A DNA stretch of 64,000 nt from an uncultured Clostridia bacterium (GTDB taxonomy: Bacteria > Bacillota > Clostridia > Christensenellales > Borkfalkiaceae), in contig CALVWW010000004.1 of NCBI GenBank assembly GCA_944368155.1, forward strand, positions 1-64,000, given 5' to 3'. The position numbers were made by a program, and so were the translations under genes. Shown piece after piece: positions 1-64,000 of the stretch (its first letter is position 1; every line of letters begins with the position of its first letter). The notes beneath the pieces are model-generated. The model worked only from the letters and a program-made list of their open reading frames with translations, did not search any database and was not told where the DNA came from.

Positions 1-810
1 GTGACCTCTATTGGTGAACAGGCATTCGCTTATTGTACTTCGCTTACAAGCGTGACTATTGGTAATGGCGTGACCTCCATTGGCGATAGTGCATTACATT
101 ATTGCACTGCGCTTACCCAAATTACTGTTGCCGAAAGCAATTCAAATTATTGCAGTAAAGACGGCGTACTTTTCAGTAAAGATGAGCAAATACTTATACG
201 CTATCCAGCCGGAAAGACGGCATCTGCTTACATCATACCTAACAGCGTGATCGCTATTGGCGATGGAGCATTCACTTTGTGCGCTACACTTACAAGCGTG
301 ACAATACCAAACAGCGTAACCTTGATTGACGACGGTGCATTCAATGGCTGCGCTCTCACAAATGTGACAATACCAAACAGCGTAACCTCTATTGGTTATG
401 CTGCGTTCTGTGGTTGCAGCTCGCTTAAAAGTGTCACTATAGGCAATGGTGTAACCTCTATTAGCGAAATTGCATTCTATGGTTGCACTGCACTTACAAG
501 CGTGACTATTGGAAATAGCGTAAACTCTATTGGGCGGTCTGCATTCAGCGGTTGTTACTCGCTCACAAATATGATTTTACCAAATAGCGTGACCTCTATT
601 AGTGAAGAGGCGTTCGCTAATTGTGCTTCGCTCACAAGCGTGACAATACCAAATAGCGTGACCTTGATTGACGATGGAACATTCTATGGTTGCAAATCGC
701 TTGAAAATGTATATTATACAGGGAGTGAGGCGCAGTGGAACAGCATTAGGATAGACCAAAACAACGACCACCTAAAAAATGCAACTATGAATTATAACTA
801 TGGTGGCTAA
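1..810 (+). CDS. BspA-like leucine-rich repeat protein, 5' end outside window
   Basis: The frame is open from base 1 to a TAA at 808-810, so the N-terminus lies upstream and any signal peptide is not visible. About ten LRR_5 (BspA/TpLRR) repeats of 22-24 residues follow one another with the pattern 'V-T-S-I-G-x-x-A-F-x-x-C-x-x-L'. A non-repeat insert sits at about residues 42-75. The C-terminal block with YYTGSEAQW is typical of the ends of this family. BspA-type proteins are usually secreted surface adhesins. The repeats are also near-identical at DNA level, so copy number could change by recombination. Codon use is more AT-rich than in the housekeeping genes to the right, which hints at separate ancestry. 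The family is sure; the function is not. Confidence 0.9.
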   Translation: MTSIGEQAFAYCTSLTSVTIGNGVTSIGDSALHYCTALTQITVAESNSNYCSKDGVLFSKDEQILIRYPAGKTASAYIIPNSVIAIGDGAFTLCATLTSVTIPNSVTLIDDGAFNGCALTNVTIPNSVTSIGYAAFCGCSSLKSVTIGNGVTSISEIAFYGCTALTSVTIGNSVNSIGRSAFSGCYSLTNMILPNSVTSISEEAFANCASLTSVTIPNSVTLIDDGTFYGCKSLENVYYTGSEAQWNSIRIDQNNDHLKNATMNYNYGG

Positions 811-830
811 ATTTTAAATTAGAACCAAAC

Positions 831-868
831 AAAGCGCACCCAATTTTAATTGGGTGCGCTTTGTTTTT
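831..868 (+). terminator. Rho-independent terminator after the LRR gene
   Basis: A near-perfect hairpin (AAAGCGCACCCAATT against AATTGGGTGCGCTTT) is followed by TTGTTTTT, 20 bases after the stop codon. Confidence 0.9.
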
Positions 869-880
869 ATGCCGCAAAAT

Positions 881-1030
881 AGCCTCCGCTTGCATAGGGG
901 AGGTGGTATAACCGAGCGCAACGAGGTTAAGTCAGAAGGGTAGATTATAATGCGGTGGAAAAGCGTAAACCCTTCAGTCACAGTCTCGCAAGCTCGCCTG
1001 CGCCAGCTTCCCTTAAAAAGTGGAGCCTAC
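881..1030. repeat. R1 palindromic (MITE-like) intergenic repeat
   Basis: The two ends are imperfect inverted copies about 60 bases long. The left arm starts AGCCTCCGCTTG and ends GTCAGAAGGGT; the right arm starts ACCCTTCAGTCAC and ends TGGAGCCT. The centre is short and AT-rich. No coding content is convincing. Related palindromic repeats beginning AGCCTCCC are common in clostridial genomes. Half copies or relatives occur here at 11515-11575, 15598-15645 and perhaps 26809-26855. Confidence 0.7.
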
Positions 1031-1060
1031 ATATGGTACTTCACCGCAGCTATGCCAATA

Positions 1061-1190
1061 ATAACTTTGGAGAAGCAAGCAAGACAAGGCGCGCGCGGAA
1101 GGCGCGAAGGAGTTTACAGAGACGTAAATGACTGAGTGCACCCGTAAGCGCAACACAGTATTGCGCCGCTTATACAAAGTTTGGCGGAGT
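1061..1190. repeat. R2 dispersed repeat, copy 1
   Basis: About 130 bases, directly beside R1. It shares an ordered set of blocks with copies at 4695-4815, 11655-11787 and 15575-15735: a GCAAGC/GCGAGC start, 'GAAGGAGTTTAC', six variable bases, 'GTAAATGACT', then 'GTAAGCG..ACA.AGTATTGC'. The short stem TTTAC/GTAAA of this copy is CTTAC/GTAAG in copies 2 and 3, a compensatory change. Together R1 and R2 fill the 395-base gap between the LRR gene and the aldolase gene. Confidence 0.75.
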
Positions 1191-1205
1191 AAATAAGGCG
1201 TTGAA

Positions 1206-2177
1206 CTAGTCAACGCCCATTATTTCCTGTATAAACTGCTCATAGTCCTCGCGGTGAGCCTTTATAAAATCTATCGCCGCATAGGGATGAACGTTGTATA
1301 TGCCCGTGAGAAGATACGCCGTATCGTACCCCCACTTTACTTCCTTGGAAAGGGGGTTCATGTACTCGCGTATGAACTTTAAAACCGGCTCCATTTTATA
1401 CTTGGGATTCTTTAAAAAGCCCAAGAGCGCCTCGGTGTAGGCGTTGCCCGCGCCGCGTCCCATGCCGCACACCGTGCCGTCGAGGTAGTTTACGCCCTTG
1501 GCGCACGCCTCAATCGTATTCGCAAACGCTAACTGCTGGTTATTATGCGCGTGTATGCCCACCTGCTTGCCGTATTTTGCGGCAATCTCTAAATATGTAT
1601 CGCAGATGGGGCGAATCTGCTCGGGATAGAGCGCGCCGTAGCTATCCACTATCACCATTATTTCAGCGGGCGACTGCGCGATTATCTCAAGCGCCTGCCT
1701 TAAGCTGCTCTCCTGCACCTTTGATATTGCCATAACGTTGCAGCTCGTTCTGTAGCCCATTTTGGCGCAGTACTCTATCATTTCAATGGCCGTGGGCACC
1801 TGGTGAACGTAGGTCGCCACGCGGTACATATCTATAACCGATTCCTTTTTGGGGATGACCTCTTCCTTTAAATCGACCCTGCCGACGTCGGACATTACGC
1901 TTATAAGCATATCGGTCTTATTTTCGCCGACTATCGCGCGGATATCCTTTTCGTCGCAGAACTTCCACTTGCCGAACTTGGAGGTATCGAACATCTTTTT
2001 CGACACCTTGTAGCCGAATTCCATTATATCCACGCCCGCGGCGGCGTTGGCTTCATACAGCGCCTTTACAAAATCGTCTTTGAAGTAGAAAGAATTGACT
2101 ATGCCGCCGTCGCGCAGAGTTGCGTCGAGTATTTTTACTCCCTTGCGGAATGATTGAAGATTGCCTACGTTTTCCAT
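1206..2177 (-). CDS. DRE-TIM (HMGL-like) aldolase family protein
   Basis: A 323-residue TIM-barrel protein related to 4-hydroxy-2-oxovalerate aldolases, homocitrate synthases and HMG-CoA lyases. It has the signature LDATLRDGG near residues 17-25 (the 'D-x-x-LRDG' metal and proton-transfer motif), the metal-binding HAHNN near residue 195 and a glycine-rich DGTVCGMGRGAGN loop near residue 220. The start at 2177 is chosen because GAGGAGAG lies about 10 bases upstream; a longer frame to 2222 lacks a site. The substrate cannot be told from sequence. No pathway partner lies beside it: one side is repeats, the other the end of recG. Family certain, reaction unknown. Confidence 0.85.
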   Translation of the reverse strand: MENVGNLQSFRKGVKILDATLRDGGIVNSFYFKDDFVKALYEANAAAGVDIMEFGYKVSKKMFDTSKFGKWKFCDEKDIRAIVGENKTDMLISVMSDVGRVDLKEEVIPKKESVIDMYRVATYVHQVPTAIEMIEYCAKMGYRTSCNVMAISKVQESSLRQALEIIAQSPAEIMVIVDSYGALYPEQIRPICDTYLEIAAKYGKQVGIHAHNNQQLAFANTIEACAKGVNYLDGTVCGMGRGAGNAYTEALLGFLKNPKYKMEPVLKFIREYMNPLSKEVKWGYDTAYLLTGIYNVHPYAAIDFIKAHREDYEQFIQEIMGVD

Positions 2178-2299
2178 GGTATGTACTCTCCTCACGAAAT
2201 TGTCGCGCGGACCGCGCAACAATGAAATTCTGAAAAAATTATTGCTTATTATAGCATGGGCTGCATGAGCTTGTCAATTACTCTATTGCAATAAAGCAA

Positions 2300-2330
2300 G
2301 GCGGCGGGCGCAAAATTGCGCCCGCCGCCT
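2300..2330 (-). terminator. GC-rich hairpin terminator after recG
   Basis: GGCGGCGGGCGCAA pairs with TTGCGCCCGCCGCC. Reading on the minus strand, TTGCTTTATT follows. It lies 25 bases after the recG stop. Confidence 0.75.
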
Positions 2331-2353
2331 ATGATTATATTTTCGTGAATATG

Positions 2354-4360
2354 TCAGTTCAAGACGACGTTTTCGAGCGATTTATATTTTTCAAACGCGG
2401 CCCGACGCAGAGCGGAAATTTCGAAGCCGCCCGAAAAGGCCTCGTCGGAAATAGCTTTGGCGGTGAATATTGCGCTTGCAGGAAATTTTAAATTTTTTAT
2501 TTCCGAAAGCACGCGGCCGCTCTGGCGCGTGCCCATAAAGTCGCCGCCGCCGCGCAGTTCCAAGTCGGCTTCGGCAATTTTAAAGCCGTCGGAATTATTT
2601 TTTATTACCGAAAGCCGCTCGCGCGCCTGGGGAGTATCCGAACCCATGAGCAAAAAGCAATAGCTCTTTTCGGCGCCCCTGCCAACCCTGCCGCGCAGCT
2701 GGTGCAGCTGCGACAGACCGAAGCGGTCGGCATTGTATATCACCATTACGGTGGCGTTCGGCACGTCCACTCCCACTTCAATAACCGTGGTGGAAACAAG
2801 GCAGTCGTATTTATGGTCTTTAAAGGCCTGCATTACGGCGTTTTTGTCCTTTTCTTTCATCTTGCCGTGCAAAAGCGCTATGCGCACGCCGCGCATTTTG
2901 CTTTTAAGCTCCTCAAAAAGTTCGGTGACCGACATAACGGTGCCTTCGTCGTCGCCATCTATTTTCGGACACACAAAATACGCCTGCCTGCCGAGCTTTG
3001 CCTGCCGTGCGATATATTTAAGCATATCCTCGTACTTGCCGGCGGGAATTATCGAGGTGGAAATTTCCTGCCGTGCGGCAGGTTTATCCTTTATGGTGGT
3101 TATGTCCAAATCGCCGTAAAATATTAGCGAAAGCGTGCGCGGTATGGGTGTTGCCGACATAATTAAAACGTCGCACCCCGCGCCCTTGTCGGCAAGCGAC
3201 GCGCGCTGGGCCACGCCGAAGCGCTGCTGTTCGTCGCACACCACAAAGGCAAGATTTTTAAACTCAACGTCCCCCTGAATGAGGGCGTGCGTGCCGCAGA
3301 TAATATCCGTTTCGCCGTTTTTTAATGATAATTTGACCGCGCGCTTTTCTGCGGCGGCGGTAGAGCCGACCAAGAGAGCGCACCGCCTTTCGGGAAAGTA
3401 CTTTTGAATGAGCGCAAAGTTCTGGCTGGCAAGCACTTCGGTGGGGGCGAGCATTGCAGCCTGATAGCCCGACTGCACGGCCATGTACATACCCGCAAGG
3501 GCAACCGCCGTTTTGCCGCTGCCCACGTCGCCCTGAAGCAGCCTGTTCATCTGCGAAGGTGAATGAACGTTTTCAAAGATATCGCGCACAGCGGCGCGCT
3601 GGCCGGCTGTGAATGAAAAGGGAAAGCGAGACATAAACTCTGCCACGTCGCTCTCAGTCACAGAATAGTTATTGAGGCGAACGCCGTTGCCGTAGCCCTT
3701 TATCACGCGGAATGCGGAAATGAGCAGAAAATATTCTTCGAGCGCTATGCGCGCCGAGGCCTTTTTTATGTCCTCCTGCGAGGCGGGCGCGTGTATGCGC
3801 CTGTAACTTTCGGTGAGGGGTATGACCTCGTACTTTTTGCGCAGGGGCGCGGGAATCAAAGTTGAGGGCAATACCTTTGTAAGCGCCTGCCTTACCGCGT
3901 CGCGCACCACCTTTTGCGTGAGCGAGCCGGCGAGCGGGTAGACGGGAATAATCCCCTTTAAGTTTTTGTTACTTTCCTCCGGTTCGAACGAAGGGTTGAC
4001 CATTGAAACGCTCATGCCGAATCTGTTCTGAACACGCCCGTAAAAGAGATATCTGCCCGGTTTGAGCTTTTGCAGTACGTAAGGCTGATTGAACCATACA
4101 GCGGTAAAAATGCAACCCTCCTGCTGGCAGAGCGCCCTAACGTACTGTTTGCGCGAATAGCGGTTGATTTCGGCATTTAGCACCTCGCACGAAATCAAAA
4201 TCTGCGAATTGTGCTCCGCCCCGGTGATGAGCGAGACGTGAGTCAAATCGAGATAGTCGCGCGGGTACAGCCGCACGAGGTCCTCGCAGGAGAACACGCC
4301 CAGCTTGTTAAAATCTTTTTCACGCTTTTCAGAGATATATTTAAGCTCGGTAAGTTTCAT
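2354..4360 (-). CDS. recG: ATP-dependent DNA helicase RecG
   Basis: A 668-residue protein, the usual RecG length. It remodels stalled replication forks and Holliday junctions. An N-terminal wedge/OB region (about 1-240) precedes the superfamily 2 motor, with Walker A GDVGSGKT at residues 277-284, a DEQQRFG box, SATPIPRTL and, in the second motor half, HQLRGRVGRG. The ATG at 4360 is preferred because AAGGGGGG precedes it. The frame stays open back to 4783, but that stretch reads through repeat sequence and has no RecG homology. It lies downstream of fakA and asp23 as in many Firmicutes, but here separated from fakA by a 470-base gap filled with R2 and R3. Confidence 0.97.
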   Translation of the reverse strand: MKLTELKYISEKREKDFNKLGVFSCEDLVRLYPRDYLDLTHVSLITGAEHNSQILISCEVLNAEINRYSRKQYVRALCQQEGCIFTAVWFNQPYVLQKLKPGRYLFYGRVQNRFGMSVSMVNPSFEPEESNKNLKGIIPVYPLAGSLTQKVVRDAVRQALTKVLPSTLIPAPLRKKYEVIPLTESYRRIHAPASQEDIKKASARIALEEYFLLISAFRVIKGYGNGVRLNNYSVTESDVAEFMSRFPFSFTAGQRAAVRDIFENVHSPSQMNRLLQGDVGSGKTAVALAGMYMAVQSGYQAAMLAPTEVLASQNFALIQKYFPERRCALLVGSTAAAEKRAVKLSLKNGETDIICGTHALIQGDVEFKNLAFVVCDEQQRFGVAQRASLADKGAGCDVLIMSATPIPRTLSLIFYGDLDITTIKDKPAARQEISTSIIPAGKYEDMLKYIARQAKLGRQAYFVCPKIDGDDEGTVMSVTELFEELKSKMRGVRIALLHGKMKEKDKNAVMQAFKDHKYDCLVSTTVIEVGVDVPNATVMVIYNADRFGLSQLHQLRGRVGRGAEKSYCFLLMGSDTPQARERLSVIKNNSDGFKIAEADLELRGGGDFMGTRQSGRVLSEIKNLKFPASAIFTAKAISDEAFSGGFEISALRRAAFEKYKSLENVVLN

Positions 4361-4444
4361 CGCCCCCCCTTGACAGAGTACCTTATGCACCCCGCCGGCA
4401 TATAACAACGGGGAAAGACAACGCCTTTCCCCTGTGTAAAAGTA

Positions 4445-4625
4445 TTCACAAAAATTTAGCTCTGGCCGAGAGCTAAATTTTTCGTGATTTATGGGGAGCC
4501 AGCTCCCCCTTGCCCCGATTTTTAACAGCCCACAATTATATAATCGGGGCAATTCCCCCTTTGGTGAGCCTGCTGCCGCAGCAAATTGGGTCTTTCTGCG
4601 CAGGGAAACCCTGCTTAAAACATAA
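4445..4625. repeat. R3 structured repeat, copy 1 (candidate ncRNA)
   Basis: A chain of hairpins read on the plus strand: an A/T-rich stem at 4447-4486 with a GGCC loop; GGGGAGC/GCTCCCC at 4493-4508; TTGCCCCGATT (4510-4520) against AATCGGGGCAA (4542-4552) enclosing GCCCACAATTATAT; TGCTG/CAGCA; and GCAGGG-AAA-CCCTGC. The copy at 25112-25290 has different bases in the second and third stems but the same pairing, while the loop and the last 56 bases are nearly identical. That is the mark of a structured RNA or a structure-dependent mobile repeat. It sits in the gap between fakA and recG. No promoter or reading frame is convincing, and I do not recognise the family. Confidence 0.75.
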
Positions 4626-4694
4626 GTAATTTTAAAAGTAAGAAATGTCAAAGAGGCCGTGATTGATTGCCCTATCGCCTGCACAGATAACCAT

Positions 4695-4815
4695 CGGAGA
4701 TACGAGCAAGACGCGAAGCCGGCGGAAGTCGTGAAGGAGCTTACTTTGAGGTAAGTGACTAAACGAAGCCGTAACGGCGACAAAGTATTGCGAAGTATTT
4801 GCGAGGGAAAGCGGT
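4695..4815. repeat. R2 dispersed repeat, copy 2
   Basis: Same block order as the copy at 1061-1190. Here the hairpin is CTTAC/GTAAG around TTTGAG, and the GTATTGCGAAG block follows. It begins 18 bases beyond the fakA stop codon at 4834, on the downstream side of that gene. Confidence 0.75.
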
Positions 4816-4833
4816 TAAATTACTATCGTCTTG

Positions 4834-6483
4834 TCATTCAAGCGATACCATGTAGTAGTACACCGGCTGGCCTCCGTAATGGAAGTCTACGTCGCAGTCG
4901 GGGAACTCCTCGGCAACCTTGGCGGCGAGCGCTTCGGCATCCTCTTCCTTTACGCCTTCGCCGTAGTAGAGCGTAATCATCTCATGGTCGTTCGTCTTAA
5001 GGGCCTCTATAAGTTTAATCGTAGTTTCCTCGATAGTAGTGCCCTGGGCAAGTATCTTTTTGTTGTCTAGGCCGATGATATCGCCCTCCTTGAGCCTGAA
5101 GCCGTTCATCGTGGTGTTGCGCACCGCATAGGTGACAAGCCCCGAGGTGACGTTATCGATTGCGTGCGTCATGTTCGTCTTGTTGACGGGTACGGTGGCT
5201 TCGGGGTTGAACGCGAGCGCGGCTGCAAAGCCCTGCGGTACGTTCTTTGTGGGTATTACGTGTATAGTGCGGTTTGTGACAAGGTCCTTTGCCTGTTCAG
5301 CCGCAAGAATAATATTTGAGTTGTTGGGGAAGACGAACACGTTGGAGGCGTTTATCTTCTGCACCGCGCTGGCGATGTCCTGCGCGGAGGGATTCATTGT
5401 CTGGCCGCCCTCTATTACTCTGTCGCACATGAGGTCTTTGAATATCTCGGCAAGGCCCTCGCCCGAACATATTGCGAGCATGCCCATCTCCTTCTTCTCC
5501 GCCTCGAGTTTGGCCTTTAACTGCCTGTTTTCCTCAAGCATGTTCTCTATCTTGATTCTGTCGAGCTCGCCGAGTTCGAGCGCGTATGAGAGCGCAATGC
5601 CGGGAATGTTTGTGTGCACGTGCACCTTGACAAGCTCTAAATCGCCTATGCAGATTACGCTGTCGCCTATCTGCATGAGTTTTTCCTTGAGCCTGTCGAT
5701 ATCGGCAAGGGTGGTCATGGGTTTTAAGTGAATGATGAAATACTCCGTGCAGTAGCCGAACTCTATCTCGCCGAGGTCAAGGTTGATGATATCGGAATTG
5801 TCGCCGAACTCAGCCTCTTTCTTGGGCTGTTGCGCGTCGGTGGGGATATCGTCCGTGCCGATATCTTCACCGGAAACTGCGGCCAGAAAGCCGCGCATAA
5901 TGGTCATAAGACCTACGCCGCCGCTGTCGACAACGCCCGCCTTTTTTAACACGGGCAGAAGTTCGGGGGTGTGGGCGAGAGCCTCGTCGCCGACGGCGAT
6001 GAGAGCTGTGAAGAAATCGACGAAATCTTTATTCTTGCCTGCGAGCTTGGGCGCCGCTTCGCTCATCAGCCTTACGACGGTGAGTATGGTGCCCTCCTTG
6101 GGCTTGGATACAGCGTTATAGGCCACTTTGGTGCCCGCCTCAAGCGCCTTTGCAAACGTCTTTGTATCAAAGCCCTGCTGGCACTCGCGCACGACCGAAC
6201 AGATGCCGCGGAATATCTGGCTGGTTATAACGCCCGAATTGCCGCGCGCGCCGCGAAGAGCGCCCTTGGATACGGCGTCGCATATCTCCTGAAAATGATT
6301 GGAGGTGCAGGCGTTCATCTCCGCGATGGCCGACTGCATTGTAAGCGACATGTTGGTACCCGTGTCGCCATCGGGCACGGGGAAAACGTTCAGGGCGTCG
6401 ACTTTTGCCCTGTTTATTTCAAGCATTCTGGCACCGCTCGTTACCATTTTGCGGAAATCGGTGCAGTTAATGATTTTTTGCAT
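4834..6483 (-). CDS. fakA: DAK/DhaL-domain fatty acid kinase (FakA/YloV)
   Basis: 549 residues, typical of FakA, the kinase that phosphorylates exogenous fatty acids held by a FakB (DegV) partner before membrane lipid synthesis. The N-terminal DhaL domain (about 1-200) has PVPDGDTGTNM at residues 35-45, the Mg-ATP site, followed by GARGNSG; the rest matches the YloV linker and DegV-like C-terminal part. ATG at 6483 follows GAGGAGC. It lies 61 bases after asp23 in the same direction, the conserved Firmicutes pairing. A DegV protein that could serve as FakB is at 34949-35839, unlinked. Confidence 0.95.
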   Translation of the reverse strand: MQKIINCTDFRKMVTSGARMLEINRAKVDALNVFPVPDGDTGTNMSLTMQSAIAEMNACTSNHFQEICDAVSKGALRGARGNSGVITSQIFRGICSVVRECQQGFDTKTFAKALEAGTKVAYNAVSKPKEGTILTVVRLMSEAAPKLAGKNKDFVDFFTALIAVGDEALAHTPELLPVLKKAGVVDSGGVGLMTIMRGFLAAVSGEDIGTDDIPTDAQQPKKEAEFGDNSDIINLDLGEIEFGYCTEYFIIHLKPMTTLADIDRLKEKLMQIGDSVICIGDLELVKVHVHTNIPGIALSYALELGELDRIKIENMLEENRQLKAKLEAEKKEMGMLAICSGEGLAEIFKDLMCDRVIEGGQTMNPSAQDIASAVQKINASNVFVFPNNSNIILAAEQAKDLVTNRTIHVIPTKNVPQGFAAALAFNPEATVPVNKTNMTHAIDNVTSGLVTYAVRNTTMNGFRLKEGDIIGLDNKKILAQGTTIEETTIKLIEALKTNDHEMITLYYGEGVKEEDAEALAAKVAEEFPDCDVDFHYGGQPVYYYMVSLE

Positions 6484-6544
6484 ATAGCTCCTCAGACTTT
6501 AAAAAGACGCGCCCGTGCATACTGCGGGCGCGCGAAAGGGGAGG

Positions 6545-6898
6545 TCAGAGTTTGACCCCCATGATATTTACGTTCACCGTATCGACTATCATGCCCGAAA
6601 AGCGCTCTACTTTGTACTTTACTCCCTCTTTGAGCGACTCTGCCACGGCGTTTATCGAAACGCCGTACTTTACGATGACGTACACGTCTATATAAATTCT
6701 GTCTCCGTTTGTTACGACCCTGATACCTTTGCCGCTGTTGGTCTGCTTTTTGAACAGTTCCAAAATAGAGTCCTGAATGCGGCGCGACACAAGCTCCACA
6801 ATGCCGTAGCACTCGAGTGCGGCGAATGCCGCAACCTTGGCGAGAACCTGGTCCGATATCGAAATTTTGCCGTAAACGTTACTTGTGTTGACTGACAT
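6545..6898 (-). CDS. Asp23/Gls24 family envelope stress protein (YloU-type)
   Basis: 117 residues with the Asp23 fold: the 'GKISISDQVLAKVAAFAALECYGIVE' type N-terminus and the DVYVIVKYGVSINAVAESL stretch. Members form membrane-associated assemblies linked to cell envelope homeostasis. It lies first in the asp23-fakA unit, divergent from rpmB, as in Bacillus. An AGGAGAAG ribosome site precedes the ATG. Confidence 0.93.
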   Translation of the reverse strand: MSVNTSNVYGKISISDQVLAKVAAFAALECYGIVELVSRRIQDSILELFKKQTNSGKGIRVVTNGDRIYIDVYVIVKYGVSINAVAESLKEGVKYKVERFSGMIVDTVNVNIMGVKL

Positions 6899-6919
6899 AA
6901 CTTCTCCTGTCCCTGTTAT

Positions 6920-6946
6920 TTTATACTATTTGCACGCGTTTTGCAA
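6920..6946 (-). promoter_or_regulatory. Possible promoter of asp23-fakA
   Basis: On the minus strand TTGCAA (6946-6941) is followed after 15 bases by TATAAA (6925-6920). The spacer is shorter than the ideal 17, so this is tentative. Confidence 0.4.
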
Positions 6947-7039
6947 GTCTTTCCCTCAAAATTATTGCACATTTTAAGCCGTGAACTGACTAAATTTTTA
7001 AAATCGGTCAAAAAAAATTGCAAAAGCAGGTGATTTTGG

Positions 7040-7068
7040 TTGATTTTTTTTTAAACGGGTGCTATATT
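7040..7068 (+). promoter_or_regulatory. Sigma-A promoter of rpmB
   Basis: TTGATT (7040-7045), a 17-base spacer, then TATATT (7063-7068). It lies about 75 bases upstream of the rpmB start in an A/T-rich stretch. Confidence 0.75.
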
Positions 7069-7143
7069 AATATAGCCGTTTTTGAAAAGCGGCTTTTATT
7101 TACACGCAATTTTTAAAATTTCCACCACGGAGGTGTTTAGATT

Positions 7144-7329
7144 ATGTCGAGAGTTTGCAGCGTATGCGGTAAGGGACAGACGTCCGGCAACAACGTGAGC
7201 CACTCCAAGAGAAGGACGAGGAGAACTTTTAAGGCAAACGTTCAGAAAGTCAGCTATATCGACGCAAAGGGCAACGCCGTAACAGGTTACGTGTGCACCA
7301 GGTGCATGAAGACCGTTGAAAGAGCGTAA
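7144..7329 (+). CDS. rpmB: 50S ribosomal protein L28
   Basis: 61 residues, a full-length L28 of the zinc-binding type. CSVCGKG near the start and CTRCMK near the end give two Cys pairs that would bind one zinc. The middle is rich in basic residues (HSKRRTRRTF). A GGAGGTG site precedes the ATG. It is transcribed away from asp23, as in other Firmicutes, and is followed by its own terminator. Confidence 0.98.
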   Translation: MSRVCSVCGKGQTSGNNVSHSKRRTRRTFKANVQKVSYIDAKGNAVTGYVCTRCMKTVERA

Positions 7330-7362
7330 GGGCTTTGCAACTTTAAATTATGCAGCTTGTTG

Positions 7363-7391
7363 AGTCGGGCGGCGTCTGCCGCCCGACTTTT
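7363..7391 (+). terminator. rpmB terminator
   Basis: AGTCGGGCGGC and GCCGCCCGACT form an 11-pair hairpin with a GTCT loop, followed by TTTTT. Confidence 0.95.
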
Positions 7392-7648
7392 TGCGCTACG
7401 CGCCTGTTTTTGAAAAACTGCACGGCGGCAAACTTTTTTCGGCCATATAAAGGCGGTACCGTATATGTTTTAAGCAAACGCATGCCGTTAATTCAGCCGT
7501 ACGGCTGTTTAAATTTGCAAATATAACTTTTCTGTATTTTTAATTAATTATTTGTTCCCAACAAAAAATAAAGGCGTTTTTATTCAGATATACAGGCACA
7601 AATACAGCAAAATACAGTCAATTTTTGATAAATCCGCAATAAAATACA

Positions 7649-7685
7649 GCGGCGCGGGCTGCACTTTAAGTGCAACCCGCGCCGC
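7649..7685 (-). terminator. Terminator of the LRR lipoprotein gene
   Basis: GCGGCGCGGG and CCCGCGCCGC enclose a second palindrome (TGCACTT/AAGTGCA). It lies 31 bases after the stop of the minus-strand gene at 7717. The rest of the gap 7392-7716 is A/T-rich and I see no gene in it. Confidence 0.75.
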
Positions 7686-7716
7686 TTATAATTTGAAAAT
7701 ATATATTTACAAAATT

Positions 7717-8892
7717 TTACACTGCAACAAAATACCAGTATGCCGTGAGAAGTTCGCCCTTCACCCATTCAGCCGCCTGCCCGGAATCGGCAAGAGCATA
7801 CGAAGGAATTCTGCCCTTTGCATCGGGGTCGCCTTCCGACTCATCATTGAGATAAAAATTAAAGAGATAATCTTCGGCCTCTTCAGAACCGGGGGCGACG
7901 CTCTCATCCTCTTCGGTTTCGGGGTCGTCTTCGGCGAGGCTCTCGGTATAGAGCCATGCACCCTTGCCCGCAGGCATAACAACCGAAGTCACCGCCGCGC
8001 CTTCAAACACATTTGAACCCATATATTCAAGCGAGGAAGGGAGAGCAATCTCCGTAAGCGAGGTGCAATAGGAAAAAGCTCCTTCCTCTATGAAAGTTAC
8101 TGTTGAAGGAATTTCAATGCTCCCGAGCGCCGTGCACCCGGTGAATGCCGCATAGTCGATATAAGTTATGTCACCCTCGAAAACAACCTGCGTAATGCCG
8201 CTGCACGCGGAAAAAATCATAAACTCGACAGTCGTTACACCCTCGGGTATTACCACGACGCCCTCAAGCGATTCACAATCGTAGAACGCCTGATTCTCTA
8301 TGGCGGTGAGAGTGGACGGAAGATTTACATTCGACTCTCCGTCGGCGTTGATTTCGGAAAGTGCGCTGCATCCGTAAAAATCGCGGCTGCTTATTTTGGT
8401 CACTCCTTCCGGGATGGTTATGCTGGTCAGCGATTCGCAGAGCGAGAACGTGCTGTAAGTAGTCTGGATAGTAGAGGGCAGCTCAACAGTCGTAAGCGCA
8501 CGGTTAAATGCAAAAGCGGCGCCGCCGATTGTGCTTACCCCTTCCTCTATAACGAGCGAATGCAGATAGCGCGACTGAATAAATGCCTGTTCGCCTACTC
8601 CGCGCACTTCCACGCCGTTTACCTCGGCGGGAATGACGACGTCTACAGGCCTGCCGCTGTAACCTGTAACCATGTAATACGAACCGGCAGGCGCCTCTTC
8701 AAGCTCATCTTCAGAGGGCTGGCCCTCCACCTCTTCGTTGGGATTTTCAGAGAGTTTGTCCGTGCCGATGACTTCATCCGTTGAGGAATAGAGCGTATAT
8801 TCTATATAGGTCTCCTGGGAACAGCCGGCAAGAGCGGGCACGCAGGAGAACATTGCGGCGGCAGCTACGACCGCTAAAAATTTTATCTTCAT
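7717..8892 (-). CDS. LRR (BspA-like) lipoprotein
   Basis: 391 residues. A lipoprotein signal peptide ends in lipobox LAGC (Cys near residue 23), so the protein should be lipid-anchored on the outer face of the membrane. A short acidic linker leads into about ten LRR_5 repeats of the 'L-x-x-I-x-I-P-x-G-V-T-x-I' kind (about residues 85-325). The C-terminus is acidic (EDDPETEEDE) and then unlike known domains. No good Shine-Dalgarno precedes the ATG at 8892. Likely a surface-binding protein; ligand unknown. Confidence 0.88.
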   Translation of the reverse strand: MKIKFLAVVAAAAMFSCVPALAGCSQETYIEYTLYSSTDEVIGTDKLSENPNEEVEGQPSEDELEEAPAGSYYMVTGYSGRPVDVVIPAEVNGVEVRGVGEQAFIQSRYLHSLVIEEGVSTIGGAAFAFNRALTTVELPSTIQTTYSTFSLCESLTSITIPEGVTKISSRDFYGCSALSEINADGESNVNLPSTLTAIENQAFYDCESLEGVVVIPEGVTTVEFMIFSACSGITQVVFEGDITYIDYAAFTGCTALGSIEIPSTVTFIEEGAFSYCTSLTEIALPSSLEYMGSNVFEGAAVTSVVMPAGKGAWLYTESLAEDDPETEEDESVAPGSEEAEDYLFNFYLNDESEGDPDAKGRIPSYALADSGQAAEWVKGELLTAYWYFVAV

Positions 8893-9039
8893 AAGTTACC
8901 GTTCAGGGTGATACCCGAAATTTTTTTACAACATATATATTCTACCATAAGCATGCGCCGCACGCAAGAAAAAGTTGCTGAATATATTGTGAAATAAGCC
9001 CGCACAACGATTTCGCCGCAAATTTTGTGCAGGTTTGCT

Positions 9040-9975
9040 TCAGCCGCACACTTCTTTGAACACGCGCATAAAATTGCGCGCCGCAATCTTCTCGGCAACG
9101 CGCGCGCCCAGCCTTTTTTCAAGCATGTTTAGAAGGGCGGGAACACACCCACAACTCTCCATTCCGCGTTGCGGAGGCATGCCGTCGAAGTCAGACCCCA
9201 AAGCCGCGCAGTCTTCTCCGCCCGCGTTAACTATATGTACTATATGTTCAAGCGCGGAAGCCAGAGCATCGTCCCCGCCGAGAAAATCAAGGCAGAAGTT
9301 AATGCCGATAATGCCTCCGCATCCGGCTATCGCCCTTATCTGCGCGTCGGTAAGATTGCGGCTGACGGGGTGAAGGGCGAAAGCGTTCGAATGACTTGCG
9401 ACCAGCGGCCTCTTCCTGCCGCGCAGAAGGTCTGAAAGTCCGCCGTCTGAAAGGTGCGAAACGTCAATTATTATTCCCGCTTTATCGAGCGCCTCTGCAA
9501 CCTCCATGCCGGACCCGGTAAGTCCGCGCTCCTCACGGGAAGAAAAATCAGGCACGCCGCCGACATATTTCAGATTGGGACGGGCGAGAGCGTTTTCATC
9601 GTTCCACACGAGCGAAGCCATTCTGACACCGGCAGAACTAAGGGCCGCAACCCCGCGCGAAGAACGGATAAAACCGATATTTTCCGCCGTAAGAATACAG
9701 CCGAGCCTGTCTCCGTTCAGAGCGGCCGTAAGGTCGGCATAGCTTAAAACGGGCGCACATATAGCGAAATTTTCGGCGACCTGCTCATTGAACCAGCGCG
9801 CATATTCAGAAAAATCTCCGGCTGTTCCGTTTCGCAAAAACACAGCGAAGCACTGAAAAGCGCAGCCGGCCTGCTTCAGACGTGCGAAATCGGTCTGCAA
9901 CCGATTATCAGACATACGCTCACCCAGCCTTTTTGCATGGGTGAGCGTATCGCAATGTAAATCTGCATAAAACAT
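9040..9975 (-). CDS. Membrane-dipeptidase-type peptidase (M19)
   Basis: 311 residues of the M19 renal dipeptidase family, a binuclear-zinc TIM-barrel that cleaves dipeptides, often with D-residues. The metal-binding HCD is at residues 7-9. TAENIGF carries the bridging acid, VSHLSD and ASHSNAF supply histidines, and GSDFDGM is the usual late motif. There is no signal peptide, so it is probably cytosolic. It follows spoVM by 30 bases in the same direction and may be the last gene of the rpe-thiN-spoVM unit. A role in peptide or cell-wall peptide recycling is likely. Confidence 0.93.
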   Translation of the reverse strand: MFYADLHCDTLTHAKRLGERMSDNRLQTDFARLKQAGCAFQCFAVFLRNGTAGDFSEYARWFNEQVAENFAICAPVLSYADLTAALNGDRLGCILTAENIGFIRSSRGVAALSSAGVRMASLVWNDENALARPNLKYVGGVPDFSSREERGLTGSGMEVAEALDKAGIIIDVSHLSDGGLSDLLRGRKRPLVASHSNAFALHPVSRNLTDAQIRAIAGCGGIIGINFCLDFLGGDDALASALEHIVHIVNAGGEDCAALGSDFDGMPPQRGMESCGCVPALLNMLEKRLGARVAEKIAARNFMRVFKEVCG

Positions 9976-10005
9976 TAAAATATCCCCGGTGAAATCGATT
10001 TTTGC

Positions 10006-10083
10006 CTATCTGCCGCAGAACACTCTTAAAACCTTTCTTACGGGCTTGGGCGGCTTTACGCACACGACGATAATTTTGTTCAC
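10006..10083 (-). CDS. spoVM: Stage V sporulation protein M (SpoVM)
   Basis: A 25-codon gene that is easily missed. GTG at 10083-10081 starts one base after the thiN stop, with GGGGAG eight bases upstream, and the frame ends at TAG 10008-10006. The peptide begins MNKIIVV and continues KPPKPVRKVLRVF, matching the SpoVM plan of a short hydrophobic N-terminus, a K-x-P-K core and a basic amphipathic helix. SpoVM recognises the curved forespore membrane and recruits SpoIVA for coat assembly. The order rpe-thiN-spoVM is the same as in Bacillus. It predicts that the organism can sporulate. The two prolines and the Cys near the end are unusual. Confidence 0.8.
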   Translation of the reverse strand: MNKIIVVCVKPPKPVRKVLRVFCGR

Positions 10084-10084
10084 A

Positions 10085-10693
10085 TCACACGCTCCCCAAA
10101 TTTATTACTACAAGGGCAGTGTCCTCACCGCCGAAAGTCACAAAGGCGCCGTCGCTTTGCACTATGTTTGAAACGCCGCGGCACTCGCCGTAGGAAATGA
10201 CTTCGGGATAGGAATATTTCAGCCCCCTGCTATCCAGTATATGCAGAGGCGCGGAGAATGGGAACACGGAAATGGTTCTGCCTGCAAGGCCGTTGAATTC
10301 CGCCCCACCGCGGGCAGCGTAAATTACCGTGTTTTCACTTACCAGACGGGCGGATATGCCGCGTTGAATGCAGTAATACAGAAGTTGCACGTTGCCTAAA
10401 AAGTGGTCTTCCCTGCCGCCGAAAGCTCCGTAAATATCTATATCCGTTATACCGTCCGCTATCATCTTGCGCACGGCAATCTCGCCGTCTGTAAAGTTCT
10501 TTTCGGAGGGGTAAATCTCCTCCGGCGGGGGACAGGGAGTCTCATCGAGGCTGTCGAAATCGCCGATATTTTTATAAATTTTTACCTTATCTTTGGCCCA
10601 GCGATAGGCACCGTCGCAACAGTATACGGGCACGCCGTCCGCATCAATATTACCCGGATAGGGCGTACCGTTTAAAAGCAGTATCCCTCTCAT
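10085..10693 (-). CDS. thiN: Thiamine diphosphokinase
   Basis: 202 residues. It converts thiamine and ATP to thiamine diphosphate. The N-terminal part carries the family motifs YCCDGAYRWA and GDFDSLDE (about residues 23-55). IYGAFGGREDHFLGN near residues 112-126 is the typical TPK catalytic stretch. The ATG overlaps the rpe stop by four bases (ATGA), so the two are translationally coupled. spoVM follows after one base. Confidence 0.95.
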   Translation of the reverse strand: MRGILLLNGTPYPGNIDADGVPVYCCDGAYRWAKDKVKIYKNIGDFDSLDETPCPPPEEIYPSEKNFTDGEIAVRKMIADGITDIDIYGAFGGREDHFLGNVQLLYYCIQRGISARLVSENTVIYAARGGAEFNGLAGRTISVFPFSAPLHILDSRGLKYSYPEVISYGECRGVSNIVQSDGAFVTFGGEDTALVVINLGSV

Positions 10694-11358
10694 TGCCCGC
10701 GCAGCCCCTTAACCGCCGAAGCAAAATCGGGAGCAGAAAAGAGAGCCGAGCCGGCCACAAGCACATTTGCGCCCGCGGCGACGCACTGCCCTGCCGTCTG
10801 CGCGTTTATGCCGCCGTCGACCTCGATATCCAGTTCGGGTTTGCCTGTATTTACGGCATATTCCCGCGCCAATCTGATTTTTTCAATCGCAGAGGGAATA
10901 AACTTCTGACCGCCGTAACCGGGGAACACGCTCATGATAAGAACCATATCGCATAGACCGAAAACGGGAAAGATATTTTCCACCGGCACATCGGGGTTTA
11001 CCACAGCACCGCACTTCACGCCGTATGATTTTATAAGTTCCAGCGTATCCTTAAGATAGCTTTGCGAAATTTTAGAGCACGCCTCGTAGTGCACGGTAAT
11101 GATATCTGCACCCGCCTCGGCAAAGAACTTTATCTGCGTTTGGGGGTGCTCTATCATGAGGTGGACGTCTAACGGAAGTTTTGTGCGGGGACGGATATTT
11201 TTTACCATCTGCCCGCCGAAAGTTATGGGTCCGACGAACGAGCCGTCCATCACGTCGCAGTGGATTAGGTCGGCGCCGCTTTTTTCGCACAGTTCGACAG
11301 CCTCTCCCATGCGCGAAAAATCGGCAGAAAGTATCGAAGGCGCTATTTTAATCTGCAT
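10690..11358 (-). CDS. rpe: Ribulose-phosphate 3-epimerase
   Basis: 222 residues, full length. It interconverts ribulose 5-phosphate and xylulose 5-phosphate in the pentose phosphate pathway. The TIM barrel shows SILSADF near the start, HCDVMDG with the catalytic Asp (near residue 36), VHLMI, MSVFPGYGGQ and the late DIEVDGGI with the second catalytic Asp. In most relatives rsgA lies directly upstream; here a 47-codon ORF does, three bases away. Confidence 0.97.
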   Translation of the reverse strand: MQIKIAPSILSADFSRMGEAVELCEKSGADLIHCDVMDGSFVGPITFGGQMVKNIRPRTKLPLDVHLMIEHPQTQIKFFAEAGADIITVHYEACSKISQSYLKDTLELIKSYGVKCGAVVNPDVPVENIFPVFGLCDMVLIMSVFPGYGGQKFIPSAIEKIRLAREYAVNTGKPELDIEVDGGINAQTAGQCVAAGANVLVAGSALFSAPDFASAVKGLRGQ

Positions 11359-11361
11359 AAT

Positions 11362-11505
11362 TTATTCTCCGAAATTTTTGATTTTGTCGAGTATATTATA
11401 AAAATCGCCGCCTTGCCCCGTAAAGTGATAGCTGCGCTCAATTTTATCGGACATGCCGCGATTTTTTATTGCACGTGTAATTCTCCCTATGATTGCGATT
11501 GACAT
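11362..11505 (-). CDS. Small hypothetical ORF (47 aa) upstream of rpe
   Basis: ATG at 11505 follows a strong GGAGGAA seven bases upstream, and the frame stops three bases before rpe, so it looks translated and coupled to rpe. The peptide is basic in its first third (IGRITRAIKNRG) with a later GQGGDFYNILDKIK stretch. I do not recognise it. It occupies the place where rsgA would be expected, and its ribosome site abuts half an R1 repeat. It could be a leader peptide, a new small gene, or chance. Confidence 0.45.
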   Translation of the reverse strand: MSIAIIGRITRAIKNRGMSDKIERSYHFTGQGGDFYNILDKIKNFGE

Positions 11506-11514
11506 TGGAAATTC

Positions 11515-11575
11515 CTCCTTGCTCCACTCCGTTTCGCTATGCATCTCCCCTTAATGGGAGGCTCTATTGCGGAAT
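11515..11575. repeat. Half copy of R1
   Basis: Read on the minus strand it begins AGAGCCTCCC, then AAGGGGAGATG, and ends GTGGAGCAAGG, matching one arm of the R1 element at 881-1030. The partner arm is missing. Confidence 0.55.
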
Positions 11576-11654
11576 ATATTCTTCTGAATAAATAACGTGC
11601 GCAAGCAAGGTTTCCTTGCGCCATCGCGACACAATTTAACCTCATTAAAGTAAT

Positions 11655-11787
11655 TTATAACTTCATAGAAGCGAGCAAGACAAGGAGCGTGCGGAAGTTG
11701 TGAAGGAGCTTACTTAGAGGTAAGTGACTGAACAAAGCCGTAAGCGCGACACCGTATTGCAAAGCTTATATGAAGTTTGGCGGAGTT
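11655..11787. repeat. R2 dispersed repeat, copy 3
   Basis: Contains GCGAGCAAGACAAGG, GGAGCTTAC-TTAGAG-GTAAGTGACT and GTAAGCGCGACACCGTATTGC, then TTTGGCGGAGT as in copy 1. Its end abuts the rlmN stop codon at 11787. Confidence 0.75.
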
Positions 11788-12827
11788 CAGTTATTTTTAA
11801 TATAGCCCGCTCTTAGTTGGCCGCACGCCCCGCCTATATCCGCACCCATTCTTCGCCTCAGCGTGGCCGATATGCCGCACTCTGTGAGCGTTTTTAAAAA
11901 GATTTGGGCACCCTTTTCACTCGCGGCGAGAAGCTTGCGTTCCTTTACGTCGTTCAGGCGAATGAGGTTTACATGGCACGGCCGCCCTTTAAGCAGGACT
12001 GCAAGTGCCCTCGCGTGCGCCTCGTCGGCGTTTTCGCCCTCGATAAGCGAATATTCGAATATATACCGCCTGCCCGTCTTTTCGAAATAGTTCGAGCAAG
12101 CGGCAAGAATCTCGTCGATTTTATAGCGTTTTGCTATCGGCATGGTACGGGCGCGTTCACCGTCGGTGACGTTGTGCAGCGAAACAGTTAAATTTACAGG
12201 CAACCCCTCCTCTGCGAGGTCATACATCTGCGGCACAAGCCCGCAGGTGGAAAGGCTCACATTGCGCGGAGAGATGTTTATACCGCCTTCAGCGGCCATG
12301 TCGCGTATGAATTTAATGACGTTGGCGTAATTATCGAGCGGCTCGCCGCTGCCCATTAAAACGACGTTTGTGACGGCGCGCCTGCTTTCAGTGCCGCCGT
12401 GCAGAGCATTTACCTTTAAAACCTGCGAGAGAATTTCCCCCGAAGAGAGGTTGCGCACGAGGCCGCCCAAAGTGCTTGCGCAGAATTTACAGCCCATACG
12501 GCAGCCGACCTGCGTGGAAACGCACAGCGTGTTGCCGTATTTATATTTCATTAAAACGCCCTCAATTATATTGCCGTCGGCAAGCTTATACAGATATTTC
12601 TCAGTCCCGTCGGCAGAGCGGAGAGTTTTTATTATTTCAAGCGCACAGTTTTCAAACTCTGTTAAAAGCCGCTCCTTCAAGGCCGCCGGCAGCGCCGGAA
12701 TGTCGGATATATTGTGCCCGCGCATAACTCCGCTGTAAATCTGTTTTGCCCGGAATTGTTTTTCACCGAGAGAGAGCACAAAATTTTCAAGCTCTTTTAA
12801 GTTGTAATCTGCTATGATTTTTTTCAT
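11787..12827 (-). CDS. rlmN: 23S rRNA/tRNA adenine C2-methyltransferase
   Basis: 346 residues. A radical SAM enzyme that methylates C2 of A2503 in 23S rRNA and A37 in some tRNAs. The radical SAM cysteines are C109, C113 and C116 (C-RMG-C-KF-C). GSGEPLDNY is the SAM-binding GEP-type motif, and a late Cys in MGADIGGACGQL matches the resolving Cys. It follows rsmB by 25 bases in the housekeeping operon; the expected downstream prpC-prkC-rsgA genes are missing. Confidence 0.96.
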   Translation of the reverse strand: MKKIIADYNLKELENFVLSLGEKQFRAKQIYSGVMRGHNISDIPALPAALKERLLTEFENCALEIIKTLRSADGTEKYLYKLADGNIIEGVLMKYKYGNTLCVSTQVGCRMGCKFCASTLGGLVRNLSSGEILSQVLKVNALHGGTESRRAVTNVVLMGSGEPLDNYANVIKFIRDMAAEGGINISPRNVSLSTCGLVPQMYDLAEEGLPVNLTVSLHNVTDGERARTMPIAKRYKIDEILAACSNYFEKTGRRYIFEYSLIEGENADEAHARALAVLLKGRPCHVNLIRLNDVKERKLLAASEKGAQIFLKTLTECGISATLRRRMGADIGGACGQLRAGYIKNN

Positions 12828-12852
12828 GATTGGGGCATATTATTAGGTCAAT

Positions 12853-14076
12853 TCACTTTTTACGCACAAGTTTTGTTACAAAAAAGCCTGCGCCGAGAGA
12901 AATATGCGGCAAAAACTGCAATCCGAATTTTGTCTTTTTATGGGCAAGCGGACTTTCGGGAATACACAGCTCGAAGCCGCTGTCCTGCTGCAAAAAATTA
13001 AAAATTGCGCTGTCGTTCTCCTCCGGCAGGATTGAGCATGTGGAATAATACAGACTGCCGCCCGCCTTAACATAGCGCGCGCAGTTGGAAAGTATCTTTT
13101 GCTGCAGCGCAGTGAGCGAGGCGATATCCTCCTCCCTGCGGAACAGTTTAATATCGGGGTTTTCGTTTATTACACCGCTGCCCGAACAGGGGACGTCGCA
13201 CAGAACTCCGTCGAACGCGCCCTCCCACTCCTGGTTAAAGACAGAGGCATCGCCGGTGACGACGGATATATTGTCCGCGCCCATGCGTTTTGCATATGCT
13301 TTTATGAGTTCGGCGCGGTGCGGGTGCAGTTCCTGCGAGGTGAGATGCCCGCACTCCTTTGCAAGCAGAACGCTCTTGCCGCCGGGAGCGGCGCAGGCGT
13401 CGAGCAAGTTTGCGCACGGGGATATGACCGAACAGACGGCAACAGAGCCGACTGACTGAAAGGTATATTCGCCGGCGTCGTAGCCGCAGTCGCGCACAAA
13501 ATTTTTGAAAATATAGACATGTTCGAAGGGCGTTTTTACATACCCGCCCTTTAAATACTCCTCCTCTCCCCGTTCAAACCGCACGCATACGCCCTGCGAC
13601 GGAGCGGAGAGTATTGCCTCGGCCTCGCCCTTATAACTGCGGCGCACGCGCTTTGCCAGCCAAAGCGGAGAAGAGGTCGAAACGGAAAGCCGCTCGTCGC
13701 CGCCCGCGGGAAGAGACGGGATTTTATAGGAGCGCAGAAAGGCATTAACAAAGCCCGCGGCGCCGTCCTTGCCCAGCTTTTTTGCAAGTTCCACCGCGCA
13801 ATCTGCCACCATGTAACCGTGTTTACCCATAAATTCGAGCATATACAGCGCGATTTTGAGTATCAGCCGCACGGCGGACTTGGGCGCTTTCCGGCAGTTT
13901 GCCGCAATTACGTAACCGAGATAAATATCTTTTTCAAGCACGCCGTAGCAAATTTTTGAGGTGCGGGGACGATTGAGAGGCTCTATCGGCGAACTTGCAA
14001 GCGCCTGCTTTAAATATGCGCCCCCGGAATACACCTTGGTGAGGACGATATAGGGGTCGACGAGAGGGTTATTCAA
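12853..14076 (-). CDS. rsmB: 16S rRNA cytosine-967 C5-methyltransferase
   Basis: About 407 residues. The N-terminal NusB-like RNA-binding domain (about 1-135) is followed by a SAM-dependent methyltransferase with LDACAAPGGKS (SAM loop), CDVPCSGSG (PC motif) and YYSTCS with the catalytic Cys. The start is uncertain: a TTG at 14076 overlapping the fmt stop gives the usual N-terminal length; a GTG at 14085 is possible. The reading frame continues upstream into fmt without homology. Coupled to fmt. Confidence 0.93.
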   Translation of the reverse strand: MNNPLVDPYIVLTKVYSGGAYLKQALASSPIEPLNRPRTSKICYGVLEKDIYLGYVIAANCRKAPKSAVRLILKIALYMLEFMGKHGYMVADCAVELAKKLGKDGAAGFVNAFLRSYKIPSLPAGGDERLSVSTSSPLWLAKRVRRSYKGEAEAILSAPSQGVCVRFERGEEEYLKGGYVKTPFEHVYIFKNFVRDCGYDAGEYTFQSVGSVAVCSVISPCANLLDACAAPGGKSVLLAKECGHLTSQELHPHRAELIKAYAKRMGADNISVVTGDASVFNQEWEGAFDGVLCDVPCSGSGVINENPDIKLFRREEDIASLTALQQKILSNCARYVKAGGSLYYSTCSILPEENDSAIFNFLQQDSGFELCIPESPLAHKKTKFGLQFLPHISLGAGFFVTKLVRKK

Positions 14077-14986
14077 GGATATCACCCGCCGAAATATTGC
14101 GGCCGTTGAATATATCTGCGGCGGAAAGGCGCTTTCCGCCTGCAAACTGCGCCTCAGTTATGAGGGCCGAACGCGAACCGCAGAACACCTTAATTCCGCG
14201 CTTTGTTACCTCGGCCACCGTGCCGCTCGGCCCCTCGCCGTCGCACTCAAAGGCGCGGTAAAAATTTATCTGTCCGCCGTTTAAATGCGCATATGCCGCA
14301 GGCGACGGACTCATGGCGTTGATGAGGGCGCACACTTTTTCCGAAGGCAGAGTAAAATCTACCCTTGCGTCCTCTTTTTTTATTTTTTTGCAGAATGTAG
14401 CGGCAGATTCGTCCTGAAGCAGGAGGTTTACATCACCCGCCTCTATGATTTCATATGCTTCGCACAGCGCCTCTGCCGCAAGATGAGAGAGTCTTTCCGA
14501 AAGTTCTCCGCACGTTTCGCCCTCGGCAATTTCGGCGCGCTTTACCAGCAGCATATCGCCCGCGTCGAGCGCAAGCTCGGTCTTCATTATCGTGACGCCG
14601 GTTATGCGTTCGCCCGCAAGTATGGCCGACTGAACGGGAGAAGCGCCCCTGTGTTTGGGCAAAAGCGAGGCATGGGCATTCCAAACTCCGCGCGGAAAAG
14701 CCGCGAGCACTTCGCGCGTTAAGAGCTGGCCGTAGGCGCAGGTGAACATGGCTTCGGCGCCGAGGGAGAGTATCTCCCCGACGTGCTCGCGAATTTTTTT
14801 GAATTGGTAGACGGGTATGCCGTGAGCTGCGGCCGCCTGTTTAACGGGCGGGGGCGTTAAAATGCCCTTGCGCCCTACAGGTTTATCTTCCTGTGTGATG
14901 ACGGCGACGATATCACAGCCCGCCTTTACGAGCGCTTCGAGCGGCGCCACGGCAAACTGCGGAGTGCCTGCATATATTATTTTCAT
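14069..14986 (-). CDS. fmt: Methionyl-tRNA formyltransferase
   Basis: 305 residues, full length. It formylates initiator Met-tRNA. It begins MKIIYAGTPQFAV, and the core HASLLPKHRGASPVQ (about residues 108-122) contains the catalytic Asn-His region variant. VTIMKTELALDAGDML is the second family motif, and the C-terminal OB-like domain follows. It lies between def and rsmB, the standard arrangement for N-terminal formylation and deformylation. Confidence 0.96.
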   Translation of the reverse strand: MKIIYAGTPQFAVAPLEALVKAGCDIVAVITQEDKPVGRKGILTPPPVKQAAAAHGIPVYQFKKIREHVGEILSLGAEAMFTCAYGQLLTREVLAAFPRGVWNAHASLLPKHRGASPVQSAILAGERITGVTIMKTELALDAGDMLLVKRAEIAEGETCGELSERLSHLAAEALCEAYEIIEAGDVNLLLQDESAATFCKKIKKEDARVDFTLPSEKVCALINAMSPSPAAYAHLNGGQINFYRAFECDGEGPSGTVAEVTKRGIKVFCGSRSALITEAQFAGGKRLSAADIFNGRNISAGDILE

Positions 14987-15019
14987 TAAATACCTCTTCC
15001 GCGCAAAATTTCAGCGCGC

Positions 15020-15517
15020 TTAAGCCCCGGTGCTCTCTTTGGACGCAATGCGGTTACCGTCGGCGTCGATGTCATAGACCTCTACGGCCTTATCCGTATA
15101 GATAATTCCGTCGAGATGGTCACACTCATGGCAGATTGCGCGTGCAAAAAAACCTTCGGCGGTGAGCTTGTGTTTTTTGCCGCGCCTGTCGCGGTATTCC
15201 AGCTTTACCTTATACGGCCTTATCACGGTTCCCTGCTTGCCCTTGACCGAGAGACAGCCCTCGGGCCCCTTCTGTTCGCCCTTCTGATAGACGATGACGG
15301 GGTTAATCAGTTCGTAAAAGCCCTCGTCCACGTCGACGACGACAACGCGCGCGTCCACTCCTATCTGGGGCGCGGCAAGGCCGGCGCCGTTCTCTGCGCG
15401 GACGGTAGTCTTCATATCATCCAGAAGCGAGCAAAGCTCGCCGTTGAAATTTTTGACTTCTGAGCATACCTTGCGCAGAATGGGGTCACCCACCTGCACA
15501 ACAAATCTCTGTGCCAT
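15020..15517 (-). CDS. def: Peptide deformylase
   Basis: 165 residues. It removes the formyl group from nascent proteins. All three motifs are present: GAGLAAPQIG, EGCLSV and HECDHLDG, with the metal ligands Cys and two His. It is upstream of fmt, separated by 33 bases. A copy of R2 lies between it and priA. Confidence 0.97.
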   Translation of the reverse strand: MAQRFVVQVGDPILRKVCSEVKNFNGELCSLLDDMKTTVRAENGAGLAAPQIGVDARVVVVDVDEGFYELINPVIVYQKGEQKGPEGCLSVKGKQGTVIRPYKVKLEYRDRRGKKHKLTAEGFFARAICHECDHLDGIIYTDKAVEVYDIDADGNRIASKESTGA

Positions 15518-15574
15518 ATTAATACCTCTGATGTGTTTTTTTATGATTAAGCTTTAACCGCAAAAAAATGCAAC

Positions 15575-15735
15575 TAATAACTTTGGAGATGCGAGCTGTT
15601 AACCCCTCCGCCGCTGTGCGGCACCTCCTCTCGAAAGGGAGGCAGGCGCGCGAGGAAAACTTGAGGGAGTTTACTAAAGCGTAAATGACCGAAAGTTGCC
15701 GCAGCGCAACAAAGTAATGCGACATTTATCTGGAC
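15575..15735. repeat. R2 dispersed repeat, copy 4, split by an R1-like insert
   Basis: It starts ATAACTTTGGAGATGCGAGC as copy 1 does, is interrupted at about 15598-15645 by a palindromic block (CCTCCGCCGCTGTGCGGC... AAAGGGAGGC), then resumes with GGCGCGCGAGG and GGAGTTTAC-TAAAGC-GTAAATGACC. So an R1-type element seems to have inserted into R2. It fills the gap between priA and def. Confidence 0.65.
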
Positions 15736-17907
15736 TCAGGAAAGATTTACAGGGTTTTCTTCCACATACACCAGCGCCTTCGGCGTGGTAAACTTTACCG
15801 CCAAATCGTATATATCCGGAAGCAGTTTTTTGCCCTCGAGGCGCATGAGCACCTGATAGCGCACCCTGCCCTGAATTTTTTTTATGGGAGAATGCATCTT
15901 GTTCAGAAAAATAAATTCCTGCGGATATCTCTGCCTGAGCTCCTCGCAGCCGAAGTATACCCCCTTGAGCGCTTCCAGCGCGCAATCGTCGTCCGCGGCG
16001 GTGACCATCACCCTGCATATGAGTGAAAACGGAGGAAATTTCGTGGCCCTGCGGAGCGAGATTTCATTCTCGAAAAAGCCCTTGTAGTCGTAATTTACTG
16101 CATAGCGCAGAATATAATTTTCGGGAGAATAGGTCTGCAAAACGACCTTACCTGCCTCCCCCGCCCTGCCGCTGCGGCCGGAAACCTGCGTTATCAGCTG
16201 AAATGTGCGTTCGCCCGCACGATAGTCGGAAAAATGCAGGCTCATATCGGCGTCGAGAATGCCTACGAGCGTCACTGAAGGGAAGTCATGCCCCTTGGCT
16301 ATCATCTGCGTGCCGACGAGGATATCGGCCTGTTTATCGGCGAATTGCTTTAAAATTTTATAGTGCCCCTCTTTGCCGGAGGTCGTATCTACGTCCATGC
16401 GCAGAATCCTTGCACCGGGAAAGGCCGCCTTCAGGTCGGAAACCACTCTCTGCGTGCCCGTACCGCCGTAGCGCAGGTGAATCCCCCCGCACTCGGGGCA
16501 GGCGCGCGGCATACGGTATTTTGCGCCGCAATAGTGGCACTTCAGGCAATTTTCTTCGGAGTGATAGGCTAGCGAAACGTCGCAGTGTTCGCACTTCAGC
16601 ACGTTGCCGCAGTCCTGACAGATGACGGTGTGCGAATAGCCGCGCCTGTTTAAAAATATTATGGCCTGTCTGCCGTTTTCCAGCACGTCGGCAAGTTCTT
16701 CGCGCAGAGCCTGTGAAAACGCGGAATTGTTGCCGCGCTTTACCTCTCTGCGCATATCGGCTATGGTGATATGAGGCAACGGCCGTCCGTTTATGCGCTC
16801 TGTTAAAGTTATAAGGTTATATTCACCCGATACCGCGCTTGAATACGCCTCTATCGATGGTGTTGCACTGCCCAGAATGAGCTTGCAGCCGTTGTATTTT
16901 GCGCGCATTTCCGCCACTTCGACTGTGGAGTAGCGCGGAGCCGATTCGGAAAAGTAAGAGCCGTCGTGCTCCTCGTCGATTATTATGGCGCCTATATTTT
17001 CAAGTGGGGAAAATATGGCGCTGCGCGCGCCTATGGCAATTTTGGCATCGCCCGTCTTCAAGCGCCACCATTCGTCGAACCGTTCGCCGGCCGTAAGCCC
17101 GCTGTGCAGGATTGCTGCTTTGTCGCCGAAGCGGCGCTTAAGCTGCGAGAACATCTGCGGAGTCAGCGAAATTTCAGGCACTAAAAATATGGCCGTCTTG
17201 CCCCGTTCGAGCGCGCGGCTTATCACATTTAAATAAATTTCCGTCTTGCCGCTCCCCGTTACGCCGTGAATGAGATGTACTGTCTGCGGGCTGTTTTCTA
17301 TGCTCTCCAGCGCCGCTTCCTGCGCGGGAGTGAGCACCTTTTTATCCTCTTCCCCAACATTATAACCCGAAGGAGCGCGGTTTATTTTGATTTTAACAAC
17401 TTCCGCGCCGCCCTTTTCAATGACGGCGTTTACTGCTCCGCGGCCGAACCTCTGGCAGCAGGCTGTGAACTCGTCCCCGCCGCAGTCCTTGAGATATTGT
17501 AAAAATTCAAACTGCTTTTTAGCCGTTTTGGCAAGTTTAATCTCATCGGAAACAAATCGCACGAGCTTTTTATACACCTCGTGCACACGGCCTGCGCGCA
17601 TTTCCGACGGAATGAACAGCCTGAGGCACACAGCCTTGGGCACGCGGTAGCGCGAAGAGAGCTCGTTCATGAGCGAAAAACACTCTTCGCCGAGGGCGGG
17701 GGGCTCGTCGTAGACATACGCCACGGGCTTTATGCGTTCGGGAGGGAATGCGCTTGTCCCGCTCACCCCGACGACAAAGCCGTCGATAACCCTGCCGCCG
17801 AAGGGCACCTTCACCCTGCTGCCCGCTTTAAGCTCGTCCCCGCAGGAATATTCAAAAATTTTATCCACCTGTGAGTGGGCTATATCTACGATAACCTGTG
17901 CATACAT
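15736..17907 (-). CDS. priA: Primosomal protein N' (PriA helicase)
   Basis: 723 residues. It restarts replication at abandoned forks. The N-terminal DNA-binding domain is followed by Walker A HGVTGSGKTEIY (about residue 215), DEEHDGSY, the helicase C half with LNRRGYS, and the zinc module of four CxxC pairs (CQDCGNVLKCEHC, CLKCHYCG, CPECGG). VGTQMIAKGHDF and VSGRSGRAG are late motor motifs. It follows rpoZ in the same direction, as in most Firmicutes. Confidence 0.97.
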   Translation of the reverse strand: MYAQVIVDIAHSQVDKIFEYSCGDELKAGSRVKVPFGGRVIDGFVVGVSGTSAFPPERIKPVAYVYDEPPALGEECFSLMNELSSRYRVPKAVCLRLFIPSEMRAGRVHEVYKKLVRFVSDEIKLAKTAKKQFEFLQYLKDCGGDEFTACCQRFGRGAVNAVIEKGGAEVVKIKINRAPSGYNVGEEDKKVLTPAQEAALESIENSPQTVHLIHGVTGSGKTEIYLNVISRALERGKTAIFLVPEISLTPQMFSQLKRRFGDKAAILHSGLTAGERFDEWWRLKTGDAKIAIGARSAIFSPLENIGAIIIDEEHDGSYFSESAPRYSTVEVAEMRAKYNGCKLILGSATPSIEAYSSAVSGEYNLITLTERINGRPLPHITIADMRREVKRGNNSAFSQALREELADVLENGRQAIIFLNRRGYSHTVICQDCGNVLKCEHCDVSLAYHSEENCLKCHYCGAKYRMPRACPECGGIHLRYGGTGTQRVVSDLKAAFPGARILRMDVDTTSGKEGHYKILKQFADKQADILVGTQMIAKGHDFPSVTLVGILDADMSLHFSDYRAGERTFQLITQVSGRSGRAGEAGKVVLQTYSPENYILRYAVNYDYKGFFENEISLRRATKFPPFSLICRVMVTAADDDCALEALKGVYFGCEELRQRYPQEFIFLNKMHSPIKKIQGRVRYQVLMRLEGKKLLPDIYDLAVKFTTPKALVYVEENPVNLS

Positions 17908-17972
17908 AAATTTTCATAAAACCCAGCCCCGCGCAGAGCGCGGGGCCGCAGAGATAACTCAGACCGGAGCAA

Positions 17973-18185
17973 TCAGTCTTTTGCAGAGATTACCTTGCCG
18001 CTGTCTATCTCGTAGCAGGCGGCAGTTATCTCCTTCATCTTGTTGGGCAGTTCCCTGCCGTTGTTCTGCTCTATAATCTGGCGGGCGCGCTTTGCCGCAA
18101 CCACGCACAGCTCATAGCGCGAGGCCTCGTGCCCGTCGGCCGAAAGTTTTTCTAAAAGTTCGTCTACCGCAGGTTTATTTATCAT
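17973..18185 (-). CDS. rpoZ: RNA polymerase omega subunit
   Basis: 70 residues. It contains SRYELCVVAAKRARQI, the conserved omega core that helps fold and hold the beta' subunit. The gene begins one base after the gmk stop, in the standard gmk-rpoZ-priA order. Confidence 0.94.
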   Translation of the reverse strand: MINKPAVDELLEKLSADGHEASRYELCVVAAKRARQIIEQNNGRELPNKMKEITAACYEIDSGKVISAKD

Positions 18186-18186
18186 G

Positions 18187-18756
18187 TTACAAAACCTCCT
18201 TGTGCTTGCGGATTATATCCAATATTCGCTCTGCCGCGCGGTCAACTTCGTCGTTCACCACGCAGTAGTCGTATTTATCGCGTTTTGAAAGTTCAAACTG
18301 CGCGCGCGCCGTGCGCACGGCAATCTTTTCCTCGCTCTCCGTCCCGCGCGACCTGAGCCTGCGCGAAAGCTCTTCAAGGCTGGGCGGGACTATCATTATA
18401 AGCACGGCCGAGGGGTGAGATTTTTTTACGCTTAAAGCGCCGTTTACGTCTATCTCCAGAATGACGTCGCCCGTTTTAAGTTTCTCTTCGACAAAGGCTC
18501 GCGGCGTGCCGTAATAATTTTCGAAGTGGGCGGAATATTCTAAAAGCTCGCCGCCCTGTATCATCTCTTCAAAGCGCTGTTTGCTCACGAAAAAGTATTC
18601 GCGGCCGTCCTTCTCCCCTTCCCGAGGGGAACGAGTGGTGCAGGATATGCTCTCGCACAACGTCGGCTCAAGCTCGAACATGCGCTTAATTACCGTGCCC
18701 TTGCCTACGCCCGAGGGCCCCGAGATGACTGCGAGCACATTTTTTGAGCTACTCAA
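18187..18756 (-). CDS. gmk: Guanylate kinase
   Basis: 189 residues. It phosphorylates GMP to GDP. P-loop SGPSGVGKGTV is at about residues 11-21, the GMP-binding SCTTRSPREGEKDGREYFFV follows, and LEIDVNGA is the usual acidic motif. Its start overlaps the end of yicC by eight bases. Confidence 0.97.
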   Translation of the reverse strand: MSSSKNVLAVISGPSGVGKGTVIKRMFELEPTLCESISCTTRSPREGEKDGREYFFVSKQRFEEMIQGGELLEYSAHFENYYGTPRAFVEEKLKTGDVILEIDVNGALSVKKSHPSAVLIMIVPPSLEELSRRLRSRGTESEEKIAVRTARAQFELSKRDKYDYCVVNDEVDRAAERILDIIRKHKEVL

Positions 18757-19624
18757 CGTTCTGCACCTGCTCGCGTATCTTTTCTATTTCGTTTTTAAGC
18801 TCCAGCCCGCACTTCGTTATGGTTATATCGTTGCTCTTGGAACAGATGGTATTTGTTTCCCTGTTGAACTCCTGTACCAGAAAGTCCAGCTTGCGGCCGA
18901 CGATTTCCGACCTGCATATTTCCCTGAACTGTTCGATATGCGATTTGAGGCGGGTGAGCTCCTCGTCGATATTTGATTTATCTGAAAAGAGCGCCACTTC
19001 GGTTAAAAGCTTGCCCTCGTCGTAGTTTACGCCGTCGAGATATTTTTCCATCTTCTCTTTAAGCCTTGCGCGGTAAGCTTCGGCGACCAGCGGCGCACGC
19101 TCCGACACGGCTCCGACCAGCTCTTCTATCCTGTTCATGCGCGAAAGCATATCCTGCCCGAGCTTTTTGCCCTCGCGTGCGCGCATTTCATTCAGATTCC
19201 CGAGCGCTGCCTCAAGAGCGGAGTTGAGCGCGGAGATGAGCTCGTCGTCGGCGGCCTGCCCCTCGTCGCGGACAATTACGTCGGGCAATCTTAAAAGGGA
19301 CGTCGCGGTGAGGTCGAAAGGAATATCGGGCGCAAGTTCCGAAAGGCGCCTTGCCGCAGAAATGTATGATGCCGCCGCCCCCTCGTCAAGGCTTAAAGCC
19401 TTTTTCTTTTCACGCTTGTCGGCAAGGGTTACATATACGTCGGCATGGCCGCGCGTGAGCTTCGAGCGGATAGTTGCACGCACCACCTCCTCATATGCCG
19501 CAAAAATGCGGGGCGCCTTTATTATGGCGTCGAGATAGCGGTTGTTCACCGTTTTTATTTCAACCGAGAGCTCTATTCCGCCCTCGCGGTATTCTCCTCT
19601 GCCGTAACCGGTCATGCTGAGCAT
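18749..19624 (-). CDS. YicC family endoribonuclease
   Basis: 291 residues from the ATG at 19624, which follows AGGCGGTG; the frame extends to 19669 without homology. It begins with MLSMTGYGRGE, the hallmark of the family, has VEIKTVNNRYLDA near residues 25-40, and ends with the DUF1732 region (KLDFLVQEFNRETNTICSKS). Characterised members are endoribonucleases that act on small and messenger RNAs. First gene of the yicC-gmk-rpoZ-priA unit. Confidence 0.94.
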   Translation of the reverse strand: MLSMTGYGRGEYREGGIELSVEIKTVNNRYLDAIIKAPRIFAAYEEVVRATIRSKLTRGHADVYVTLADKREKKKALSLDEGAAASYISAARRLSELAPDIPFDLTATSLLRLPDVIVRDEGQAADDELISALNSALEAALGNLNEMRAREGKKLGQDMLSRMNRIEELVGAVSERAPLVAEAYRARLKEKMEKYLDGVNYDEGKLLTEVALFSDKSNIDEELTRLKSHIEQFREICRSEIVGRKLDFLVQEFNRETNTICSKSNDITITKCGLELKNEIEKIREQVQNVE

Positions 19625-19684
19625 ATTATACACCGCCTTTAAAACTGTTGCACAAAATAAAACGCGCAACTTTTTGCAGATTAT

Positions 19685-19713
19685 ATTATAGCAAAAGGCA
19701 CAGAAAAATTCAA
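19685..19713 (-). promoter_or_regulatory. Sigma-A promoter of the yicC operon
   Basis: On the minus strand TTGAAT (19713-19708), a 17-base spacer, then TATAAT (19690-19685), about 60 bases before the yicC ATG. Confidence 0.8.
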
Positions 19714-19827
19714 GCGGTTTGCAATGATATGCCGCACCATTATATTATTTTGGCGTCATAATTTTTAATATTGCGCAAAAAAACCGCGCGGGCATACGCA
19801 CGCACGGCAAAATTTATTATCAGACCG

Positions 19828-20478
19828 TCAGTAGTCGGCACGCCCCTCGTCCTCGAGGCCGCGCAGACGGGCGGATACAAGGCGGTAATTATTCTGCACG
19901 TCGCTCTCAAAGAGCGTTATCTGTTGATTGGACGAGGCTACCTCGCCCGAAGTTTCTGCAAAAAAAGCTATATTGCCCGCGCTCATTATGACGGGCACTC
20001 CGTAGAGATAGGCATAGGCGCGCGCCAGCAGCGGCGGCACGCCGCCCTGCGCACTCTCCATGACAGCAAGAATTATATTGCACCCGCACGAGGCAAGGGC
20101 GCGGAAACCCTCGGGAAAATAGAGGTCGTTCTCTATTATCAGCCCTAATTTATAACCGCCCGCAGAATACAGGCCGAGGTATGCGCCGCTCTTGTAGTCC
20201 TCCCCGCCGAATACGTGGTTCATATCGGTAATGCCGAGGAGCTTACCCCTGTCGGCAACGGCGGCAGATTTTCTCAGCGCCCCGCGCGAGAGCGTTTTAC
20301 AGCCGCATACGACGGTGCAGCCGTTGGCGCGCGAGAGGCGCGCCGCCTCTTCAAACTTATCCGTTTTGCCGGTAAGTTCGCTCTCGTAGTCGACTTCGCC
20401 GAGATAGTTAAAGCCGAAGAGAGCAATATCGCAGGCGGGCAATTTCTGCGCGCCGCCGGAAACAACGCATACTTTCAT
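19828..20478 (-). CDS. Nitrilase-fold protein lacking the catalytic triad
   Basis: 216 residues that align with carbon-nitrogen hydrolases over their core. The stretch GKLLGITDMNHVF corresponds to 'G-x-LLG-x-YRK-x-H-x-F' but has Met where the catalytic Lys belongs. LGLIIENDLYFPE corresponds to 'I-G-V-x-I-C-Y-D-L-R-F-P-E' with Glu in place of the nucleophilic Cys. The first catalytic Glu is not evident either. So it probably cannot hydrolyse amides and may bind a ligand or partner. It is also shorter than the 260-280 residues usual for the family. It stands alone, divergent from the M1 peptidase gene. Confidence 0.75.
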   Translation of the reverse strand: MKVCVVSGGAQKLPACDIALFGFNYLGEVDYESELTGKTDKFEEAARLSRANGCTVVCGCKTLSRGALRKSAAVADRGKLLGITDMNHVFGGEDYKSGAYLGLYSAGGYKLGLIIENDLYFPEGFRALASCGCNIILAVMESAQGGVPPLLARAYAYLYGVPVIMSAGNIAFFAETSGEVASSNQQITLFESDVQNNYRLVSARLRGLEDEGRADY

Positions 20479-20569
20479 ACCATATATATTACTGCGGCAA
20501 AAATTTTTTTGTGAAAGAAACCCGGCGCCGCAATTTGCAAAACAGGGAAAAATCAGAGACCTGCCCGCA

Positions 20570-20575
20570 TATAAT
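20570..20575 (+). promoter_or_regulatory. Possible -10 box next to the M1 peptidase start
   Basis: A perfect TATAAT ends eight bases before the ATG at 20584, and no Shine-Dalgarno is present. If used, transcription would begin at or beside the start codon, giving a leaderless mRNA. No good -35 box is visible. Confidence 0.35.
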
Positions 20576-20583
20576 ATGTTGCT

Positions 20584-22017
20584 ATGAAAAAAATTGTTAC
20601 GCTGATTGCGGCAGCCGGCTTGTGCGCGGCGGCCATACCCTTTTCCGCCTGCGCGAATGAAAACGAGCGGACGGAATACAATATCACCTGCCGTTACGAT
20701 GAGGAGAGCGGCACGTTGCAGGCGGAGTGCGCCGTCAATTACAAGAACGACGGGGCAGCGACCGACGTTTTAAAATTCAACCTGTACGGCAACGCCTACC
20801 GCGAAGGCGCGCTCTACCGCCCCGTCTCCGACGAACTGAATTCGCGCGCATACTATAACGGTGAAAGCTACGGACAGATGGAGATAACCTCCGTCGAAGG
20901 CGGGCAATGGAACATATGCGGCGAGGACGAAAATATTCTCGAAATTCTTCTGCCGCAGACGCTCGGCGAGGGCGACAGCTGCGAAGTGACAATTGCCTAC
21001 ACACTTACGCTCGCCGAAGTAAACCACCGCACCGGCATAACCGAACACACGGTAAACCTCGGCAACTTTTACCCCGTGGCCTGCGCGCGCGGGAACGACG
21101 GGGAGTTCATCGAATGCGTGTACTACAGCGACGGCGACCCTTTTTTATCCGACTGTGCCGACTATACCGTTGAGCTGACCATGCCCGCAGGATATACCGC
21201 CGCGACGAGCGGCAGCATGACGGCAAGTTCAGGCAACAGCTGCACCTATTCGCTGGAAAACGCGCGCGATTTCTGCATTGTGCTCTCAGACGAGTTCAAA
21301 ACAATCTCGCGCGAGGTAGACAGCACGCAGGTGACCTACTACTATTACGACGACGAAAACGCGCAGAGCGTGCTTGCCGCCGCGGGCGACAGCCTGATAT
21401 ACTTTGAAAATACTTTCGGAGGATACATTTACCCTTCATATTCGGTGGTGCAGACGGGCTTTGCCGCGGGAGGAATGGAGTATCCGGGGCTGTCTATGAT
21501 AAACGGAGGTCTTGACGAAGACGACTTCATCTATGCGACGGTGCACGAAACTGCGCACCAGTGGTGGTACGCCATGGTGGGCAGCGACCAGATTAACTGT
21601 GCATGGCAGGACGAAGGCCTTGCCGAGTATTCCGCACTCCTGTTCTTTGAAAACAGTCCCGAATACGGAATAACGCGGACGGGGCTTGTGAATGCCGCGG
21701 TATCGGCATACCGCGCCTATTTTACGGTATACAACCAGATTTTCGGCGACGCCGATACCACGATGACGAGGCACCTGGAAGACTTTGTAAGCGACTATGA
21801 ATACGTAAACATCGCCTACAACAAGGGACTGATACTCTTTGACACGCTGCGCACATCAATAGGCGATGAAAGATTTATTGCCGGACTTAAGAATTACTAT
21901 TCGGCCTGCCTCGGGAAGATTGCCTCCGAACAGGACCTCACCGGCTGTTTTACCGCCACGGGCGTAGATATACAGGGATTTTTTGAAAGTTTCCTCGAAG
22001 GAAAAATTATTATATAA
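20584..22017 (+). CDS. M1-family metallopeptidase, lipoprotein
   Basis: 477 residues. The signal peptide ends in lipobox FSAC (Cys near residue 23), so it should be anchored outside the cell. The zinc site HETAHQWW is near residue 320, with the third ligand in DEGLAEY 18 residues later, as in gluzincin aminopeptidases. The GGMEYPG motif before it is the exopeptidase GxMEN-like element. The N-terminal beta domain is present, but the long C-terminal helical domain of full-length M1 enzymes is not, so it is a short form. It probably trims extracellular peptides. The regulation is unclear; see the -10 box beside its start. Confidence 0.9.
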   Translation: MKKIVTLIAAAGLCAAAIPFSACANENERTEYNITCRYDEESGTLQAECAVNYKNDGAATDVLKFNLYGNAYREGALYRPVSDELNSRAYYNGESYGQMEITSVEGGQWNICGEDENILEILLPQTLGEGDSCEVTIAYTLTLAEVNHRTGITEHTVNLGNFYPVACARGNDGEFIECVYYSDGDPFLSDCADYTVELTMPAGYTAATSGSMTASSGNSCTYSLENARDFCIVLSDEFKTISREVDSTQVTYYYYDDENAQSVLAAAGDSLIYFENTFGGYIYPSYSVVQTGFAAGGMEYPGLSMINGGLDEDDFIYATVHETAHQWWYAMVGSDQINCAWQDEGLAEYSALLFFENSPEYGITRTGLVNAAVSAYRAYFTVYNQIFGDADTTMTRHLEDFVSDYEYVNIAYNKGLILFDTLRTSIGDERFIAGLKNYYSACLGKIASEQDLTGCFTATGVDIQGFFESFLEGKIII

Positions 22018-22049
22018 AAATTTTAACAAAACCTCTGTTAAAACGGCAA

Positions 22050-22084
22050 CGCCGCGGCGCGATACCTTCGCGCCGCGGCGTTTT
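22050..22084. terminator. Terminator between convergent genes
   Basis: CGCCGCGGCGCG pairs with CGCGCCGCGGCG around ATACCTT and is followed by TTTT on the plus strand. It can serve the M1 peptidase gene. Confidence 0.8.
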
Positions 22085-22122
22085 CAGAAAAACAATAAGG
22101 AGGAAAACTACTGTGTTCAGTT

Positions 22123-23574
22123 TTAACAAGCGCTGCCGTCGGAACCGTCGTGCTTTGCATGCCTGGCTTTATCCCTGCGGACGAGCACGATAGTGGTAAT
22201 CAGCCCCGCCGCGACGAGCATCACGGGCACGAACGCCAGCAATATTATGACAAATATCAACCACGCAATACCTGCGCCGACCGGATTGTCGGACTCCGGC
22301 TGTGCGGACGTACACAGTTCGAAGTACAGCTCGCCTGCGGGAAGTCCCCCGTATAGGGCGGTATAGCCGCCGTCGTCCTTTATAAACTCCAGCCCGGACG
22401 TGTTCGACAGAAGATAATCTGCCGTATTTATGCGCACGGTGAGCGTGCCGAAATCCGCCCAGTAGCTTGCGGGCGAGAGATAGTATAAATAATCGTAGGA
22501 ATAGGGCGAAGTATCTATATTTATATCGGGATATACGGGAACGGTAACAGAATTTATTATTTTGCCGCCTGCGGGCACGGTCAGCTCATACTCCAGCCAG
22601 CGCATGGCGTACATCGCTCTGCTGCCGATACCCCACAGACTGCTGTAGCTTATGCCGCTCGCGCACATGTAATTGACTATATAGTTGAACCAGTCAGCGT
22701 CGCTCACGCCCTCCATGCTCTGCGGTTTTATGCCGCGGATAAATTCTATAAAGGTGGTATCCGAGGGCTCCGGAGCGGCAACCGGCATATCCTCCGACTC
22801 TGCGGCAAGTCCGCCGCTGCCGCCCGAGTAAGCATATGTACGGCTGAAGAACTGCAAATCTCCGGGCAGTCCGCCGGCAAAATACAAACTTTCGCCGTAG
22901 TTTATCACCACTTCGACGACGCCTTGCTCTCCCGTGACCGAATAAAATCCGTCAGAGAAGGTATAAAAGGCATAGGTCGGAGTAAACCGCGCGACGAGCG
23001 AGGCTTCCGCGTCTGTACATGTGTAAACAGTGACGGGACAGTCGTACGACAATACGCCGTGTTCTATCGGCGCGGCGGAAAGGCCGGCCCGCGCGCTTTC
23101 GAAATCGAAATAGGCGTCTATGTAGCCGTAGTTATAGTCGTAGGAGATGCGGTAGTTATATCCGAGGGGCACGCCTCCCTCCCCTTCTGTCACGGAAAAG
23201 AGATGACTGTCGCTGAAACTTTCATCGGTCCACATCGCATAGTCGGGCAACAAGCCGAACGGAAATAGCATTCCCACGGTAACATCTTCGGAAGTCGGGT
23301 TATAAAAAGTGTAGCGCGCGGTTACGGTCGAACCGTAGCCGCTCATATCGTCCGGGTCGGGATAGCCGCTTATATTAAAAGTCAAAAGCTCGCTCTCCAC
23401 CTCCAGAGGGCAGCTGTCCGCGGGATAGACGCCCGTGCCGCCCGTGCCTGGAATGAAGCCGGGGCCGGAATTGGCGCCTGCGGGCAGTGCGGCAAAAGGC
23501 AGCGCAATGCAGAGCACTGACGCGGCGAGCGCACAACATATTGCAATTTTGCCGTATTTTTGCCTTGATATCAT
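22123..23574 (-). CDS. Secreted protein with C-terminal membrane anchor, unknown function
   Basis: 483 residues. An N-terminal signal peptide (about 1-34, ending near PAGANS) and a C-terminal membrane helix (about 435-465) followed by a basic cytosolic tail give a surface-exposed protein. The extracellular part is rich in Tyr, Gly and Ser. An early stretch (ARYTFYNPTSEDVTVGMLFPFG) resembles proteins with a DUF4424-like beta domain, but I cannot place it firmly. The ribosome site is a run of nine G (23591-23583 on the minus strand), eight bases before the ATG, which could vary in length. Confidence 0.75.
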   Translation of the reverse strand: MISRQKYGKIAICCALAASVLCIALPFAALPAGANSGPGFIPGTGGTGVYPADSCPLEVESELLTFNISGYPDPDDMSGYGSTVTARYTFYNPTSEDVTVGMLFPFGLLPDYAMWTDESFSDSHLFSVTEGEGGVPLGYNYRISYDYNYGYIDAYFDFESARAGLSAAPIEHGVLSYDCPVTVYTCTDAEASLVARFTPTYAFYTFSDGFYSVTGEQGVVEVVINYGESLYFAGGLPGDLQFFSRTYAYSGGSGGLAAESEDMPVAAPEPSDTTFIEFIRGIKPQSMEGVSDADWFNYIVNYMCASGISYSSLWGIGSRAMYAMRWLEYELTVPAGGKIINSVTVPVYPDINIDTSPYSYDYLYYLSPASYWADFGTLTVRINTADYLLSNTSGLEFIKDDGGYTALYGGLPAGELYFELCTSAQPESDNPVGAGIAWLIFVIILLAFVPVMLVAAGLITTIVLVRRDKARHAKHDGSDGSAC

Positions 23575-23582
23575 TTAAGCTA

Positions 23583-23591
23583 CCCCCCCCC
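23583..23591 (-). promoter_or_regulatory. Poly-G tract serving as ribosome binding site
   Basis: Nine consecutive C on the plus strand are nine G in the mRNA, centred about 12 bases before the ATG at 23574. There is no other Shine-Dalgarno. Slippage would shift the spacing and so the translation level. Confidence 0.5.
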
Positions 23592-23663
23592 GCTACGCTT
23601 ATATTATACCATATATGCGCGCTCCGTTCAATACCCGCGGCAAAAATTTTTTACACCGTTCGC

Positions 23664-23692
23664 TTGCCAAAAGGAATATAATGCATTATAAT
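23664..23692 (+). promoter_or_regulatory. Sigma-A promoter of the corA leader
   Basis: TTGCCA (23664-23669), exactly 17 bases, then TATAAT (23687-23692). The start would fall at about 23697-23699, some 205 bases before corA. Confidence 0.85.
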
Positions 23693-23694
23693 TA

Positions 23695-23879
23695 AAGCGT
23701 ACCGCGGAAAAACGTGCGGCTTTCGGCCGCAAATGCAGTTCCCGCGGACGGAGATTATTATGGACCCATATTACAGTTGTTGCTGTAAAACAGTTCTCAA
23801 TTCCACAAAACATTGATATAAGACAGAACACCGTACCGCTTGATTTTTAAGGCACGGGTTTTGTCCCGTGCATTTTTTT
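23695..23879 (+). ncRNA. Structured leader RNA ahead of corA, ending in a terminator
   Basis: The RNA begins at the corA promoter. Its ends pair: AAGCGTAC (23695-23702) with GTACCGCTT (23833-23841), one bulged C. Inside are CCGCGG/CCGCGG enclosing TGCGGC-loop-GCCGCA, and TTACAG/CTGTAA in the next arm, flanked by GGAGA/TCTC. A terminator follows at 23852-23879. Only 24 bases then separate the T-run from the corA ATG, with no second promoter, so corA should depend on read-through. AAAAACGTGC (23708-23717) could pair with the terminator's GCACGGGTTTT as an antiterminator. It lacks the M-box core and I know no named class that fits. A metal-sensing riboswitch is an inference. Confidence 0.6.
23852..23879 (+). 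terminator. Intrinsic terminator in the corA leader
   Basis: GCACGGG and CCCGTGC form the stem with a TTTTGT loop, followed by a run of seven T. It lies before corA, not after a gene. Confidence 0.9.
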
Positions 23880-23903
23880 ACTAATTTTTAGGCGGTATAG
23901 CAA

Positions 23904-24908
23904 ATGGTACAGTTCTTTTGCACATCTGAAAGGCGCCCTTTGAACCAGCTGGAAAACTTTGAAAAGCTCTGCTGGGTGGATATGATAAACCCCACCGACG
24001 ACGAAGTTGAAGACATTGCGGCGCTCACGGGAATTTCCGAAGATATGCTGGCTTCCGCACTCGACGACGAGGAGCGCGCCCGTGCCGAAATAGACGACGG
24101 CAACTACATGTTCATACTCGACTGCCCCGTAATCGAGGAAGGCGACAGCGGCGACGTTTACTCCACTTTGCCCCTTGCGGTAATTTATAACTCAAAGTGT
24201 GTCGTGACGGTATCCTTGAAGGGAAACCCCGTTTTGAAGGACTTCATCACCGGCAGGCAGCGCGTCGTGACCGAAAAACCCGTGCTGTTTACACTCAACT
24301 TTATGCTGGGCAACGCCAAGCGGTTTTTAAATGTGCTCACGCAGATTGACAGAAAGTCGCGCCGCGTTCAGTCAGAGCTCGGCAGGACGATGAAAAACGA
24401 GGAGATAGCACAGCTTTTAGAGCTTGAAAACTCGCTCGTTTACATTTCCACCTCCTTAAATTCCAACTACGGCGTGCAGGAGAAGCTCTCCAAGGCCGAG
24501 GCCGTCACAACGCGTGAGGACTATCAGGACCTCTACGACGATGTGGCGATAGAGAGCAAACAGGCGATGGAAATGTGCAACATATACAAGGATATACTCA
24601 CAGTCACCATGGACGCCTACGGCTCCATGATTTCCAACAACGCAAACGACAGCATGAAAAAGCTGACTGTAATTACCGTGCTGCTCGCAATTCCCACAAT
24701 GATAGCCGGTTTCTGGGGCATGAACGTAGTCGTGCCGGGACAGATAGGCGAAGACGGCTCGTCGGCTGTCTGGTTCTGGATAATTCTCGCGGCGACGCTG
24801 CTGTTAACAGTGGCCGTGGGTATTTTCCTCGGCAAATTTATGCGTTCGGGCGGAGCAATCAAGAGAATTAAGCGCACGAAACGGCGCAGAGATAAGGATA
24901 AAAAATAG
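23904..24908 (+). CDS. corA: CorA-family divalent cation transporter
   Basis: 334 residues. CorA forms pentameric channels for Mg2+ and sometimes Co2+ or Ni2+. The long acidic N-terminal cytosolic domain is followed by the stalk helix and two C-terminal membrane helices (about 255-275 and 290-310). The diagnostic GMN is present in FWGMNVVVPG. The tail is strongly basic (KRIKRTKRRRDKDKK), as expected. fmdB follows after three bases. Expression probably passes through the leader and terminator upstream. Confidence 0.95.
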   Translation: MVQFFCTSERRPLNQLENFEKLCWVDMINPTDDEVEDIAALTGISEDMLASALDDEERARAEIDDGNYMFILDCPVIEEGDSGDVYSTLPLAVIYNSKCVVTVSLKGNPVLKDFITGRQRVVTEKPVLFTLNFMLGNAKRFLNVLTQIDRKSRRVQSELGRTMKNEEIAQLLELENSLVYISTSLNSNYGVQEKLSKAEAVTTREDYQDLYDDVAIESKQAMEMCNIYKDILTVTMDAYGSMISNNANDSMKKLTVITVLLAIPTMIAGFWGMNVVVPGQIGEDGSSAVWFWIILAATLLLTVAVGIFLGKFMRSGGAIKRIKRTKRRRDKDKK

Positions 24909-24911
24909 CGT

Positions 24912-25109
24912 ATGCCCATATTGCAATATAAATGCTCTTCCTGCGGAAAAGAATTTGAAGAGCTGGTAAAAAAATTCGACGAAAAAGTAGTCTGCCCGGC
25001 ATGCGGCGGCACTGCCGAACGCAGTTACCGCGGCGAAATGTTTTCGGCTACGGGAGCGCGCATAAAAAAATGCAGCGGCAACTGCAAAACCTGCGGAGGA
25101 TGCCACTAA
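24912..25109 (+). CDS. FmdB-family zinc ribbon protein
   Basis: 65 residues. CSSCGKEFEE and CPACGGT make a CxxC...CxxC zinc ribbon of the FmdB type in the first half. The C-terminus adds a cysteine-rich tail CSGNCKTCGGCH with a third and fourth CxxC/CxxCxxC set, seen in some anaerobe members. The function is unknown; it may be regulatory or a metal chaperone. It follows corA by three bases, and an R3 element begins three bases after its stop. Confidence 0.9.
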   Translation: MPILQYKCSSCGKEFEELVKKFDEKVVCPACGGTAERSYRGEMFSATGARIKKCSGNCKTCGGCH

Positions 25110-25111
25110 AA

Positions 25112-25290
25112 TTCACAAAAATTTAGCGCGGGCCGCGCACTAAATTTTTTGTGAGTTTGAGGAACTAAGTTCCTCTGGCGGCATTTTTTAAGAGCCCACA
25201 ATTATATGAATGCCGCCATTCACTTAAGTAGAGCCTGCTGACCGCAGCAAATTGAGTCTTTCTGCGCAGGGAAACCCTGCTTGAAACATA
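25112..25290 (+). repeat. R3 structured repeat, copy 2 (candidate ncRNA)
   Basis: Hairpins in the same order as copy 1 (4445-4625): an A/T-rich stem at 25112-25154 with GGGCC at its tip; GAGGAAC (25159-25165) with GTTCCTC (25169-25175); TGGCGGCATT (25176-25185) with AATGCCGCCA (25209-25218) around GAGCCCACAATTATAT; TGCTG/CAGCA; GCAGGG-AAA-CCCTGC. The second and third stems share almost no bases with copy 1 yet pair as well. The first hairpin ends in TTTTTTG and could terminate corA-fmdB. No open frame is meaningful here; the rest of the gap to 25383 shows nothing. Confidence 0.75.
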
Positions 25291-25383
25291 TTTTATATTT
25301 TAAACTTACGGCAGAAAAACCGCCTTGCGCAAAATATTGAAATAGCACTTCGCCTCGTTTATAAAATTAAAATTACGTCAATA

Positions 25384-25416
25384 ATTCCCTGCGAAAAATA
25401 AGCGGGGAATTTTTTT
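25384..25416 (+). promoter_or_regulatory. Hairpin with T-run overlapping the start of the next gene
   Basis: ATTCCC (25384-25389) pairs with GGGAAT (25405-25410), followed by TTTTTT and directly the ATG at 25417. The GGGG that would be the ribosome site lies in the 3' arm, so the hairpin could act as terminator or hide the site. Confidence 0.5.
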
Positions 25417-25836
25417 ATGAAATTTTTAAAACTATTTTTTATATTGCTCTGTGCGGCAGTGTGCGCGGCGGCTTACGCGGCTTTCAATACATACACCTGT
25501 TTCGACGAAGGGGAAAACTATACGTTTTTCTGCGGCGACACCTCGCGCGAGTGCGACATAATAACGGTTAAAGGCGGCGCGGCGCTGAAGAGGCTCACCC
25601 TGCGCGACATAAACGGCGAGAGCACAACTTACGGCGCGCTCGACCTCGAAAATTTTTTAGGCAAAGTGAACGGCAAAATTGAATTTACGGAAAAGCTTTC
25701 CGACAGCACAAACTACTATTGTTCGGCCAATCTGCCCTATTCCGTAGAATTATACGGCAAGCAAATTAATCTGCACATATGCGTGAAAGAAGATTCCGTC
25801 ACCGTAGCTTCGCCGATAATATTCGGAGGGTATTAA
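25417..25836 (+). CDS. Small membrane-anchored or secreted protein, unknown
   Basis: 139 residues. One hydrophobic helix at about 4-22 (signal anchor or signal peptide) is followed by a mostly polar, beta-rich domain with three cysteines in the first half (CFDEG, FCGDTSREC) that could form disulfides. I do not recognise a family. The start is marked by a hairpin whose 3' arm contains the only candidate ribosome site, so expression may be controlled. Confidence 0.65.
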   Translation: MKFLKLFFILLCAAVCAAAYAAFNTYTCFDEGENYTFFCGDTSRECDIITVKGGAALKRLTLRDINGESTTYGALDLENFLGKVNGKIEFTEKLSDSTNYYCSANLPYSVELYGKQINLHICVKEDSVTVASPIIFGGY

Positions 25837-26001
25837 ACTTGTTCGCAGCCAAATCTTTTGCAAAACGCAAAACCTTACGCCGCTAAAAAATTGGTTTACA
25901 AAAACTTTTTTACAAGGCGTGTATAAAATACAATGCACGGGGCAATAAACACAGGGCAAGGCAAAATGCGGGCAAAGGCCTGCATAAAAGGAGAATTTAA
26001 C

Positions 26002-26661
26002 ATGAAAGACCAGGAACAGAAACCGAAGAACAAAAAGCTTTTGACCTACTACCTGATTTTGGGCGCATGCATACTGATTATTGCCGCCGTAGCGGTAGCT
26101 GTGACGCTTTCGCTTACGCTTGGCGGGAACGACATGACGCTTGACGGAGACGACACCGACCAGACAATCGACGGTGACGATGACGACACCGACGACGGCA
26201 ACGACGACACCGACGACGATGACGACGTTGAAGATACAGGCAGCGCGACTGCTTTTGTTATGCCCGTGACAGACGTCGACGCGGTAAACAGCTACGGTTT
26301 TTATCACAATACGACGCTCGATAAATATTATCTGCACACCGGCATTGACTTTGCAGGAGAAGCGGGCGACGAAGTGTATGCCGCACTCGGCGGAACTGTG
26401 GAGAGTATAACCACCGACCCCGTTTTAATGGGCACAACGGTGACGATTGCGCACAGCGACGGACTTACCACCACATACACCTTTGTGGACGCCGTCGAAG
26501 GGCTTGAAGTAGGCGACGCCGTAGAACGCGGAGACGTTATAGCAACCATTGCCGAAGCAATGGGCCAGGAGTATAAAGACGGCGCACATCTGCACTTTGA
26601 AGTGTTTTTGAACGGCGAATCTGTAGACCCCGAAACCTACCTCGATATTTCCGAAAAATAA
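26002..26661 (+). CDS. M23-family metallopeptidase (SpoIIQ-like layout)
   Basis: 219 residues from the ATG at 26002, which follows AAAGGAG; the frame extends to 25933 without a site. Cytosolic head (about 1-13), one membrane helix (about 14-38), an Asp-rich linker (about 45-80) encoded by repeated GACGACACC-type DNA, then an LytM/M23 domain. The zinc residues HTGID (H-x3-D) and HLHFE (H-x-H) are intact, so it may cut peptidoglycan. SpoIIQ of sporulating Firmicutes shares the layout and the 'MPV' entry to the domain; given spoVM, a sporulation role is plausible but not shown. Confidence 0.87.
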   Translation: MKDQEQKPKNKKLLTYYLILGACILIIAAVAVAVTLSLTLGGNDMTLDGDDTDQTIDGDDDDTDDGNDDTDDDDDVEDTGSATAFVMPVTDVDAVNSYGFYHNTTLDKYYLHTGIDFAGEAGDEVYAALGGTVESITTDPVLMGTTVTIAHSDGLTTTYTFVDAVEGLEVGDAVERGDVIATIAEAMGQEYKDGAHLHFEVFLNGESVDPETYLDISEK

Positions 26662-26808
26662 GACATAATTTCTCATCCCCCTACGAAGGCGCGCGGCGAC
26701 AAAGTTACCGCGCGCCTTCAGCTTTTGCGCCGCGCAAAAATCATTACATTCCGAAGACTCTAATAGTTTTGAGCGCCGCCGCATTCATCATTTTTCCGCT
26801 CTTTCCGT

Positions 26809-26855
26809 CACGCCAAAGCATGCCGCCTCCCCTTGCCTGGGGAGGCATTAGCGTG
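26809..26855. repeat. Palindromic repeat before the nitroreductase promoter
   Basis: CACGC...ATGCCGCCTCCCC and GGGGAGGCATTAGCGTG are near inverted copies around TTGCCT. It resembles an R1 tip, but the match is limited. It could also terminate upstream transcription. Confidence 0.4.
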
Positions 26856-26859
26856 TCAC

Positions 26860-26888
26860 TTGCAATTATTTTAATTTTGCGCTATAAT
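26860..26888 (+). promoter_or_regulatory. Sigma-A promoter of the nitroreductase gene
   Basis: TTGCAA (26860-26865), 17 bases, TATAAT (26883-26888), 32 bases before the ATG. Confidence 0.85.
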
Positions 26889-26920
26889 ATATCTGTAAAA
26901 AATTAAGGGAGGAATAATTT

Positions 26921-27433
26921 ATGAACGTAACCGAAGCCATACGCGCAAGGCGGAGCATACGCAAATTTACGGGCGCGGAGATACCGCAGGAGCACCTTGA
27001 CATAATTTTGGAGGCGGCCATGATGTGCCCGAGCGCGAGAAACATGCGGCCGTACGAATTTGCCGTGATAAAGAGCAACGAAATTAAAGACGCAATTGCA
27101 AATATAAGCCCCAATTTTAAAATGATTTTAAACGCCTCCTGCGCAATAGCCGTATGCGGCAGACCTGACCTTGAGGAGGGCATGGGGCATGAATTCTGGC
27201 AACAGGACTGCTCGGCTGCCACAGAGAATATTTTATTGCAGGCGCTGGAACTCGGCTACGGAACCTGTTGGTGCGGAACTTATCCCGTGCCCGAACGCGT
27301 GGCAGGAGTGAGAGCGGCGCTGGGGATTACTGACGAAAACTGCATTCCGTTTGCCCTGATAGCTCTCGGCGTGCCTGCAGAAAACCCCGCTCCGCGCGGT
27401 TTTTATGATAAAACGCGGGTTAAATACTATTGA
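26921..27433 (+). CDS. Nitroreductase-family flavoprotein
   Basis: 170 residues, a short FMN-dependent nitroreductase. It starts MNVTEAIRARRSIRKFTG, where the RRSxR set binds FMN phosphate, and MMCPSARNMRPYEFAVI is the second FMN contact. The C-terminal half has LLQALELGYGTCWCG and PVPERVAGVRAALG. Members reduce nitroaromatics, quinones or flavins with NAD(P)H. Single-gene unit with a good promoter and GGGAGGAA ribosome site; a long hairpin follows. Confidence 0.94.
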   Translation: MNVTEAIRARRSIRKFTGAEIPQEHLDIILEAAMMCPSARNMRPYEFAVIKSNEIKDAIANISPNFKMILNASCAIAVCGRPDLEEGMGHEFWQQDCSAATENILLQALELGYGTCWCGTYPVPERVAGVRAALGITDENCIPFALIALGVPAENPAPRGFYDKTRVKYY

Positions 27434-27486
27434 TATAAAAATCAATAAAATCAATTAATTTAATTTGAATTTATTTTTAAACATGC

Positions 27487-27530
27487 GGCCGCCCGCGGAC
27501 AGTTTGTCCGCGGGCGGCCTTGTTTAATTT
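27487..27530. terminator. Terminator between nitroreductase and glgB
   Basis: GGCCGCCCGCGGACA pairs with TGTCCGCGGGCGGCC around GTT, then TTGTTTAATTT on the plus strand. It can serve both convergent genes. Confidence 0.8.
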
Positions 27531-27598
27531 GCCTTGGTTTAAGTTTAATTTGTTTTGTTTTAATTGCAAATTAATTCAATTAAATATTAAACAAATTT

Positions 27599-29692
27599 TT
27601 ATTGCTTTTTAACAGGAGATTTTCGCGAGCGCACAGCCTTAGCTATTTTGACGCCCTCCTTTTTGGCGGCGGGAGATTCTTCTGCAGAAGCACCAACCTC
27701 GCCGGGAGCGGGAATCTTGGGCACATGCTTATTATCGCTTATGGCGTCTTCATGCTCTTTCTTTATGCGGCGGCGAGTTTTGCGCTCTTCCTCTTTCTCT
27801 TCCTCGGTGCTCTCATGATAGGGCACGGCAAATATGAGCGATTCGTACGGGCGGAGCTTTACGACAAGACGATAGGGCCTGCCGTCGCACTCTTCCTTTA
27901 CTGCGGTGAGAGAATATTCTTCCTCGTCGGAATAGGTGGAGAAAATCTTTACATAATCGCCCGAAACGGGAACGCCTATTTCTATCGGGTCGCGGAATAC
28001 CGGCGCGAAATTTATTACGAACACGAGCGCGTCGTTATAGTTCCACGGGTTGCGCCTTATGAATGAGAACAGGTTGCGCATATAGTCGCCGCTGTTTATC
28101 CACTCGAACACATTCTTCTTGCCTGCGTCGTTATAGAGTACGGGACGGGAAGTGTAGAGATGCAGTAGCTTTCTGTAGCACTCCATTATATCCCTGTGCC
28201 CGGGGTCGTCGCAGAGATACCATTGCAGGGAATCTTTGTAGTCCCACTCAGCCTCCTGACCGAAGTCCTGGCCCATAAACAGCAGTTTTTTGCCGGGATG
28301 ACCCATCATCATTGTATATGTCGTTTTGAGCGCGCCGAACTTGTCTTGATGGCTGCCCGCCATTTTGTTGAACATAGAACCTTTGCCGTGCACAACTTCG
28401 TCATGGGACAAAACGAGAATATAGTTCTCGTCGAACACATAGTCGAACGTGCCCGTCATGAGGTGATGCTTATAGCGGCGGAAAACGGGGTCCTCGTTAT
28501 AGTAGCGGATAGTGTCGTTCATCCAGCCCATATCCCACTTGAGGCCGAAGCCGAGGCCGTCGTTTTTTGCAGGCGCGGTTATGCCCGAAACTATAGAGCT
28601 GTCCTCCGCGATTATGAACGCCGAAGTGCGCTGGCGCAGCACAGTGTTCAGATGACGGAAAAACTCAAAGCTCTCCATGTTGAAATCGGTGCCGTACTTA
28701 TTGGGTCTCCACTCGCTTCTGCCGAAGCTGTTATACAGCATTGCGGCAACTGCGTCGGCGCGAAGGGCGTCGATGTGGTATACGTTCACCCAGAAGAATG
28801 CAGACGCTATGAGGAAGTTGGAAACTTCGGGTTTACCCAAATCGAAGGCCTTGGTACCCCACTGGGGATATTCGGCGCGCAGAGGGTCGGCGTACTCATA
28901 GAGCGGAGTGCCGTCGAACCAGTCGAGGCCGAACTCGTCCTTGGGGAAGTGTGCGGGAACCCAGTCAAGTATTACGCCGATGCCGTTCTTATGCATATAG
29001 TCAACGAAAAACATGAAGTCTTCCGGCTTCCCGTAGCGCGCGGTGGGCGAAAAGTAACCCGTCACCTGATATCCCCACGAACCGTCGAAGGGATATTCGC
29101 ATATGCCCATTACCTCGATATGCGTATAACCCATCCACTTTACATATTCGCAAAGTTCATGGGCAAGGCGGCGGTAATCGAGAAATTTATCCTCCTCCCA
29201 CCACTTGTCCCAGTCCTTTTTCCATGAGCCGAGATGCACTTCGTATACGGCCATGGGCTTTTCGAGGAAGTTTTCCTTGGCCTTTTCGTCAAGCCACTGC
29301 TTGTCGCCCCACTCGTATTTTTTGAGGTCTGCCACGACAGAGGCATTTGCAGGGCGCAGTTCAGACGCATATGCATAGGGGTCGGCCTTCATAACTTCCG
29401 AACCGTCGGCACGCACAATGAGATATTTATACTTTACCCCCTCGCACATGCCGGGGACAAATAATTCCCATATACAGTCGTCGACTTTTTCCATGATATC
29501 GCGCCACGGCGTCCAGCCGTTGCCGTCGGAAACGATGCATACCGCACGCGCGGAGGGCGCCCAAAGCACGAAGTGCACGCCGCGGACTCCGTCCTCCTCC
29601 ACGACATGCGCGCCCATTTTGTCATAGAGCTCATAATGCACGCCGTGATGGAAATAGTACCTGTCAAGGTCAGTAAAAAATCTTTTAACCAT
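27599..29692 (-). CDS. glgB: 1,4-alpha-glucan branching enzyme
   Basis: 697 residues. It forms alpha-1,6 branches in glycogen. An N-terminal CBM48 domain (HFVLWAPSARAVCIV) precedes the GH13 barrel: WVPAHFP, the nucleophile region HIDALRADAVA, the acid in FIIAEDSS and VLSHDEVVHG with the transition-state Asp. The all-beta C-terminal domain ends near residue 625. The last 70 residues are an unusual Lys/Glu/Ala-rich tail, ending in a basic KAVRSRKSPVKKQ, with no enzyme counterpart. AAGGGGAAC precedes the ATG. It lies downstream of a GH13 amylase in the same direction, suggesting storage-glucan metabolism, though glgA, glgC and glgP are not here. Confidence 0.95.
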   Translation of the reverse strand: MVKRFFTDLDRYYFHHGVHYELYDKMGAHVVEEDGVRGVHFVLWAPSARAVCIVSDGNGWTPWRDIMEKVDDCIWELFVPGMCEGVKYKYLIVRADGSEVMKADPYAYASELRPANASVVADLKKYEWGDKQWLDEKAKENFLEKPMAVYEVHLGSWKKDWDKWWEEDKFLDYRRLAHELCEYVKWMGYTHIEVMGICEYPFDGSWGYQVTGYFSPTARYGKPEDFMFFVDYMHKNGIGVILDWVPAHFPKDEFGLDWFDGTPLYEYADPLRAEYPQWGTKAFDLGKPEVSNFLIASAFFWVNVYHIDALRADAVAAMLYNSFGRSEWRPNKYGTDFNMESFEFFRHLNTVLRQRTSAFIIAEDSSIVSGITAPAKNDGLGFGLKWDMGWMNDTIRYYNEDPVFRRYKHHLMTGTFDYVFDENYILVLSHDEVVHGKGSMFNKMAGSHQDKFGALKTTYTMMMGHPGKKLLFMGQDFGQEAEWDYKDSLQWYLCDDPGHRDIMECYRKLLHLYTSRPVLYNDAGKKNVFEWINSGDYMRNLFSFIRRNPWNYNDALVFVINFAPVFRDPIEIGVPVSGDYVKIFSTYSDEEEYSLTAVKEECDGRPYRLVVKLRPYESLIFAVPYHESTEEEKEEERKTRRRIKKEHEDAISDNKHVPKIPAPGEVGASAEESPAAKKEGVKIAKAVRSRKSPVKKQ

Positions 29693-29809
29693 ATTGTTCC
29701 CCTTATCGATTTTATTTATATTAAAGGCTCATGCCTTTATTTGCCCGTTTTTTTATTGCTAAAGCAAAAAACTTACGGCGGCACCGGCCGCAAAAACTAT
29801 GAGTATTCT

Positions 29810-31876
29810 TTATTTAAACATGCTCATTTGCTGGCCGGGCGACTGCTTATGGCTGAATCTGCAACTGAAAACGCACGCCGACTTTGCCGGCAATGTTACG
29901 TGCAGACGCCCGTATTTGACCTTGAATTCGTCGCCGTTATAGTAATCGGGGGCGGTAGTCACCTCAAGGGCGAATTTTGCTCCCGTCATAACTCCCGCCT
30001 CCCAGACGGGGACGGAGAGCTTAATTTCTTCGTCGCGCACATTCACCATGGTAACTACACAGTCAACGGAATCGAAACGGGCGTACGAAATATAGCCGTG
30101 GCCGGCGTCGAGCCGCTTTAACGAACCCATTTTGAGGCAGTGCACGCGGCGCCTGAGCGCAATTAGCTGTTTATGGAAATTAATGAGGTTCTTGTCCTCA
30201 GAGCCCCACGGATAGGTACGGCGGCTGTCGGGGTCGGTCCAGCCGACCTGCCCCGCCTCGTCGGCGTAATATATGCCCGGAGAGCCCGGCCATGTCATCT
30301 GAATGGTCACGGCAAGCTGCATTACCCGCTTATCTATTCCCCGTGCCGCGGCCTCGGGCCCGAGAGAGTCGGTGCGCCCCACCGTGCGGTTGGTGCGGGT
30401 TAAGAAACGGGAATGGTCGTGATTGGAGAGCTGATTGAGCGCCGAATCGAGCGAGGGCCGGGGGAAACGGCTCATGTTGCGCAACATGCTGTCGAAAAAG
30501 TATATGCCGTCCCCGAGCAACCTGTCGTCGCGGTTGTCGCTGTGCTTCTCCATGCCCGTAAGAAACCATGTTACAGGCTCCATGAACGCGTCGTAGTTCA
30601 TAACGGTATCCCATTGGTTGCCGTCGAACCATGGAGAGGGGTCGCCGTAGTGCTCGGCAAATATAAACGCCTCGGGATTGGCCTTGCGCACCCGCTTTCT
30701 GAATTTCGCCCAGAAACGGTGGTTGAACTCGGGTGAATGCCCCAAATCTGCGGCGACGTCCAACCGCCAGCCGTCGACGTTATACGGCTCCGAAACCCAC
30801 TTTTCGCCTATCTTCATTATATTTTCCACAAGCTCGGGCGACTCTTCGTAGTTGAGTTTGGGAAGCGTATCAAAGCCCCACCAGCCCTCGTAGTCGGAAT
30901 AGTTTTCATTAGGTCTGTTGAATTTGAAATAATTGCGGTAGGGACTTATTACCGACTGATATGCGCCGTCTTCAAATCCCTCCTTATCGAGGTATATGCC
31001 CTCCCTGTCCATCCACTTGTTGAAGGAACCGCAGTGGTTGAACACGCCGTCGATGATTATTTTCATGCCGCGGCGGTGCACCTCTTTTACAAGGTCGGCA
31101 AAAAAGGCGTTGCTCTTGTCGAGATTGACCTGCGAAGTTACGCGTTTTATATACCTGCGCGCATAGCCGTTATGCTTCTCCCACGCCTCCATGGCGGAGT
31201 TTTCGTCCTCCTCTATCACGGCGAGGTGGGGGTCGATATGGTCGTAATCCTGCGTATCGTACTTATGGTTGGAGGGCGAAACGAATATGGGGTTGAAATA
31301 TATTGCGTCAACGCCCAAATCCTGAAGGTAGTCGAGTTTCTGTTTTACGCCCTGCAAATCGCCGCCGTAAAAATTGCTTACGTCGAGATTATCGGGATAT
31401 TTTCCCCAATAGGTTATCTTGCGGCTGTGCGAACCCGTGTAATAATATTCGTTGTTCTCCACGTCGTTGGAAGGTTCGCCGTTGAAAAATCTGTCTACAA
31501 AAATCTGATAGACGACGGCGCCCTTTGCCCAGCCGGGCACCTTGAAACCGGGAATGAATGTAAAATTGTACTCCGACTGGTTGTTCTCTGCCCAGCCGAG
31601 CTTGTTATAGCACACCTTGTCGTCATCGTCGTAAAGCACAAAGTAGTAATTGACCGGGTCGTGCGTGCATACGAGGCTTATCGAATAGTAATCGAACGTT
31701 CCGTCGGTGCGCGTTTTTGCCATTTCGCGTTTAATTCCGTTTATAACGGCATACGCGCGGTTGACGTCGTCCGCCGACGTGCGCAGCGAGATTGTCACGG
31801 TATCGCCCTTGACAGGCTCGTACGGGGTGCGGTAGCACTCTGTTTCGTCGCTGAAAAGCGCCATTCTGTTTATCAT
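29810..31876 (-). CDS. GH13 neopullulanase/cyclomaltodextrinase-like enzyme
   Basis: 688 residues. An N-terminal beta domain (about 1-120) is followed by the catalytic barrel: DGVFNHCG, the nucleophile DGWRLDVA (about residue 370), the acid in FIFAEHYGD, and SNHDHSRFL with the third acid. FVDRFFNG and YFNPIF are typical of the neopullulanase branch. There is no signal peptide, so it is cytosolic and probably acts on imported or stored alpha-glucans. It precedes glgB by 117 bases on the same strand, likely one unit. AAAGGACAG lies before the ATG. Confidence 0.93.
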   Translation of the reverse strand: MINRMALFSDETECYRTPYEPVKGDTVTISLRTSADDVNRAYAVINGIKREMAKTRTDGTFDYYSISLVCTHDPVNYYFVLYDDDDKVCYNKLGWAENNQSEYNFTFIPGFKVPGWAKGAVVYQIFVDRFFNGEPSNDVENNEYYYTGSHSRKITYWGKYPDNLDVSNFYGGDLQGVKQKLDYLQDLGVDAIYFNPIFVSPSNHKYDTQDYDHIDPHLAVIEEDENSAMEAWEKHNGYARRYIKRVTSQVNLDKSNAFFADLVKEVHRRGMKIIIDGVFNHCGSFNKWMDREGIYLDKEGFEDGAYQSVISPYRNYFKFNRPNENYSDYEGWWGFDTLPKLNYEESPELVENIMKIGEKWVSEPYNVDGWRLDVAADLGHSPEFNHRFWAKFRKRVRKANPEAFIFAEHYGDPSPWFDGNQWDTVMNYDAFMEPVTWFLTGMEKHSDNRDDRLLGDGIYFFDSMLRNMSRFPRPSLDSALNQLSNHDHSRFLTRTNRTVGRTDSLGPEAAARGIDKRVMQLAVTIQMTWPGSPGIYYADEAGQVGWTDPDSRRTYPWGSEDKNLINFHKQLIALRRRVHCLKMGSLKRLDAGHGYISYARFDSVDCVVTMVNVRDEEIKLSVPVWEAGVMTGAKFALEVTTAPDYYNGDEFKVKYGRLHVTLPAKSACVFSCRFSHKQSPGQQMSMFK

Positions 31877-32106
31877 AAAAAGCTGTCCTTTAAGTTAGCA
31901 GAAAACCTTATGCCTGAAAGCAGCGCAAAGGTATGCGGCAGAAAATCTGCGCGGGCGGCAGCGGAACGAGCGCGCCGCCAAGTTAATGCACCGAAAAATA
32001 AGCACACTTGTATATGCTAAATTTTAGCATACGGCGGCAATAAAGTCAATATGCAATTTTTTTCGCAGAACGCATATTTGCCCGGCTTTACGCGATTTAT
32101 GAAAAA

Positions 32107-32152
32107 AACCGCGCGGCGCGCTTACCTTTCGGGAATGCGCGCCGCGCGGTTG
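32107..32152 (-). terminator. Terminator of the glycosyltransferase unit
   Basis: AACCGCGCGGCGCGC pairs with GCGCGCCGCGCGGTT. Reading on the minus strand the hairpin is followed by TTTTTTC. It separates the GT4/flippase genes from the GH13 genes. The rest of 31877-32106 holds nothing I recognise. Confidence 0.85.
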
Positions 32153-32169
32153 AAATAATTTATATACAA

Positions 32170-33396
32170 TCAGAATTCCGCACGCGCCGTATCGGTATGA
32201 TTGTCCTTGACACCGGCGTTCTTTGCGTAAAAGTCGGCAAGAACGCGGCCGTACTCCTCCTCCGCCGCAGCGACGGCGTCGGCCCATGTATAGACAATTG
32301 ACGGGCAGGCTCTGCGCACAGCGGCATAATTTGCGCCGCCTGCAAATATGCTCTCTATTTTATCCGCCCATGCGCCCACGTCGAGTTTTTCCGTATACCC
32401 CGTCTTGCCGTCCTCTATTATCTCTTCAGAGCTGGAACCTGAAGGCACGAGCGAAGGGGTGCCGAGAGAGGCCGCCTCCTGCATGACGAGAGGAGCGTTA
32501 TCGAACACCGACGGAAGCATAAACAGGTCGGCGCGCGCATAATAGCTGCGCAGAACTTCCCTGTCGCCCACAAAGCCGGTGAAAATCACACAGTCGTCCA
32601 GCCCCATCCTGCGGGCGCTTTTTTTATGCTCTTCAAGTTCGGCTCCGCCGCCGACAACAAAGAAACGGCACTTAAACCCGCGTTTTTTCAGCTCGGCGAC
32701 GACTTCGAATGAAAATTTCAGATTCTTTACCGAAACGACCCTGCCGGCATACATGAATACCCGTTCGCCGGGGGATATCCCGTACTCTTTTTCCACAACG
32801 GCGGCAAGGGAAGCGCGCTCGTCCTGCGAAGCTATGCGCATATCTGTGCCGTTGCGCATGACCTTTATTTCGCCGTTGTAGCCGTATTCGCGCAGCGTTT
32901 GAGCGGAACTTGCGCTCACCGCCCATACATACTCGAGCTTTTTTATGTTGCGCATGATTACGCTCATCATAACGGCCGTGCAGAAACGCGAGTGGGTGAC
33001 GCGCAAAAATTCTTCTTTGAACTTGGTGTGAAATGTAAACACAACAGGAATATTGTGCTTTTTGCCGTACCTTAAAAAATAGCCGCAGATTGCAAACGGA
33101 GAGTGTGCATGCAGCAGCACGGGCTTTTTTTCATCGAGAAATTTTTTAAGCTTTCTGTCGGAGCCGGGAACAGAATTCCGGAAGCCGATAAACGGCACCC
33201 AAAGCGAGCGGTTGTGGAACACTCCCGCGCAGTACTTTTCTTCGCTCTCCTCATCGAGCTTTTTGCCGTATGAAGGGGCAACTATTTTGCAGTCAAAGTT
33301 TTTTGCAAGGTTGCTTCGATAGCTGACCACCACGTTGGTGACGCCGTCGACCTGGGGATACCATGCATCAATCCCGAGGATGACCGATTTTATCAT
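32170..33396 (-). CDS. GT4-family glycosyltransferase
   Basis: 408 residues, a retaining GT-B enzyme. The first half holds an acceptor-binding domain: DAWYPQVDGVTNVV near residue 10 and HAHSPFAICG near residue 95 are typical of MshA- and diacylglycerol-glucosyltransferase-like enzymes. The second half has AGRVVSVKNL, FTGFVGDREVL, and the nucleotide-sugar acid motif in PSVFDNAPLVMQEAASLG. It overlaps the preceding flippase-like gene by 29 bases, so the pair is co-translated; a membrane lipid or polyprenyl acceptor is likely. The donor sugar is unknown. Confidence 0.9.
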   Translation of the reverse strand: MIKSVILGIDAWYPQVDGVTNVVVSYRSNLAKNFDCKIVAPSYGKKLDEESEEKYCAGVFHNRSLWVPFIGFRNSVPGSDRKLKKFLDEKKPVLLHAHSPFAICGYFLRYGKKHNIPVVFTFHTKFKEEFLRVTHSRFCTAVMMSVIMRNIKKLEYVWAVSASSAQTLREYGYNGEIKVMRNGTDMRIASQDERASLAAVVEKEYGISPGERVFMYAGRVVSVKNLKFSFEVVAELKKRGFKCRFFVVGGGAELEEHKKSARRMGLDDCVIFTGFVGDREVLRSYYARADLFMLPSVFDNAPLVMQEAASLGTPSLVPSGSSSEEIIEDGKTGYTEKLDVGAWADKIESIFAGGANYAAVRRACPSIVYTWADAVAAAEEEYGRVLADFYAKNAGVKDNHTDTARAEF

Positions 33397-34681
33397 TTTG
33401 TACCAGCTTTTTCGACCTGATATTTTTGAGTATCAAATCGACGATAGTTATGACGACGCCTATGAGTATATAGATATAGTACACCGAGAAGCGCCAGAAG
33501 AGCACCGACCATGCGAGCGCGGCGCCTGCCGCAACGTTGAACGCCAGCACGCCCATGCCCTCTACCACGCCCGAATTGCCGGGGGTAGGGATAAAAGATA
33601 CGCCGAAAGTTGCAAATACGTTGAGCGATATTATCATGAAGAACATGCCGTCGACATCGCATGAAAGAGCGTTCATTACAAAGAAAGGCACGGTAAAAAT
33701 CAAGAAATCGCTCGCAAAACAGCATATGAGGAACAGCACGAGGTGCAGGGGGCGCTTTACTATTATCTTAAAAGATTTAACAAAGTTATCGACAATCCTG
33801 AGCGCCTTTGCCATGACTCTGTATTTGTGCTTGACGATGCGCAGCTTTACGCCTGCGCCGATAAACCAGCCCGTGAGCTTGTGCGCAAGCCTGGGGAAAA
33901 ACACAAAAAAGGCGATGAAAACCGGCAGAATGAGGTTGACGGCAAGGCCGACCCAGCCGCAAACCATGAGCAGCGTTTTGCCCACGCCGACATTATCGAT
34001 ATAGCCCAAAGACACGCCGAGTATCATAAACACGGCGCCGATTACAGTAAATGCGAATATGCTCCCGAAATAGCGTATGAGCACTATTGCGGAGGAGTCC
34101 GACACATTCACGCCCTTAGTCGTCATATAGTAAATCTGCATCGGCTGTCCGCCCGTGGAAAAGGGAGTAACGCCGTCGTAGAACTTGCCCAGAAAGCTGG
34201 TTTTGATTGCTACGACGGGGCGCACCCTGCCTATCACGGCGCTGTTCACCACACAGAATTTGAGGCAGTCAACTATCATTATGCCCACTATAACGGCAAG
34301 CAGAATGAGCGCGCCCGAAAGGCTCACGCTGTTCATGGCTTCGGCAAAACTCATGCCTTCGCCGTCGGTTATCTCACCTGAAATTCCGAACAGGCTGTAA
34401 AGTCCGAGCGCAATAACGGCAATCAACAGTATGTTGAGCACCCAGCGGTGCTTCTTTTTAGGCGGCTGGGCATTATTCATCTGCCCGCCTGCCGACGCAC
34501 CGTCTTCTGCTCCCTCCGCCGCGGATAAAACCTCTGTTTCAGGCCGGACATCAGCCGTTGCAGGCATATTCTCCGCCCCGCAAACAGGTTCCGAGGGTGC
34601 GGCAAAGCCGCCCGAAGACAGTTCTTCGGCTGCGGACTGCTCCCGGTCGGTTATTTTGTTTTGCTGCTCTTTTGAATTCAC
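33368..34681 (-). CDS. Lysylphosphatidylglycerol synthase TM-like (flippase) protein
   Basis: 437 residues. The first 75 are polar, rich in Ala, Glu and Pro, then eight or so membrane helices of the LPG_synthase_TM/UPF0104 (YbhN, AglD) family follow. KTSFLGKFYDGVTPFSTGGQP is the characteristic loop and PTPGNSGVVEGMG the late one. Members of this group flip or help transfer lipids and lack the synthase domain, as here. GTG at 34681 follows CGGAGT. It is coupled to the GT4 gene; together they suggest assembly of a glycolipid. Confidence 0.88.
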   Translation of the reverse strand: MNSKEQQNKITDREQSAAEELSSGGFAAPSEPVCGAENMPATADVRPETEVLSAAEGAEDGASAGGQMNNAQPPKKKHRWVLNILLIAVIALGLYSLFGISGEITDGEGMSFAEAMNSVSLSGALILLAVIVGIMIVDCLKFCVVNSAVIGRVRPVVAIKTSFLGKFYDGVTPFSTGGQPMQIYYMTTKGVNVSDSSAIVLIRYFGSIFAFTVIGAVFMILGVSLGYIDNVGVGKTLLMVCGWVGLAVNLILPVFIAFFVFFPRLAHKLTGWFIGAGVKLRIVKHKYRVMAKALRIVDNFVKSFKIIVKRPLHLVLFLICCFASDFLIFTVPFFVMNALSCDVDGMFFMIISLNVFATFGVSFIPTPGNSGVVEGMGVLAFNVAAGAALAWSVLFWRFSVYYIYILIGVVITIVDLILKNIRSKKLVQNDKIGHPRD

Positions 34682-34876
34682 AAACTTACTCCGACAGTGT
34701 CTGCCGCGCTAAAATTTTTGTAATCGTGGCCATATCCGCCCGAAAATGCCGTAAAAAATGCGCGGCAGTATTTTTTAGATTATATATTATATTTGCCTTC
34801 CTGTCAAATTTAACGCAAGTTAAACAAAATAATGTGCCGGTCGGGGCGTTAAAAATCAAATTTTAAATTGCGCAGT

Positions 34877-34904
34877 CCGCGCCGCGGCATGTGCCGCGGC
34901 GCGG
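34877..34904 (-). terminator. Hairpin after degV
   Basis: CCGCGCCGCGGCA pairs with TGCCGCGGCGCGG around TG. It lies 45 bases after the degV stop and lacks a strong T-run on the minus strand. Confidence 0.55.
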
Positions 34905-34948
34905 AAAATAGAGAAATGCGATACAGCCGCTATTATTTTTACAGATTT

Positions 34949-35839
34949 TCAGAGCGTACGCTCATCCCCCGCAAAGAAGAAGAGCGCAACTGTGCCGGGG
35001 CCCGTGTGCGAACCGATTACGGTCCCGATAGGATTTATTTCCACCTCGCCGTTGAGCTTGGGGAAGGCGGCCTCCACCATCTCTTTGAGCTGGTTTGCCT
35101 CCGCGTCCATCATGGAGTGGCATATATAGCACTTACCGGAATAGTTCATGCCGTTTTCCGCCTGCGAGCACATGCAGGAGAACAGGTCTTTGAGCGCCTT
35201 TTTCCTGCCGACGGCCTTGCGGCGGACTATAAGTTTGCCTTCGCTGTTGACATCCATAACGGGACAGATATTTAAAAGGGTACCGATAGCCGCCGCGGGA
35301 CCCGATACTCTGCCGCCGCGCTTGAAATGCGCAAGATTCGTGGCGAAGAACCAATGCTTTAAGCGCAGTCTGTTATCCTCTATCCACTTCTTCAATTCGT
35401 CGATGTCCATGCCGCCCGCCTTGAGCTCGGCGGCTTTATCCACGAGAAGACCGTAGCCCGAAGACGCGGCAAGGGAATCTACGACATAAACTTTGCGCCC
35501 GGGGTATTTTTTCTGCATCGCGGCCTGAGCGGCGAGAGCCGACTGCCAGCCGCCCGAAAGGCCCGAAGAGAATTCGATGTGAAGAAGGTCGTAGCCCGCC
35601 GAGAGAATGGGGTCGAACACTTCGCACAGCTCTTCGGGAGTAACCTGCGAAGTCGTGGGCATCGCGCCGGCATCGATTTTTGCATAAAATTCGGCGGGCG
35701 TTATCGTTGAATAGAGGTCGTCGGAATAGTCCTTTCCGTCAATGATGTAGTGATATTTGCCGTAAGCGCAGCCGAGGTTCTTTAAATGCCCGGCCGAGAT
35801 ATCGGCGGTGGAACAACAGGTAATTTTATAATCAGCCAT
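34949..35839 (-). CDS. DegV-family fatty-acid-binding protein (FakB candidate)
   Basis: 296 residues from ATG 35839 (AAAGGAG upstream); the longer frame to 35971 has no homology. It begins with the family's 'C-S-T-A-D-I' stretch, has TTSQVTPEEL near residues 62-71, LHIEFSSGLSGGWQSA near 90-105 and VVDSLAASSGYGLLVD near 120-135, the residues that bind the fatty acid carboxylate. In FakAB systems such proteins hand fatty acids to FakA, which is encoded at 4834-6483. It is monocistronic here. Confidence 0.93.
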   Translation of the reverse strand: MADYKITCCSTADISAGHLKNLGCAYGKYHYIIDGKDYSDDLYSTITPAEFYAKIDAGAMPTTSQVTPEELCEVFDPILSAGYDLLHIEFSSGLSGGWQSALAAQAAMQKKYPGRKVYVVDSLAASSGYGLLVDKAAELKAGGMDIDELKKWIEDNRLRLKHWFFATNLAHFKRGGRVSGPAAAIGTLLNICPVMDVNSEGKLIVRRKAVGRKKALKDLFSCMCSQAENGMNYSGKCYICHSMMDAEANQLKEMVEAAFPKLNGEVEINPIGTVIGSHTGPGTVALFFFAGDERTL

Positions 35840-36087
35840 AAATATTTCTCCTTTATCTGCCTCGCCGCGAAGCCGTAAGAGAGCGCAAAAAAACGTCTGC
35901 GGACATTGCAATGCCGCAATGCGCGCGCGTTGAGTGCGGCATATAGCGCTACCTGTGCACGGCGAAAACAATTTTAAACTTTTTACAGATTTATTTTATT
36001 ATAACCGAAGTTAAAAATCAACGGGTTTGAATTAAAAAATCGCGTATACGCTTTCTACGGTTTAAAAGTCGCACTCTACAGCACAAG

Positions 36088-36125
36088 AGGCCCACTCTAC
36101 TGTGAGTAGAATGAGCCTTTTTGCC
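36088..36125 (+). terminator. Hairpin with T-run in the gap between cls and degV
   Basis: AGGCCCACTCTACT pairs with AGTAGAATGAGCCT (two G-T pairs), followed by TTTTTG on the plus strand. The genes on both sides read on the minus strand, so a plus-strand terminator here has no visible gene. It may end the cls unit in reverse or a small unseen plus-strand RNA. The remainder of 35840-36192 shows no gene. Confidence 0.5.
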
Positions 36126-36192
36126 TGTCACGCGGCAGAAAAATAACCGATAAATAAATTTTCTGTCTGCATTTTTTAATTATTTTTTATTT

Positions 36193-37803
36193 TTACATCA
36201 TGGGTGCAAATATCTGCAAAAGCGCCGTCAGCAGAGAGCGCAGAACACCCGAGCGGGCGCGCATATACTGCCGCTGGATGCACTCGGGAAAAGTCGCTTC
36301 AAAATCGAGCGCAAGGCCCTCCATGGCAGATTTATCGTCGGTATACAGAGCGTTTTCATACTGTTGGAAAAAGGAACGCAAATCGAAGTTTGCCGAACCT
36401 ATTACGGCGCAGTTTTCGGTCAGCACAGACTTTGTATGCACGAATGCGTCGGACATGGTGTATACCTTGACGCCGCTCTTTGTGAGCTTGTCGGCGTTGT
36501 CGAGCGAGATGAGATACACATATTTTTTATCGGGAACGCCCGGGAGCACTATGCGCACGTCCACGCCCGAGCGCGCCTTTGAAGCGAGCAAATCTGTTAT
36601 CGTTTCGTCGGGGACGAAGTATGGCGTCATTATATATAATTTTTCGTTGGCATGCGAAATGACGTTTGCATACATGTCGCGCACAACCGGGTCGCGGTAT
36701 TCAAGCCCCGCGGCAAAGGGAAGAAAGACGCCCTGCCCGCTCTCCTCCCGCTCCGGGCATTTTTTTACCGAATCATGATAATTCAAGAACGGAGCATAGT
36801 CGAAGGGACGCTTGGTGACAAATTCCCACTGCCGCAGGAACATGAGCACAAAACCCTGTGCGGCGTCGCCGTCCACGCGCACGGCATTGTCCTTCCAATA
36901 GCCGTACATGCGCTTTTCGTTCACGTATTCATCGGCGATATTTATCCCGCCCGTATAGGCGGTGACGCCGTCGACCACGGTAATTTTGCGGTGGTCGCGG
37001 TAGTTCATGCCTATTTTATAAAGAGGCACCAGCCTGTTGAAGGCATAAATTTTTATGCCTGCGGCACGCGCCTGCTTTTTCAATTCGTGCGAAATCCTGC
37101 CGCTCGAGCCCATATCGTCGTATATTATGCGCACGTCGACGCCTGCCGCCGCACGGTCTTTGAGCACCTCGAGCATGCGCTCGAACAACACCCCCTCGGC
37201 GACGGTGAAATACTCTATAAAAATGAATTTCTCCGCTTCGGCACAGCGGGCAATCATATCGTCAAACGCCTGAGCACCCGAAGGGAAATATTTTGAACGC
37301 GTATTTTTATACGGCACATATCCCGTTACATTTTTCAGATACGAGCATGCCTGTGCGGTTACCGGCGGCAAAGCGCCGCATTCACAGCCGCTGACAAGCC
37401 CCTGCGAGGAACGAAGCACTGCGGCGTAGCGCCTGCGCGAACCGCGGAAAAATATATTTTCGTCGGAGAGAAAGTATATTAAAAAGCCCACGGGAAACAG
37501 CAGAAGCACAAGCATTATCCACACTGCCTTGGAACGGCCGTTTTTCGATGAACCGAGGATGTACAGACAGGTAAAAACGTCGAGCACGACTGAAATTATG
37601 AGATAGCTCTGAAACGCCACGGCTACCAGCGTGTGCAGCGTCGCAAGCACGCACAACTGGAGAAGGGCGACAAACAGTATGAGCATGCCCTTTAATTTTC
37701 CCATGCCTTTGCGCTCGGTTTTGATGCGCACTATGTCGTCATAGGGAGATTTCGGCAGGTATGAATTGCGCTGGCGCTTTAAAGTTCTGTTTTCAATATT
37801 CAT
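36193..37803 (-). CDS. cls: Cardiolipin synthase (phospholipase D type)
   Basis: 536 residues. It condenses two phosphatidylglycerols into cardiolipin. Two N-terminal membrane helices (about 38-58 and 66-86) plus a third near 95-112 anchor it. The two HKD motifs are NYRDHRKITVVDG (a variant HxK: H-R-K) and AFVHTKSVLTENCAVIGSANFDLRSF. The ATG overlaps the preceding membrane-protein gene by four bases. Last gene of the response-regulator operon, which links lipid composition to that sensor. Confidence 0.94.
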   Translation of the reverse strand: MNIENRTLKRQRNSYLPKSPYDDIVRIKTERKGMGKLKGMLILFVALLQLCVLATLHTLVAVAFQSYLIISVVLDVFTCLYILGSSKNGRSKAVWIMLVLLLFPVGFLIYFLSDENIFFRGSRRRYAAVLRSSQGLVSGCECGALPPVTAQACSYLKNVTGYVPYKNTRSKYFPSGAQAFDDMIARCAEAEKFIFIEYFTVAEGVLFERMLEVLKDRAAAGVDVRIIYDDMGSSGRISHELKKQARAAGIKIYAFNRLVPLYKIGMNYRDHRKITVVDGVTAYTGGINIADEYVNEKRMYGYWKDNAVRVDGDAAQGFVLMFLRQWEFVTKRPFDYAPFLNYHDSVKKCPEREESGQGVFLPFAAGLEYRDPVVRDMYANVISHANEKLYIMTPYFVPDETITDLLASKARSGVDVRIVLPGVPDKKYVYLISLDNADKLTKSGVKVYTMSDAFVHTKSVLTENCAVIGSANFDLRSFFQQYENALYTDDKSAMEGLALDFEATFPECIQRQYMRARSGVLRSLLTALLQIFAPMM

Positions 37804-38363
37804 TGCGCCGCCCCCGAAGATTCATCCGCCGATACCTGTACGCCCGTTATATGCGCCGCCTCCGATAAAATCGCGGAGATATTCTCGCTTAGTATCGCCG
37901 TTATGGAGGCGCAGCGCGCCCTGTCTCTTGCCAGAAGAGTGCGGCCGGCATATGCGGCTATGGCAAAAAACGCAGCCCCTGCAACGGCGAGTGCTATGCC
38001 GCCTCCCACAAATACCGGCGAAGGAGCCGAGACAATGCAATAGGCGCCGAACCCCGCAAGAGAGAGCCCGACTATTATAAGCAGCGCCGCGACAGCCGCG
38101 GCGCAGGCGCCCACCCTGCGGTGCGCGCGCGCAATAAAATTGAGCGCCACCTCGTAGCGCACCTGAAGAAGCTGAAGCCTGTCCTTGCCGCGGATAAAGT
38201 GCGGACGGACAAAGTCCATATGAATTATGTCGCCGTAACTGTCGTCGCCGTACTCGTCCTCGAGCCGCCAGCCGAGCGTGCAATATGCCGTTTTTATTTC
38301 GTCGGCCGCGTCGGCCTTTACGGCAACGGCGAGATTGTCATAAGTAAAAAGCTCTTCCCTCAT
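37800..38363 (-). CDS. Two-helix membrane protein, unknown
   Basis: 187 residues. A soluble N-terminal region (about 1-80) with DEYGDDSYGD is followed by two membrane helices (about 87-107 and 114-138) and a C-terminal soluble part. No family recognised. It overlaps both neighbours by four bases (ATGA), so it is translated as part of the block ending in cls. The similar topology of the 38360-38827 product suggests the two could be related or form a complex. Confidence 0.75.
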   Translation of the reverse strand: MREELFTYDNLAVAVKADAADEIKTAYCTLGWRLEDEYGDDSYGDIIHMDFVRPHFIRGKDRLQLLQVRYEVALNFIARAHRRVGACAAAVAALLIIVGLSLAGFGAYCIVSAPSPVFVGGGIALAVAGAAFFAIAAYAGRTLLARDRARCASITAILSENISAILSEAAHITGVQVSADESSGAAQ

Positions 38364-38827
38364 ACGCTCTCCGCGCCGTCCTCCTCCCCGAGGAGCGAGG
38401 ACGTAAGTTTTAAAATTGTCGCTCCGTATTTTTCCTTCAGGCGCTTTTTCAAGATGTTGTAAACCGGCTTTGCAAGCGCCGTTACGGCGATGCCGGCCGC
38501 AGCTATCGCAATGCCCGCCGCAAGAGCGGCAGTGCCCTCCCCCTCAAGACATAGCGCCAGCCCGCCGCCGAAAATGAGGACTCCGGCCGTGCACAGCACG
38601 GCCGCGGCAATTCTGGGCACTTTTCTCACGCGCCCGTCGAGCTTTTTTACATAGCCGAGTTTGACTTCCGCCGCTGTGCGCGCGGAATACTGGCTGCGTA
38701 TTGATTCTATCTCGCGGCGCTCCTCTTCGGTGGGGGCGGCATAACTGTAAAAAAAGCCGCTCTGCATCCCGCCGTCTACGCCTTTTGTATCTTCATTAAC
38801 GCCCGAAACGGTATCTTTATCGTCCAT
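38360..38827 (-). CDS. Two-helix membrane protein, unknown (second of pair)
   Basis: About 155 residues from ATG 38827; ATG 38830 is one codon earlier, and GGAGGAAA lies just upstream. An acidic N-terminus, a charged helix (EEERREIESIRSQYS), two membrane helices (about 70-90 and 97-118) and a short C-terminus ending in SLLGEEDGAES. The order of charged region, two helices, tail resembles the next gene product. It overlaps the upstream gene by 11 bases and the downstream one by four. Confidence 0.7.
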   Translation of the reverse strand: MDDKDTVSGVNEDTKGVDGGMQSGFFYSYAAPTEEERREIESIRSQYSARTAAEVKLGYVKKLDGRVRKVPRIAAAVLCTAGVLIFGGGLALCLEGEGTAALAAGIAIAAAGIAVTALAKPVYNILKKRLKEKYGATILKLTSSLLGEEDGAESV

Positions 38828-39761
38828 CATTTTCCTCCGCAGGCGACTTTCCGCCGCTTTGCGGCATATTTTGCCGCACGCCTTGAACACCGCCCGCATA
38901 CTTTAACTTATATAAACCGCGCGCCGAACGGGCAATCATATATATTCCCATTCCAAGCGTAATTAAAAACACCGCAGCGCCCGTAATAATATTCAGCGTG
39001 CCCATATTTTCACCGCCGCCGAAGGTTGCAACCATGGCTATCTGAAGCGCAAATACGGAGAGAAGTGCGTCGGCAAAGGAGATGTTGCGCAGAGACTGAA
39101 GCGCAAAACTGCCGTACTTTCTGTTTTTAACCGCATTCACGGCCGCGGCGATTATTTTATAAAAGGCATACGCCGCCATGCTGATTGCGCCTATAACGCT
39201 GTTGTGCGAATCATTCCCCGAAAAAATGAGGAAGGTTACGAGAACGGCGAGTGCGACGGAGAGCACTATGAACATGACGCCGCAGATTAGATAAATTTTT
39301 AAATCGCCTGCCTCGCCCTCCGACTTGCGGGTGCGGAAAATAATGACGGCGCGCAGAACGCTGAGCACGAGGTAGTAACCGGAAAACAGCCCGTACCATG
39401 CCGAAAGAAATATCAGGCCGAGCACGCCCTGATAAACGGCATATGCCGTGCTGATTGCAAGCGATACGACGGAAAAAGCAACTGTGCGGTAGCCGTAGTC
39501 GGCCGCCATATGCGAGAGCAGGCGGTTGGAATTTATACAGCGCGTAATAAGGGCGCGGACGGGACGCACGCTTGCGGATATGCAGTACACGGACAGCGCA
39601 AGGCAAACGGCATAAAAAACGCAAGCTGCGGGATGCAACACGCCAAGAATAAGAGCGCATATCGCCGCTGCAGCCGCAAACAGGGCGAGCGCCGCCCAGA
39701 ATGCCCACAGCCATACTCCGGGATTTTTTATGAAATTTTTAAAATTTTTACGCCCGGGCAA
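38817..39761 (-). CDS. Polytopic membrane protein, unknown
   Basis: 314 residues with about eight predicted membrane helices, a basic N-terminus (MPGRKNFKNFIKN) and a polar C-terminus. The start is TTG at 39761 after GGGAGCGGAAGC. No transporter signature is evident. It follows the histidine kinase by 67 bases and overlaps the next gene, so it is part of the sensor-to-cls operon; a role in sensing or envelope repair is inferred from that only. Confidence 0.75.
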   Translation of the reverse strand: MPGRKNFKNFIKNPGVWLWAFWAALALFAAAAAICALILGVLHPAACVFYAVCLALSVYCISASVRPVRALITRCINSNRLLSHMAADYGYRTVAFSVVSLAISTAYAVYQGVLGLIFLSAWYGLFSGYYLVLSVLRAVIIFRTRKSEGEAGDLKIYLICGVMFIVLSVALAVLVTFLIFSGNDSHNSVIGAISMAAYAFYKIIAAAVNAVKNRKYGSFALQSLRNISFADALLSVFALQIAMVATFGGGENMGTLNIITGAAVFLITLGMGIYMIARSARGLYKLKYAGGVQGVRQNMPQSGGKSPAEENDGR

Positions 39762-39828
39762 AATGCTTCCGCTCCCTTAACAGCCTTTATATCATGCACA
39801 CGCGCCGCCTGTTGCGCACGGCGCGCAT

Positions 39829-40911
39829 TCACAACTTTTTTATGCGCACGGTAAAGGAAGTTCCCTCCCCTTCGCGGCTCTCGACGGAGATTTCGCCGCC
39901 GAGTATATCAATGACCCGCTTTACGAGTGCAAGGCCGAGGCCGTTGCCCTCCTGCGAGTGAGAAGTATCGCCCTGATAGAACTTATCGAAAATGTGTGCG
40001 CCCGTCTCCGCCGACATGCCGCATCCGCTGTCGCGCACGCAGGCGCGGAAATAATCGCCGTCGTTTCTGAGGGAGACAAAAACCGTGCCGCGTTCGGTAA
40101 ACTTTACGGCGTTTGAGATGAGGTTGTTGAATATAATCTCCAGAAAGCCCTCGTCGCAAATTACGGCGACATCGTCGATATCGCACACTAATTGAAGTCC
40201 CTTGGCCTCTATCTTCTCCTCGAAGGCAAGCACGCTTTCACGCATGACCTCCCCGGCGTTTAACTTCGTTTTTTCGGGAAAAATCTGCTGGTTTTCCAAT
40301 TTGTTCAGCCGCAGTATATCCGTTACGAGCGAGGTGAGGCGCGCCGATGCGGATACAAGTACGGCGGCATATGCCTCCCTCTCTTCCTCCGGCAGGTTTT
40401 TGAGGCGTATCATCTGCGCGTAATTTGAAATTACCGAAAGGGGCGTTTTAATTTCATGCGATACGTTGGCTATGAAGTCTGTGCGCAGAATCTCGCTCTT
40501 GGAAAGCTCCGCCGCCATAGAATTTATGTTCTCGCAAATAACATCGTATTCGTCGTATTTACCCCATATATGGCGGGGTTTTAAATTTACATTGAAATCG
40601 CCGCGCGCCATTTTATCTGTAGCGCGGAGTATCTCCTTCACAGGCTTCTCGGCGCAGGCACGCCTGAAAGCCGCGCCTGCCGCGCAGAGAGCGGCGGAGA
40701 GCACTATAAGCACGGCTCCGGTAACAAGCGCCGTTACGGCGGTATTGCCGTCCGTTGCATCGTCTACCGCACCGCTCACAAATATAGACACGGTTGCCAC
40801 TGCCGCAACCGCGATAAACAGAATTATATATTCGACAAGAGAAAACGACGAGCGCTGGGCGCCGTATCTGTTCTTTCCCGCCTTTTTTTTGCCGCCTGCA
40901 ACGTCTTTCAC
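39829..40911 (-). CDS. Membrane sensor histidine kinase
   Basis: 360 residues. Two membrane helices (about 25-45 and 57-80) are joined by only about ten outside residues, so it probably senses within the membrane or through partners. A HAMP-like linker, HisKA with FIANVSHEIKTPLSV (phosphorylated His near residue 153) and a HATPase domain with N-box NLISNAVKF, DSGCGM and GNGLGLALVK follow. The start overlaps the response regulator by four bases. The neighbouring membrane proteins could be its sensory partners, as in other intramembrane-sensing systems. Confidence 0.95.
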   Translation of the reverse strand: MKDVAGGKKKAGKNRYGAQRSSFSLVEYIILFIAVAAVATVSIFVSGAVDDATDGNTAVTALVTGAVLIVLSAALCAAGAAFRRACAEKPVKEILRATDKMARGDFNVNLKPRHIWGKYDEYDVICENINSMAAELSKSEILRTDFIANVSHEIKTPLSVISNYAQMIRLKNLPEEEREAYAAVLVSASARLTSLVTDILRLNKLENQQIFPEKTKLNAGEVMRESVLAFEEKIEAKGLQLVCDIDDVAVICDEGFLEIIFNNLISNAVKFTERGTVFVSLRNDGDYFRACVRDSGCGMSAETGAHIFDKFYQGDTSHSQEGNGLGLALVKRVIDILGGEISVESREGEGTSFTVRIKKL

Positions 40912-41579
40912 TTCAATACCGCCTTATAGCCGAGGCCGTGCACGGTTACAATTTCAAACCCGTCGCACGCGGCGGTTTTTTCGCGCAGTTTTGCCATATA
41001 GACGTCCACCGTGCGGGAAGTGGCGGACGAATCGTAGTCCCACAAATCTTCCATGAGTTTTGCGCGGGTGAAGGTTTTTTTGGGATATGAGAGCAATCTG
41101 AAAAGAATATCGAATTCGCGAACGGTGAGCGGGAGTTCCTCCCCGTCGACATATGCCGTGTGCTCGTCCTCGTCCATGACGAGGTTGCCGAGTTCAAGCT
41201 TTTTATTCCTGCCTATATCGGCCCGGCGCAATATGGCCTGAACGCGCAGAATAAGTTCGCCTATATCGAAAGGTTTGACTATGTAGTCGTCGATGCCTAT
41301 TCTGAATCCCCGTGATTTCGAGGGCATATCGTCGCGCGCGGTCATAAAGAGTATGGGCGTGGTTTTATCGGTCGCCCTCACGGCGGAGGCAAGCGTAAAG
41401 CCGTCGACGTTTGGCATCATTATGTCGCTTATTATCATGTCGAACCTGCGCTCCCCGAGTGCTGAAAGGGCCTCGGCCCCGTCGCGACAGCCGCATACCG
41501 AGTACCCCTCGCCCGAAAGACAGGCACACACAAGCTTATTAAGATTTTCATCGTCTTCGGCAACGAGTATGTTTACCAT
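40908..41579 (-). CDS. OmpR-family response regulator
   Basis: 223 residues. Receiver domain with acid pocket EDDEN at about 7-11, phospho-acceptor Asp in MIISDIMMP (about residue 51) and KPFDIGE with the conserved Lys. The C-terminal winged helix holds LTVREFDILFRLL and SRTVDVYMAKLREK. First gene of the operon that ends with cls, so it probably controls that operon and envelope lipids. No clear operator is visible upstream. Confidence 0.95.
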   Translation of the reverse strand: MVNILVAEDDENLNKLVCACLSGEGYSVCGCRDGAEALSALGERRFDMIISDIMMPNVDGFTLASAVRATDKTTPILFMTARDDMPSKSRGFRIGIDDYIVKPFDIGELILRVQAILRRADIGRNKKLELGNLVMDEDEHTAYVDGEELPLTVREFDILFRLLSYPKKTFTRAKLMEDLWDYDSSATSRTVDVYMAKLREKTAACDGFEIVTVHGLGYKAVLK

Positions 41580-41673
41580 TGCACTACCTCCGCATGCGCG
41601 CCATGCGCGGCTTGTTTATTTTACGGCAGATTATAGCCGCCGAATTTTAATATTTTGTTAAAACAGCGGAGTT

Positions 41674-41988
41674 TTATTCAAATCTTTTTAAAAATTTATG
41701 AAATCTGAACATATTTATCCCCACAACGACCGCAAAAGCTACGGCCGCGCCGCCCAGGACGCCCGTAACAGACCAGAACACAGCGGGATAATCAGAATAT
41801 ATGCCTGCCGAGCGGCCGATTATTATAAAGAGCATTGCGGCCGCAAAGCAGAAGGTGAACGCCATAATAAAACCTTTGGTAATTTTATTTTTGTGAATTA
41901 TATATTTCTTTATCAGTTCGGCATACTCCGCCTCTTTCCCCGCGGGTATGCTGCTTCTGTCAAGCTTGCTTATCTCTTTATAAGTCAT
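41674..41988 (-). CDS. Small two-helix membrane protein, unknown
   Basis: 104 residues from ATG 41988, which follows GGGAGAAA; the frame extends to 42021. A charged N-terminal part (about 1-35: DRSSIPAGKEAEYAELIKKY) is followed by two membrane helices (about 40-62 and 72-95) and a short basic end. No family recognised. It follows the aldehyde dehydrogenase gene by 42 bases on the same strand and may belong to that unit. Confidence 0.7.
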   Translation of the reverse strand: MTYKEISKLDRSSIPAGKEAEYAELIKKYIIHKNKITKGFIMAFTFCFAAAMLFIIIGRSAGIYSDYPAVFWSVTGVLGGAAVAFAVVVGINMFRFHKFLKRFE

Positions 41989-42030
41989 AATTTCTCCCTT
42001 TTGCCGCCATTGCGGGCACAATTAACAGAA

Positions 42031-43395
42031 CTATTTTAAAAACATGCGCAAGAGCTTTTCCTTGGACTTGCTGTACGGCTGATAGCGAACAGGCAGGTCG
42101 ACGAAAGTGCCCTTATCCACTATAGACTTTTTATGCGTAAAACAATCGAACCCCTCTTTGCCGTGGTACGAACCCATGCCGCTGTAACCAAAGCCGCCGA
42201 ACCCCATCTGCGAAGTGGCAAGGTGGATTATAGTATCGTTCACGCAGCCGCCGCCGAAAGCACAGCGCGAGAGCACGCTCTCTGTAAACTTTGAGTCGGA
42301 AGAGAAAACATACAGCGCCAGCGGATGCGGCTGAGAGTTTATATCTTCTATCAGCTCTTCACGCTTGTCGAAAGTGAGTACGGGCAGCACGGGACCGAAT
42401 ATCTCCTCGCCCATCACGGCGTCGGAGCGGGTAACGCCCGTCATAACGGTGGGCTCTATGCGAAGTCCGCTCTCGTCTGTCCCGCCGCCGAAGACAACCT
42501 TTTTTTCGTCTATGAGCGAACGTATTCTGTCGAAGTGCTTGCGCGAGATTATTTTGCCGTAGGCGGGATTTTCCAGCGGGTATTCGCCGTACTGCTCCTT
42601 AATTTCGGCTATTACGGCCTCGGTAAACTTCTGCGCCACCGAGGAGTGCACGAACACATGGTCGGGCGCGACGCAAGTCTGTCCGCAGTTTAAAAACTTA
42701 CCGAACACTATGCGCCTTGCGGCGAGCCTGATATTTGCAGATTTATCGACTATGCACGGACTCTTGCCGCCAAGCTCAAGCGTTACGGGGGTCAGCCTCT
42801 CCGCGGCACGGCGCATGACCTCTTTACCGACGGCTATGCTGCCCGTAAAGAAGATTTTATCGAAGGGCATATCTAAAAGCGCCGAATTTTCCGCCCTGCC
42901 GCCGAGCACGCACGTCACATGCTCCGGAGGGAAGGCCTCCCTTATAATTTCGGCCACGACGGCGCTTGTCGCGGGGGAATATGCCGACGGCTTTACGATT
43001 ACGGTATTGCCTGCGGCAACGGCGTCGACAAGCGGCTCCATGGCGAGCATGAAGGGATAGTTCCACGGGCTCATGACAAGCACGCAGCCGTAGGGTGATT
43101 TCTTCACATAGCTCCTTGCCGGATACTGCGCGAGCGGTGTGGGCACTTCCGTGCTGCGGGCATAGCGCTTTACGCGCCTTATCATATACGTAAGTTCGGA
43201 GAGAGTCATGCCGACTTCACACATGTAACTTTCAAATCCGCTCTTGCCGAGGTCGGTCTTCAGAGCGGCGTTGATTTCCTCCTCGCGTGAGGTTATCACT
43301 TCTTTCAGCTTTCTGAGCGCGGCTATCCTCGCCTTCGGCGCAAGCGTGGCGCCCGTGGCAAAATATTCGCGCTGTTTTTGCAGTAATTCATTCAT
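42031..43395 (-). CDS. ALDH3-type aldehyde dehydrogenase
   Basis: 454 residues, the compact length of class 3 (fatty aldehyde) dehydrogenases. It oxidises aldehydes to acids with NAD(P)+. SPWNYPF is the cofactor fold entry, VTLELGGKSP carries the catalytic Glu and NCGQTCVAPD the catalytic Cys. The end MGFGGFGYSGMGSYHGKEGFD is typical of ALDH3. It lies 35 bases after the YhhN/iron-ADH fusion gene, which suggests a shared aldehyde substrate, possibly the long-chain aldehyde released from plasmalogens. The C-terminus has no extra membrane helix. Confidence 0.93.
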   Translation of the reverse strand: MNELLQKQREYFATGATLAPKARIAALRKLKEVITSREEEINAALKTDLGKSGFESYMCEVGMTLSELTYMIRRVKRYARSTEVPTPLAQYPARSYVKKSPYGCVLVMSPWNYPFMLAMEPLVDAVAAGNTVIVKPSAYSPATSAVVAEIIREAFPPEHVTCVLGGRAENSALLDMPFDKIFFTGSIAVGKEVMRRAAERLTPVTLELGGKSPCIVDKSANIRLAARRIVFGKFLNCGQTCVAPDHVFVHSSVAQKFTEAVIAEIKEQYGEYPLENPAYGKIISRKHFDRIRSLIDEKKVVFGGGTDESGLRIEPTVMTGVTRSDAVMGEEIFGPVLPVLTFDKREELIEDINSQPHPLALYVFSSDSKFTESVLSRCAFGGGCVNDTIIHLATSQMGFGGFGYSGMGSYHGKEGFDCFTHKKSIVDKGTFVDLPVRYQPYSKSKEKLLRMFLK

Positions 43396-43430
43396 AAAAA
43401 AACACTCCTTCGGCTATTCCGCAGACATTA

Positions 43431-45338
43431 TTATGTATTATGTTCTCTGATTTCGCAATAAATTCTTTCGAGCGCGCGCGCGTTCATGAGCCTGGGCACA
43501 GGATAGAGAGGATTGGCCTCCTTTGCCGCATGACGGGCAAGTTCGGGAATATCGCCCTCATCGACCCTGAGCTTTAACGGAATATTCATCGCTTTATTCA
43601 GATTTTCAACAAATTTTATAAAGCATTCCGCCGCCTGCTCATCGTTTAAAGTAACGTCGGAAACGCCGCTCTCGCGCGCAAGGCGTGCGAGCCGCTTTCT
43701 GCAGGCGGGACCGTATTCCTTAAGCACATAGGGGAGTATGACGGCATTGGCAAGGCCGTGGGGTGTGTTATATTTGCCGCCGAGCGAATGGGCGACGGCA
43801 TGCACATAGCCCACATACGAGATAGTGAACGCAAGCCCCGCACAGTATGCCGCATACTGCATGCGCCGCCGCGCCTGACTGTTTTTGCCGTCGGTGTATG
43901 CGGTATACAGATTGGCGCGGATAATTTTTACCGCCTCGACGGCGAGCCTGCGGGTGAGGCGCGTTGTCGAGCGGCCTATGTACGCCTCCACCGCGTGCGT
44001 GAGAGCGTCCATGCCCGTAGTTGCCGTTACCGAAGGCGGAAGGCCCGTCGTCATAACAGGGTCGAGTATGGCATAGCGGGGTGCAAGGCAGAAGGATATT
44101 ATCGTAAATTTATCGCGCGTTTTGTCGTCGACTATAACGGCGGCTATCGTCGTTTCGCTGCCGGTGCCTGCCGTTGTGGGCACGGCGATAAACAGCGGAA
44201 GCCTGCCGAACACCTTCAGAACACCGCGCATTTTTAAAAGCGTCTTCCCCGGCTTGATTATGAGCGCGCCCGCACCCTTGGCGCAGTCCATGGCCGAGCC
44301 GCCGCCCACCGCTATTATGCAGTCGCAGCCGTCATCTTTAAACAGCTTCGCCGCAGCCTCGCAGTTTGCCGTCGTAGGATTGGCGACCGTTTCGGCAAAT
44401 ACCGAATAAGCTATGCCGCTCTCCTTCAAAGCTTCCTCTATATGCGAGCACAGGCCGAGCTTATATATGTTCGCATCAGTGACAATGAGCGCACGGCGCT
44501 TGCCCTCCTTTTTCAGCAGGGCGGCAGCCTCGGCGCTGCCTGCAAGCGGCTTGGGCTGGCGGTACGGAAGAAGGGGGATGACCAGCCTGAACACAGACTG
44601 AAAGGCGCGGCAGTATAGCCTGCCGAACACATTCATCTCCTCCCTGCGGCGAACTTTGCCGCATTCCGATGCGGGAAGAACGGCAAGCGTTAAAAGATAC
44701 TGCGCGGGATAATATGTTGCGAGGCAGAGTATGCGGAAAATATCGCCGCCGTCCGCAAAATTCCTTAAAGTAAGGAAAAAATCTGAAACGAAGAACAACA
44801 ATGCACCCGAAAGCACACATGCGCGCATCTTTTTGTCCAATGTACCGTCAAAAGCCACACCCGCGGCCCTGCCGAGCATTATACAGATTATTGCGGCGTA
44901 TGCAACGACGGCGGGCAACAGCGAGCCGAAGTCGTACCCGGGATATAAAAGCAGCCAGCACAGTGCGAACGCGAGCAGCGCTGCCGCCGGAATTACGGTG
45001 CGCCAACCCACAGAATTGACCGACTGGAAAGCGGCAATATACGCTATGTGACCGGCGCCGAAGAGCGCCATGCCCGCCACAAAATTATACTCTATGGCAA
45101 CGTCGCCTGCAAAGCAGAGCGCCGCCGCTGCGAGCACAAGATATTTGAAGGGCGCATAGCCGCCCTTGCCGCGTACGCGCGCGGCAACGGTAAAATACAG
45201 AGCGCCGGCGAAAAATACTGCGCTCGCCGCAACTTTGAGCGCAAACATATCGAGCGCGATGTACACGGCGGAGACCGCCGCAAGCAATATAAAATAAATT
45301 ACAGCGTCTGTTTTGCCAAACGATTTATTTTTCTCCAC
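43431..45338 (-). CDS. Fusion: YhhN (lysoplasmalogenase-type) membrane domain + iron-containing alcohol dehydrogenase
   Basis: 635 residues. Residues about 10-225 form eight or so membrane helices with YhhN/TMEM86 features, including the two conserved acids in CFAGDVAIEY and FFVSDFFLTL; that family cleaves the vinyl-ether bond of lysoplasmalogens, releasing a fatty aldehyde. A linker near 230-260 leads to a full iron-ADH: GGGSAMDCAKG, PTTAGTGSE and the metal histidines in DALTHAVEAY and HAVAHSLGG. GTG at 45338 follows GGAGGGAATA. A membrane lyase joined to an aldehyde-reducing enzyme, next to an ALDH, suggests channelling of the aldehyde to alcohol or acid. I know of no such described fusion. 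Confidence 0.88.
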   Translation of the reverse strand: MEKNKSFGKTDAVIYFILLAAVSAVYIALDMFALKVAASAVFFAGALYFTVAARVRGKGGYAPFKYLVLAAAALCFAGDVAIEYNFVAGMALFGAGHIAYIAAFQSVNSVGWRTVIPAAALLAFALCWLLLYPGYDFGSLLPAVVAYAAIICIMLGRAAGVAFDGTLDKKMRACVLSGALLFFVSDFFLTLRNFADGGDIFRILCLATYYPAQYLLTLAVLPASECGKVRRREEMNVFGRLYCRAFQSVFRLVIPLLPYRQPKPLAGSAEAAALLKKEGKRRALIVTDANIYKLGLCSHIEEALKESGIAYSVFAETVANPTTANCEAAAKLFKDDGCDCIIAVGGGSAMDCAKGAGALIIKPGKTLLKMRGVLKVFGRLPLFIAVPTTAGTGSETTIAAVIVDDKTRDKFTIISFCLAPRYAILDPVMTTGLPPSVTATTGMDALTHAVEAYIGRSTTRLTRRLAVEAVKIIRANLYTAYTDGKNSQARRRMQYAAYCAGLAFTISYVGYVHAVAHSLGGKYNTPHGLANAVILPYVLKEYGPACRKRLARLARESGVSDVTLNDEQAAECFIKFVENLNKAMNIPLKLRVDEGDIPELARHAAKEANPLYPVPRLMNARALERIYCEIREHNT

Positions 45339-45440
45339 TATTCCCTCCGCCGGGCAGGCGCATTAAATTCAGAGCGCCTGTCCAAAAACTCATTCTGTAC
45401 GGATACGGCAGAATGATTATATGTTAAACTCTTTTTATAA

Positions 45441-45469
45441 ATTTTATATAAAATGCGCGGCAATGTCAA
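45441..45469 (-). promoter_or_regulatory. Strong sigma-A promoter of the YhhN-ADH/ALDH unit
   Basis: On the minus strand a consensus TTGACA (45469-45464), 17 bases, TAAAAT (45446-45441), about 100 bases before the GTG start. Confidence 0.85.
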
Positions 45470-45486
45470 CACCGTGCGCGCATTAA

Positions 45487-45535
45487 AATTGACCGGGCGG
45501 CCGCGCAAAATATTTGCGCGGCCGCCCGGTCAATT
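45487..45535. terminator. Long GC-rich hairpin terminator
   Basis: TTGACCGGGCGGCCGCGCAAA pairs with its full complement around ATA, one of the longest perfect stems in the window. It lies between the DUF308 gene's stop and the next promoter. Confidence 0.8.
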
Positions 45536-45604
45536 ATTATAGACATAAAATTTAAGCAGAAATTTATGTATGCTAAGGTGACGCATGTAATGACGCGGCG
45601 AAAA

Positions 45605-46171
45605 TTACTCTTCCTCCCCTCCGTCATCCTTCATATCGCGCACCGCAGAAATTGCCAGTATCGCAAAACTTAAAACCGAGTCCACAAGCATGGATATCCC
45701 CACAAAAATCATTAGCATGCGCATGGCGGCAAAGGGGTTGAACACGGCAATCAGGCCGAGTACGGCACACACGCCGCCGGCAATGGCAGTCGCCAGCCAG
45801 CCGCGCGCTTTTAACCTGTAGAGCGAAAAGCTGTCTTGAATCTTTAAGATACTGTCGGCAATGAGCAGCACGCCGAGAAGTATGGTGATTATATCGGAAA
45901 TAAAATCGGGCGCGAGCAGCAAAAGCACGCCCGTTATTATTATAACCGCGTTAAGAATAATATTGTAGGCCTTGCGCCCTTCGCCCCGCTTTATGCCGAG
46001 CGCTATGCCGGCAAGCCCCCAGACAATCGTCACTCCGCCCGCGACATAACAGGCAATGCCGAGCATGCTTTCGGGCAGAGCGGTGAAGAGCACGCCGAAC
46101 ACAAACATCGAAAGTGCTATTGCGGCGCCCTGCAAATCTATTGCTGACAGAAATTTACAAAATTTTTTCAC
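45605..46171 (-). CDS. DUF308/HdeD-like membrane protein
   Basis: 188 residues from a GTG at 46171 that follows TTGGAGAAAGA; an ATG at 46195 has no such site. Six membrane helices in pairs, with the DUF308 repeat pattern (PESMLGIACYVAGGVTIVWGL, then FISDIITILLGVLLIADSILKI). The C-terminus is acidic (DDGGEEE). HdeD-type proteins are linked to acid or envelope stress in some bacteria, but the function is open. Confidence 0.88.
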   Translation of the reverse strand: MKKFCKFLSAIDLQGAAIALSMFVFGVLFTALPESMLGIACYVAGGVTIVWGLAGIALGIKRGEGRKAYNIILNAVIIITGVLLLLAPDFISDIITILLGVLLIADSILKIQDSFSLYRLKARGWLATAIAGGVCAVLGLIAVFNPFAAMRMLMIFVGISMLVDSVLSFAILAISAVRDMKDDGGEEE

Positions 46172-46332
46172 TCTTTCTCCAATAACCGGATGCAAACAGC
46201 CTGTGCAGCCTGTTTATGCAAGGCCGGCGCACGATATTGCGCAAAACCCATGTTTACACCGCATGTTATATATATTTATCACCCCGCGGAGCTTTCTCAA
46301 AACATTACAATTCTTTTATGGAACGAAACGGC

Positions 46333-47721
46333 TCAGCTCTTCAGCCGGTACGCCCCGCCGTCCGCCACCACTACGCCGAGAGAGAGCAATGCGCGCAGGC
46401 ACTTTTTAATATCCGAAAGGCTGTTTCCCAACTGCGAGGAGAGAGTGGTCACGTCGGCCGAAATATTGTCGGTAAGATATACTATTATCTTTGAAGCGAG
46501 CGCCTTATCATGCACATATGCGCGCGGCTTATCCCGGCGGCCGCCGCGGCGGGGAGTGAAAGTAAGCGTAAACATAGTGCGCTCGGGGGCAAAACTCTCT
46601 TTAAGCGCCGGCCGTACCCAGCCGCGCCTGTCCCAAAGCGAAAATATCTCCCTTATTCCTCCGCCGCTTCCCCTTCCTATACCTGCAAGGGCAAACATGC
46701 GGCTCAACCCCTTGTTGCGCGGGTCGGAAAGTCCGCCCGCCTCTGGCGCCGAGATATCAGCGCGGAAGAGTCCCGGATTGGAAAACACGTAGCCCCCTGC
46801 ATTTTTAAGAATTATCACACCCTTGCGGCCGTGATAATCGGCATTGCAAAGGCAGTTTACAAGTGCTTCGGTCAGCGCGGCCGAAAGCTCGGAATCGGCA
46901 TCCGCCCCCAATTTACCACGCACTGACATAAAAAACTCGAACACATTGCCGTATTCAAGTCCGCTGTCGGAAGATATGCAGAAATTTGACGACGGCCTTG
47001 TTCCTTCCCCCGGACAATTGTCGCGGTATTCGAGGAAGTAATGTGGAAACTGCGCGCATATATCGCTATTTCTGCCGAACATAAGAAGGCCTGCCGCAGT
47101 CGGTTTAAGCTCTCCGCCAAACTCTGCCGCGGCCCCCGCCGCGCGCAGAAACAGGGGATAGGACAAATCTTTCATCTGTTCGTCGGCAACCAGCAGACGG
47201 TAATCTTCCACACAGCGCATGCTCAGCGAAGAGAGCGGGACTGCGGCCGCCGCACGGTCGGGCGATATGCCCTGCGCGTCGCGCAGCATGGCCGCCACCT
47301 CTTCCTTTGTACAGCGGTAGTCGCCCTCGCCGCTCCTTCTGTAAGTACCTGTAAACGGGTCGCCGCCGATGTACACGGGCCGCAGCTCGCGCCTTGCGCG
47401 CGGCACGGTTATGACCACTATCCGCTTGCCCTCGGCAAGCTCTGTCCGCGCGCCGCCGTCGCCCAAAATATCTGCGCTCACAAAACTCCTGTCCGAAAGC
47501 ATTGCACGGAACTTTTCGACAAGGGCCTCCGGGTCGGGCAAATCGACGGGGTGGAGAGTTCTGTCACGGTGCTCTTCCACGCCAAGAAGAATGATTCCGC
47601 CCAGAGTATTGGCAAACGAAGAATAGGTCTCCCATATGCTTTTGGGGAGTCCTCCAAGCGCCTTTTTCGCCTCTATTCGGTTATTCTCGCGATAGTCCTC
47701 TATCCTCGAAAGGTCAATCAT
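46333..47721 (-). CDS. AlbA_2/Schlafen-type ATP-binding regulator
   Basis: 462 residues from ATG 47721; a TTG at 47739 is possible. The N-terminal AlbA_2 domain (about 5-120) has ENNRIEAKKALGG and the SFANTLGGIILLGVEE loop. A central region is followed by a HATPase_c_4-like domain (TEALVNCLCNADYHGRKG) and a C-terminal winged helix near 400-460. Such proteins are annotated as putative transcriptional regulators or helicase-related; some members act in phage defence. It stands alone here, so neither role is supported by context. Confidence 0.88.
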   Translation of the reverse strand: MIDLSRIEDYRENNRIEAKKALGGLPKSIWETYSSFANTLGGIILLGVEEHRDRTLHPVDLPDPEALVEKFRAMLSDRSFVSADILGDGGARTELAEGKRIVVITVPRARRELRPVYIGGDPFTGTYRRSGEGDYRCTKEEVAAMLRDAQGISPDRAAAAVPLSSLSMRCVEDYRLLVADEQMKDLSYPLFLRAAGAAAEFGGELKPTAAGLLMFGRNSDICAQFPHYFLEYRDNCPGEGTRPSSNFCISSDSGLEYGNVFEFFMSVRGKLGADADSELSAALTEALVNCLCNADYHGRKGVIILKNAGGYVFSNPGLFRADISAPEAGGLSDPRNKGLSRMFALAGIGRGSGGGIREIFSLWDRRGWVRPALKESFAPERTMFTLTFTPRRGGRRDKPRAYVHDKALASKIIVYLTDNISADVTTLSSQLGNSLSDIKKCLRALLSLGVVVADGGAYRLKS

Positions 47722-47810
47722 ACCGGCCGCCTGAACCAAAAAAATTCTCAGCTATATTTTAACGCAAACGCACTGACCTGTCAAGGGCGCCGTTTTTACT
47801 GACGGGAAAA

Positions 47811-47840
47811 GCGGCACAGACATAACAATGTCTGCGCCGC
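47811..47840 (-). terminator. Terminator of the zinc alcohol dehydrogenase gene
   Basis: GCGGCACAGACAT pairs with ATGTCTGCGCCGC (one G-T) around AACA, and on the minus strand TTTTCC follows. Confidence 0.8.
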
Positions 47841-47879
47841 GGCATTATTCACTGCATAAAATTTCAATACATTCAAAAG

Positions 47880-48911
47880 TCATGGTTTTACCGCAACTTT
47901 CATTACTCTGTCGCTTCCGCTTTCGAACAACTCGTAAGCAGTGGCGATATCCCTGAGAGCAAAAGTATGCGTTATCAGCGGGGAGGCATCAATTTTGTTT
48001 TCCTCTATCAGCTTTAAAATTTCAGCGCAATCGCATCCGTCGACGCCGCCCGTTTTGAAGGTGAGATTTTTGCCGTACATATCGGGCAGAGGCAGAACCT
48101 GCGCACCGTCGTAAAGCGCGGCAATCACAACGACTGCATTCGGACGGGCATATTGCCAAGCCATTTCAAAAGTCGCGGCGTTTCCGCCGCACTCAAGCAC
48201 CCTGTCCGCACCGCCGCGGGCAAATGTATGCATTAATTCGGGCATATCATCGGGGCAAACACATTCTGCCCACGGCATAAGCCGTTTTGCAAAAGCGCGG
48301 CGCGACCCGTTCTTTTCGCATAATATTATGCGGGAAGGATTTTTCAGCCGCGCACACATGGCGGCGCACAGCCCGACGGGACCGGCACCTATTATAAGTA
48401 CGGCGTCCCCTTCCTCCGCCTCGGAAATTTTCGCCGCCCAATAACCCGTGGCAAGTATATCCCCGACAAACAATGCGCACTCGTCACTCACGCCGTCGGG
48501 AATTTTTGTGAGCGCGGTATCGGCAAACGGTACGCGCACATACTCGGCCTGTCCGCCGTCTATCCTGCACCCGAGTGCCCATCCGCCGTTTTTATCGGTA
48601 CAGTTATTTACGTAGCCGCGTTTGCAGAACCAGCATTCGCCGCAGTAAGTTTCGACATTAACGCACACCCTGTCGCCGCGGCGCACGTTCTTTACTGCCG
48701 GGCCGACTTCCTCAACCACTCCAACCATTTCGTGTCCGACGGTTATACCCTTGACGGCGCGCGGAACAGAGCCGTGTTTTATATGCAAATCGCTCGTGCA
48801 GATGCTCGCCAGCGTCACCTTCACCACAGCGTCGCGCGGAGCCGAAATTTTCGGCACAGGCTTTTCTTTAAGTTCAAATTTACCATCGTCAATATATGTA
48901 TAAGCCAGCAT
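47880..48911 (-). CDS. Zinc-dependent medium-chain alcohol dehydrogenase
   Basis: 343 residues. Catalytic zinc ligands: Cys in ICTSDLH, GHEMVG (His and Glu). Structural zinc: the four cysteines of CGECWFCKRGYVNNC (about 92-106). GAGPVGLCAA (about 172-181) begins the NAD(P)-binding fold. The layout fits threonine dehydrogenase- or sorbitol dehydrogenase-like enzymes, but the substrate is not clear. A good promoter precedes it and a hairpin follows; single-gene unit. Confidence 0.93.
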   Translation of the reverse strand: MLAYTYIDDGKFELKEKPVPKISAPRDAVVKVTLASICTSDLHIKHGSVPRAVKGITVGHEMVGVVEEVGPAVKNVRRGDRVCVNVETYCGECWFCKRGYVNNCTDKNGGWALGCRIDGGQAEYVRVPFADTALTKIPDGVSDECALFVGDILATGYWAAKISEAEEGDAVLIIGAGPVGLCAAMCARLKNPSRIILCEKNGSRRAFAKRLMPWAECVCPDDMPELMHTFARGGADRVLECGGNAATFEMAWQYARPNAVVVIAALYDGAQVLPLPDMYGKNLTFKTGGVDGCDCAEILKLIEENKIDASPLITHTFALRDIATAYELFESGSDRVMKVAVKP

Positions 48912-48961
48912 AAATTCCTCCGTCTATGAAATTACCCCACATTCGCCTATATTTATATATA

Positions 48962-48990
48962 ATTTTATTTGCCGTGCCGTGCGTTGTCAA
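48962..48990 (-). promoter_or_regulatory. Sigma-A promoter of the zinc alcohol dehydrogenase gene
   Basis: On the minus strand TTGACA (48990-48985), 17 bases, TAAAAT (48967-48962), about 50 bases before the ATG. Confidence 0.85.
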
Positions 48991-49021
48991 TACTTTTCCA
49001 AAAAACAATTGCGTCCTGCTA

Positions 49022-49050
49022 TTTACTTATACGCATCGGTATGTTATAAT
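49022..49050 (+). promoter_or_regulatory. Orphan plus-strand promoter in the gap before tRNA-Gln
   Basis: TTTACT (49022-49027), 17 bases, TATAAT (49045-49050). No gene follows for over 400 bases. The 564-base gap 48912-49475 otherwise holds a minus-strand hairpin with T-run (about 49206-49235) and a weak resemblance to a decayed riboswitch, but no convincing gene. Confidence 0.5.
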
Positions 49051-49350
49051 ACGGCTTTAAATGCGGCGACATTGAAGCATACAAAAAACGGCGCGGAGAG
49101 ACGGGTAAGATATGAATCTTTCGCCGCGAGCGCTAAAAAACTGACAGGAGAAATCAGGCTTTTTAATCGGTAGACGAAAGCAAATCAAGTACAACGCTCT
49201 GCGTGCCTAAAAAAGCAGCCACAGGGAGCTGCCCTTAAAAATATAGATAACACATACAATCAAAGCAATACTGCAATAAACTTGTAAAAGTCGCCGAAAT
49301 ATTTTTATAAGCAAAATATTTTTATAAAAACTTACAATATGCAGGCAAAA

Positions 49351-49379
49351 TTGCTTGTTTTTTTGCACTTTGTTATATA
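49351..49379 (+). promoter_or_regulatory. Possible promoter of tRNA-Gln
   Basis: TTGCTT (49351-49356), 17 bases, TATATA (49374-49379), about 90 bases before the tRNA. Confidence 0.4.
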
Positions 49380-49475
49380 TAATAATTAAGCGTTGAGCGG
49401 TGAAGTTTTGCCGATACATACACCTCTCGCAACTAAAAGAGGTCAAATAGCGCAATCTAATACTCAACTCAATAT

Positions 49476-49550
49476 TGGGGCGTCGCCAAGCGGTAAGGCA
49501 ACGGACTCTGACTCCGTCATTCGGGTGTTCAAATCACTTCGCCCCAGCCA
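49476..49550 (+). tRNA. tRNA-Gln (anticodon CTG)
   Basis: The full cloverleaf is visible. Acceptor stem TGGGGCG/CGCCCCA, D-arm with AAGCGGTAAGG, anticodon stem ACGGA/TCCGT with loop CTCTGAC (anticodon 49508-49510), T-arm GGGTGTTCAAATCACTT (last pair G-T) and encoded GCCA. It borders a stretch of mobile-element remnants. Confidence 0.96.
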
Positions 49551-49556
49551 CTTTGG

Positions 49557-49603
49557 AATAATTCGAACTTCTTTACAATTCGTAAGACGTTCGGATTATT
49601 TTT
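49557..49603 (+). terminator. Terminator after tRNA-Gln
   Basis: AATAATTCGAAC pairs with GTTCGGATTATT (one G-T pair) and TTT follows. It lies seven bases after the tRNA. Confidence 0.75.
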
Positions 49604-49783
49604 ATATCTGGAAGATTTCAATACATAAAATTAGGGCGGAGCCTTCAAAAGGCTCCGCCCGTTGCCGTTTTCTGCTACTTTACGGCTCAACCTCTACAGG
49701 TCGTAATATATTTACCTAATATAACGTAACGCTTATTTTGCGTAGTTCCTTTCTCTGCCCGGTATGGCAGCATCCGTATGGTC

Positions 49784-49966
49784 TCAATCGGATATTTTAT
49801 TAAGTTTTGTATTCAGTTGTCTGTTTTTCCATTCGGCATAGTCCTTCTGTCCCTGTTCCGAAAGGAGATAATCCCGTATAATCGGGAATAAGGTTCGTGC
49901 CAGCGACTTCATATCCATATCCGATATGCCGTTGCCAGAATTTGTAATATCATTTCTCCCCGCCAT
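49784..49966 (-). CDS. Small protein of mobile-element type
   Basis: 60 residues, polar and charged, with DMDMKSLARTLFPIIRDYL and EQGQKDYAEWKNRQ. Short proteins of this plan often follow relaxase genes on conjugative or mobilisable elements of Firmicutes; that is recollection, not an alignment. A GGAGG lies about 22 bases upstream, too far for good initiation, so it may be decaying along with its neighbour. It follows the relaxase-like remnant at 50016-50339 by 49 bases. Confidence 0.45.
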   Translation of the reverse strand: MAGRNDITNSGNGISDMDMKSLARTLFPIIRDYLLSEQGQKDYAEWKNRQLNTKLNKISD

Positions 49967-50015
49967 TTATGTATTTTGTCCGATAACTTTCCTCCTTTTA
50001 AGCGTTTATTCAGTT

Positions 50016-50339
50016 TTACTTGCTCCAATGGTTGCCCGACGACTTGAAGGGCTTGGGGCGGTACTTGTCCAGCTTGCGCTGCCTGACCGTTTCCATAACT
50101 TCTTGAAGTTTGTCGGGCGCGTGTTCTCTTATCTCGCGCAGAACGTCGGCATCACCTTGAAGTGCTTGCTTCTCGCGCTCCGTCTTTTGATAGAGATTGA
50201 ACACGTCGCTTTGGTCGCGTGCGCTGATTTGTAATCGCTCTTCCAGTTGCCCGTTTTCGGCTTTGAGCTTTGCGGCTTCTGCCGCTATGATAGGCAAGTC
50301 CCTTTTATTGAGCTTGCGTCTGCCGTCCGAGTATTCCAT
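50016..50339 (-). pseudogene. 3' remnant of a relaxase-like (Mob) gene
   Basis: About 107 codons without a proper start: the first ATG has no ribosome site and lies at the break with the LRR gene. The peptide is a charged coiled-coil type segment (EAAKLKAENGQLEERL, then YQKTEREKQALQGD) ending in KPFKSSGNHWSK. This fits the C-terminal tails of MobA/MobL-type relaxases, though I cannot confirm it without a search. It is fused out of frame to the 3' side of the LRR lipoprotein gene, pointing to a deletion or recombination event. Confidence 0.45.
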
Positions 50340-50883
50340 GCCTGAAAGCGGAAGAGTCGATCCGAAGCAATCCGCCCGAAAGGGAAATTGTTTCTAAACT
50401 TTCACATTCGTAAAACGCCCGCTCCGCTATCCGCAGTACGCCGGCCGGAATATCAATATTTTTCAAGCTCACGCAGCCGTGAAAACAATCCGAACCGATT
50501 TGGGAAATATTTTCCGGAAGCTCCACGCTTACAAGATTGCTGCACGAACGAAAGGCGGATGCACCGATATTTGTTATACTGTCGGGCAATACAACGCCGC
50601 TTATATCTTTGCAGTTATAAAATGCGCGCTCGGCTATCCGTATCACAGGCTTATCGTTATACATATCCGGCACAACCACTTCACCGCTGATCGAAGTATC
50701 GGCGGAGATTATACAATATCCGTCTGCCGTTTCGTCCAATGTAAATTCAAATAAATCAGCCGGATTTTCGTTTACGGAACCGTTAACGCCGCCATTTGCT
50801 CCCGGATAACTTTGACCAACACACCCCGCCAGCGCGAACAAGAGTATTACAACAGTTAAAATCACATAAAATAACTTTCTCAT
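50305..50883 (-). CDS. LRR lipoprotein truncated at its 3' end
   Basis: 192 residues. Signal peptide with lipobox LAGC (Cys about residue 21), a Gly/Asn-rich linker, then about five LRR_5 repeats. The repeats stop mid-unit after LRIDSSAFR (near base 50344), and the last 11 residues (HGILGRQTQAQ) are the adjoining relaxase-type DNA read in a shifted frame. Intact relatives have more repeats, for example the 391-residue lipoprotein at 7717-8892. Its ATG overlaps the MATE gene by four bases. Probably still exported but shortened. Confidence 0.8.
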   Translation of the reverse strand: MRKLFYVILTVVILLFALAGCVGQSYPGANGGVNGSVNENPADLFEFTLDETADGYCIISADTSISGEVVVPDMYNDKPVIRIAERAFYNCKDISGVVLPDSITNIGASAFRSCSNLVSVELPENISQIGSDCFHGCVSLKNIDIPAGVLRIAERAFYECESLETISLSGGLLRIDSSAFRHGILGRQTQAQ

Positions 50884-52211
50884 TTCAAAAACTTCCTTTT
50901 ATTGATACTGTTTTTAGTCAGGCATGTTCTTCCTTTGAAATAAAGAAGAAAGCCAAAGCACATGGCAATGACTTCCGTAACGGGAAAAGTCAGCCATACA
51001 TAATTTAATCCTGCAAAGTGAAACAACCACGCAAGCGGCACCAGAAGAATTATCTGCCGCAATACCGTAACGCTTACGCTGCTTTTCCACCTGTTTATAC
51101 CCTGGTAATAGACAGTAAACATCATCGTAACGCTTGCGGGGATAAAACTGCAGGAAATGATTCGGAACGCCGTCTCGCCTATACTTAAAATCGGTTGCGA
51201 ATCTGAGAAGATGGATAGCAATTCGCGCGGCAGTATCATAAAAACAATCGTTGCAAGCGCCATAACTACGCAGGATATAATGACAGAATATTTGAGCGTA
51301 TCTTTTACCCGCTTTTCGTTTTGCGCGCCGTAATTATAGCTGATTATGGGAACGATGACCTGTTGCAGTCCCATAAGCGGAATAAAGAAAAAGGTTTGCA
51401 GTTTATAGTAAATTCCCAGAACGGTAACGGCGTCTTCCGTGAACTGTTTGAGTATCAGATTGAGCCCGATTATGTAGAGCGTATACAGCGACTGCATGAT
51501 GATTGAGGAAAAGCCGCTCTTATAAATCTGCGCGCAATCTCTGATATGAAATTTACCGTGAACGTCATAAATTCGGAATACGGCAAACAGGGTAATGAAC
51601 ATAGCAACCCATTGCCCTGCGACGGTCGCTATTGCGGCGCCTGCCACGCCCAATTCGGGAACGCCCAACATTCCGAATATCAGAATGGGGTCGAAAACGA
51701 TGTTGATGACGGCGCCGGCAACCTGTGCCAGCATCGGCAGGAGCATCTTTCCCTTGGCCTGCAACAACTTGGTGCAGTTTGACTCCACAAATAACCCCAA
51801 TGAGCCAAGAAAGATTATTTGCGCATATTGTTCGCCATCCGCACGGACAACTGCCTGGTCGGTTGATATATTGTAATAGCTGCCTACTAGCAACATACCT
51901 ATGCAGGCAAATACCGCAAAATTGAATATGCCGAGGAACAGTCCGCTCTTTACAAAATCTTTTTGCCTGATATTTTCCCTGTTTCCGTCCATGCGGGAAA
52001 TTAAAATGCCCAGGCCTGTCCCCGTTCCCGTCCCCAATGCCGTCATAAGAAGCTGAATGGGATAAATAATGGAAAGCGCCGTCAGTCCGCTCTGTGAATA
52101 TTGCGAAACAAAATAACTGTCCACAACATTGTATACAGACTGTATCAGCAACGCCAACATAACGGGCGGAGAAAGCCTGAGCAATAATTTGCCGATTGGT
52201 TTATCTCCCAT
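50880..52211 (-). CDS. MATE-family multidrug efflux transporter
   Basis: 443 residues with twelve predicted membrane helices in two similar halves (NVVDSYFVSQYS early, and the second half starting near residue 230). MATE pumps export cationic drugs or metabolites in exchange for Na+ or H+. It lies downstream of a MerR regulator gene, with a typical MerR-controlled promoter between them, so it is probably induced by its substrate. A GGAGATAA site precedes the ATG. The truncated LRR lipoprotein gene follows. Confidence 0.93.
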   Translation of the reverse strand: MGDKPIGKLLLRLSPPVMLALLIQSVYNVVDSYFVSQYSQSGLTALSIIYPIQLLMTALGTGTGTGLGILISRMDGNRENIRQKDFVKSGLFLGIFNFAVFACIGMLLVGSYYNISTDQAVVRADGEQYAQIIFLGSLGLFVESNCTKLLQAKGKMLLPMLAQVAGAVINIVFDPILIFGMLGVPELGVAGAAIATVAGQWVAMFITLFAVFRIYDVHGKFHIRDCAQIYKSGFSSIIMQSLYTLYIIGLNLILKQFTEDAVTVLGIYYKLQTFFFIPLMGLQQVIVPIISYNYGAQNEKRVKDTLKYSVIISCVVMALATIVFMILPRELLSIFSDSQPILSIGETAFRIISCSFIPASVTMMFTVYYQGINRWKSSVSVTVLRQIILLVPLAWLFHFAGLNYVWLTFPVTEVIAMCFGFLLYFKGRTCLTKNSINKRKFLK

Positions 52212-52232
52212 GCGTTATCTCCTTGCTTTTCT

Positions 52233-52263
52233 ATGATAAAGCATGGAGTAACTACACGGTCAA
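52233..52263 (-). promoter_or_regulatory. MerR-type promoter and operator of the MATE gene
   Basis: On the minus strand TTGACC (52263-52258) and TATCAT (52238-52233) are separated by 19 bases, the long spacer characteristic of MerR-activated promoters. The spacer carries an imperfect dyad, GTGTAGT against ACTCCAT. Confidence 0.8.
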
Positions 52264-52286
52264 GCGAATTTATATGATTTTTTAAT

Positions 52287-53099
52287 TTAATTTTTCAGGT
52301 GTGCTTTGATCTCGCAATAATAATCATCGAGATAGGGAAAGAGCTGGAGGCCGAGTTCTTCTGCATAGACAGCATCAATCTCACAGTCGTGTTTGTCTGT
52401 CCAATCATAAAGGGGCTTAAAATCTGCCTGTTCATTCTTGATTTGCAAAGTAAATACGATATATTTTCCGGCGGGCAACTTATAAAGATTTTCAGGGGGA
52501 ATATGAGCATACGACGAATCGCTCATCTTGAGGTACTCTCTTCGCTTTATAAACCTGCCCTCTCTGATTGCGTCCATATCAAGAATGTATCCGTATTTTC
52601 TTTTGATAGAGGGCGCATGGCGCAGCTCGTCTTTCACTGCATTTTGCAGGTTTGCATGGTAGCAGCGGGCGTCTTTGCCAAAACTCCCGGCAATGACGAT
52701 TTCTTCGTCCAGCCATTTTTCGCAGATATCCGTTGCTCCCTTTTTACTCTCTATTCTCTCATTTTCCCCGTCATACCACAAAATATCTTCCGCAACCCGG
52801 CGGTAGTACTCGCTGAGGCGTATCGCCTCCCGCCTGTACTCCATTAGAAGTTTTGTAATTTGCCTGTTGTCTTTCAGGGACAGAATTTTTCGTATCGTTT
52901 CAAGCGGAATATCCAGCTTTCTGCAAGTCGTGATAATGTCCAGCTGCCACAGATTTTTGAGAGAATAGTAACGGTATTGATTATCGGGGTCGGTATAGTC
53001 CGGCACAAGCAAGCCGATTTTGTTGTAAAAATGAAGCGTATCCTTTGAAACTCCGGTAAATTGGCTTACTTCGCCTATTCTGAAATATGCGTGTTCCAT
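52287..53099 (-). CDS. MerR-family regulator with ligand-binding C-terminal domain
   Basis: 270 residues from ATG 53099 (GGAGGG upstream). The N-terminal MerR domain (about 1-75) has FRIGEVSQFTGVSKDTLHFYNKIGLL and NQYRYYS. A coiled coil (about 80-115) leads to a GyrI-like effector domain (about 120-270) as in BmrR/BltR-type multidrug regulators. It is encoded upstream of the MATE pump on the same strand, with the 19-base-spacer promoter in the gap, so it is the likely activator of that pump. Confidence 0.93.
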   Translation of the reverse strand: MEHAYFRIGEVSQFTGVSKDTLHFYNKIGLLVPDYTDPDNQYRYYSLKNLWQLDIITTCRKLDIPLETIRKILSLKDNRQITKLLMEYRREAIRLSEYYRRVAEDILWYDGENERIESKKGATDICEKWLDEEIVIAGSFGKDARCYHANLQNAVKDELRHAPSIKRKYGYILDMDAIREGRFIKRREYLKMSDSSYAHIPPENLYKLPAGKYIVFTLQIKNEQADFKPLYDWTDKHDCEIDAVYAEELGLQLFPYLDDYYCEIKAHLKN

Positions 53100-53220
53100 T
53101 AACACCCTCCGCCCAATGACAAAGATTTGATGTGTGATACTGAGTTATTATAACATCAACGTCTATAAAAAGCAATGAGTTCGTATTCTTTCGATTTTTT
53201 GGGGATTATGATTTTTTCTA

Positions 53221-53520
53221 TTGCAAAAAAATAAACTGCCAATAAAAAAATATGACAGTACAGACGTAAAACCATATGGAGAATTAAAGAAAGAGATGGG
53301 CAAGATATTGCGAGCACTATGTGGGAGAAATAATAAAAACGCACGCAATATCAAAAATATACATATGTTAGTAAGCATTCCTCCTTATGTGAAAGTGTGT
53401 GACTTTGAAGGATACCTTAAAGATAAGAGTACAATGTTATATTTGAAAGGAAATTCCAACTTAAAATATAAATCTGGAAACAGACGTTTTTGTGTAAGTG
53501 GTATTACATTAGCACTTTGA
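53221..53520 (+). pseudogene. IS200/IS605 transposase (TnpA) remnant
   Basis: About 99 codons. The segment HMLVSIPPYVKV...FEGYLKDKS...NLKYKSGNRRF aligns with the IS200 TnpA stretch 'H-M-L-V-S-I-P-P ... GYLKGKS ... NLKYKxGNRxFW', and YGELKKEMGKIL matches the segment before it. The catalytic HUH motif is broken (N-I-H), the C-terminal region with the catalytic Tyr is absent, and no ends or start are clear. It sits in a very AT-rich stretch and must be dead. Apart from this and the palindrome at 53606-53670, the gap 53100-53923 shows no gene. Confidence 0.7.
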
Positions 53521-53605
53521 CGCAAACACTATATGGTATTGATATTTCCCTGTTTTATGTGCTAAACTATACTCGTTAACTGATTTGATTTTCAAATCTT
53601 TTGTC

Positions 53606-53670
53606 CTCCGTTTTGTTGTTTTTAATTGCAACTGACAGGTCACATTACCATTTTAACAAAACGGAGTTTT
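53606..53670. repeat. Inverted repeat near the IS200 remnant
   Basis: CTCCGTTTTGTT (53606-53617) and AACAAAACGGAG (53655-53666) are perfect inverted copies 37 bases apart, followed by TTTTT. It may be a terminator or an element end. Confidence 0.5.
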
Positions 53671-53923
53671 TATTTCAATACCACATCGGCAAAAGCCTAT
53701 CACTCTGGAATAACAGCGGGCTTTATATGCAATTAAAACGACGTACGCCCGCGCATATAACACGCGGGGCGCATCGCCGGGCTGATTATTGCAATCGGAT
53801 ATGCTCAGTTATAAAAAACGTATTTTAATGAATTTTTAAAACTCAAGCCGCGCGCCGTTTCGGCGCGCGGCTTGTTCCGCATTTATGATATGCTTTTTTC
53901 CTTTGAGTTGCTTTCAGGTAAGT

Positions 53924-56900
53924 TTATTTACTCCTGCGCTTTAAAAGCGTGAGCACAAGCACCGCTATTACAAGCACGGCGAGGACGCAGACTATCACAT
54001 ACAGGCCTATCATCTCGCCAGACATTCCCGTATCGGCAGTCACTTCGTCGGTGAGGGAATCTACAGCGCCCTGAAGTGCACCCACCTCTTCGGCTATTCC
54101 CGCAAGGCCCTCAAAGTTGCCGTCGTATGCAGACACCGCCTCGGCTATAGCATCTGCCGCGCTTTGAAGCTTTTCTATCTCTTCGCTCGTACCAAGCCCT
54201 GAAAGAGTGTTCTTTATGCTTGCGAGCGCGCTCTCGACGGTATCGATAAACGTACTCTGCGTGTTGCTTACGATTATTTGCAGTTTTTGAATAGATTCAA
54301 CCATTGCAGATATATCTTCTATATCCGAGCTTGCATTCCCGAGGCTTGCCACAGCATCTGCAAGGGCCGCCTTGATTTCGTCCACCACGCCGCTGAGTCC
54401 GGCGATGTCGCCGAGACTTTCCTCGATTCTGCCCACCGCGGTCGACAGCGCGTCTATCTTACCGCTCAAAGCCGCGATATCTTCCTCAGCCTGCGCAAGT
54501 TGCGCAGCCGCATCAGCTATCTCTGCAAGGCCGAGCGTTTCATATGTTTCAATCTCGGCAGCCGAGGCAGCGCCGTTTATAGCCGAAATTATATAAGTGG
54601 GGACGGCTATGTTCGCATCTTCGGCGGCGGCGTTGACACTTGATACGGCTTCCGCCCTCAGGCCGCTTATATAGCTGTAGTAACTGTCTGCCGCATCGAA
54701 CGCTGCAAGTCTTCCTATTGCCACTTCCGCCAAGCTTGTTGCTGCCGAAAGCGCCTCATACGCCTCAGTAACCGCCGCGGCATTGCTGTCGGACCCGGCA
54801 AGGGCGGTTATATCGCTCCACGCAAAGCCGAGCGACGAGAGATAAACGCGCACGTCGGCCTGAGCTTCGAGGCCGGCGATTACAACGTCCCCGGAAGTTT
54901 CCGTCGATTCAAACACCACATAATATCCGTCATACTCAACAGTTTCAAACGAATCTGCAAGAAGCGTTTCGTCGGGCAGTTCGCTGAATGAGCCGCCGGC
55001 GATAAACGAAGCGACATTCTGACTTTCAACGCCGCCGTTGAATGTTCCGCCCGTTACAGATATTTCAATATTGTCGACAGTATCGCCCTGAAGGTCAACT
55101 TCGTAAACAGCTTTGCCGTTTGCGCCCTCGGCAACAAAAGTTCCTCCGCTTACTATGACATCAATAGGTAAATCTGTTGTATGTTGCGATACAGCTAACG
55201 CCGCTCCGTATACGGTAGTTCCGTTTCCGTTGGGACTAGTTTCAAAATCCCCCGTGCTGATGAAGGTGCCTCCTTCTATGGTAGCTTTGCCTGCCCTCAA
55301 TTCAATCGCCGTACCGCCGGTTATAACGGTATTGTTGCCGCTGATATTGAGGATACCATACTGAGGATGATAGATTGCCCAGCTGTCGGGCACTGTTATT
55401 ACAGTGTTCTCTATATATATTACAGTGCCATGATTTGCGCCGTTACCTACAACGCCATAAACGACGGCCTCAATAGTACTGTCGATAACAGTAAACGACG
55501 TATATTCCGATGAATCTGCCTCTATCGCGTCCGAAGCACTTGCGTTACCGTAATCGCCTACAACCATCACGCCGCTGTCATCGCTTTTTACTATAGAATT
55601 TTTCATAACAAGCGACGAATCATAGCCTTGTATAAGATATGCGCCATATGCCGCATGGTCATAATCCTGATACTCTGCAGGCCTCGTCACCTCTATTGTA
55701 GAGTTGACTATTTCGACATCGGGAGAAGCAACGAGCACGCCCAATGTAATTGAACCTATGGCATTTACGGTTATATTTACATTATCGATAACTACGGGAC
55801 TGAGAGTTTGAACGGCCGATAACTGACCTGTTGTATGCCCGTTCATATTTACGGTGATATTGCTGAGCACTATGTCGGTGAGCCCTGAAGATATTGACAC
55901 ACCCATTGTACCATAATAGTCGTTGCCGACTACGCTCTCATCATCCGAACTGTTTGTAATCGTTACGCCGCTTGCAGAGATACTCGCTATGCTGGTGATT
56001 GCCGAAGATGTTGTACCGCCTGTAATATCGCAGCCGTTCAAATCAAGGACAACGGCTCTATTTATCCTGATTGCAGTTTCGGTTTTTATATCTGCCAATA
56101 ACGTTATAGTATCGCCGTCGGCTGCATTATTTATTGCTTCCTGCAAAGTAGCGTAATATGCATTGCCGACCTGCGCTACGCCTGTATTTTCTTCGGCTGC
56201 AAAATCTTCTTCGGCAACAACTTTATATGTCCCGTCTGCAGCAGGATAAAGGACCGAATCGCCTGCGACATATGAAGCAGACACAGCCTCGCTGAATGTG
56301 CCGTTTAAAATAAAACCGGTTAGATTTTCACTTTCAACAGGCTGCGAATATGTACCACCCGTAATAGATATATCAATTTCGTCTGTAGCTACATCATTCA
56401 GTAAATCGGCCTCGTAAACTGACAAGCCATCCGTTGAAACTGAACTATATGTACCGCCTGAAAGAGTTACTTTTATAGGTAAGTTTGTTGAATGCTGCGA
56501 TACAACTATTGCCGCACCGTCGACACTGGAACCGCCGCCCGCATTATCAGAGATGGCGAATTCAGGCCAGTCGGCTTTTATTGTCCCTGCATTAACATTG
56601 AGTATGCCTGCACGCACCTCTATGCCCGAACTTCCCTCTATGACGGTATCTTCACCGTTGATATTGAGTATGCCGTACTGAGGCTGATATATACCCGGTC
56701 CCTGCTGAGCTGTCAACGTTGAATTATTAACATTAATTACAGTGCCGCTGTACTTATCGGCGGAACTTCCGATTCCACTGATTGCCAAGGCATAAGCGCT
56801 TACACTTGCATTATTTAAATTAAGCGTATTGTAAGTCGAGCTATCAGTTTCAACCGCCTCGGCAGGTGTAGCATTTCCTAAAAACACAATTCCGTTGCCG

Positions 56901-57802
56901 TTCGATTCAATAGTTATATTTTCTATTGTTAAATTTGCGCCTTCCGAATGAATGACGCTGTATTCGTTGCCGCCTTCGCCGTATTTATTTATCAATTTGC
57001 TCTCTTCTTCTGAGCTGTTGGTAATAACGACGTTTTCGCCCGTTACGCTAATTAGATTATTATTCAATGTCCCCGCATACGTGATGTCGTGGCCGTTGAG
57101 GTCGAGAGTAACAGATTCATCTAATGTAATAAAGTTCGTTTGTTCAACATCTGCGATTAAAGTAACTGTTCCGCCTGCCGCATTTGTAGCCGCGTTGGAT
57201 ATAGTTGCAAATACATATCTTACTCCGTCAAGCGTAATTTCAGCAACAGGCGCGCCGCCGACATTATATCCTCTATTTCCAAAAGATATATACGTGCCTA
57301 TGGAACAATTCTCTGCAAGATAAGAGGCTGGAATAAGTGTGGCAAACCTGCCGCCGCTTATCGAAATTGAACCTGTATTCGAAAGGTCATTTTTAAAATA
57401 ACCACCCTCTATTGTGAGTGTGCCGGCGTTATTTACGGCATAACCCGACTCATCCTCTGTAGAAACCACAGCATTGATTGTACCCTGAATTATGAGGTTG
57501 CCGTTGTTTGTTATCGCCGAGCCGCCGGCAACGGTTATATCATTGGAGTCAAGGTTTAAAGTAATATTCTGACCTTCGGCTATCGTGATGTTTTCGGTAA
57601 AATTGCTTTCTAAAGTAATTGTCGTAGCCGCCGTGCCTGCCGCATCGATTGCGTCTTGTAAAGAAGTGTTATTAGTGTCATCTGCTGTTACGGTAACCTC
57701 TTCAGCGGCTGCCGGCGCCCAGCTTATTGCGCAAGCAATAAGCACCGCTGCAAAAATCGAGGCCAGTAACACCCAAAAGCACTTCCTTCTGGTTGTTAAC
57801 AT
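53924..57802 (-). CDS. Large beta-helix surface protein with C-terminal membrane anchor
   Basis: 1292 residues. N-terminal signal peptide (about 1-34, ending AAAEE) and a C-terminal membrane helix (about 1265-1287) with basic KRRSK. No LPxTG sortase motif is present. Residues about 50-950 are pectate-lyase-like, right-handed beta-helix repeats; two copies of a module start 'TLQEAI/SLQDAI...D..TI.L' and contain 'YGILNI.G..TVI.G..IE.RAG', indicating an internal duplication. Residues about 1000-1240 are Ala-rich helical coiled coil, a stalk. A surface adhesin or glycan-binding protein is likely. No neighbour shares its job. Confidence 0.88.
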   Translation of the reverse strand: MLTTRRKCFWVLLASIFAAVLIACAISWAPAAAEEVTVTADDTNNTSLQDAIDAAGTAATTITLESNFTENITIAEGQNITLNLDSNDITVAGGSAITNNGNLIIQGTINAVVSTEDESGYAVNNAGTLTIEGGYFKNDLSNTGSISISGGRFATLIPASYLAENCSIGTYISFGNRGYNVGGAPVAEITLDGVRYVFATISNAATNAAGGTVTLIADVEQTNFITLDESVTLDLNGHDITYAGTLNNNLISVTGENVVITNSSEEESKLINKYGEGGNEYSVIHSEGANLTIENITIESNGNGIVFLGNATPAEAVETDSSTYNTLNLNNASVSAYALAISGIGSSADKYSGTVINVNNSTLTAQQGPGIYQPQYGILNINGEDTVIEGSSGIEVRAGILNVNAGTIKADWPEFAISDNAGGGSSVDGAAIVVSQHSTNLPIKVTLSGGTYSSVSTDGLSVYEADLLNDVATDEIDISITGGTYSQPVESENLTGFILNGTFSEAVSASYVAGDSVLYPAADGTYKVVAEEDFAAEENTGVAQVGNAYYATLQEAINNAADGDTITLLADIKTETAIRINRAVVLDLNGCDITGGTTSSAITSIASISASGVTITNSSDDESVVGNDYYGTMGVSISSGLTDIVLSNITVNMNGHTTGQLSAVQTLSPVVIDNVNITVNAIGSITLGVLVASPDVEIVNSTIEVTRPAEYQDYDHAAYGAYLIQGYDSSLVMKNSIVKSDDSGVMVVGDYGNASASDAIEADSSEYTSFTVIDSTIEAVVYGVVGNGANHGTVIYIENTVITVPDSWAIYHPQYGILNISGNNTVITGGTAIELRAGKATIEGGTFISTGDFETSPNGNGTTVYGAALAVSQHTTDLPIDVIVSGGTFVAEGANGKAVYEVDLQGDTVDNIEISVTGGTFNGGVESQNVASFIAGGSFSELPDETLLADSFETVEYDGYYVVFESTETSGDVVIAGLEAQADVRVYLSSLGFAWSDITALAGSDSNAAAVTEAYEALSAATSLAEVAIGRLAAFDAADSYYSYISGLRAEAVSSVNAAAEDANIAVPTYIISAINGAASAAEIETYETLGLAEIADAAAQLAQAEEDIAALSGKIDALSTAVGRIEESLGDIAGLSGVVDEIKAALADAVASLGNASSDIEDISAMVESIQKLQIIVSNTQSTFIDTVESALASIKNTLSGLGTSEEIEKLQSAADAIAEAVSAYDGNFEGLAGIAEEVGALQGAVDSLTDEVTADTGMSGEMIGLYVIVCVLAVLVIAVLVLTLLKRRSK

Positions 57803-58086
57803 TTTTTACCTCCGTTTCAATTTTCTGCTCTTATGCGCGCCTTTTTCCGCATCTGCCGCCTTTGCCTGCGGCGCAAAAATTTTTTACGCACATTAATAAG
57901 TAAACATATTTTACCACCTCACGCCTTACAAGTCAACGGCACGGGGACAAAAAGAAACAACCTTTGCAAATTTTTTACAAGCTGCCCAAAGCATACGGGA
58001 AAAGCAAACTGCAAACGCGCGGCAGTAATACAACGGGCGTTGTGAATGCATGAACATAATTTTATGAGGCAAATTTAAATTGAGTG

Positions 58087-58115
58087 TTGCAATCGTACAA
58101 AATATGTGATAAAAT
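58087..58115 (+). promoter_or_regulatory. Sigma-A promoter of the KDPG aldolase gene
   Basis: TTGCAA (58087-58092), 17 bases, TAAAAT (58110-58115), 79 bases before the ATG. The rest of the gap 57803-58194 shows no gene. Confidence 0.75.
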
Positions 58116-58194
58116 ATTTCTGAAGTCGGGGTGCATGATTGCATGCGCCCGCGTGATTGAGCAATTTTTTGAAAAATCGGAGGATATTTTTAAC

Positions 58195-58815
58195 ATGACA
58201 GAACAGCAGATGATTGAAAAAATCAAGGAAGTCAAAGTTGTACCCGTTGTAGTTTTCAACTCTATCGACGAGGTAATGCCCAAGATGACGGCGCTTGTTA
58301 AGGGCGGACTGCCCTGCGCGGAAATAACCTTCCGCACGGCGTGCGCAGCCGAAGCCATCAAGCTCACGGTGGATAACTTCCCCGAGATGCTCGTTGGCGC
58401 CGGGACCGTTATAAACAGGAATCAGTGCGAGCAGGCAATTGTTGCAGGCGCGAAATTCATAGTTTCGCCCGGCTTCTCGCCCGAAGTTGCCGATTGCTGC
58501 GCCGAGCACAACATGCTCTATCTGCCCGGCATAGTTACTCCCACCGAGGCCATGGCTGCCATTGCAAAGGGTTTGACTACATTGAAGTTCTTCCCCGCTT
58601 CGAACTACGGCGGGCTCAAGACCATAAAGGCCATCTGCGCGGCTTTCCCTTACCTTCAGATAATGCCCACCGGCGGCGTTTCGGCAGACAATATCCTTGA
58701 GTATCTTGCATACGACAAGATAATAGCCTGCGGCGGCAGCTGGATGATGAGCGGCACTCCCGACGAAATCGAGGCAAAGACAAGAGCCGTTGTCGAGCTT
58801 GTAAAAAACGCATAA
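58195..58815 (+). CDS. eda: KDPG/KHG aldolase
   Basis: 206 residues. It splits 2-keto-3-deoxy-6-phosphogluconate into pyruvate and glyceraldehyde 3-phosphate, and can act on 4-hydroxy-2-oxoglutarate. CAEITFRT carries the catalytic Glu (about 44), LVGAGTV and VSPGFSP follow, and LKFFPAS contains the Schiff-base Lys (about 129). The ATG at 58195 follows GGAGG, 12 bases away. It is alone between two hairpins, so kinase or dehydratase partners must be elsewhere. Confidence 0.96.
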   Translation: MTEQQMIEKIKEVKVVPVVVFNSIDEVMPKMTALVKGGLPCAEITFRTACAAEAIKLTVDNFPEMLVGAGTVINRNQCEQAIVAGAKFIVSPGFSPEVADCCAEHNMLYLPGIVTPTEAMAAIAKGLTTLKFFPASNYGGLKTIKAICAAFPYLQIMPTGGVSADNILEYLAYDKIIACGGSWMMSGTPDEIEAKTRAVVELVKNA

Positions 58816-58840
58816 AAAATAATTAAAATATTTTAAATAA

Positions 58841-58870
58841 AAAATTCCGTGTTTTATACACGGAATTTTT
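58841..58870 (+). terminator. eda terminator
   Basis: AAATTCCGTGT pairs with ACACGGAATTT (with a TTTAT loop), followed by TTTTATTATTTTT. A second strong hairpin, AGCCGGGGCGC-TTT-GCGCCCCGGCT, follows at 58893-58918. Confidence 0.9.
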
Positions 58871-59034
58871 TATTATTTTTTATTATAAAAAGAGCCGGGG
58901 CGCTTTGGCGCCCCGGCTGCTCATTTTTAAGGAGAGATTCACTTATGCGCCGCCATACCGGCCGGCGCGGGTAAATTGAATTTTGTTATTTTTTGCGCTG
59001 AAGCAAATCATTTACCGACCGCTCCGGCCCCTGA

Positions 59035-59094
59035 CTAAACGGGCGGATTTTCCTCCGATGAGTTCGTCTTTTTGGCAATTCTGAAAATTTTCAT
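59035..59094 (-). CDS. Possible 19-residue peptide after hsp20
   Basis: ATG at 59094 follows AAGGAGGAAAAATT, one of the best ribosome sites in the window, and the frame runs 19 codons (MKIFRIAKK, then an acidic part) to TAG. It lies 68 bases after the hsp20 stop, on the same strand. It could be a small protein or a coincidence. Downstream at 58962-59030 an imperfect inverted repeat (GGCCGGCGCGGGTAAAT and ATTTACCGACC..CCGGCC) may end the transcript. The rest of the gap 58871-59162 holds the second eda hairpin and a nine-codon frame with a ribosome site at about 58954. Confidence 0.35.
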   Translation of the reverse strand: MKIFRIAKKTNSSEENPPV

Positions 59095-59162
59095 AATTTT
59101 TCCTCCTTGCTTGATTTTACCGCCTTCATATGGGGAAAATGAATGACTGTGTTGCTGAAAAT

Positions 59163-59591
59163 TTACTCGATTTCAATGTTGTGCGAAGGGAGTTTTTTAG
59201 GCTCTTTCTTGGGAACGAAGATATTGAGCATACCGTTTTCGTACTTTGCCTTTATGCTGCCCTGCTCCACATCTTCTCCGACATAGTAGCTGCGCTGGCA
59301 ACTTACCGAGCATTCCTTGCGGATATACTTCTCGTTCTTGCCGTTTTCTTCATCCTTGCTGCTCTTTGAAGCGCTTACCGTAAGGTAACCGTTTTCCAAA
59401 GATACCTTTATGTCCTTCTTATCAAACCCGGGCATTTCCACCTCGAGCTGATAGCCTCCGTCTGTCTCCTTTATATCGGTGCGCATACTGTCGTAACTCT
59501 CGTCATAGAACACCGGTTTAAAGAAATCGTCGAATGCGTCGAAGAAGGGGTCACGGGGATAGGAATTTCTTTTCTGTAAATAATTTTTCAT
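59163..59591 (-). CDS. Hsp20/alpha-crystallin small heat shock protein
   Basis: 142 residues. An ATP-independent holdase chaperone. The N-terminal region (SYPRDPFFDAFDDFF) precedes the alpha-crystallin domain, with GGYQLEVEMPGFDKKDIKVSLENGYLTV and, later, ENGMLNIFVPKKE (the 'GxLxIxxP' motif). The C-terminal tail carries 'IEIE' in place of the I-x-I groove motif. No CIRCE operator precedes it. Its ribosome site lies in an A/T-rich hairpin that could act as an RNA thermometer. Confidence 0.95.
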   Translation of the reverse strand: MKNYLQKRNSYPRDPFFDAFDDFFKPVFYDESYDSMRTDIKETDGGYQLEVEMPGFDKKDIKVSLENGYLTVSASKSSKDEENGKNEKYIRKECSVSCQRSYYVGEDVEQGSIKAKYENGMLNIFVPKKEPKKLPSHNIEIE

Positions 59592-59602
59592 AATATTTAA
59601 AT

Positions 59603-59625
59603 CTCCTTTAAAATTTATTTAAAGG
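59603..59625 (-). promoter_or_regulatory. Possible RNA thermometer at the hsp20 ribosome site
   Basis: In the mRNA, CCTTTAAA (59625-59618), a TAAAT loop and TTTAAAGG (59612-59605) form an eight-pair stem with only two G-C pairs. The 3' arm is part of the Shine-Dalgarno AAAGGAG (59609-59603), 11 bases before the ATG. Short, weak hairpins that hide the site are a known way to heat-control small heat shock genes. Confidence 0.5.
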
Positions 59626-59734
59626 ATCGGGTCGTTGGCCTTGATTCTTTTTTCATTTTATTTATAATCAATTTTAGTTCTTTTAAAACACGCCGCAAAA
59701 ATTTTTTTTACGAATAGTTTTTGCCTTTGAAAAT

Positions 59735-59765
59735 GCAGCGGGGCGGCAAATTGCCGCCCCGCTGC
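59735..59765 (-). terminator. Terminator of the MscS unit
   Basis: GCAGCGGGGCGGCAA pairs with TTGCCGCCCCGCTGC. It lies 43 bases past the stop of the gene at 59808. Confidence 0.75.
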
Positions 59766-59807
59766 ATTAAATCTGTTCCGTATGATTAAACTCTGTTTTT
59801 TGCGCAA

Positions 59808-60314
59808 TCATTTACGCTTTAATGCATTGTCGCGCTCGATTACGTCGTCGAGAACGGCTATTGCTTCGGACACCTTTTCCGCGGCGAGATTTATACCGTC
59901 GGGTTCGGCCGCCTCCTTTTTGCCCAGCTTATAGGGAGCAAGCTCGGCGCGCGCCTCGCTTATCAGGGCAGCTATTTTGCCGAGGTCGGCATACCTCTCC
60001 TTTTCGGCAAGCATCGTGGCGACGTATGCAAGATTATCGGCCGTATAAATCACGCGCGAAACTTTTTTAATAAAATCCATGCGCTTCTTTTCCGCCGACG
60101 AAATCTCGTTTATCTCGTCGAGCAGCGAAGAGAGTTTCTTTTTCAACTCGCCGTGACGGGGCAGACGGGACTGCTTGTGCAACACGACAAGCAAAATTAT
60201 GCTTATTACAATTATTGCGGCAAACACTGCATATTGAATTACAAGGTCCCATATTTCCGTGTTGCCGTCATTCGCCTCTCCCGCGGCGAGCAGGACTGAT
60301 AACAGGTTATTCAT
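59808..60314 (-). CDS. Single-helix membrane protein with coiled coil, unknown
   Basis: 168 residues from ATG 60314 (GGAGGG upstream). A short outside N-terminus with EANDGNTE, one membrane helix (about 23-45), then a long charged helical cytosolic part (about 60-165; KKKLSSLLDEINEI, EKKRMDFIKKVSRVIY). No family recognised. It overlaps the mscS gene by eight bases, so they are coupled; a partner or regulator of the channel is inferred from that only. Confidence 0.75.
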   Translation of the reverse strand: MNNLLSVLLAAGEANDGNTEIWDLVIQYAVFAAIIVISIILLVVLHKQSRLPRHGELKKKLSSLLDEINEISSAEKKRMDFIKKVSRVIYTADNLAYVATMLAEKERYADLGKIAALISEARAELAPYKLGKKEAAEPDGINLAAEKVSEAIAVLDDVIERDNALKRK

Positions 60315-61140
60315 CTTCACCCTCCTTTGCGCCGAGGTCTACCTGCACCCTGCGGGCGGAAGGTTCGGCACCCAGTTCGCGTATTGTGGAGTAAATTATC
60401 TCCTTTACGTCCGTTTTGGCCGCGCCGAACGACTCCACTGCCGACCATGCGTAGGCGGTGCATTTTACCGTAGATTCGCCGAAGCTGTCGAAACTTACGG
60501 AGGGCGCGGGCGAATTGATTATATTTTCACTGCCCTCCATCTTCTGCAAAATTATTTCGCGTACTTTGACGGCGTCGGCAGAATAAGAGATGTAAAAGGG
60601 CAGTTCAACGCGCCTTAATGGCATATTGCTCTCGTTGACAAGCGTTTCGGAGAGGACGTCGCTGTTCGGGATTATAACTTCTTCGTTATTGAAGGTGAGG
60701 ATTTTTGTGTTGAACAGGCGTATATCCTGCACCGTGCCCTCCTTTCCGTTAATCATAATCGTGTCGCCCTTTTTGAAGGGTTTGGTGAAGATTATGATTA
60801 CGCCGTTTGCCAAAGAAGCGAGGCTGTCCTTCAAGGCGAGGGCGACGGCGAGAGCTATTGCCGAGAATGCGGCGATTATGCCTGCCGTTGAGATGCCGAG
60901 AGAACTTACGACGACTATCACAAGCGCAATGTACAAAACTACCGTGATAATTGAAATCACAAATGTTGCGGCGGCATTATCCAGCCTGCTCTTGAGCGCC
61001 GTTCTGCGCACAATCATGCGGACTATCTTTAAGATAACCAGCCCGAGCAGGGCGAAGGCTATCGTGCGGACTATCGTAAGGCCGCCGTCGTACAGAAAAT
61101 CATTGAAAAAATTCTGCACACCTTTCCAGAAATCTTCCAC
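60307..61140 (-). CDS. MscS-type mechanosensitive channel
   Basis: 277 residues, the compact MscS form that releases solutes on hypo-osmotic shock. Three membrane helices (about 20-40, 58-80, 85-110). The pore helix is Gly/Ala-rich (SLASLANGVIIIFTKPFKKGD), and TVQDIRLFNTKILTFNNEEVIIPNS is the beta domain signature. It is the first gene of a two-gene unit. The 306-base gap 61141-61446 holds its upstream region and the ECF promoter but no gene. Confidence 0.94.
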   Translation of the reverse strand: MEDFWKGVQNFFNDFLYDGGLTIVRTIAFALLGLVILKIVRMIVRRTALKSRLDNAAATFVISIITVVLYIALVIVVVSSLGISTAGIIAAFSAIALAVALALKDSLASLANGVIIIFTKPFKKGDTIMINGKEGTVQDIRLFNTKILTFNNEEVIIPNSDVLSETLVNESNMPLRRVELPFYISYSADAVKVREIILQKMEGSENIINSPAPSVSFDSFGESTVKCTAYAWSAVESFGAAKTDVKEIIYSTIRELGAEPSARRVQVDLGAKEGEDE

Positions 61141-61379
61141 TTACCTGTCTCCTTAAAATTTATTTCGCCGCACCGCGCGGCGGACGGGCGCAGATATATT
61201 ATTTGCCGTCTGCACCCGTAATTTACATTTTAGCACAACAAAAATCAGTAGTAAATTATTTTTTTGCAAAACAGGCGCATTGCACCGCGCCGTTTTTGCG
61301 CACGATGACGAAGCCGAGACTAACGCCGCGCCGCAACAAAAAATTTTGCCGCAAATGCAATAAAATTAAAATTTTACTA

Positions 61380-61410
61380 TTGACTTAAAGTTAACTTTAT
61401 ATTATATAAT
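61380..61410 (+). promoter_or_regulatory. Promoter with internal palindromic operator before the ECF gene
   Basis: TTGACT (61380-61385), 17 bases, TATATA (61403-61408); TATAAT at 61405-61410 is the alternative with 19. The spacer begins with a perfect 14-base palindrome, TAAAGTTAACTTTA (61386-61399), well placed for a repressor. Confidence 0.65.
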
Positions 61411-61446
61411 TGATATAAACTTAATATAAATTAAAGGAGTTTTGAA

Positions 61447-62010
61447 ATGATAAGTGCAATTTTAAAACAAAAGAGCACCGTCGTTAAAATTACGGTGAAG
61501 AGCATAATAAGCTTTGTGCTCGTGGTGCTGGCTGTGGGTCTGCCGCAGATAGCGCACCTTGCAGGCGGCGCGGCCGCGGGAAGCGTGTGGCTGCCGATGT
61601 ATGCGCCCGCACTGCTCGCAGGCTGCCTTTTAGGCTGGCAGTGGGGCCTGGGCGTAGGCATCCTCTCCCCCTTGGCAAGCTTCGCCTTCACCTCGCTTGC
61701 GCTCGGCTCGGCAATGCCCGCGCTTTCCCGCCTTCCCTATATGGTGGCGGAACTTGCGGTATTCGGACTTGTATCCGGACTGTTTGCAAAGAAGATTGAA
61801 AGAAGCGCGGTATGGGCATTCCCCGCAGTCATTGCCGCACAGATTGCCGGAAGGCTTGTATACTTTATAGCGGCCGTGGCGTTCGGGCAGCAGGCTTCCG
61901 CAGTATGGGGCGTGATAGAGAGCGGCCTTACGGGGCTGTACCTCCAGGCGGCGGTCGTACCCGTGATAGTTTTATTGCTCTCGCTGGCCATAAAACATGA
62001 CCGCGATTGA
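61447..62010 (+). CDS. ECF-transporter S-component-like membrane protein
   Basis: 187 residues with about six membrane helices. The sequence around LPQIAHLAGGAAAGSVWLPMYAPALLAG and QWGLGVGILSPLASF matches substrate-binding S components of energy-coupling factor vitamin transporters. The energising EcfA/EcfT proteins are not encoded here, as is usual for group II systems. The substrate is unknown. AAAGGAG precedes the ATG. The end overlaps the next gene by 14 bases, suggesting the transported compound is linked to the DUF1893/reductase. Confidence 0.8.
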   Translation: MISAILKQKSTVVKITVKSIISFVLVVLAVGLPQIAHLAGGAAAGSVWLPMYAPALLAGCLLGWQWGLGVGILSPLASFAFTSLALGSAMPALSRLPYMVAELAVFGLVSGLFAKKIERSAVWAFPAVIAAQIAGRLVYFIAAVAFGQQASAVWGVIESGLTGLYLQAAVVPVIVLLLSLAIKHDRD

Positions 62011-63547
62011 AAGGGCAAAGGCGCTGCTTGAGCAAGGCGCGGCGCTCGCCATAGTAAGCAATGAAGGCGAACGCACATTTTTTGAACGCGGAGTAAAGTC
62101 GCTCACCTCGCTTGGCGAGGACGACAGGCGCATTTTGCGCGACGCGGCGGTGGCAGACAAGATTGTGGGCAAGGCTGCGGCGTACCTGATGATTGCAGGC
62201 GGCGTGAGGCAAGTTTACGCCGAAATTTTAAGCCGGAGCGGCGCCGACGCGTTCGAAAAATTCAACGTTGAATACAGTTGCGGCACACTTGTGCCGCAGA
62301 TTATAAACCGCGCGGGCACGGGCCCCTGCCCCATGGAGCAGACGGTTAAATACATAACCGACCCCGCCGCGGCGGAACAGGCAATACGGCGCACGCAAAA
62401 TGTGCTGCGCGTGCGCGCTGAAGGAGGAAATTGCATGAAAAAACTTGGCTTCGGCATGATGCGTCTCCCGCTTTTGAGCGGCAGCCAGAAGGATATAGAT
62501 TTTGAACAGGTAAACAGGATGGTCGACGAATTCCTCGCCCGCGGATTTGAATACTTCGACACGGCGTGGATGTATCACGAGCACACAAGCGAAATCGTGG
62601 CGCGCGAGTGCCTTGTAAAGCGCTACCCGCGCGAGGTGTTCAAGCTCGCCACAAAACTGCCTGCCTTCTCTTTGAGCAGGGCTGAGGAAATGCAGACCAC
62701 GTTCGACAGGCAGTGCGAAAAGTGCGGAGTGGACTACTTCGACTATTACCTTATCCACAACATAAACGCCGAAAATTACCGCAACAATGTGCAGAAGTTC
62801 GACGTGTTCGGGTTCGTGAAAAAGCTGAAGGAGCAGGGCAGGATAAGGCACTACGGCTTTTCCTTCCACGACACCGCCGACGTTTTGGACAGGGTGCTGA
62901 CCGACCACCCCGACGCAGAATTTGTGCAATTACAGATAAATTACCTCGACTGGGACAGCGAAAAGGTTCAGTCGGGCAAGTGCTGGGAAGTTGCCCGGAA
63001 GCACGGCAAGCCCGTAATCGTAATGGAACCCGTGAAGGGCGGTACTCTTGCCAATGTGCCGCCGCAGGCCGAGGGACTGTTCAAGGCAATGGAGCCAGAA
63101 ATGAGCGTGCCCAGCTGGGCGATACGCTTTGCCGCAGGACTGGACGGGGTGTTCATGGTACTCTCGGGCATGTCGAGCATAGAGCAGCTCGAGGACAATA
63201 CCTCATTTATGGCAGACTTCAGACCGCTGAACGAACAGGAGCAGCTCACCGTTGCCAAGGCGGCCGGCGTTATAAAGGGCACCGGTACCATTGCGTGCAC
63301 GGCGTGCAGATACTGCACGGAAAATTGCCCGATGAATATACCCATACCCGATTATTTCTCCGCGTACAACGGCGACATACTCGACGGCGGGAAAGATTTT
63401 GCTAAGCACGGCGCGCAGTACTCGGCGTTTGCCGAGGGGCACGGAAAGGCTTCGGAATGCGTGAAATGCGGCGCATGCGAAGGACACTGCCCCCAGCACC
63501 TCGACATAAGAGGGTTGCTTGAAAAAGTTGCCGCAAAGTTCGAATAA
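61997..63547 (+). CDS. Fusion: DUF1893 domain + ferredoxin-type aldo/keto reductase
   Basis: 516 residues. Residues about 1-130 match DUF1893, a cytidine-deaminase-like fold; KIVGKAAAYLMIAGG and GPCPMEQTV are its motifs. From MKKLGFGMMRLPLL (about 147, near base 62435) a complete aldo/keto reductase follows (FDTAWMYHE with the active Tyr, VVDYFDYYLIH), then a C-terminal 4Fe-4S region with CTACRYCTENCP and CVKCGACEGHCP. A GGAGG lies in frame before the internal ATG at 62435, so the reductase may also be made alone. There is no stop between the parts. The start overlaps the ECF-like gene by 14 bases. Confidence 0.85.
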   Translation: MTAIERAKALLEQGAALAIVSNEGERTFFERGVKSLTSLGEDDRRILRDAAVADKIVGKAAAYLMIAGGVRQVYAEILSRSGADAFEKFNVEYSCGTLVPQIINRAGTGPCPMEQTVKYITDPAAAEQAIRRTQNVLRVRAEGGNCMKKLGFGMMRLPLLSGSQKDIDFEQVNRMVDEFLARGFEYFDTAWMYHEHTSEIVARECLVKRYPREVFKLATKLPAFSLSRAEEMQTTFDRQCEKCGVDYFDYYLIHNINAENYRNNVQKFDVFGFVKKLKEQGRIRHYGFSFHDTADVLDRVLTDHPDAEFVQLQINYLDWDSEKVQSGKCWEVARKHGKPVIVMEPVKGGTLANVPPQAEGLFKAMEPEMSVPSWAIRFAAGLDGVFMVLSGMSSIEQLEDNTSFMADFRPLNEQEQLTVAKAAGVIKGTGTIACTACRYCTENCPMNIPIPDYFSAYNGDILDGGKDFAKHGAQYSAFAEGHGKASECVKCGACEGHCPQHLDIRGLLEKVAAKFE

Positions 63548-63635
63548 AACTCCGCACCCATCGTTTTCCTGCATACGGAATTGTTTTTTAATAATATCTG
63601 CGGCATATACCGGCTCATTTAAGGCAATAATATCG

Positions 63636-63667
63636 GCGGCGGGGCGCAACAAATTGCGCCCCGCCGC
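63636..63667. terminator. Hairpin after the reductase gene
   Basis: GCGGCGGGGCGCAA pairs with TTGCGCCCCGCCGC around CAAA; it lies 89 bases past the stop. Confidence 0.65.
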
Positions 63668-63686
63668 TTAAAATTGAACAACACGC

Positions 63687-63722
63687 AAAAAAGCGGACAG
63701 GCAAAACCTGTCCGCTTTTTTG
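63687..63722. terminator. Terminator of rplL
   Basis: AAAAAAGCGGACAGG pairs with CCTGTCCGCTTTTTT around CAAAA. T-runs on both strands make it bidirectional. Confidence 0.9.
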
Positions 63723-63747
63723 CTTTCTTAGCTTTTTAATTCTTAAA

Positions 63748-64000
63748 TTATTCCATAGCAGCGGTAGCGCCTGCAGCCTTGAGGTCGGCAACAATCTTCT
63801 CTGCCTCTTCCTTGGCTACGTTCTCCTTGAGCACGCCACCCTTTTCAACTGCTGCCTTAGCCTCTACAAGGCCGAGACCGGTGAAGCCGCGTACAACCTT
63901 GATAACGTCAATCTTCTTGGCGCCAACGTCCTTGAGAACTACGTTGAACTCGGTCTTCTCTTCAGCTGCGGGAGCGGCTGCTGCTGCGCCTGCTGCGGGA
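63748..64000 (-). CDS. rplL: 50S ribosomal protein L7/L12, 5' part outside window
   Basis: The last 84 or so codons are visible. They hold the Ala/Pro-rich hinge and the C-terminal domain ([46 protein letters not shown]) that recruits elongation factors, ending AAME and TAA at 63748-63750. The N-terminal dimerisation domain lies beyond base 64000. It reads on the minus strand, so rplJ should lie further right. Confidence 0.97.

Follow-up and report, generated by a model that had tools for sequence, protein, structure and literature searches.

An interspersed six-hairpin element of the Borkfalkiaceae with covarying stems and no excess of G·U pairs

Results

Two copies of a six-hairpin element

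The window, a 64,000-nt stretch of DNA from an uncultured Clostridia bacterium of the family Borkfalkiaceae, holds two complete copies of an element of about 190 nt, made up of a core of about 175 nt and a tail of about 15 nt. Each copy folds into six hairpins, H1 (18 bp with a bulged C), H2, H3, H4, H5 and a two-step H6, and then runs into the AT-rich tail. A small gene that we take to encode an FmdB-like zinc ribbon ends just ahead of copy 2, which starts 3 nt past its stop codon. The features are listed in Table 1, together with a remnant of a third copy.

Table 1. Features of the element copies in the window
Feature	Positions	Strand	Basis
Copy 1, core element H1-H6	4446..4622	+	R1 (core model), 176.5 bits
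Copy 1, H1, long terminal palindrome with bulged C	4446..4487	+	
Copy 1, H2 (GGGGAGC/GCTCCCC)	4493..4508	+	
Copy 1, H3 (TTGCCCCGAT/ATCGGGGCAA), 23-nt loop	4510..4552	+	
Copy 1, H4 and H5, both short hairpins	4553..4583	+	
Copy 1, H6: outer 4-bp stem (here one mismatch) and inner GCAGGG/CCCTGC stem	4593..4620	+	
Copy 1, right end: AT-rich 3' tail	4622..4638	+	Base composition of 113 copies; R2 (right-end model) match 4582-4639
Copy 2, core element H1-H6	25113..25288	+	R1 (core model), 174.7 bits
Copy 2, H1	25113..25154	+	
Copy 2, H2 (GAGGAAC/GTTCCTC)	25159..25175	+	
Copy 2, H3 (TGGCGGCATT/AATGCCGCCA)	25176..25218	+	
Copy 2, H6 inner stem	25266..25280	+	
Copy 2, AT-rich 3' tail	25289..25305	+	R2 (right-end model) match 25248-25305; base composition of 113 copies
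Third copy, right-end remnant (H5 end, H6, tail), fused to another repeat	11579..11638	-	R2, 54.1 bits; R1 partial match 11599-11637

An earlier note on this DNA had described the two copies, and its description of the letters is borne out: the copies lie where it put them (Table 1 gives the covariance-model limits of the core), the stem pairs that it quoted and the common loop are present in both, and the near-identity that it saw in the last 56 bases belongs to a 58-base repeat that is 90% identical. The hairpins are more numerous than those that it named, and its remark that the 3' end is fixed applies between the two window copies only. Elsewhere the stem sequence varies and the pairing is kept; the inner stem of H6, here GCAGGG-AAA-CCCTGC, becomes GGCGGG-AAA-CCCGCC or GGCGAACTAAATTCGCC.

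Copy number and range

Searching the whole 1.73-Mb genome with the covariance model gave 72 matches at E≤1 and 54 scoring at least 56 bits, both window copies included; pairing is kept in the further copies, against one of the note's grounds for refutation. blastn also returned 54 matches, some of them the H1 palindrome on the other strand. The element was matched in 25 of the 29 sampled genomes of the genus and in 68 of the 201 sampled from the family, the named matches including Candidatus Coproplasma (Borkfalkiaceae), and in none of the sampled genomes beyond the family. Two exact element patterns found nothing in viral contigs, nor did blastn with copy 1 alone in plasmids or with copy 2 alone in phages, and on these empty searches spread on phages or plasmids was rejected. 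When Rfam covariance models were run against both window copies and seven loci of relatives, the best scores lay far under the gathering scores; the window copies match no Rfam family and, in the searches made, no known non-transcribed repeat. Judged by titles and abstract openings, the literature that we searched does not describe the element.

Placement and signs of mobility

Copies are intergenic, in most cases with co-directional or convergent genes on either side, and are used in both orientations. From this placement they are probably transcribed, and some effect on the mRNA is possible. Spacers between divergent genes hold 1 of 38 copies in one set and 7 of 45 in the other; since the sets disagree, we do not press the shortage there. 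A stop codon no more than 7 nt from H1 was seen in 16 of 27 cases and in 16 of 26, where chance predicts 2.6 and 1.8. The flanks of 113 copies are A-rich on the left with T or C at -1, and the tail ends near +16. Arrays occur both head-to-tail and tail-to-tail, with no cassette gene between tandem units.

Is the element mobile? At some syntenic sites it is present in one species and absent in relatives (these are comparisons between species, not strains); the site of copy 2 is empty in the genomes G154, G210 and G202. The H1-side flanks of 30 elements (counted as model matches; two copies, each interrupted by an insert, appear as pairs of matches) were compared with stretches from relatives, and for 11 of them the matching part stopped no more than 60 nt from H1. 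The 29 rows of these 11 elements end 0-18 nt from H1 apart from two, at 25 and 44 nt. At an insertion site common to G154 and G199, H1 differs in two base pairs, both fully compensated. We infer mobility from the number of copies and from between-species site differences, with loss in the relative possible at any single locus.

The hairpins are exchanged as modules: over 32 of the genome's own copies, how alike two copies are in H1 or in H6 says almost nothing about how alike they are in the other modules (r from -0.05 to 0.14). In the long form the six hairpins stay together. The right-end model R2 also matched right ends that lack a full core. The one inspected most closely, C25:1993-2055, is a remnant in the intergenic spacer between genes that we read as dnaK and dnaJ, and the idea of an autonomous form, with a gene lying between its two ends, was rejected. 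We identified neither a transposase nor an autonomous copy for the element, and a comparison of the ends by eye revealed no inverted repeat joining left to right.

Covariation and folding

The stems behave as those of a structured RNA family would. The folding energy of each window copy is below all 200 dinucleotide shuffles (z of -4.8 and -5.8). In an alignment of 16 copies, 93.6% of 842 stem cells are paired and both sides have changed in 33 of 53 pairs; sliding the structure by one to three columns leaves 37-47% paired. Four of five covariation measures exceed all 500 shuffles of these copies, the fifth, further pair types, being 46 against a shuffle mean of 47.4 and so not above all shuffles. 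Strong stem covariation also appears in two larger alignments (the best 66 rows in one, 60 of them distinct, and the best 85 in the other, all distinct). Mutual information, considered for a contact between the H1 and H3 loops, gave a few strong signals outside the helices; they differ in the two alignments and are perhaps a subfamily effect. Unpaired segments, among them CAAAT and TTCA as well as parts of the H3 loop, are conserved across genera although the stems vary, which suggests that something recognises the element.

G·U pairs are no commoner than A·C mismatches

Over 157 copies the stems contain 101 G·U and 107 A·C cells; the cells come from related copies and hence are not independent. 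The first set came from alignment A3, of whose 97 rows the best 74 were used (at least 60 bits; 68 once identical rows were dropped); it gave 47 G·U to 50 A·C among 3538 stem cells. The second, independent set gave 54 to 57 among 4533; it came from alignment A4, itself drawn from 80 of 110 stretches, and comprises the 91 best of its 103 rows, or 89 after two common to A3 were dropped. With copies sorted by which way the gene on the H1 side runs, the counts are 26:23 and 13:18. On this symmetry we reject mixed orientations as the cause of the equality.

Controls gave a very different result. RNase P RNA of the genus, from 24 of the 29 genomes with a match among 41 searched, shows 254 G·U to 12 A·C. 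The tRNAs of the source genome show 46 to 0, a count that rests on ARAGORN structure calls, which are biased to good pairs; RNase P is the better control for that reason and because its sequences and those of the elements were aligned and folded by the same programs. Among 25 close pairs of copies (at most 12% different) there are 65 double Watson-Crick changes, while single changes led to G·U 4 times, to A·C 9 times and to other mismatches 18 times. The mismatch pattern, with G·U no commoner than A·C, argues that pairing is held at the level of DNA.

Discussion

What keeps the stems paired? The earlier note saw selection on RNA structure and proposed a small RNA or a structured mobile repeat. 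Dispersed copies, empty sites and arrays speak for the mobile repeat. A small or cis-regulatory RNA, its fold under selection and its copies spread by duplication, could account for the strong covariation, the conserved loops, the folding energies and the placement mostly between co-directional or convergent genes. Against it stands the equal rarity of G·U and A·C in either orientation, where RNase P and tRNA are strongly positive; moreover both orientations occur, Rfam is unmatched, and several positions are not shared with relatives. On the G·U:A·C test and the unshared positions at several loci we reject this reading as highly improbable, and with it the claim of RNA-structure selection.

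More serious is the possibility that the element is a selfish repeat under no structural demand, its matched stems no more than the outcome of template switching, of conversion between arms and of the exchange of ready-made hairpins. The changes in the 25 close pairs and the swapping of hairpins between copies fit this, and a suitable mechanism is already known, as part of PMC8794818 sets out. It is harder to explain why unpaired segments such as CAAAT and TTCA, along with parts of the H3 loop, are conserved across genera while stems change, and why six hairpins persist jointly in the long form. We think this account, which partly overlaps the one that we prefer, rather unlikely. Mobilisation as a REP/BIME family by a RAYT-type Y1 (HUH) transposase has in its favour REP-like habits (extragenic, near gene 3' ends, inverted pairs, mosaic; compare the portion of PMC3733652 on such repeats) and a slightly higher frequency of Y1_Tnp in genomes with the element, 29 of 68 versus 40 of 133, which is not significant (p = 0.085). 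Yet Y1_Tnp was not found in the source genome, G154, G199, G064, G110, G128, G189 or G194 (metagenome-assembled genomes, whose gaps could hide genes), each with from at least 7 to at least 13 element matches among those listed; the ends carry no constant GTAG or CGTC tag; and the unit is a 190-nt series of six hairpins, not a palindrome of 20-40 bp. With Y1 not found in these eight element-bearing genomes and no significant association over 201, we reject membership as very improbable.

We conclude that the element is probably a non-autonomous interspersed mobile DNA of six palindromes whose Watson-Crick pairing is kept at the DNA level. It would be a composite extragenic palindromic element, BIME-like, without the REP tag or a known transposase. 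The pairing may be held by a requirement for hairpins in DNA, by template switching or by both. A trans-acting recombinase or transposase would recognise folded single-stranded or cruciform DNA through the end hairpins H1 and H6 and the conserved loops. New copies would go in where A is plentiful, for instance at stop codons, with H1 on the side of the gene and the tail on the far side. Perfect arms would be rebuilt in one step by intrastrand template switching and by exchange between copies; template switching creates perfect stems and compensatory change, according to the part of PMC8794818 that treats it. The evidence fits either template switching or a need for DNA hairpins, and the close pairs do not separate template switching from module exchange. 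The conserved loops could also be there for a transcript-binding protein. The element seems to represent small mobile DNA of a new kind. A bolder version, which we offer tentatively and with some doubt, is a separate class of mobile DNA read almost purely by shape, with many hairpins, exchangeable modules and ends nearly free of fixed sequence (TC...GA and a few loop bases), inserted beside stop codons by a family-specific recombinase.

This is a clear natural case of textbook compensatory covariation, strong enough for an RNA family, yet without the RNA signature. Covariation alone does not prove RNA. The G·U:A·C ratio is a cheap discriminating test that can be used on other repetitive 'structured RNA' candidates. 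The element family, with dozens of copies in a single genome and a presence in many genomes, is a dense record for measuring how perfect palindromes evolve, and it points to a mobilising enzyme in a family of gut bacteria.

Of known repeats, REP and BIME share most with the element: extragenic position near gene 3' ends in co-directional or convergent spacers, many copies, palindromic units, inverted pairs and mosaic structure, as far as the relevant part of PMC3733652 describes them. There REPs are defined as 20-40 bp palindromes, one end of which bears GTAG or CGTC, and GT pairing is often seen; in the element G·U is rare and equal to A·C. The alignment of copies contains no such tagged palindrome but a 190-nt unit of six different hairpins without significant Y1 association. 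Mosaic extragenic clusters of palindromic units, as in BIMEs, are present; as the units are not REPs, this is likeness, not membership. The MITE-like bacterial repeats (Correia, RUP, ERIC, RPE) are likewise short, non-coding, non-autonomous, dispersed and foldable, in the account given in part of PMC2229807. The element differs from them in having a hairpin at its left end and a hairpin plus AT-rich tail at its right, with no end-joining inverted repeat seen. BOX elements of Streptococcus pneumoniae are modular, small intergenic repeats, as is the element, which we set beside them by description alone; their module structure and host are different. Integron attC sites, which stand in arrays, and the ends of IS200/IS605 are recognised as folded single-stranded DNA, by structure over sequence. 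The element's tandem units have no cassette gene between them, unlike attC, and its source genome yielded no Y1 transposase such as IS200/IS605 uses. The resemblance to both is a general one, in the proposed recognition of folded DNA and, with attC, in the arrays.

Six hairpins and their covariation

The two similar copies reported in the earlier note are present in the window, with the appearance it gave them. Both fold better than 200 of 200 shuffles (z -4.8 for copy 1, -5.8 for copy 2). The opposite strand of copy 1 also beats 200 of 200 shuffles (z -4.3), a first hint of palindromic DNA and not of a one-strand RNA. The element consists of six hairpins, H1 at its left end to H6, and a tail. 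Background base composition is regained about 16-20 nt past the core.

Parts of the element, and coordinates of its copies and of other repeats (L-numbers are sequence stretches around matches, C-numbers contigs; G154 and G199 are genomes of relatives)
Feature	Location	Description
Copy 1	window 4446-4622	
Copy 2	window 25113-25288	
H1		18-bp palindrome with a bulged C
H2		7 bp
H3		10 bp; loop partly conserved, TTTAAGGGCCCACGATTATATA-like
H4, H5		short hairpins
H6		4-bp outer stem and 6-bp inner stem
Tail	after H6	AT-rich
Second dispersed repeat	window 1040-1190, 4667-4817, 11636-11786	about 150 bases, GAGCAAGAC...GTGAAGGAGCTTAC...
Short two-hairpin relatives of the element	L280:15440-15900 (G154); L274 near 5400; L092 after a small gene	
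Third small repeat, inside the element	L030 (C20:7238); L023 (C2:36499); L027 (C2:181165); L069 first unit	CTGCCGTTTCCC...CTCGGCAGAG...
Another repeat	within L282:13553-13879 and L282:16582-16880 (G199)	GCGGCGTGCGGTA...GTTTGCTCAT...CAAACAGCGC
Tandem repeats	window 1-810	69-base spacing, within a long ORF, presumably leucine-rich and BspA-like

Of 842 cells in 16 copies, 93.6% are paired; sliding the structure lowers this to 37-47%. Double changes occur in 33 of the 53 pairs; further pair types are no more numerous than in the shuffles. A structure predicted independently of our own has 42 pairs, and double changes are seen in 30. Covariation was also computed without any structure, on two alignments of 60 and 85 distinct rows. 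Of the 40 top column pairs, 33 fall in the H1-H6 helices in one and 37 in the other, and some strong signals lie beyond the helices too. Variation extends to the outermost pairs (TCAC/GTGA, TCGT/ACGA, TCCC/GGGA, TCTC/GAGA).

Copy number and spread

How common is the element? With copy 1 as query, blastn gives 54 matches in the 1.73-Mb genome. The earlier note had proposed a covariance-model search and a comparison with Rfam. Our model, made from 16 copies and 53 pairs, finds 72 matches in this genome at E<=1. Fifty-four reach at least 56 bits, and some of the weakest are just the H1 palindrome on the opposite strand. The element corresponds to no Rfam family, and searches of an open-licence library listed no title or abstract opening that describes it.

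At E<=0.01, 68 of 201 family genomes sampled have a match. They belong to 5 of 18 genera; of the 29 genomes given as the same genus as this one, 25 are among them. Samples of the class (3 of 291 genomes) and the order (16 of 297) gave matches from the same family alone, under stricter filters that remote relatives may escape. In the GTDB species set, an exact 24-base pattern of one common variant matched 110 stretches, and those listed (80) come from Clostridia or Clostridiales bacteria or from five Candidatus Coproplasma species. This genus is put in Borkfalkiaceae, order Christensenellales, by its authors (PMC8035907). Viral contigs held no match to two element patterns, plasmids no blastn match with copy 1 and phages none with copy 2.

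Exchangeable modules

Among 32 copies in this genome, pairwise identity in H1 or H6 says almost nothing about identity in the remaining modules (r -0.05 to 0.14), and the identities of H2, H3 and H4/5 are weakly linked to one another (r 0.16-0.31). In the four-unit array L069, units 1 and 3 have one version of H2/H3 and units 2 and 4 another; unit 3 is the only one with a different H1. The hairpins therefore behave as exchangeable modules.

Other repeats lie near or within the element. The second dispersed repeat occurs once after copy 1 and once joined to a remnant of the element's right end. The short relatives combine an H1-like TTCACGG... palindrome with an H6-like hairpin (...GAACTAAATTC...) and have an AT-rich tail like that of the element; G154 has three in a row where this genome has one long copy and one short. 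L030 carries the third small repeat in its H1 loop; at the other three locations this repeat sits near H4/H5. The repeat listed last but one breaks the H2 hairpin of two G199 copies, and a similar stretch lies upstream of the truncated copy L009 (C2:104084).

Position, arrays and empty sites

Positions were scored for copies with an ORF of 100 codons no more than 400 nt away on each side. Among those whose H1-side gene runs towards the element, 16 of 27 in a first set and 16 of 26 in a second have H1 at most 7 nt from the stop codon; random placement in the gap predicts 2.6 and 1.8. On the tail side neither set has a case that near, and a looser list has one (4 nt, L086). In reverse orientation H1 is often directly upstream of the next gene's ribosome-binding region, and in 11 of 23 cases it is at most 21 nt from the first possible start. 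Positions -8 to -5 of the left flank are rich in A, and position -1 is T or C. A stop codon lies within 10 nt in 45 of 116 copies, and 29 of these 45 are TAA. Copies flanked by divergent genes make up 1 of 38 and 7 of 45 in the two sets, respectively.

Three units on C31 form a head-to-tail array with a spacing of 192-193 nt; tail-to-tail arrays occur in L044, L080, L083 and L087. Some of the arrays lie in spacers of what we take to be fab and dnaK operons. In L087, presumably a fatty-acid synthesis operon, two successive spacers hold elements in tail-to-tail order. In L291 (C25) an element at 3-177 lies directly upstream of a gene that we read as dnaK, and a right-end remnant (1993-2055) directly follows its stop codon; the next gene is presumably dnaJ. 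At C3:182284 (L033) and C13:7848 (L058), the flanks of the element form direct repeats of about 27-40 bases. This may reflect tandem duplication or an assembly effect, L033 being near a contig end.

Copy 2, which follows a small gene downstream of CorA, is absent from the same site in three relatives (G154, G210 and G202); G199 has a short two-hairpin element there. The copy 1 locus is without a copy in G154 and G202 and has one in G199, in opposite orientation; another repeat splits that copy, which the model therefore counted as two matches. When the H1-side flanks of 30 model matches were compared with relatives' stretches, similarity ended within 60 nt of H1 for 11; for the others it ended further off or there was no syntenic stretch among those compared. 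The 29 rows of those 11 end 0-18 nt from H1, save one at 25 nt and one at 44 nt. G154 and G199 share one insertion site to the base; its H1 differs between them by two base pairs, both compensated.

RNA or DNA?

An RNA selected for its fold tolerates G.U, and the same change read on the opposite strand is A.C. The transcribed strand should therefore show clearly more G.U than A.C. It does not: 68 distinct copies have 3320 Watson-Crick cells, 47 G.U, 50 A.C and 121 others, and 89 further copies of named contigs have 4183, 54, 57 and 239. In H3, 672 of 679 cells are Watson-Crick in the first set and 873 of 887 in the second. Because transcription from either strand could cancel a G.U excess, we split the copies by direction of the H1-side gene; the G.U:A.C ratios were 26:23 in 37 copies, 13:18 in 23 and 8:9 in the 8 left unassigned.

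As a control, RNase P RNA of the genus (24 genomes) went through identical alignment and folding programs and gave 2338 Watson-Crick cells, 254 G.U, 12 A.C and 34 others. Three sets of 24 elements put through that pipeline gave G.U:A.C of 11:14, 8:4 and 7:6. Thirty distinct tRNAs of this genome gave 595 Watson-Crick, 46 G.U and 0 A.C, ARAGORN itself being biased to good pairs. The pooled elements differ from RNase P with p about 1e-33, a rough guide only since cells are not independent. We conclude that the covariation is not of the RNA kind; the selection on RNA structure read from the two copies in the earlier note is not borne out.

What, then, keeps the stems perfect? The 25 pairs of copies differing by at most 12% show 65 double Watson-Crick changes. 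Where a single change occurred, the result was G.U in 4 cells, A.C in 9 and another mismatch in 18; 10 cells are altered in other ways. Template switching in replication can produce perfect stems and multi-base compensatory changes in a single step (PMC8794818). Stem perfection in the element may be kept by need or by template switching.

Relation to known repeats

Y1 transposases occur in 69 of 201 family genomes: 29 of the 68 that carry the element and 40 of the other 133 (p 0.085, the MAGs being incomplete). None was found in this genome, with the same caveat. They seem not to be required for the element. In its habits the element resembles the REPs and BIMEs described in PMC3733652. However, its unit is larger, and it lacks both a constant GTAG or CGTC tag and the G.U richness that those authors take as a sign of RNA function. 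We file it as a new form of composite extragenic palindromic repeat.
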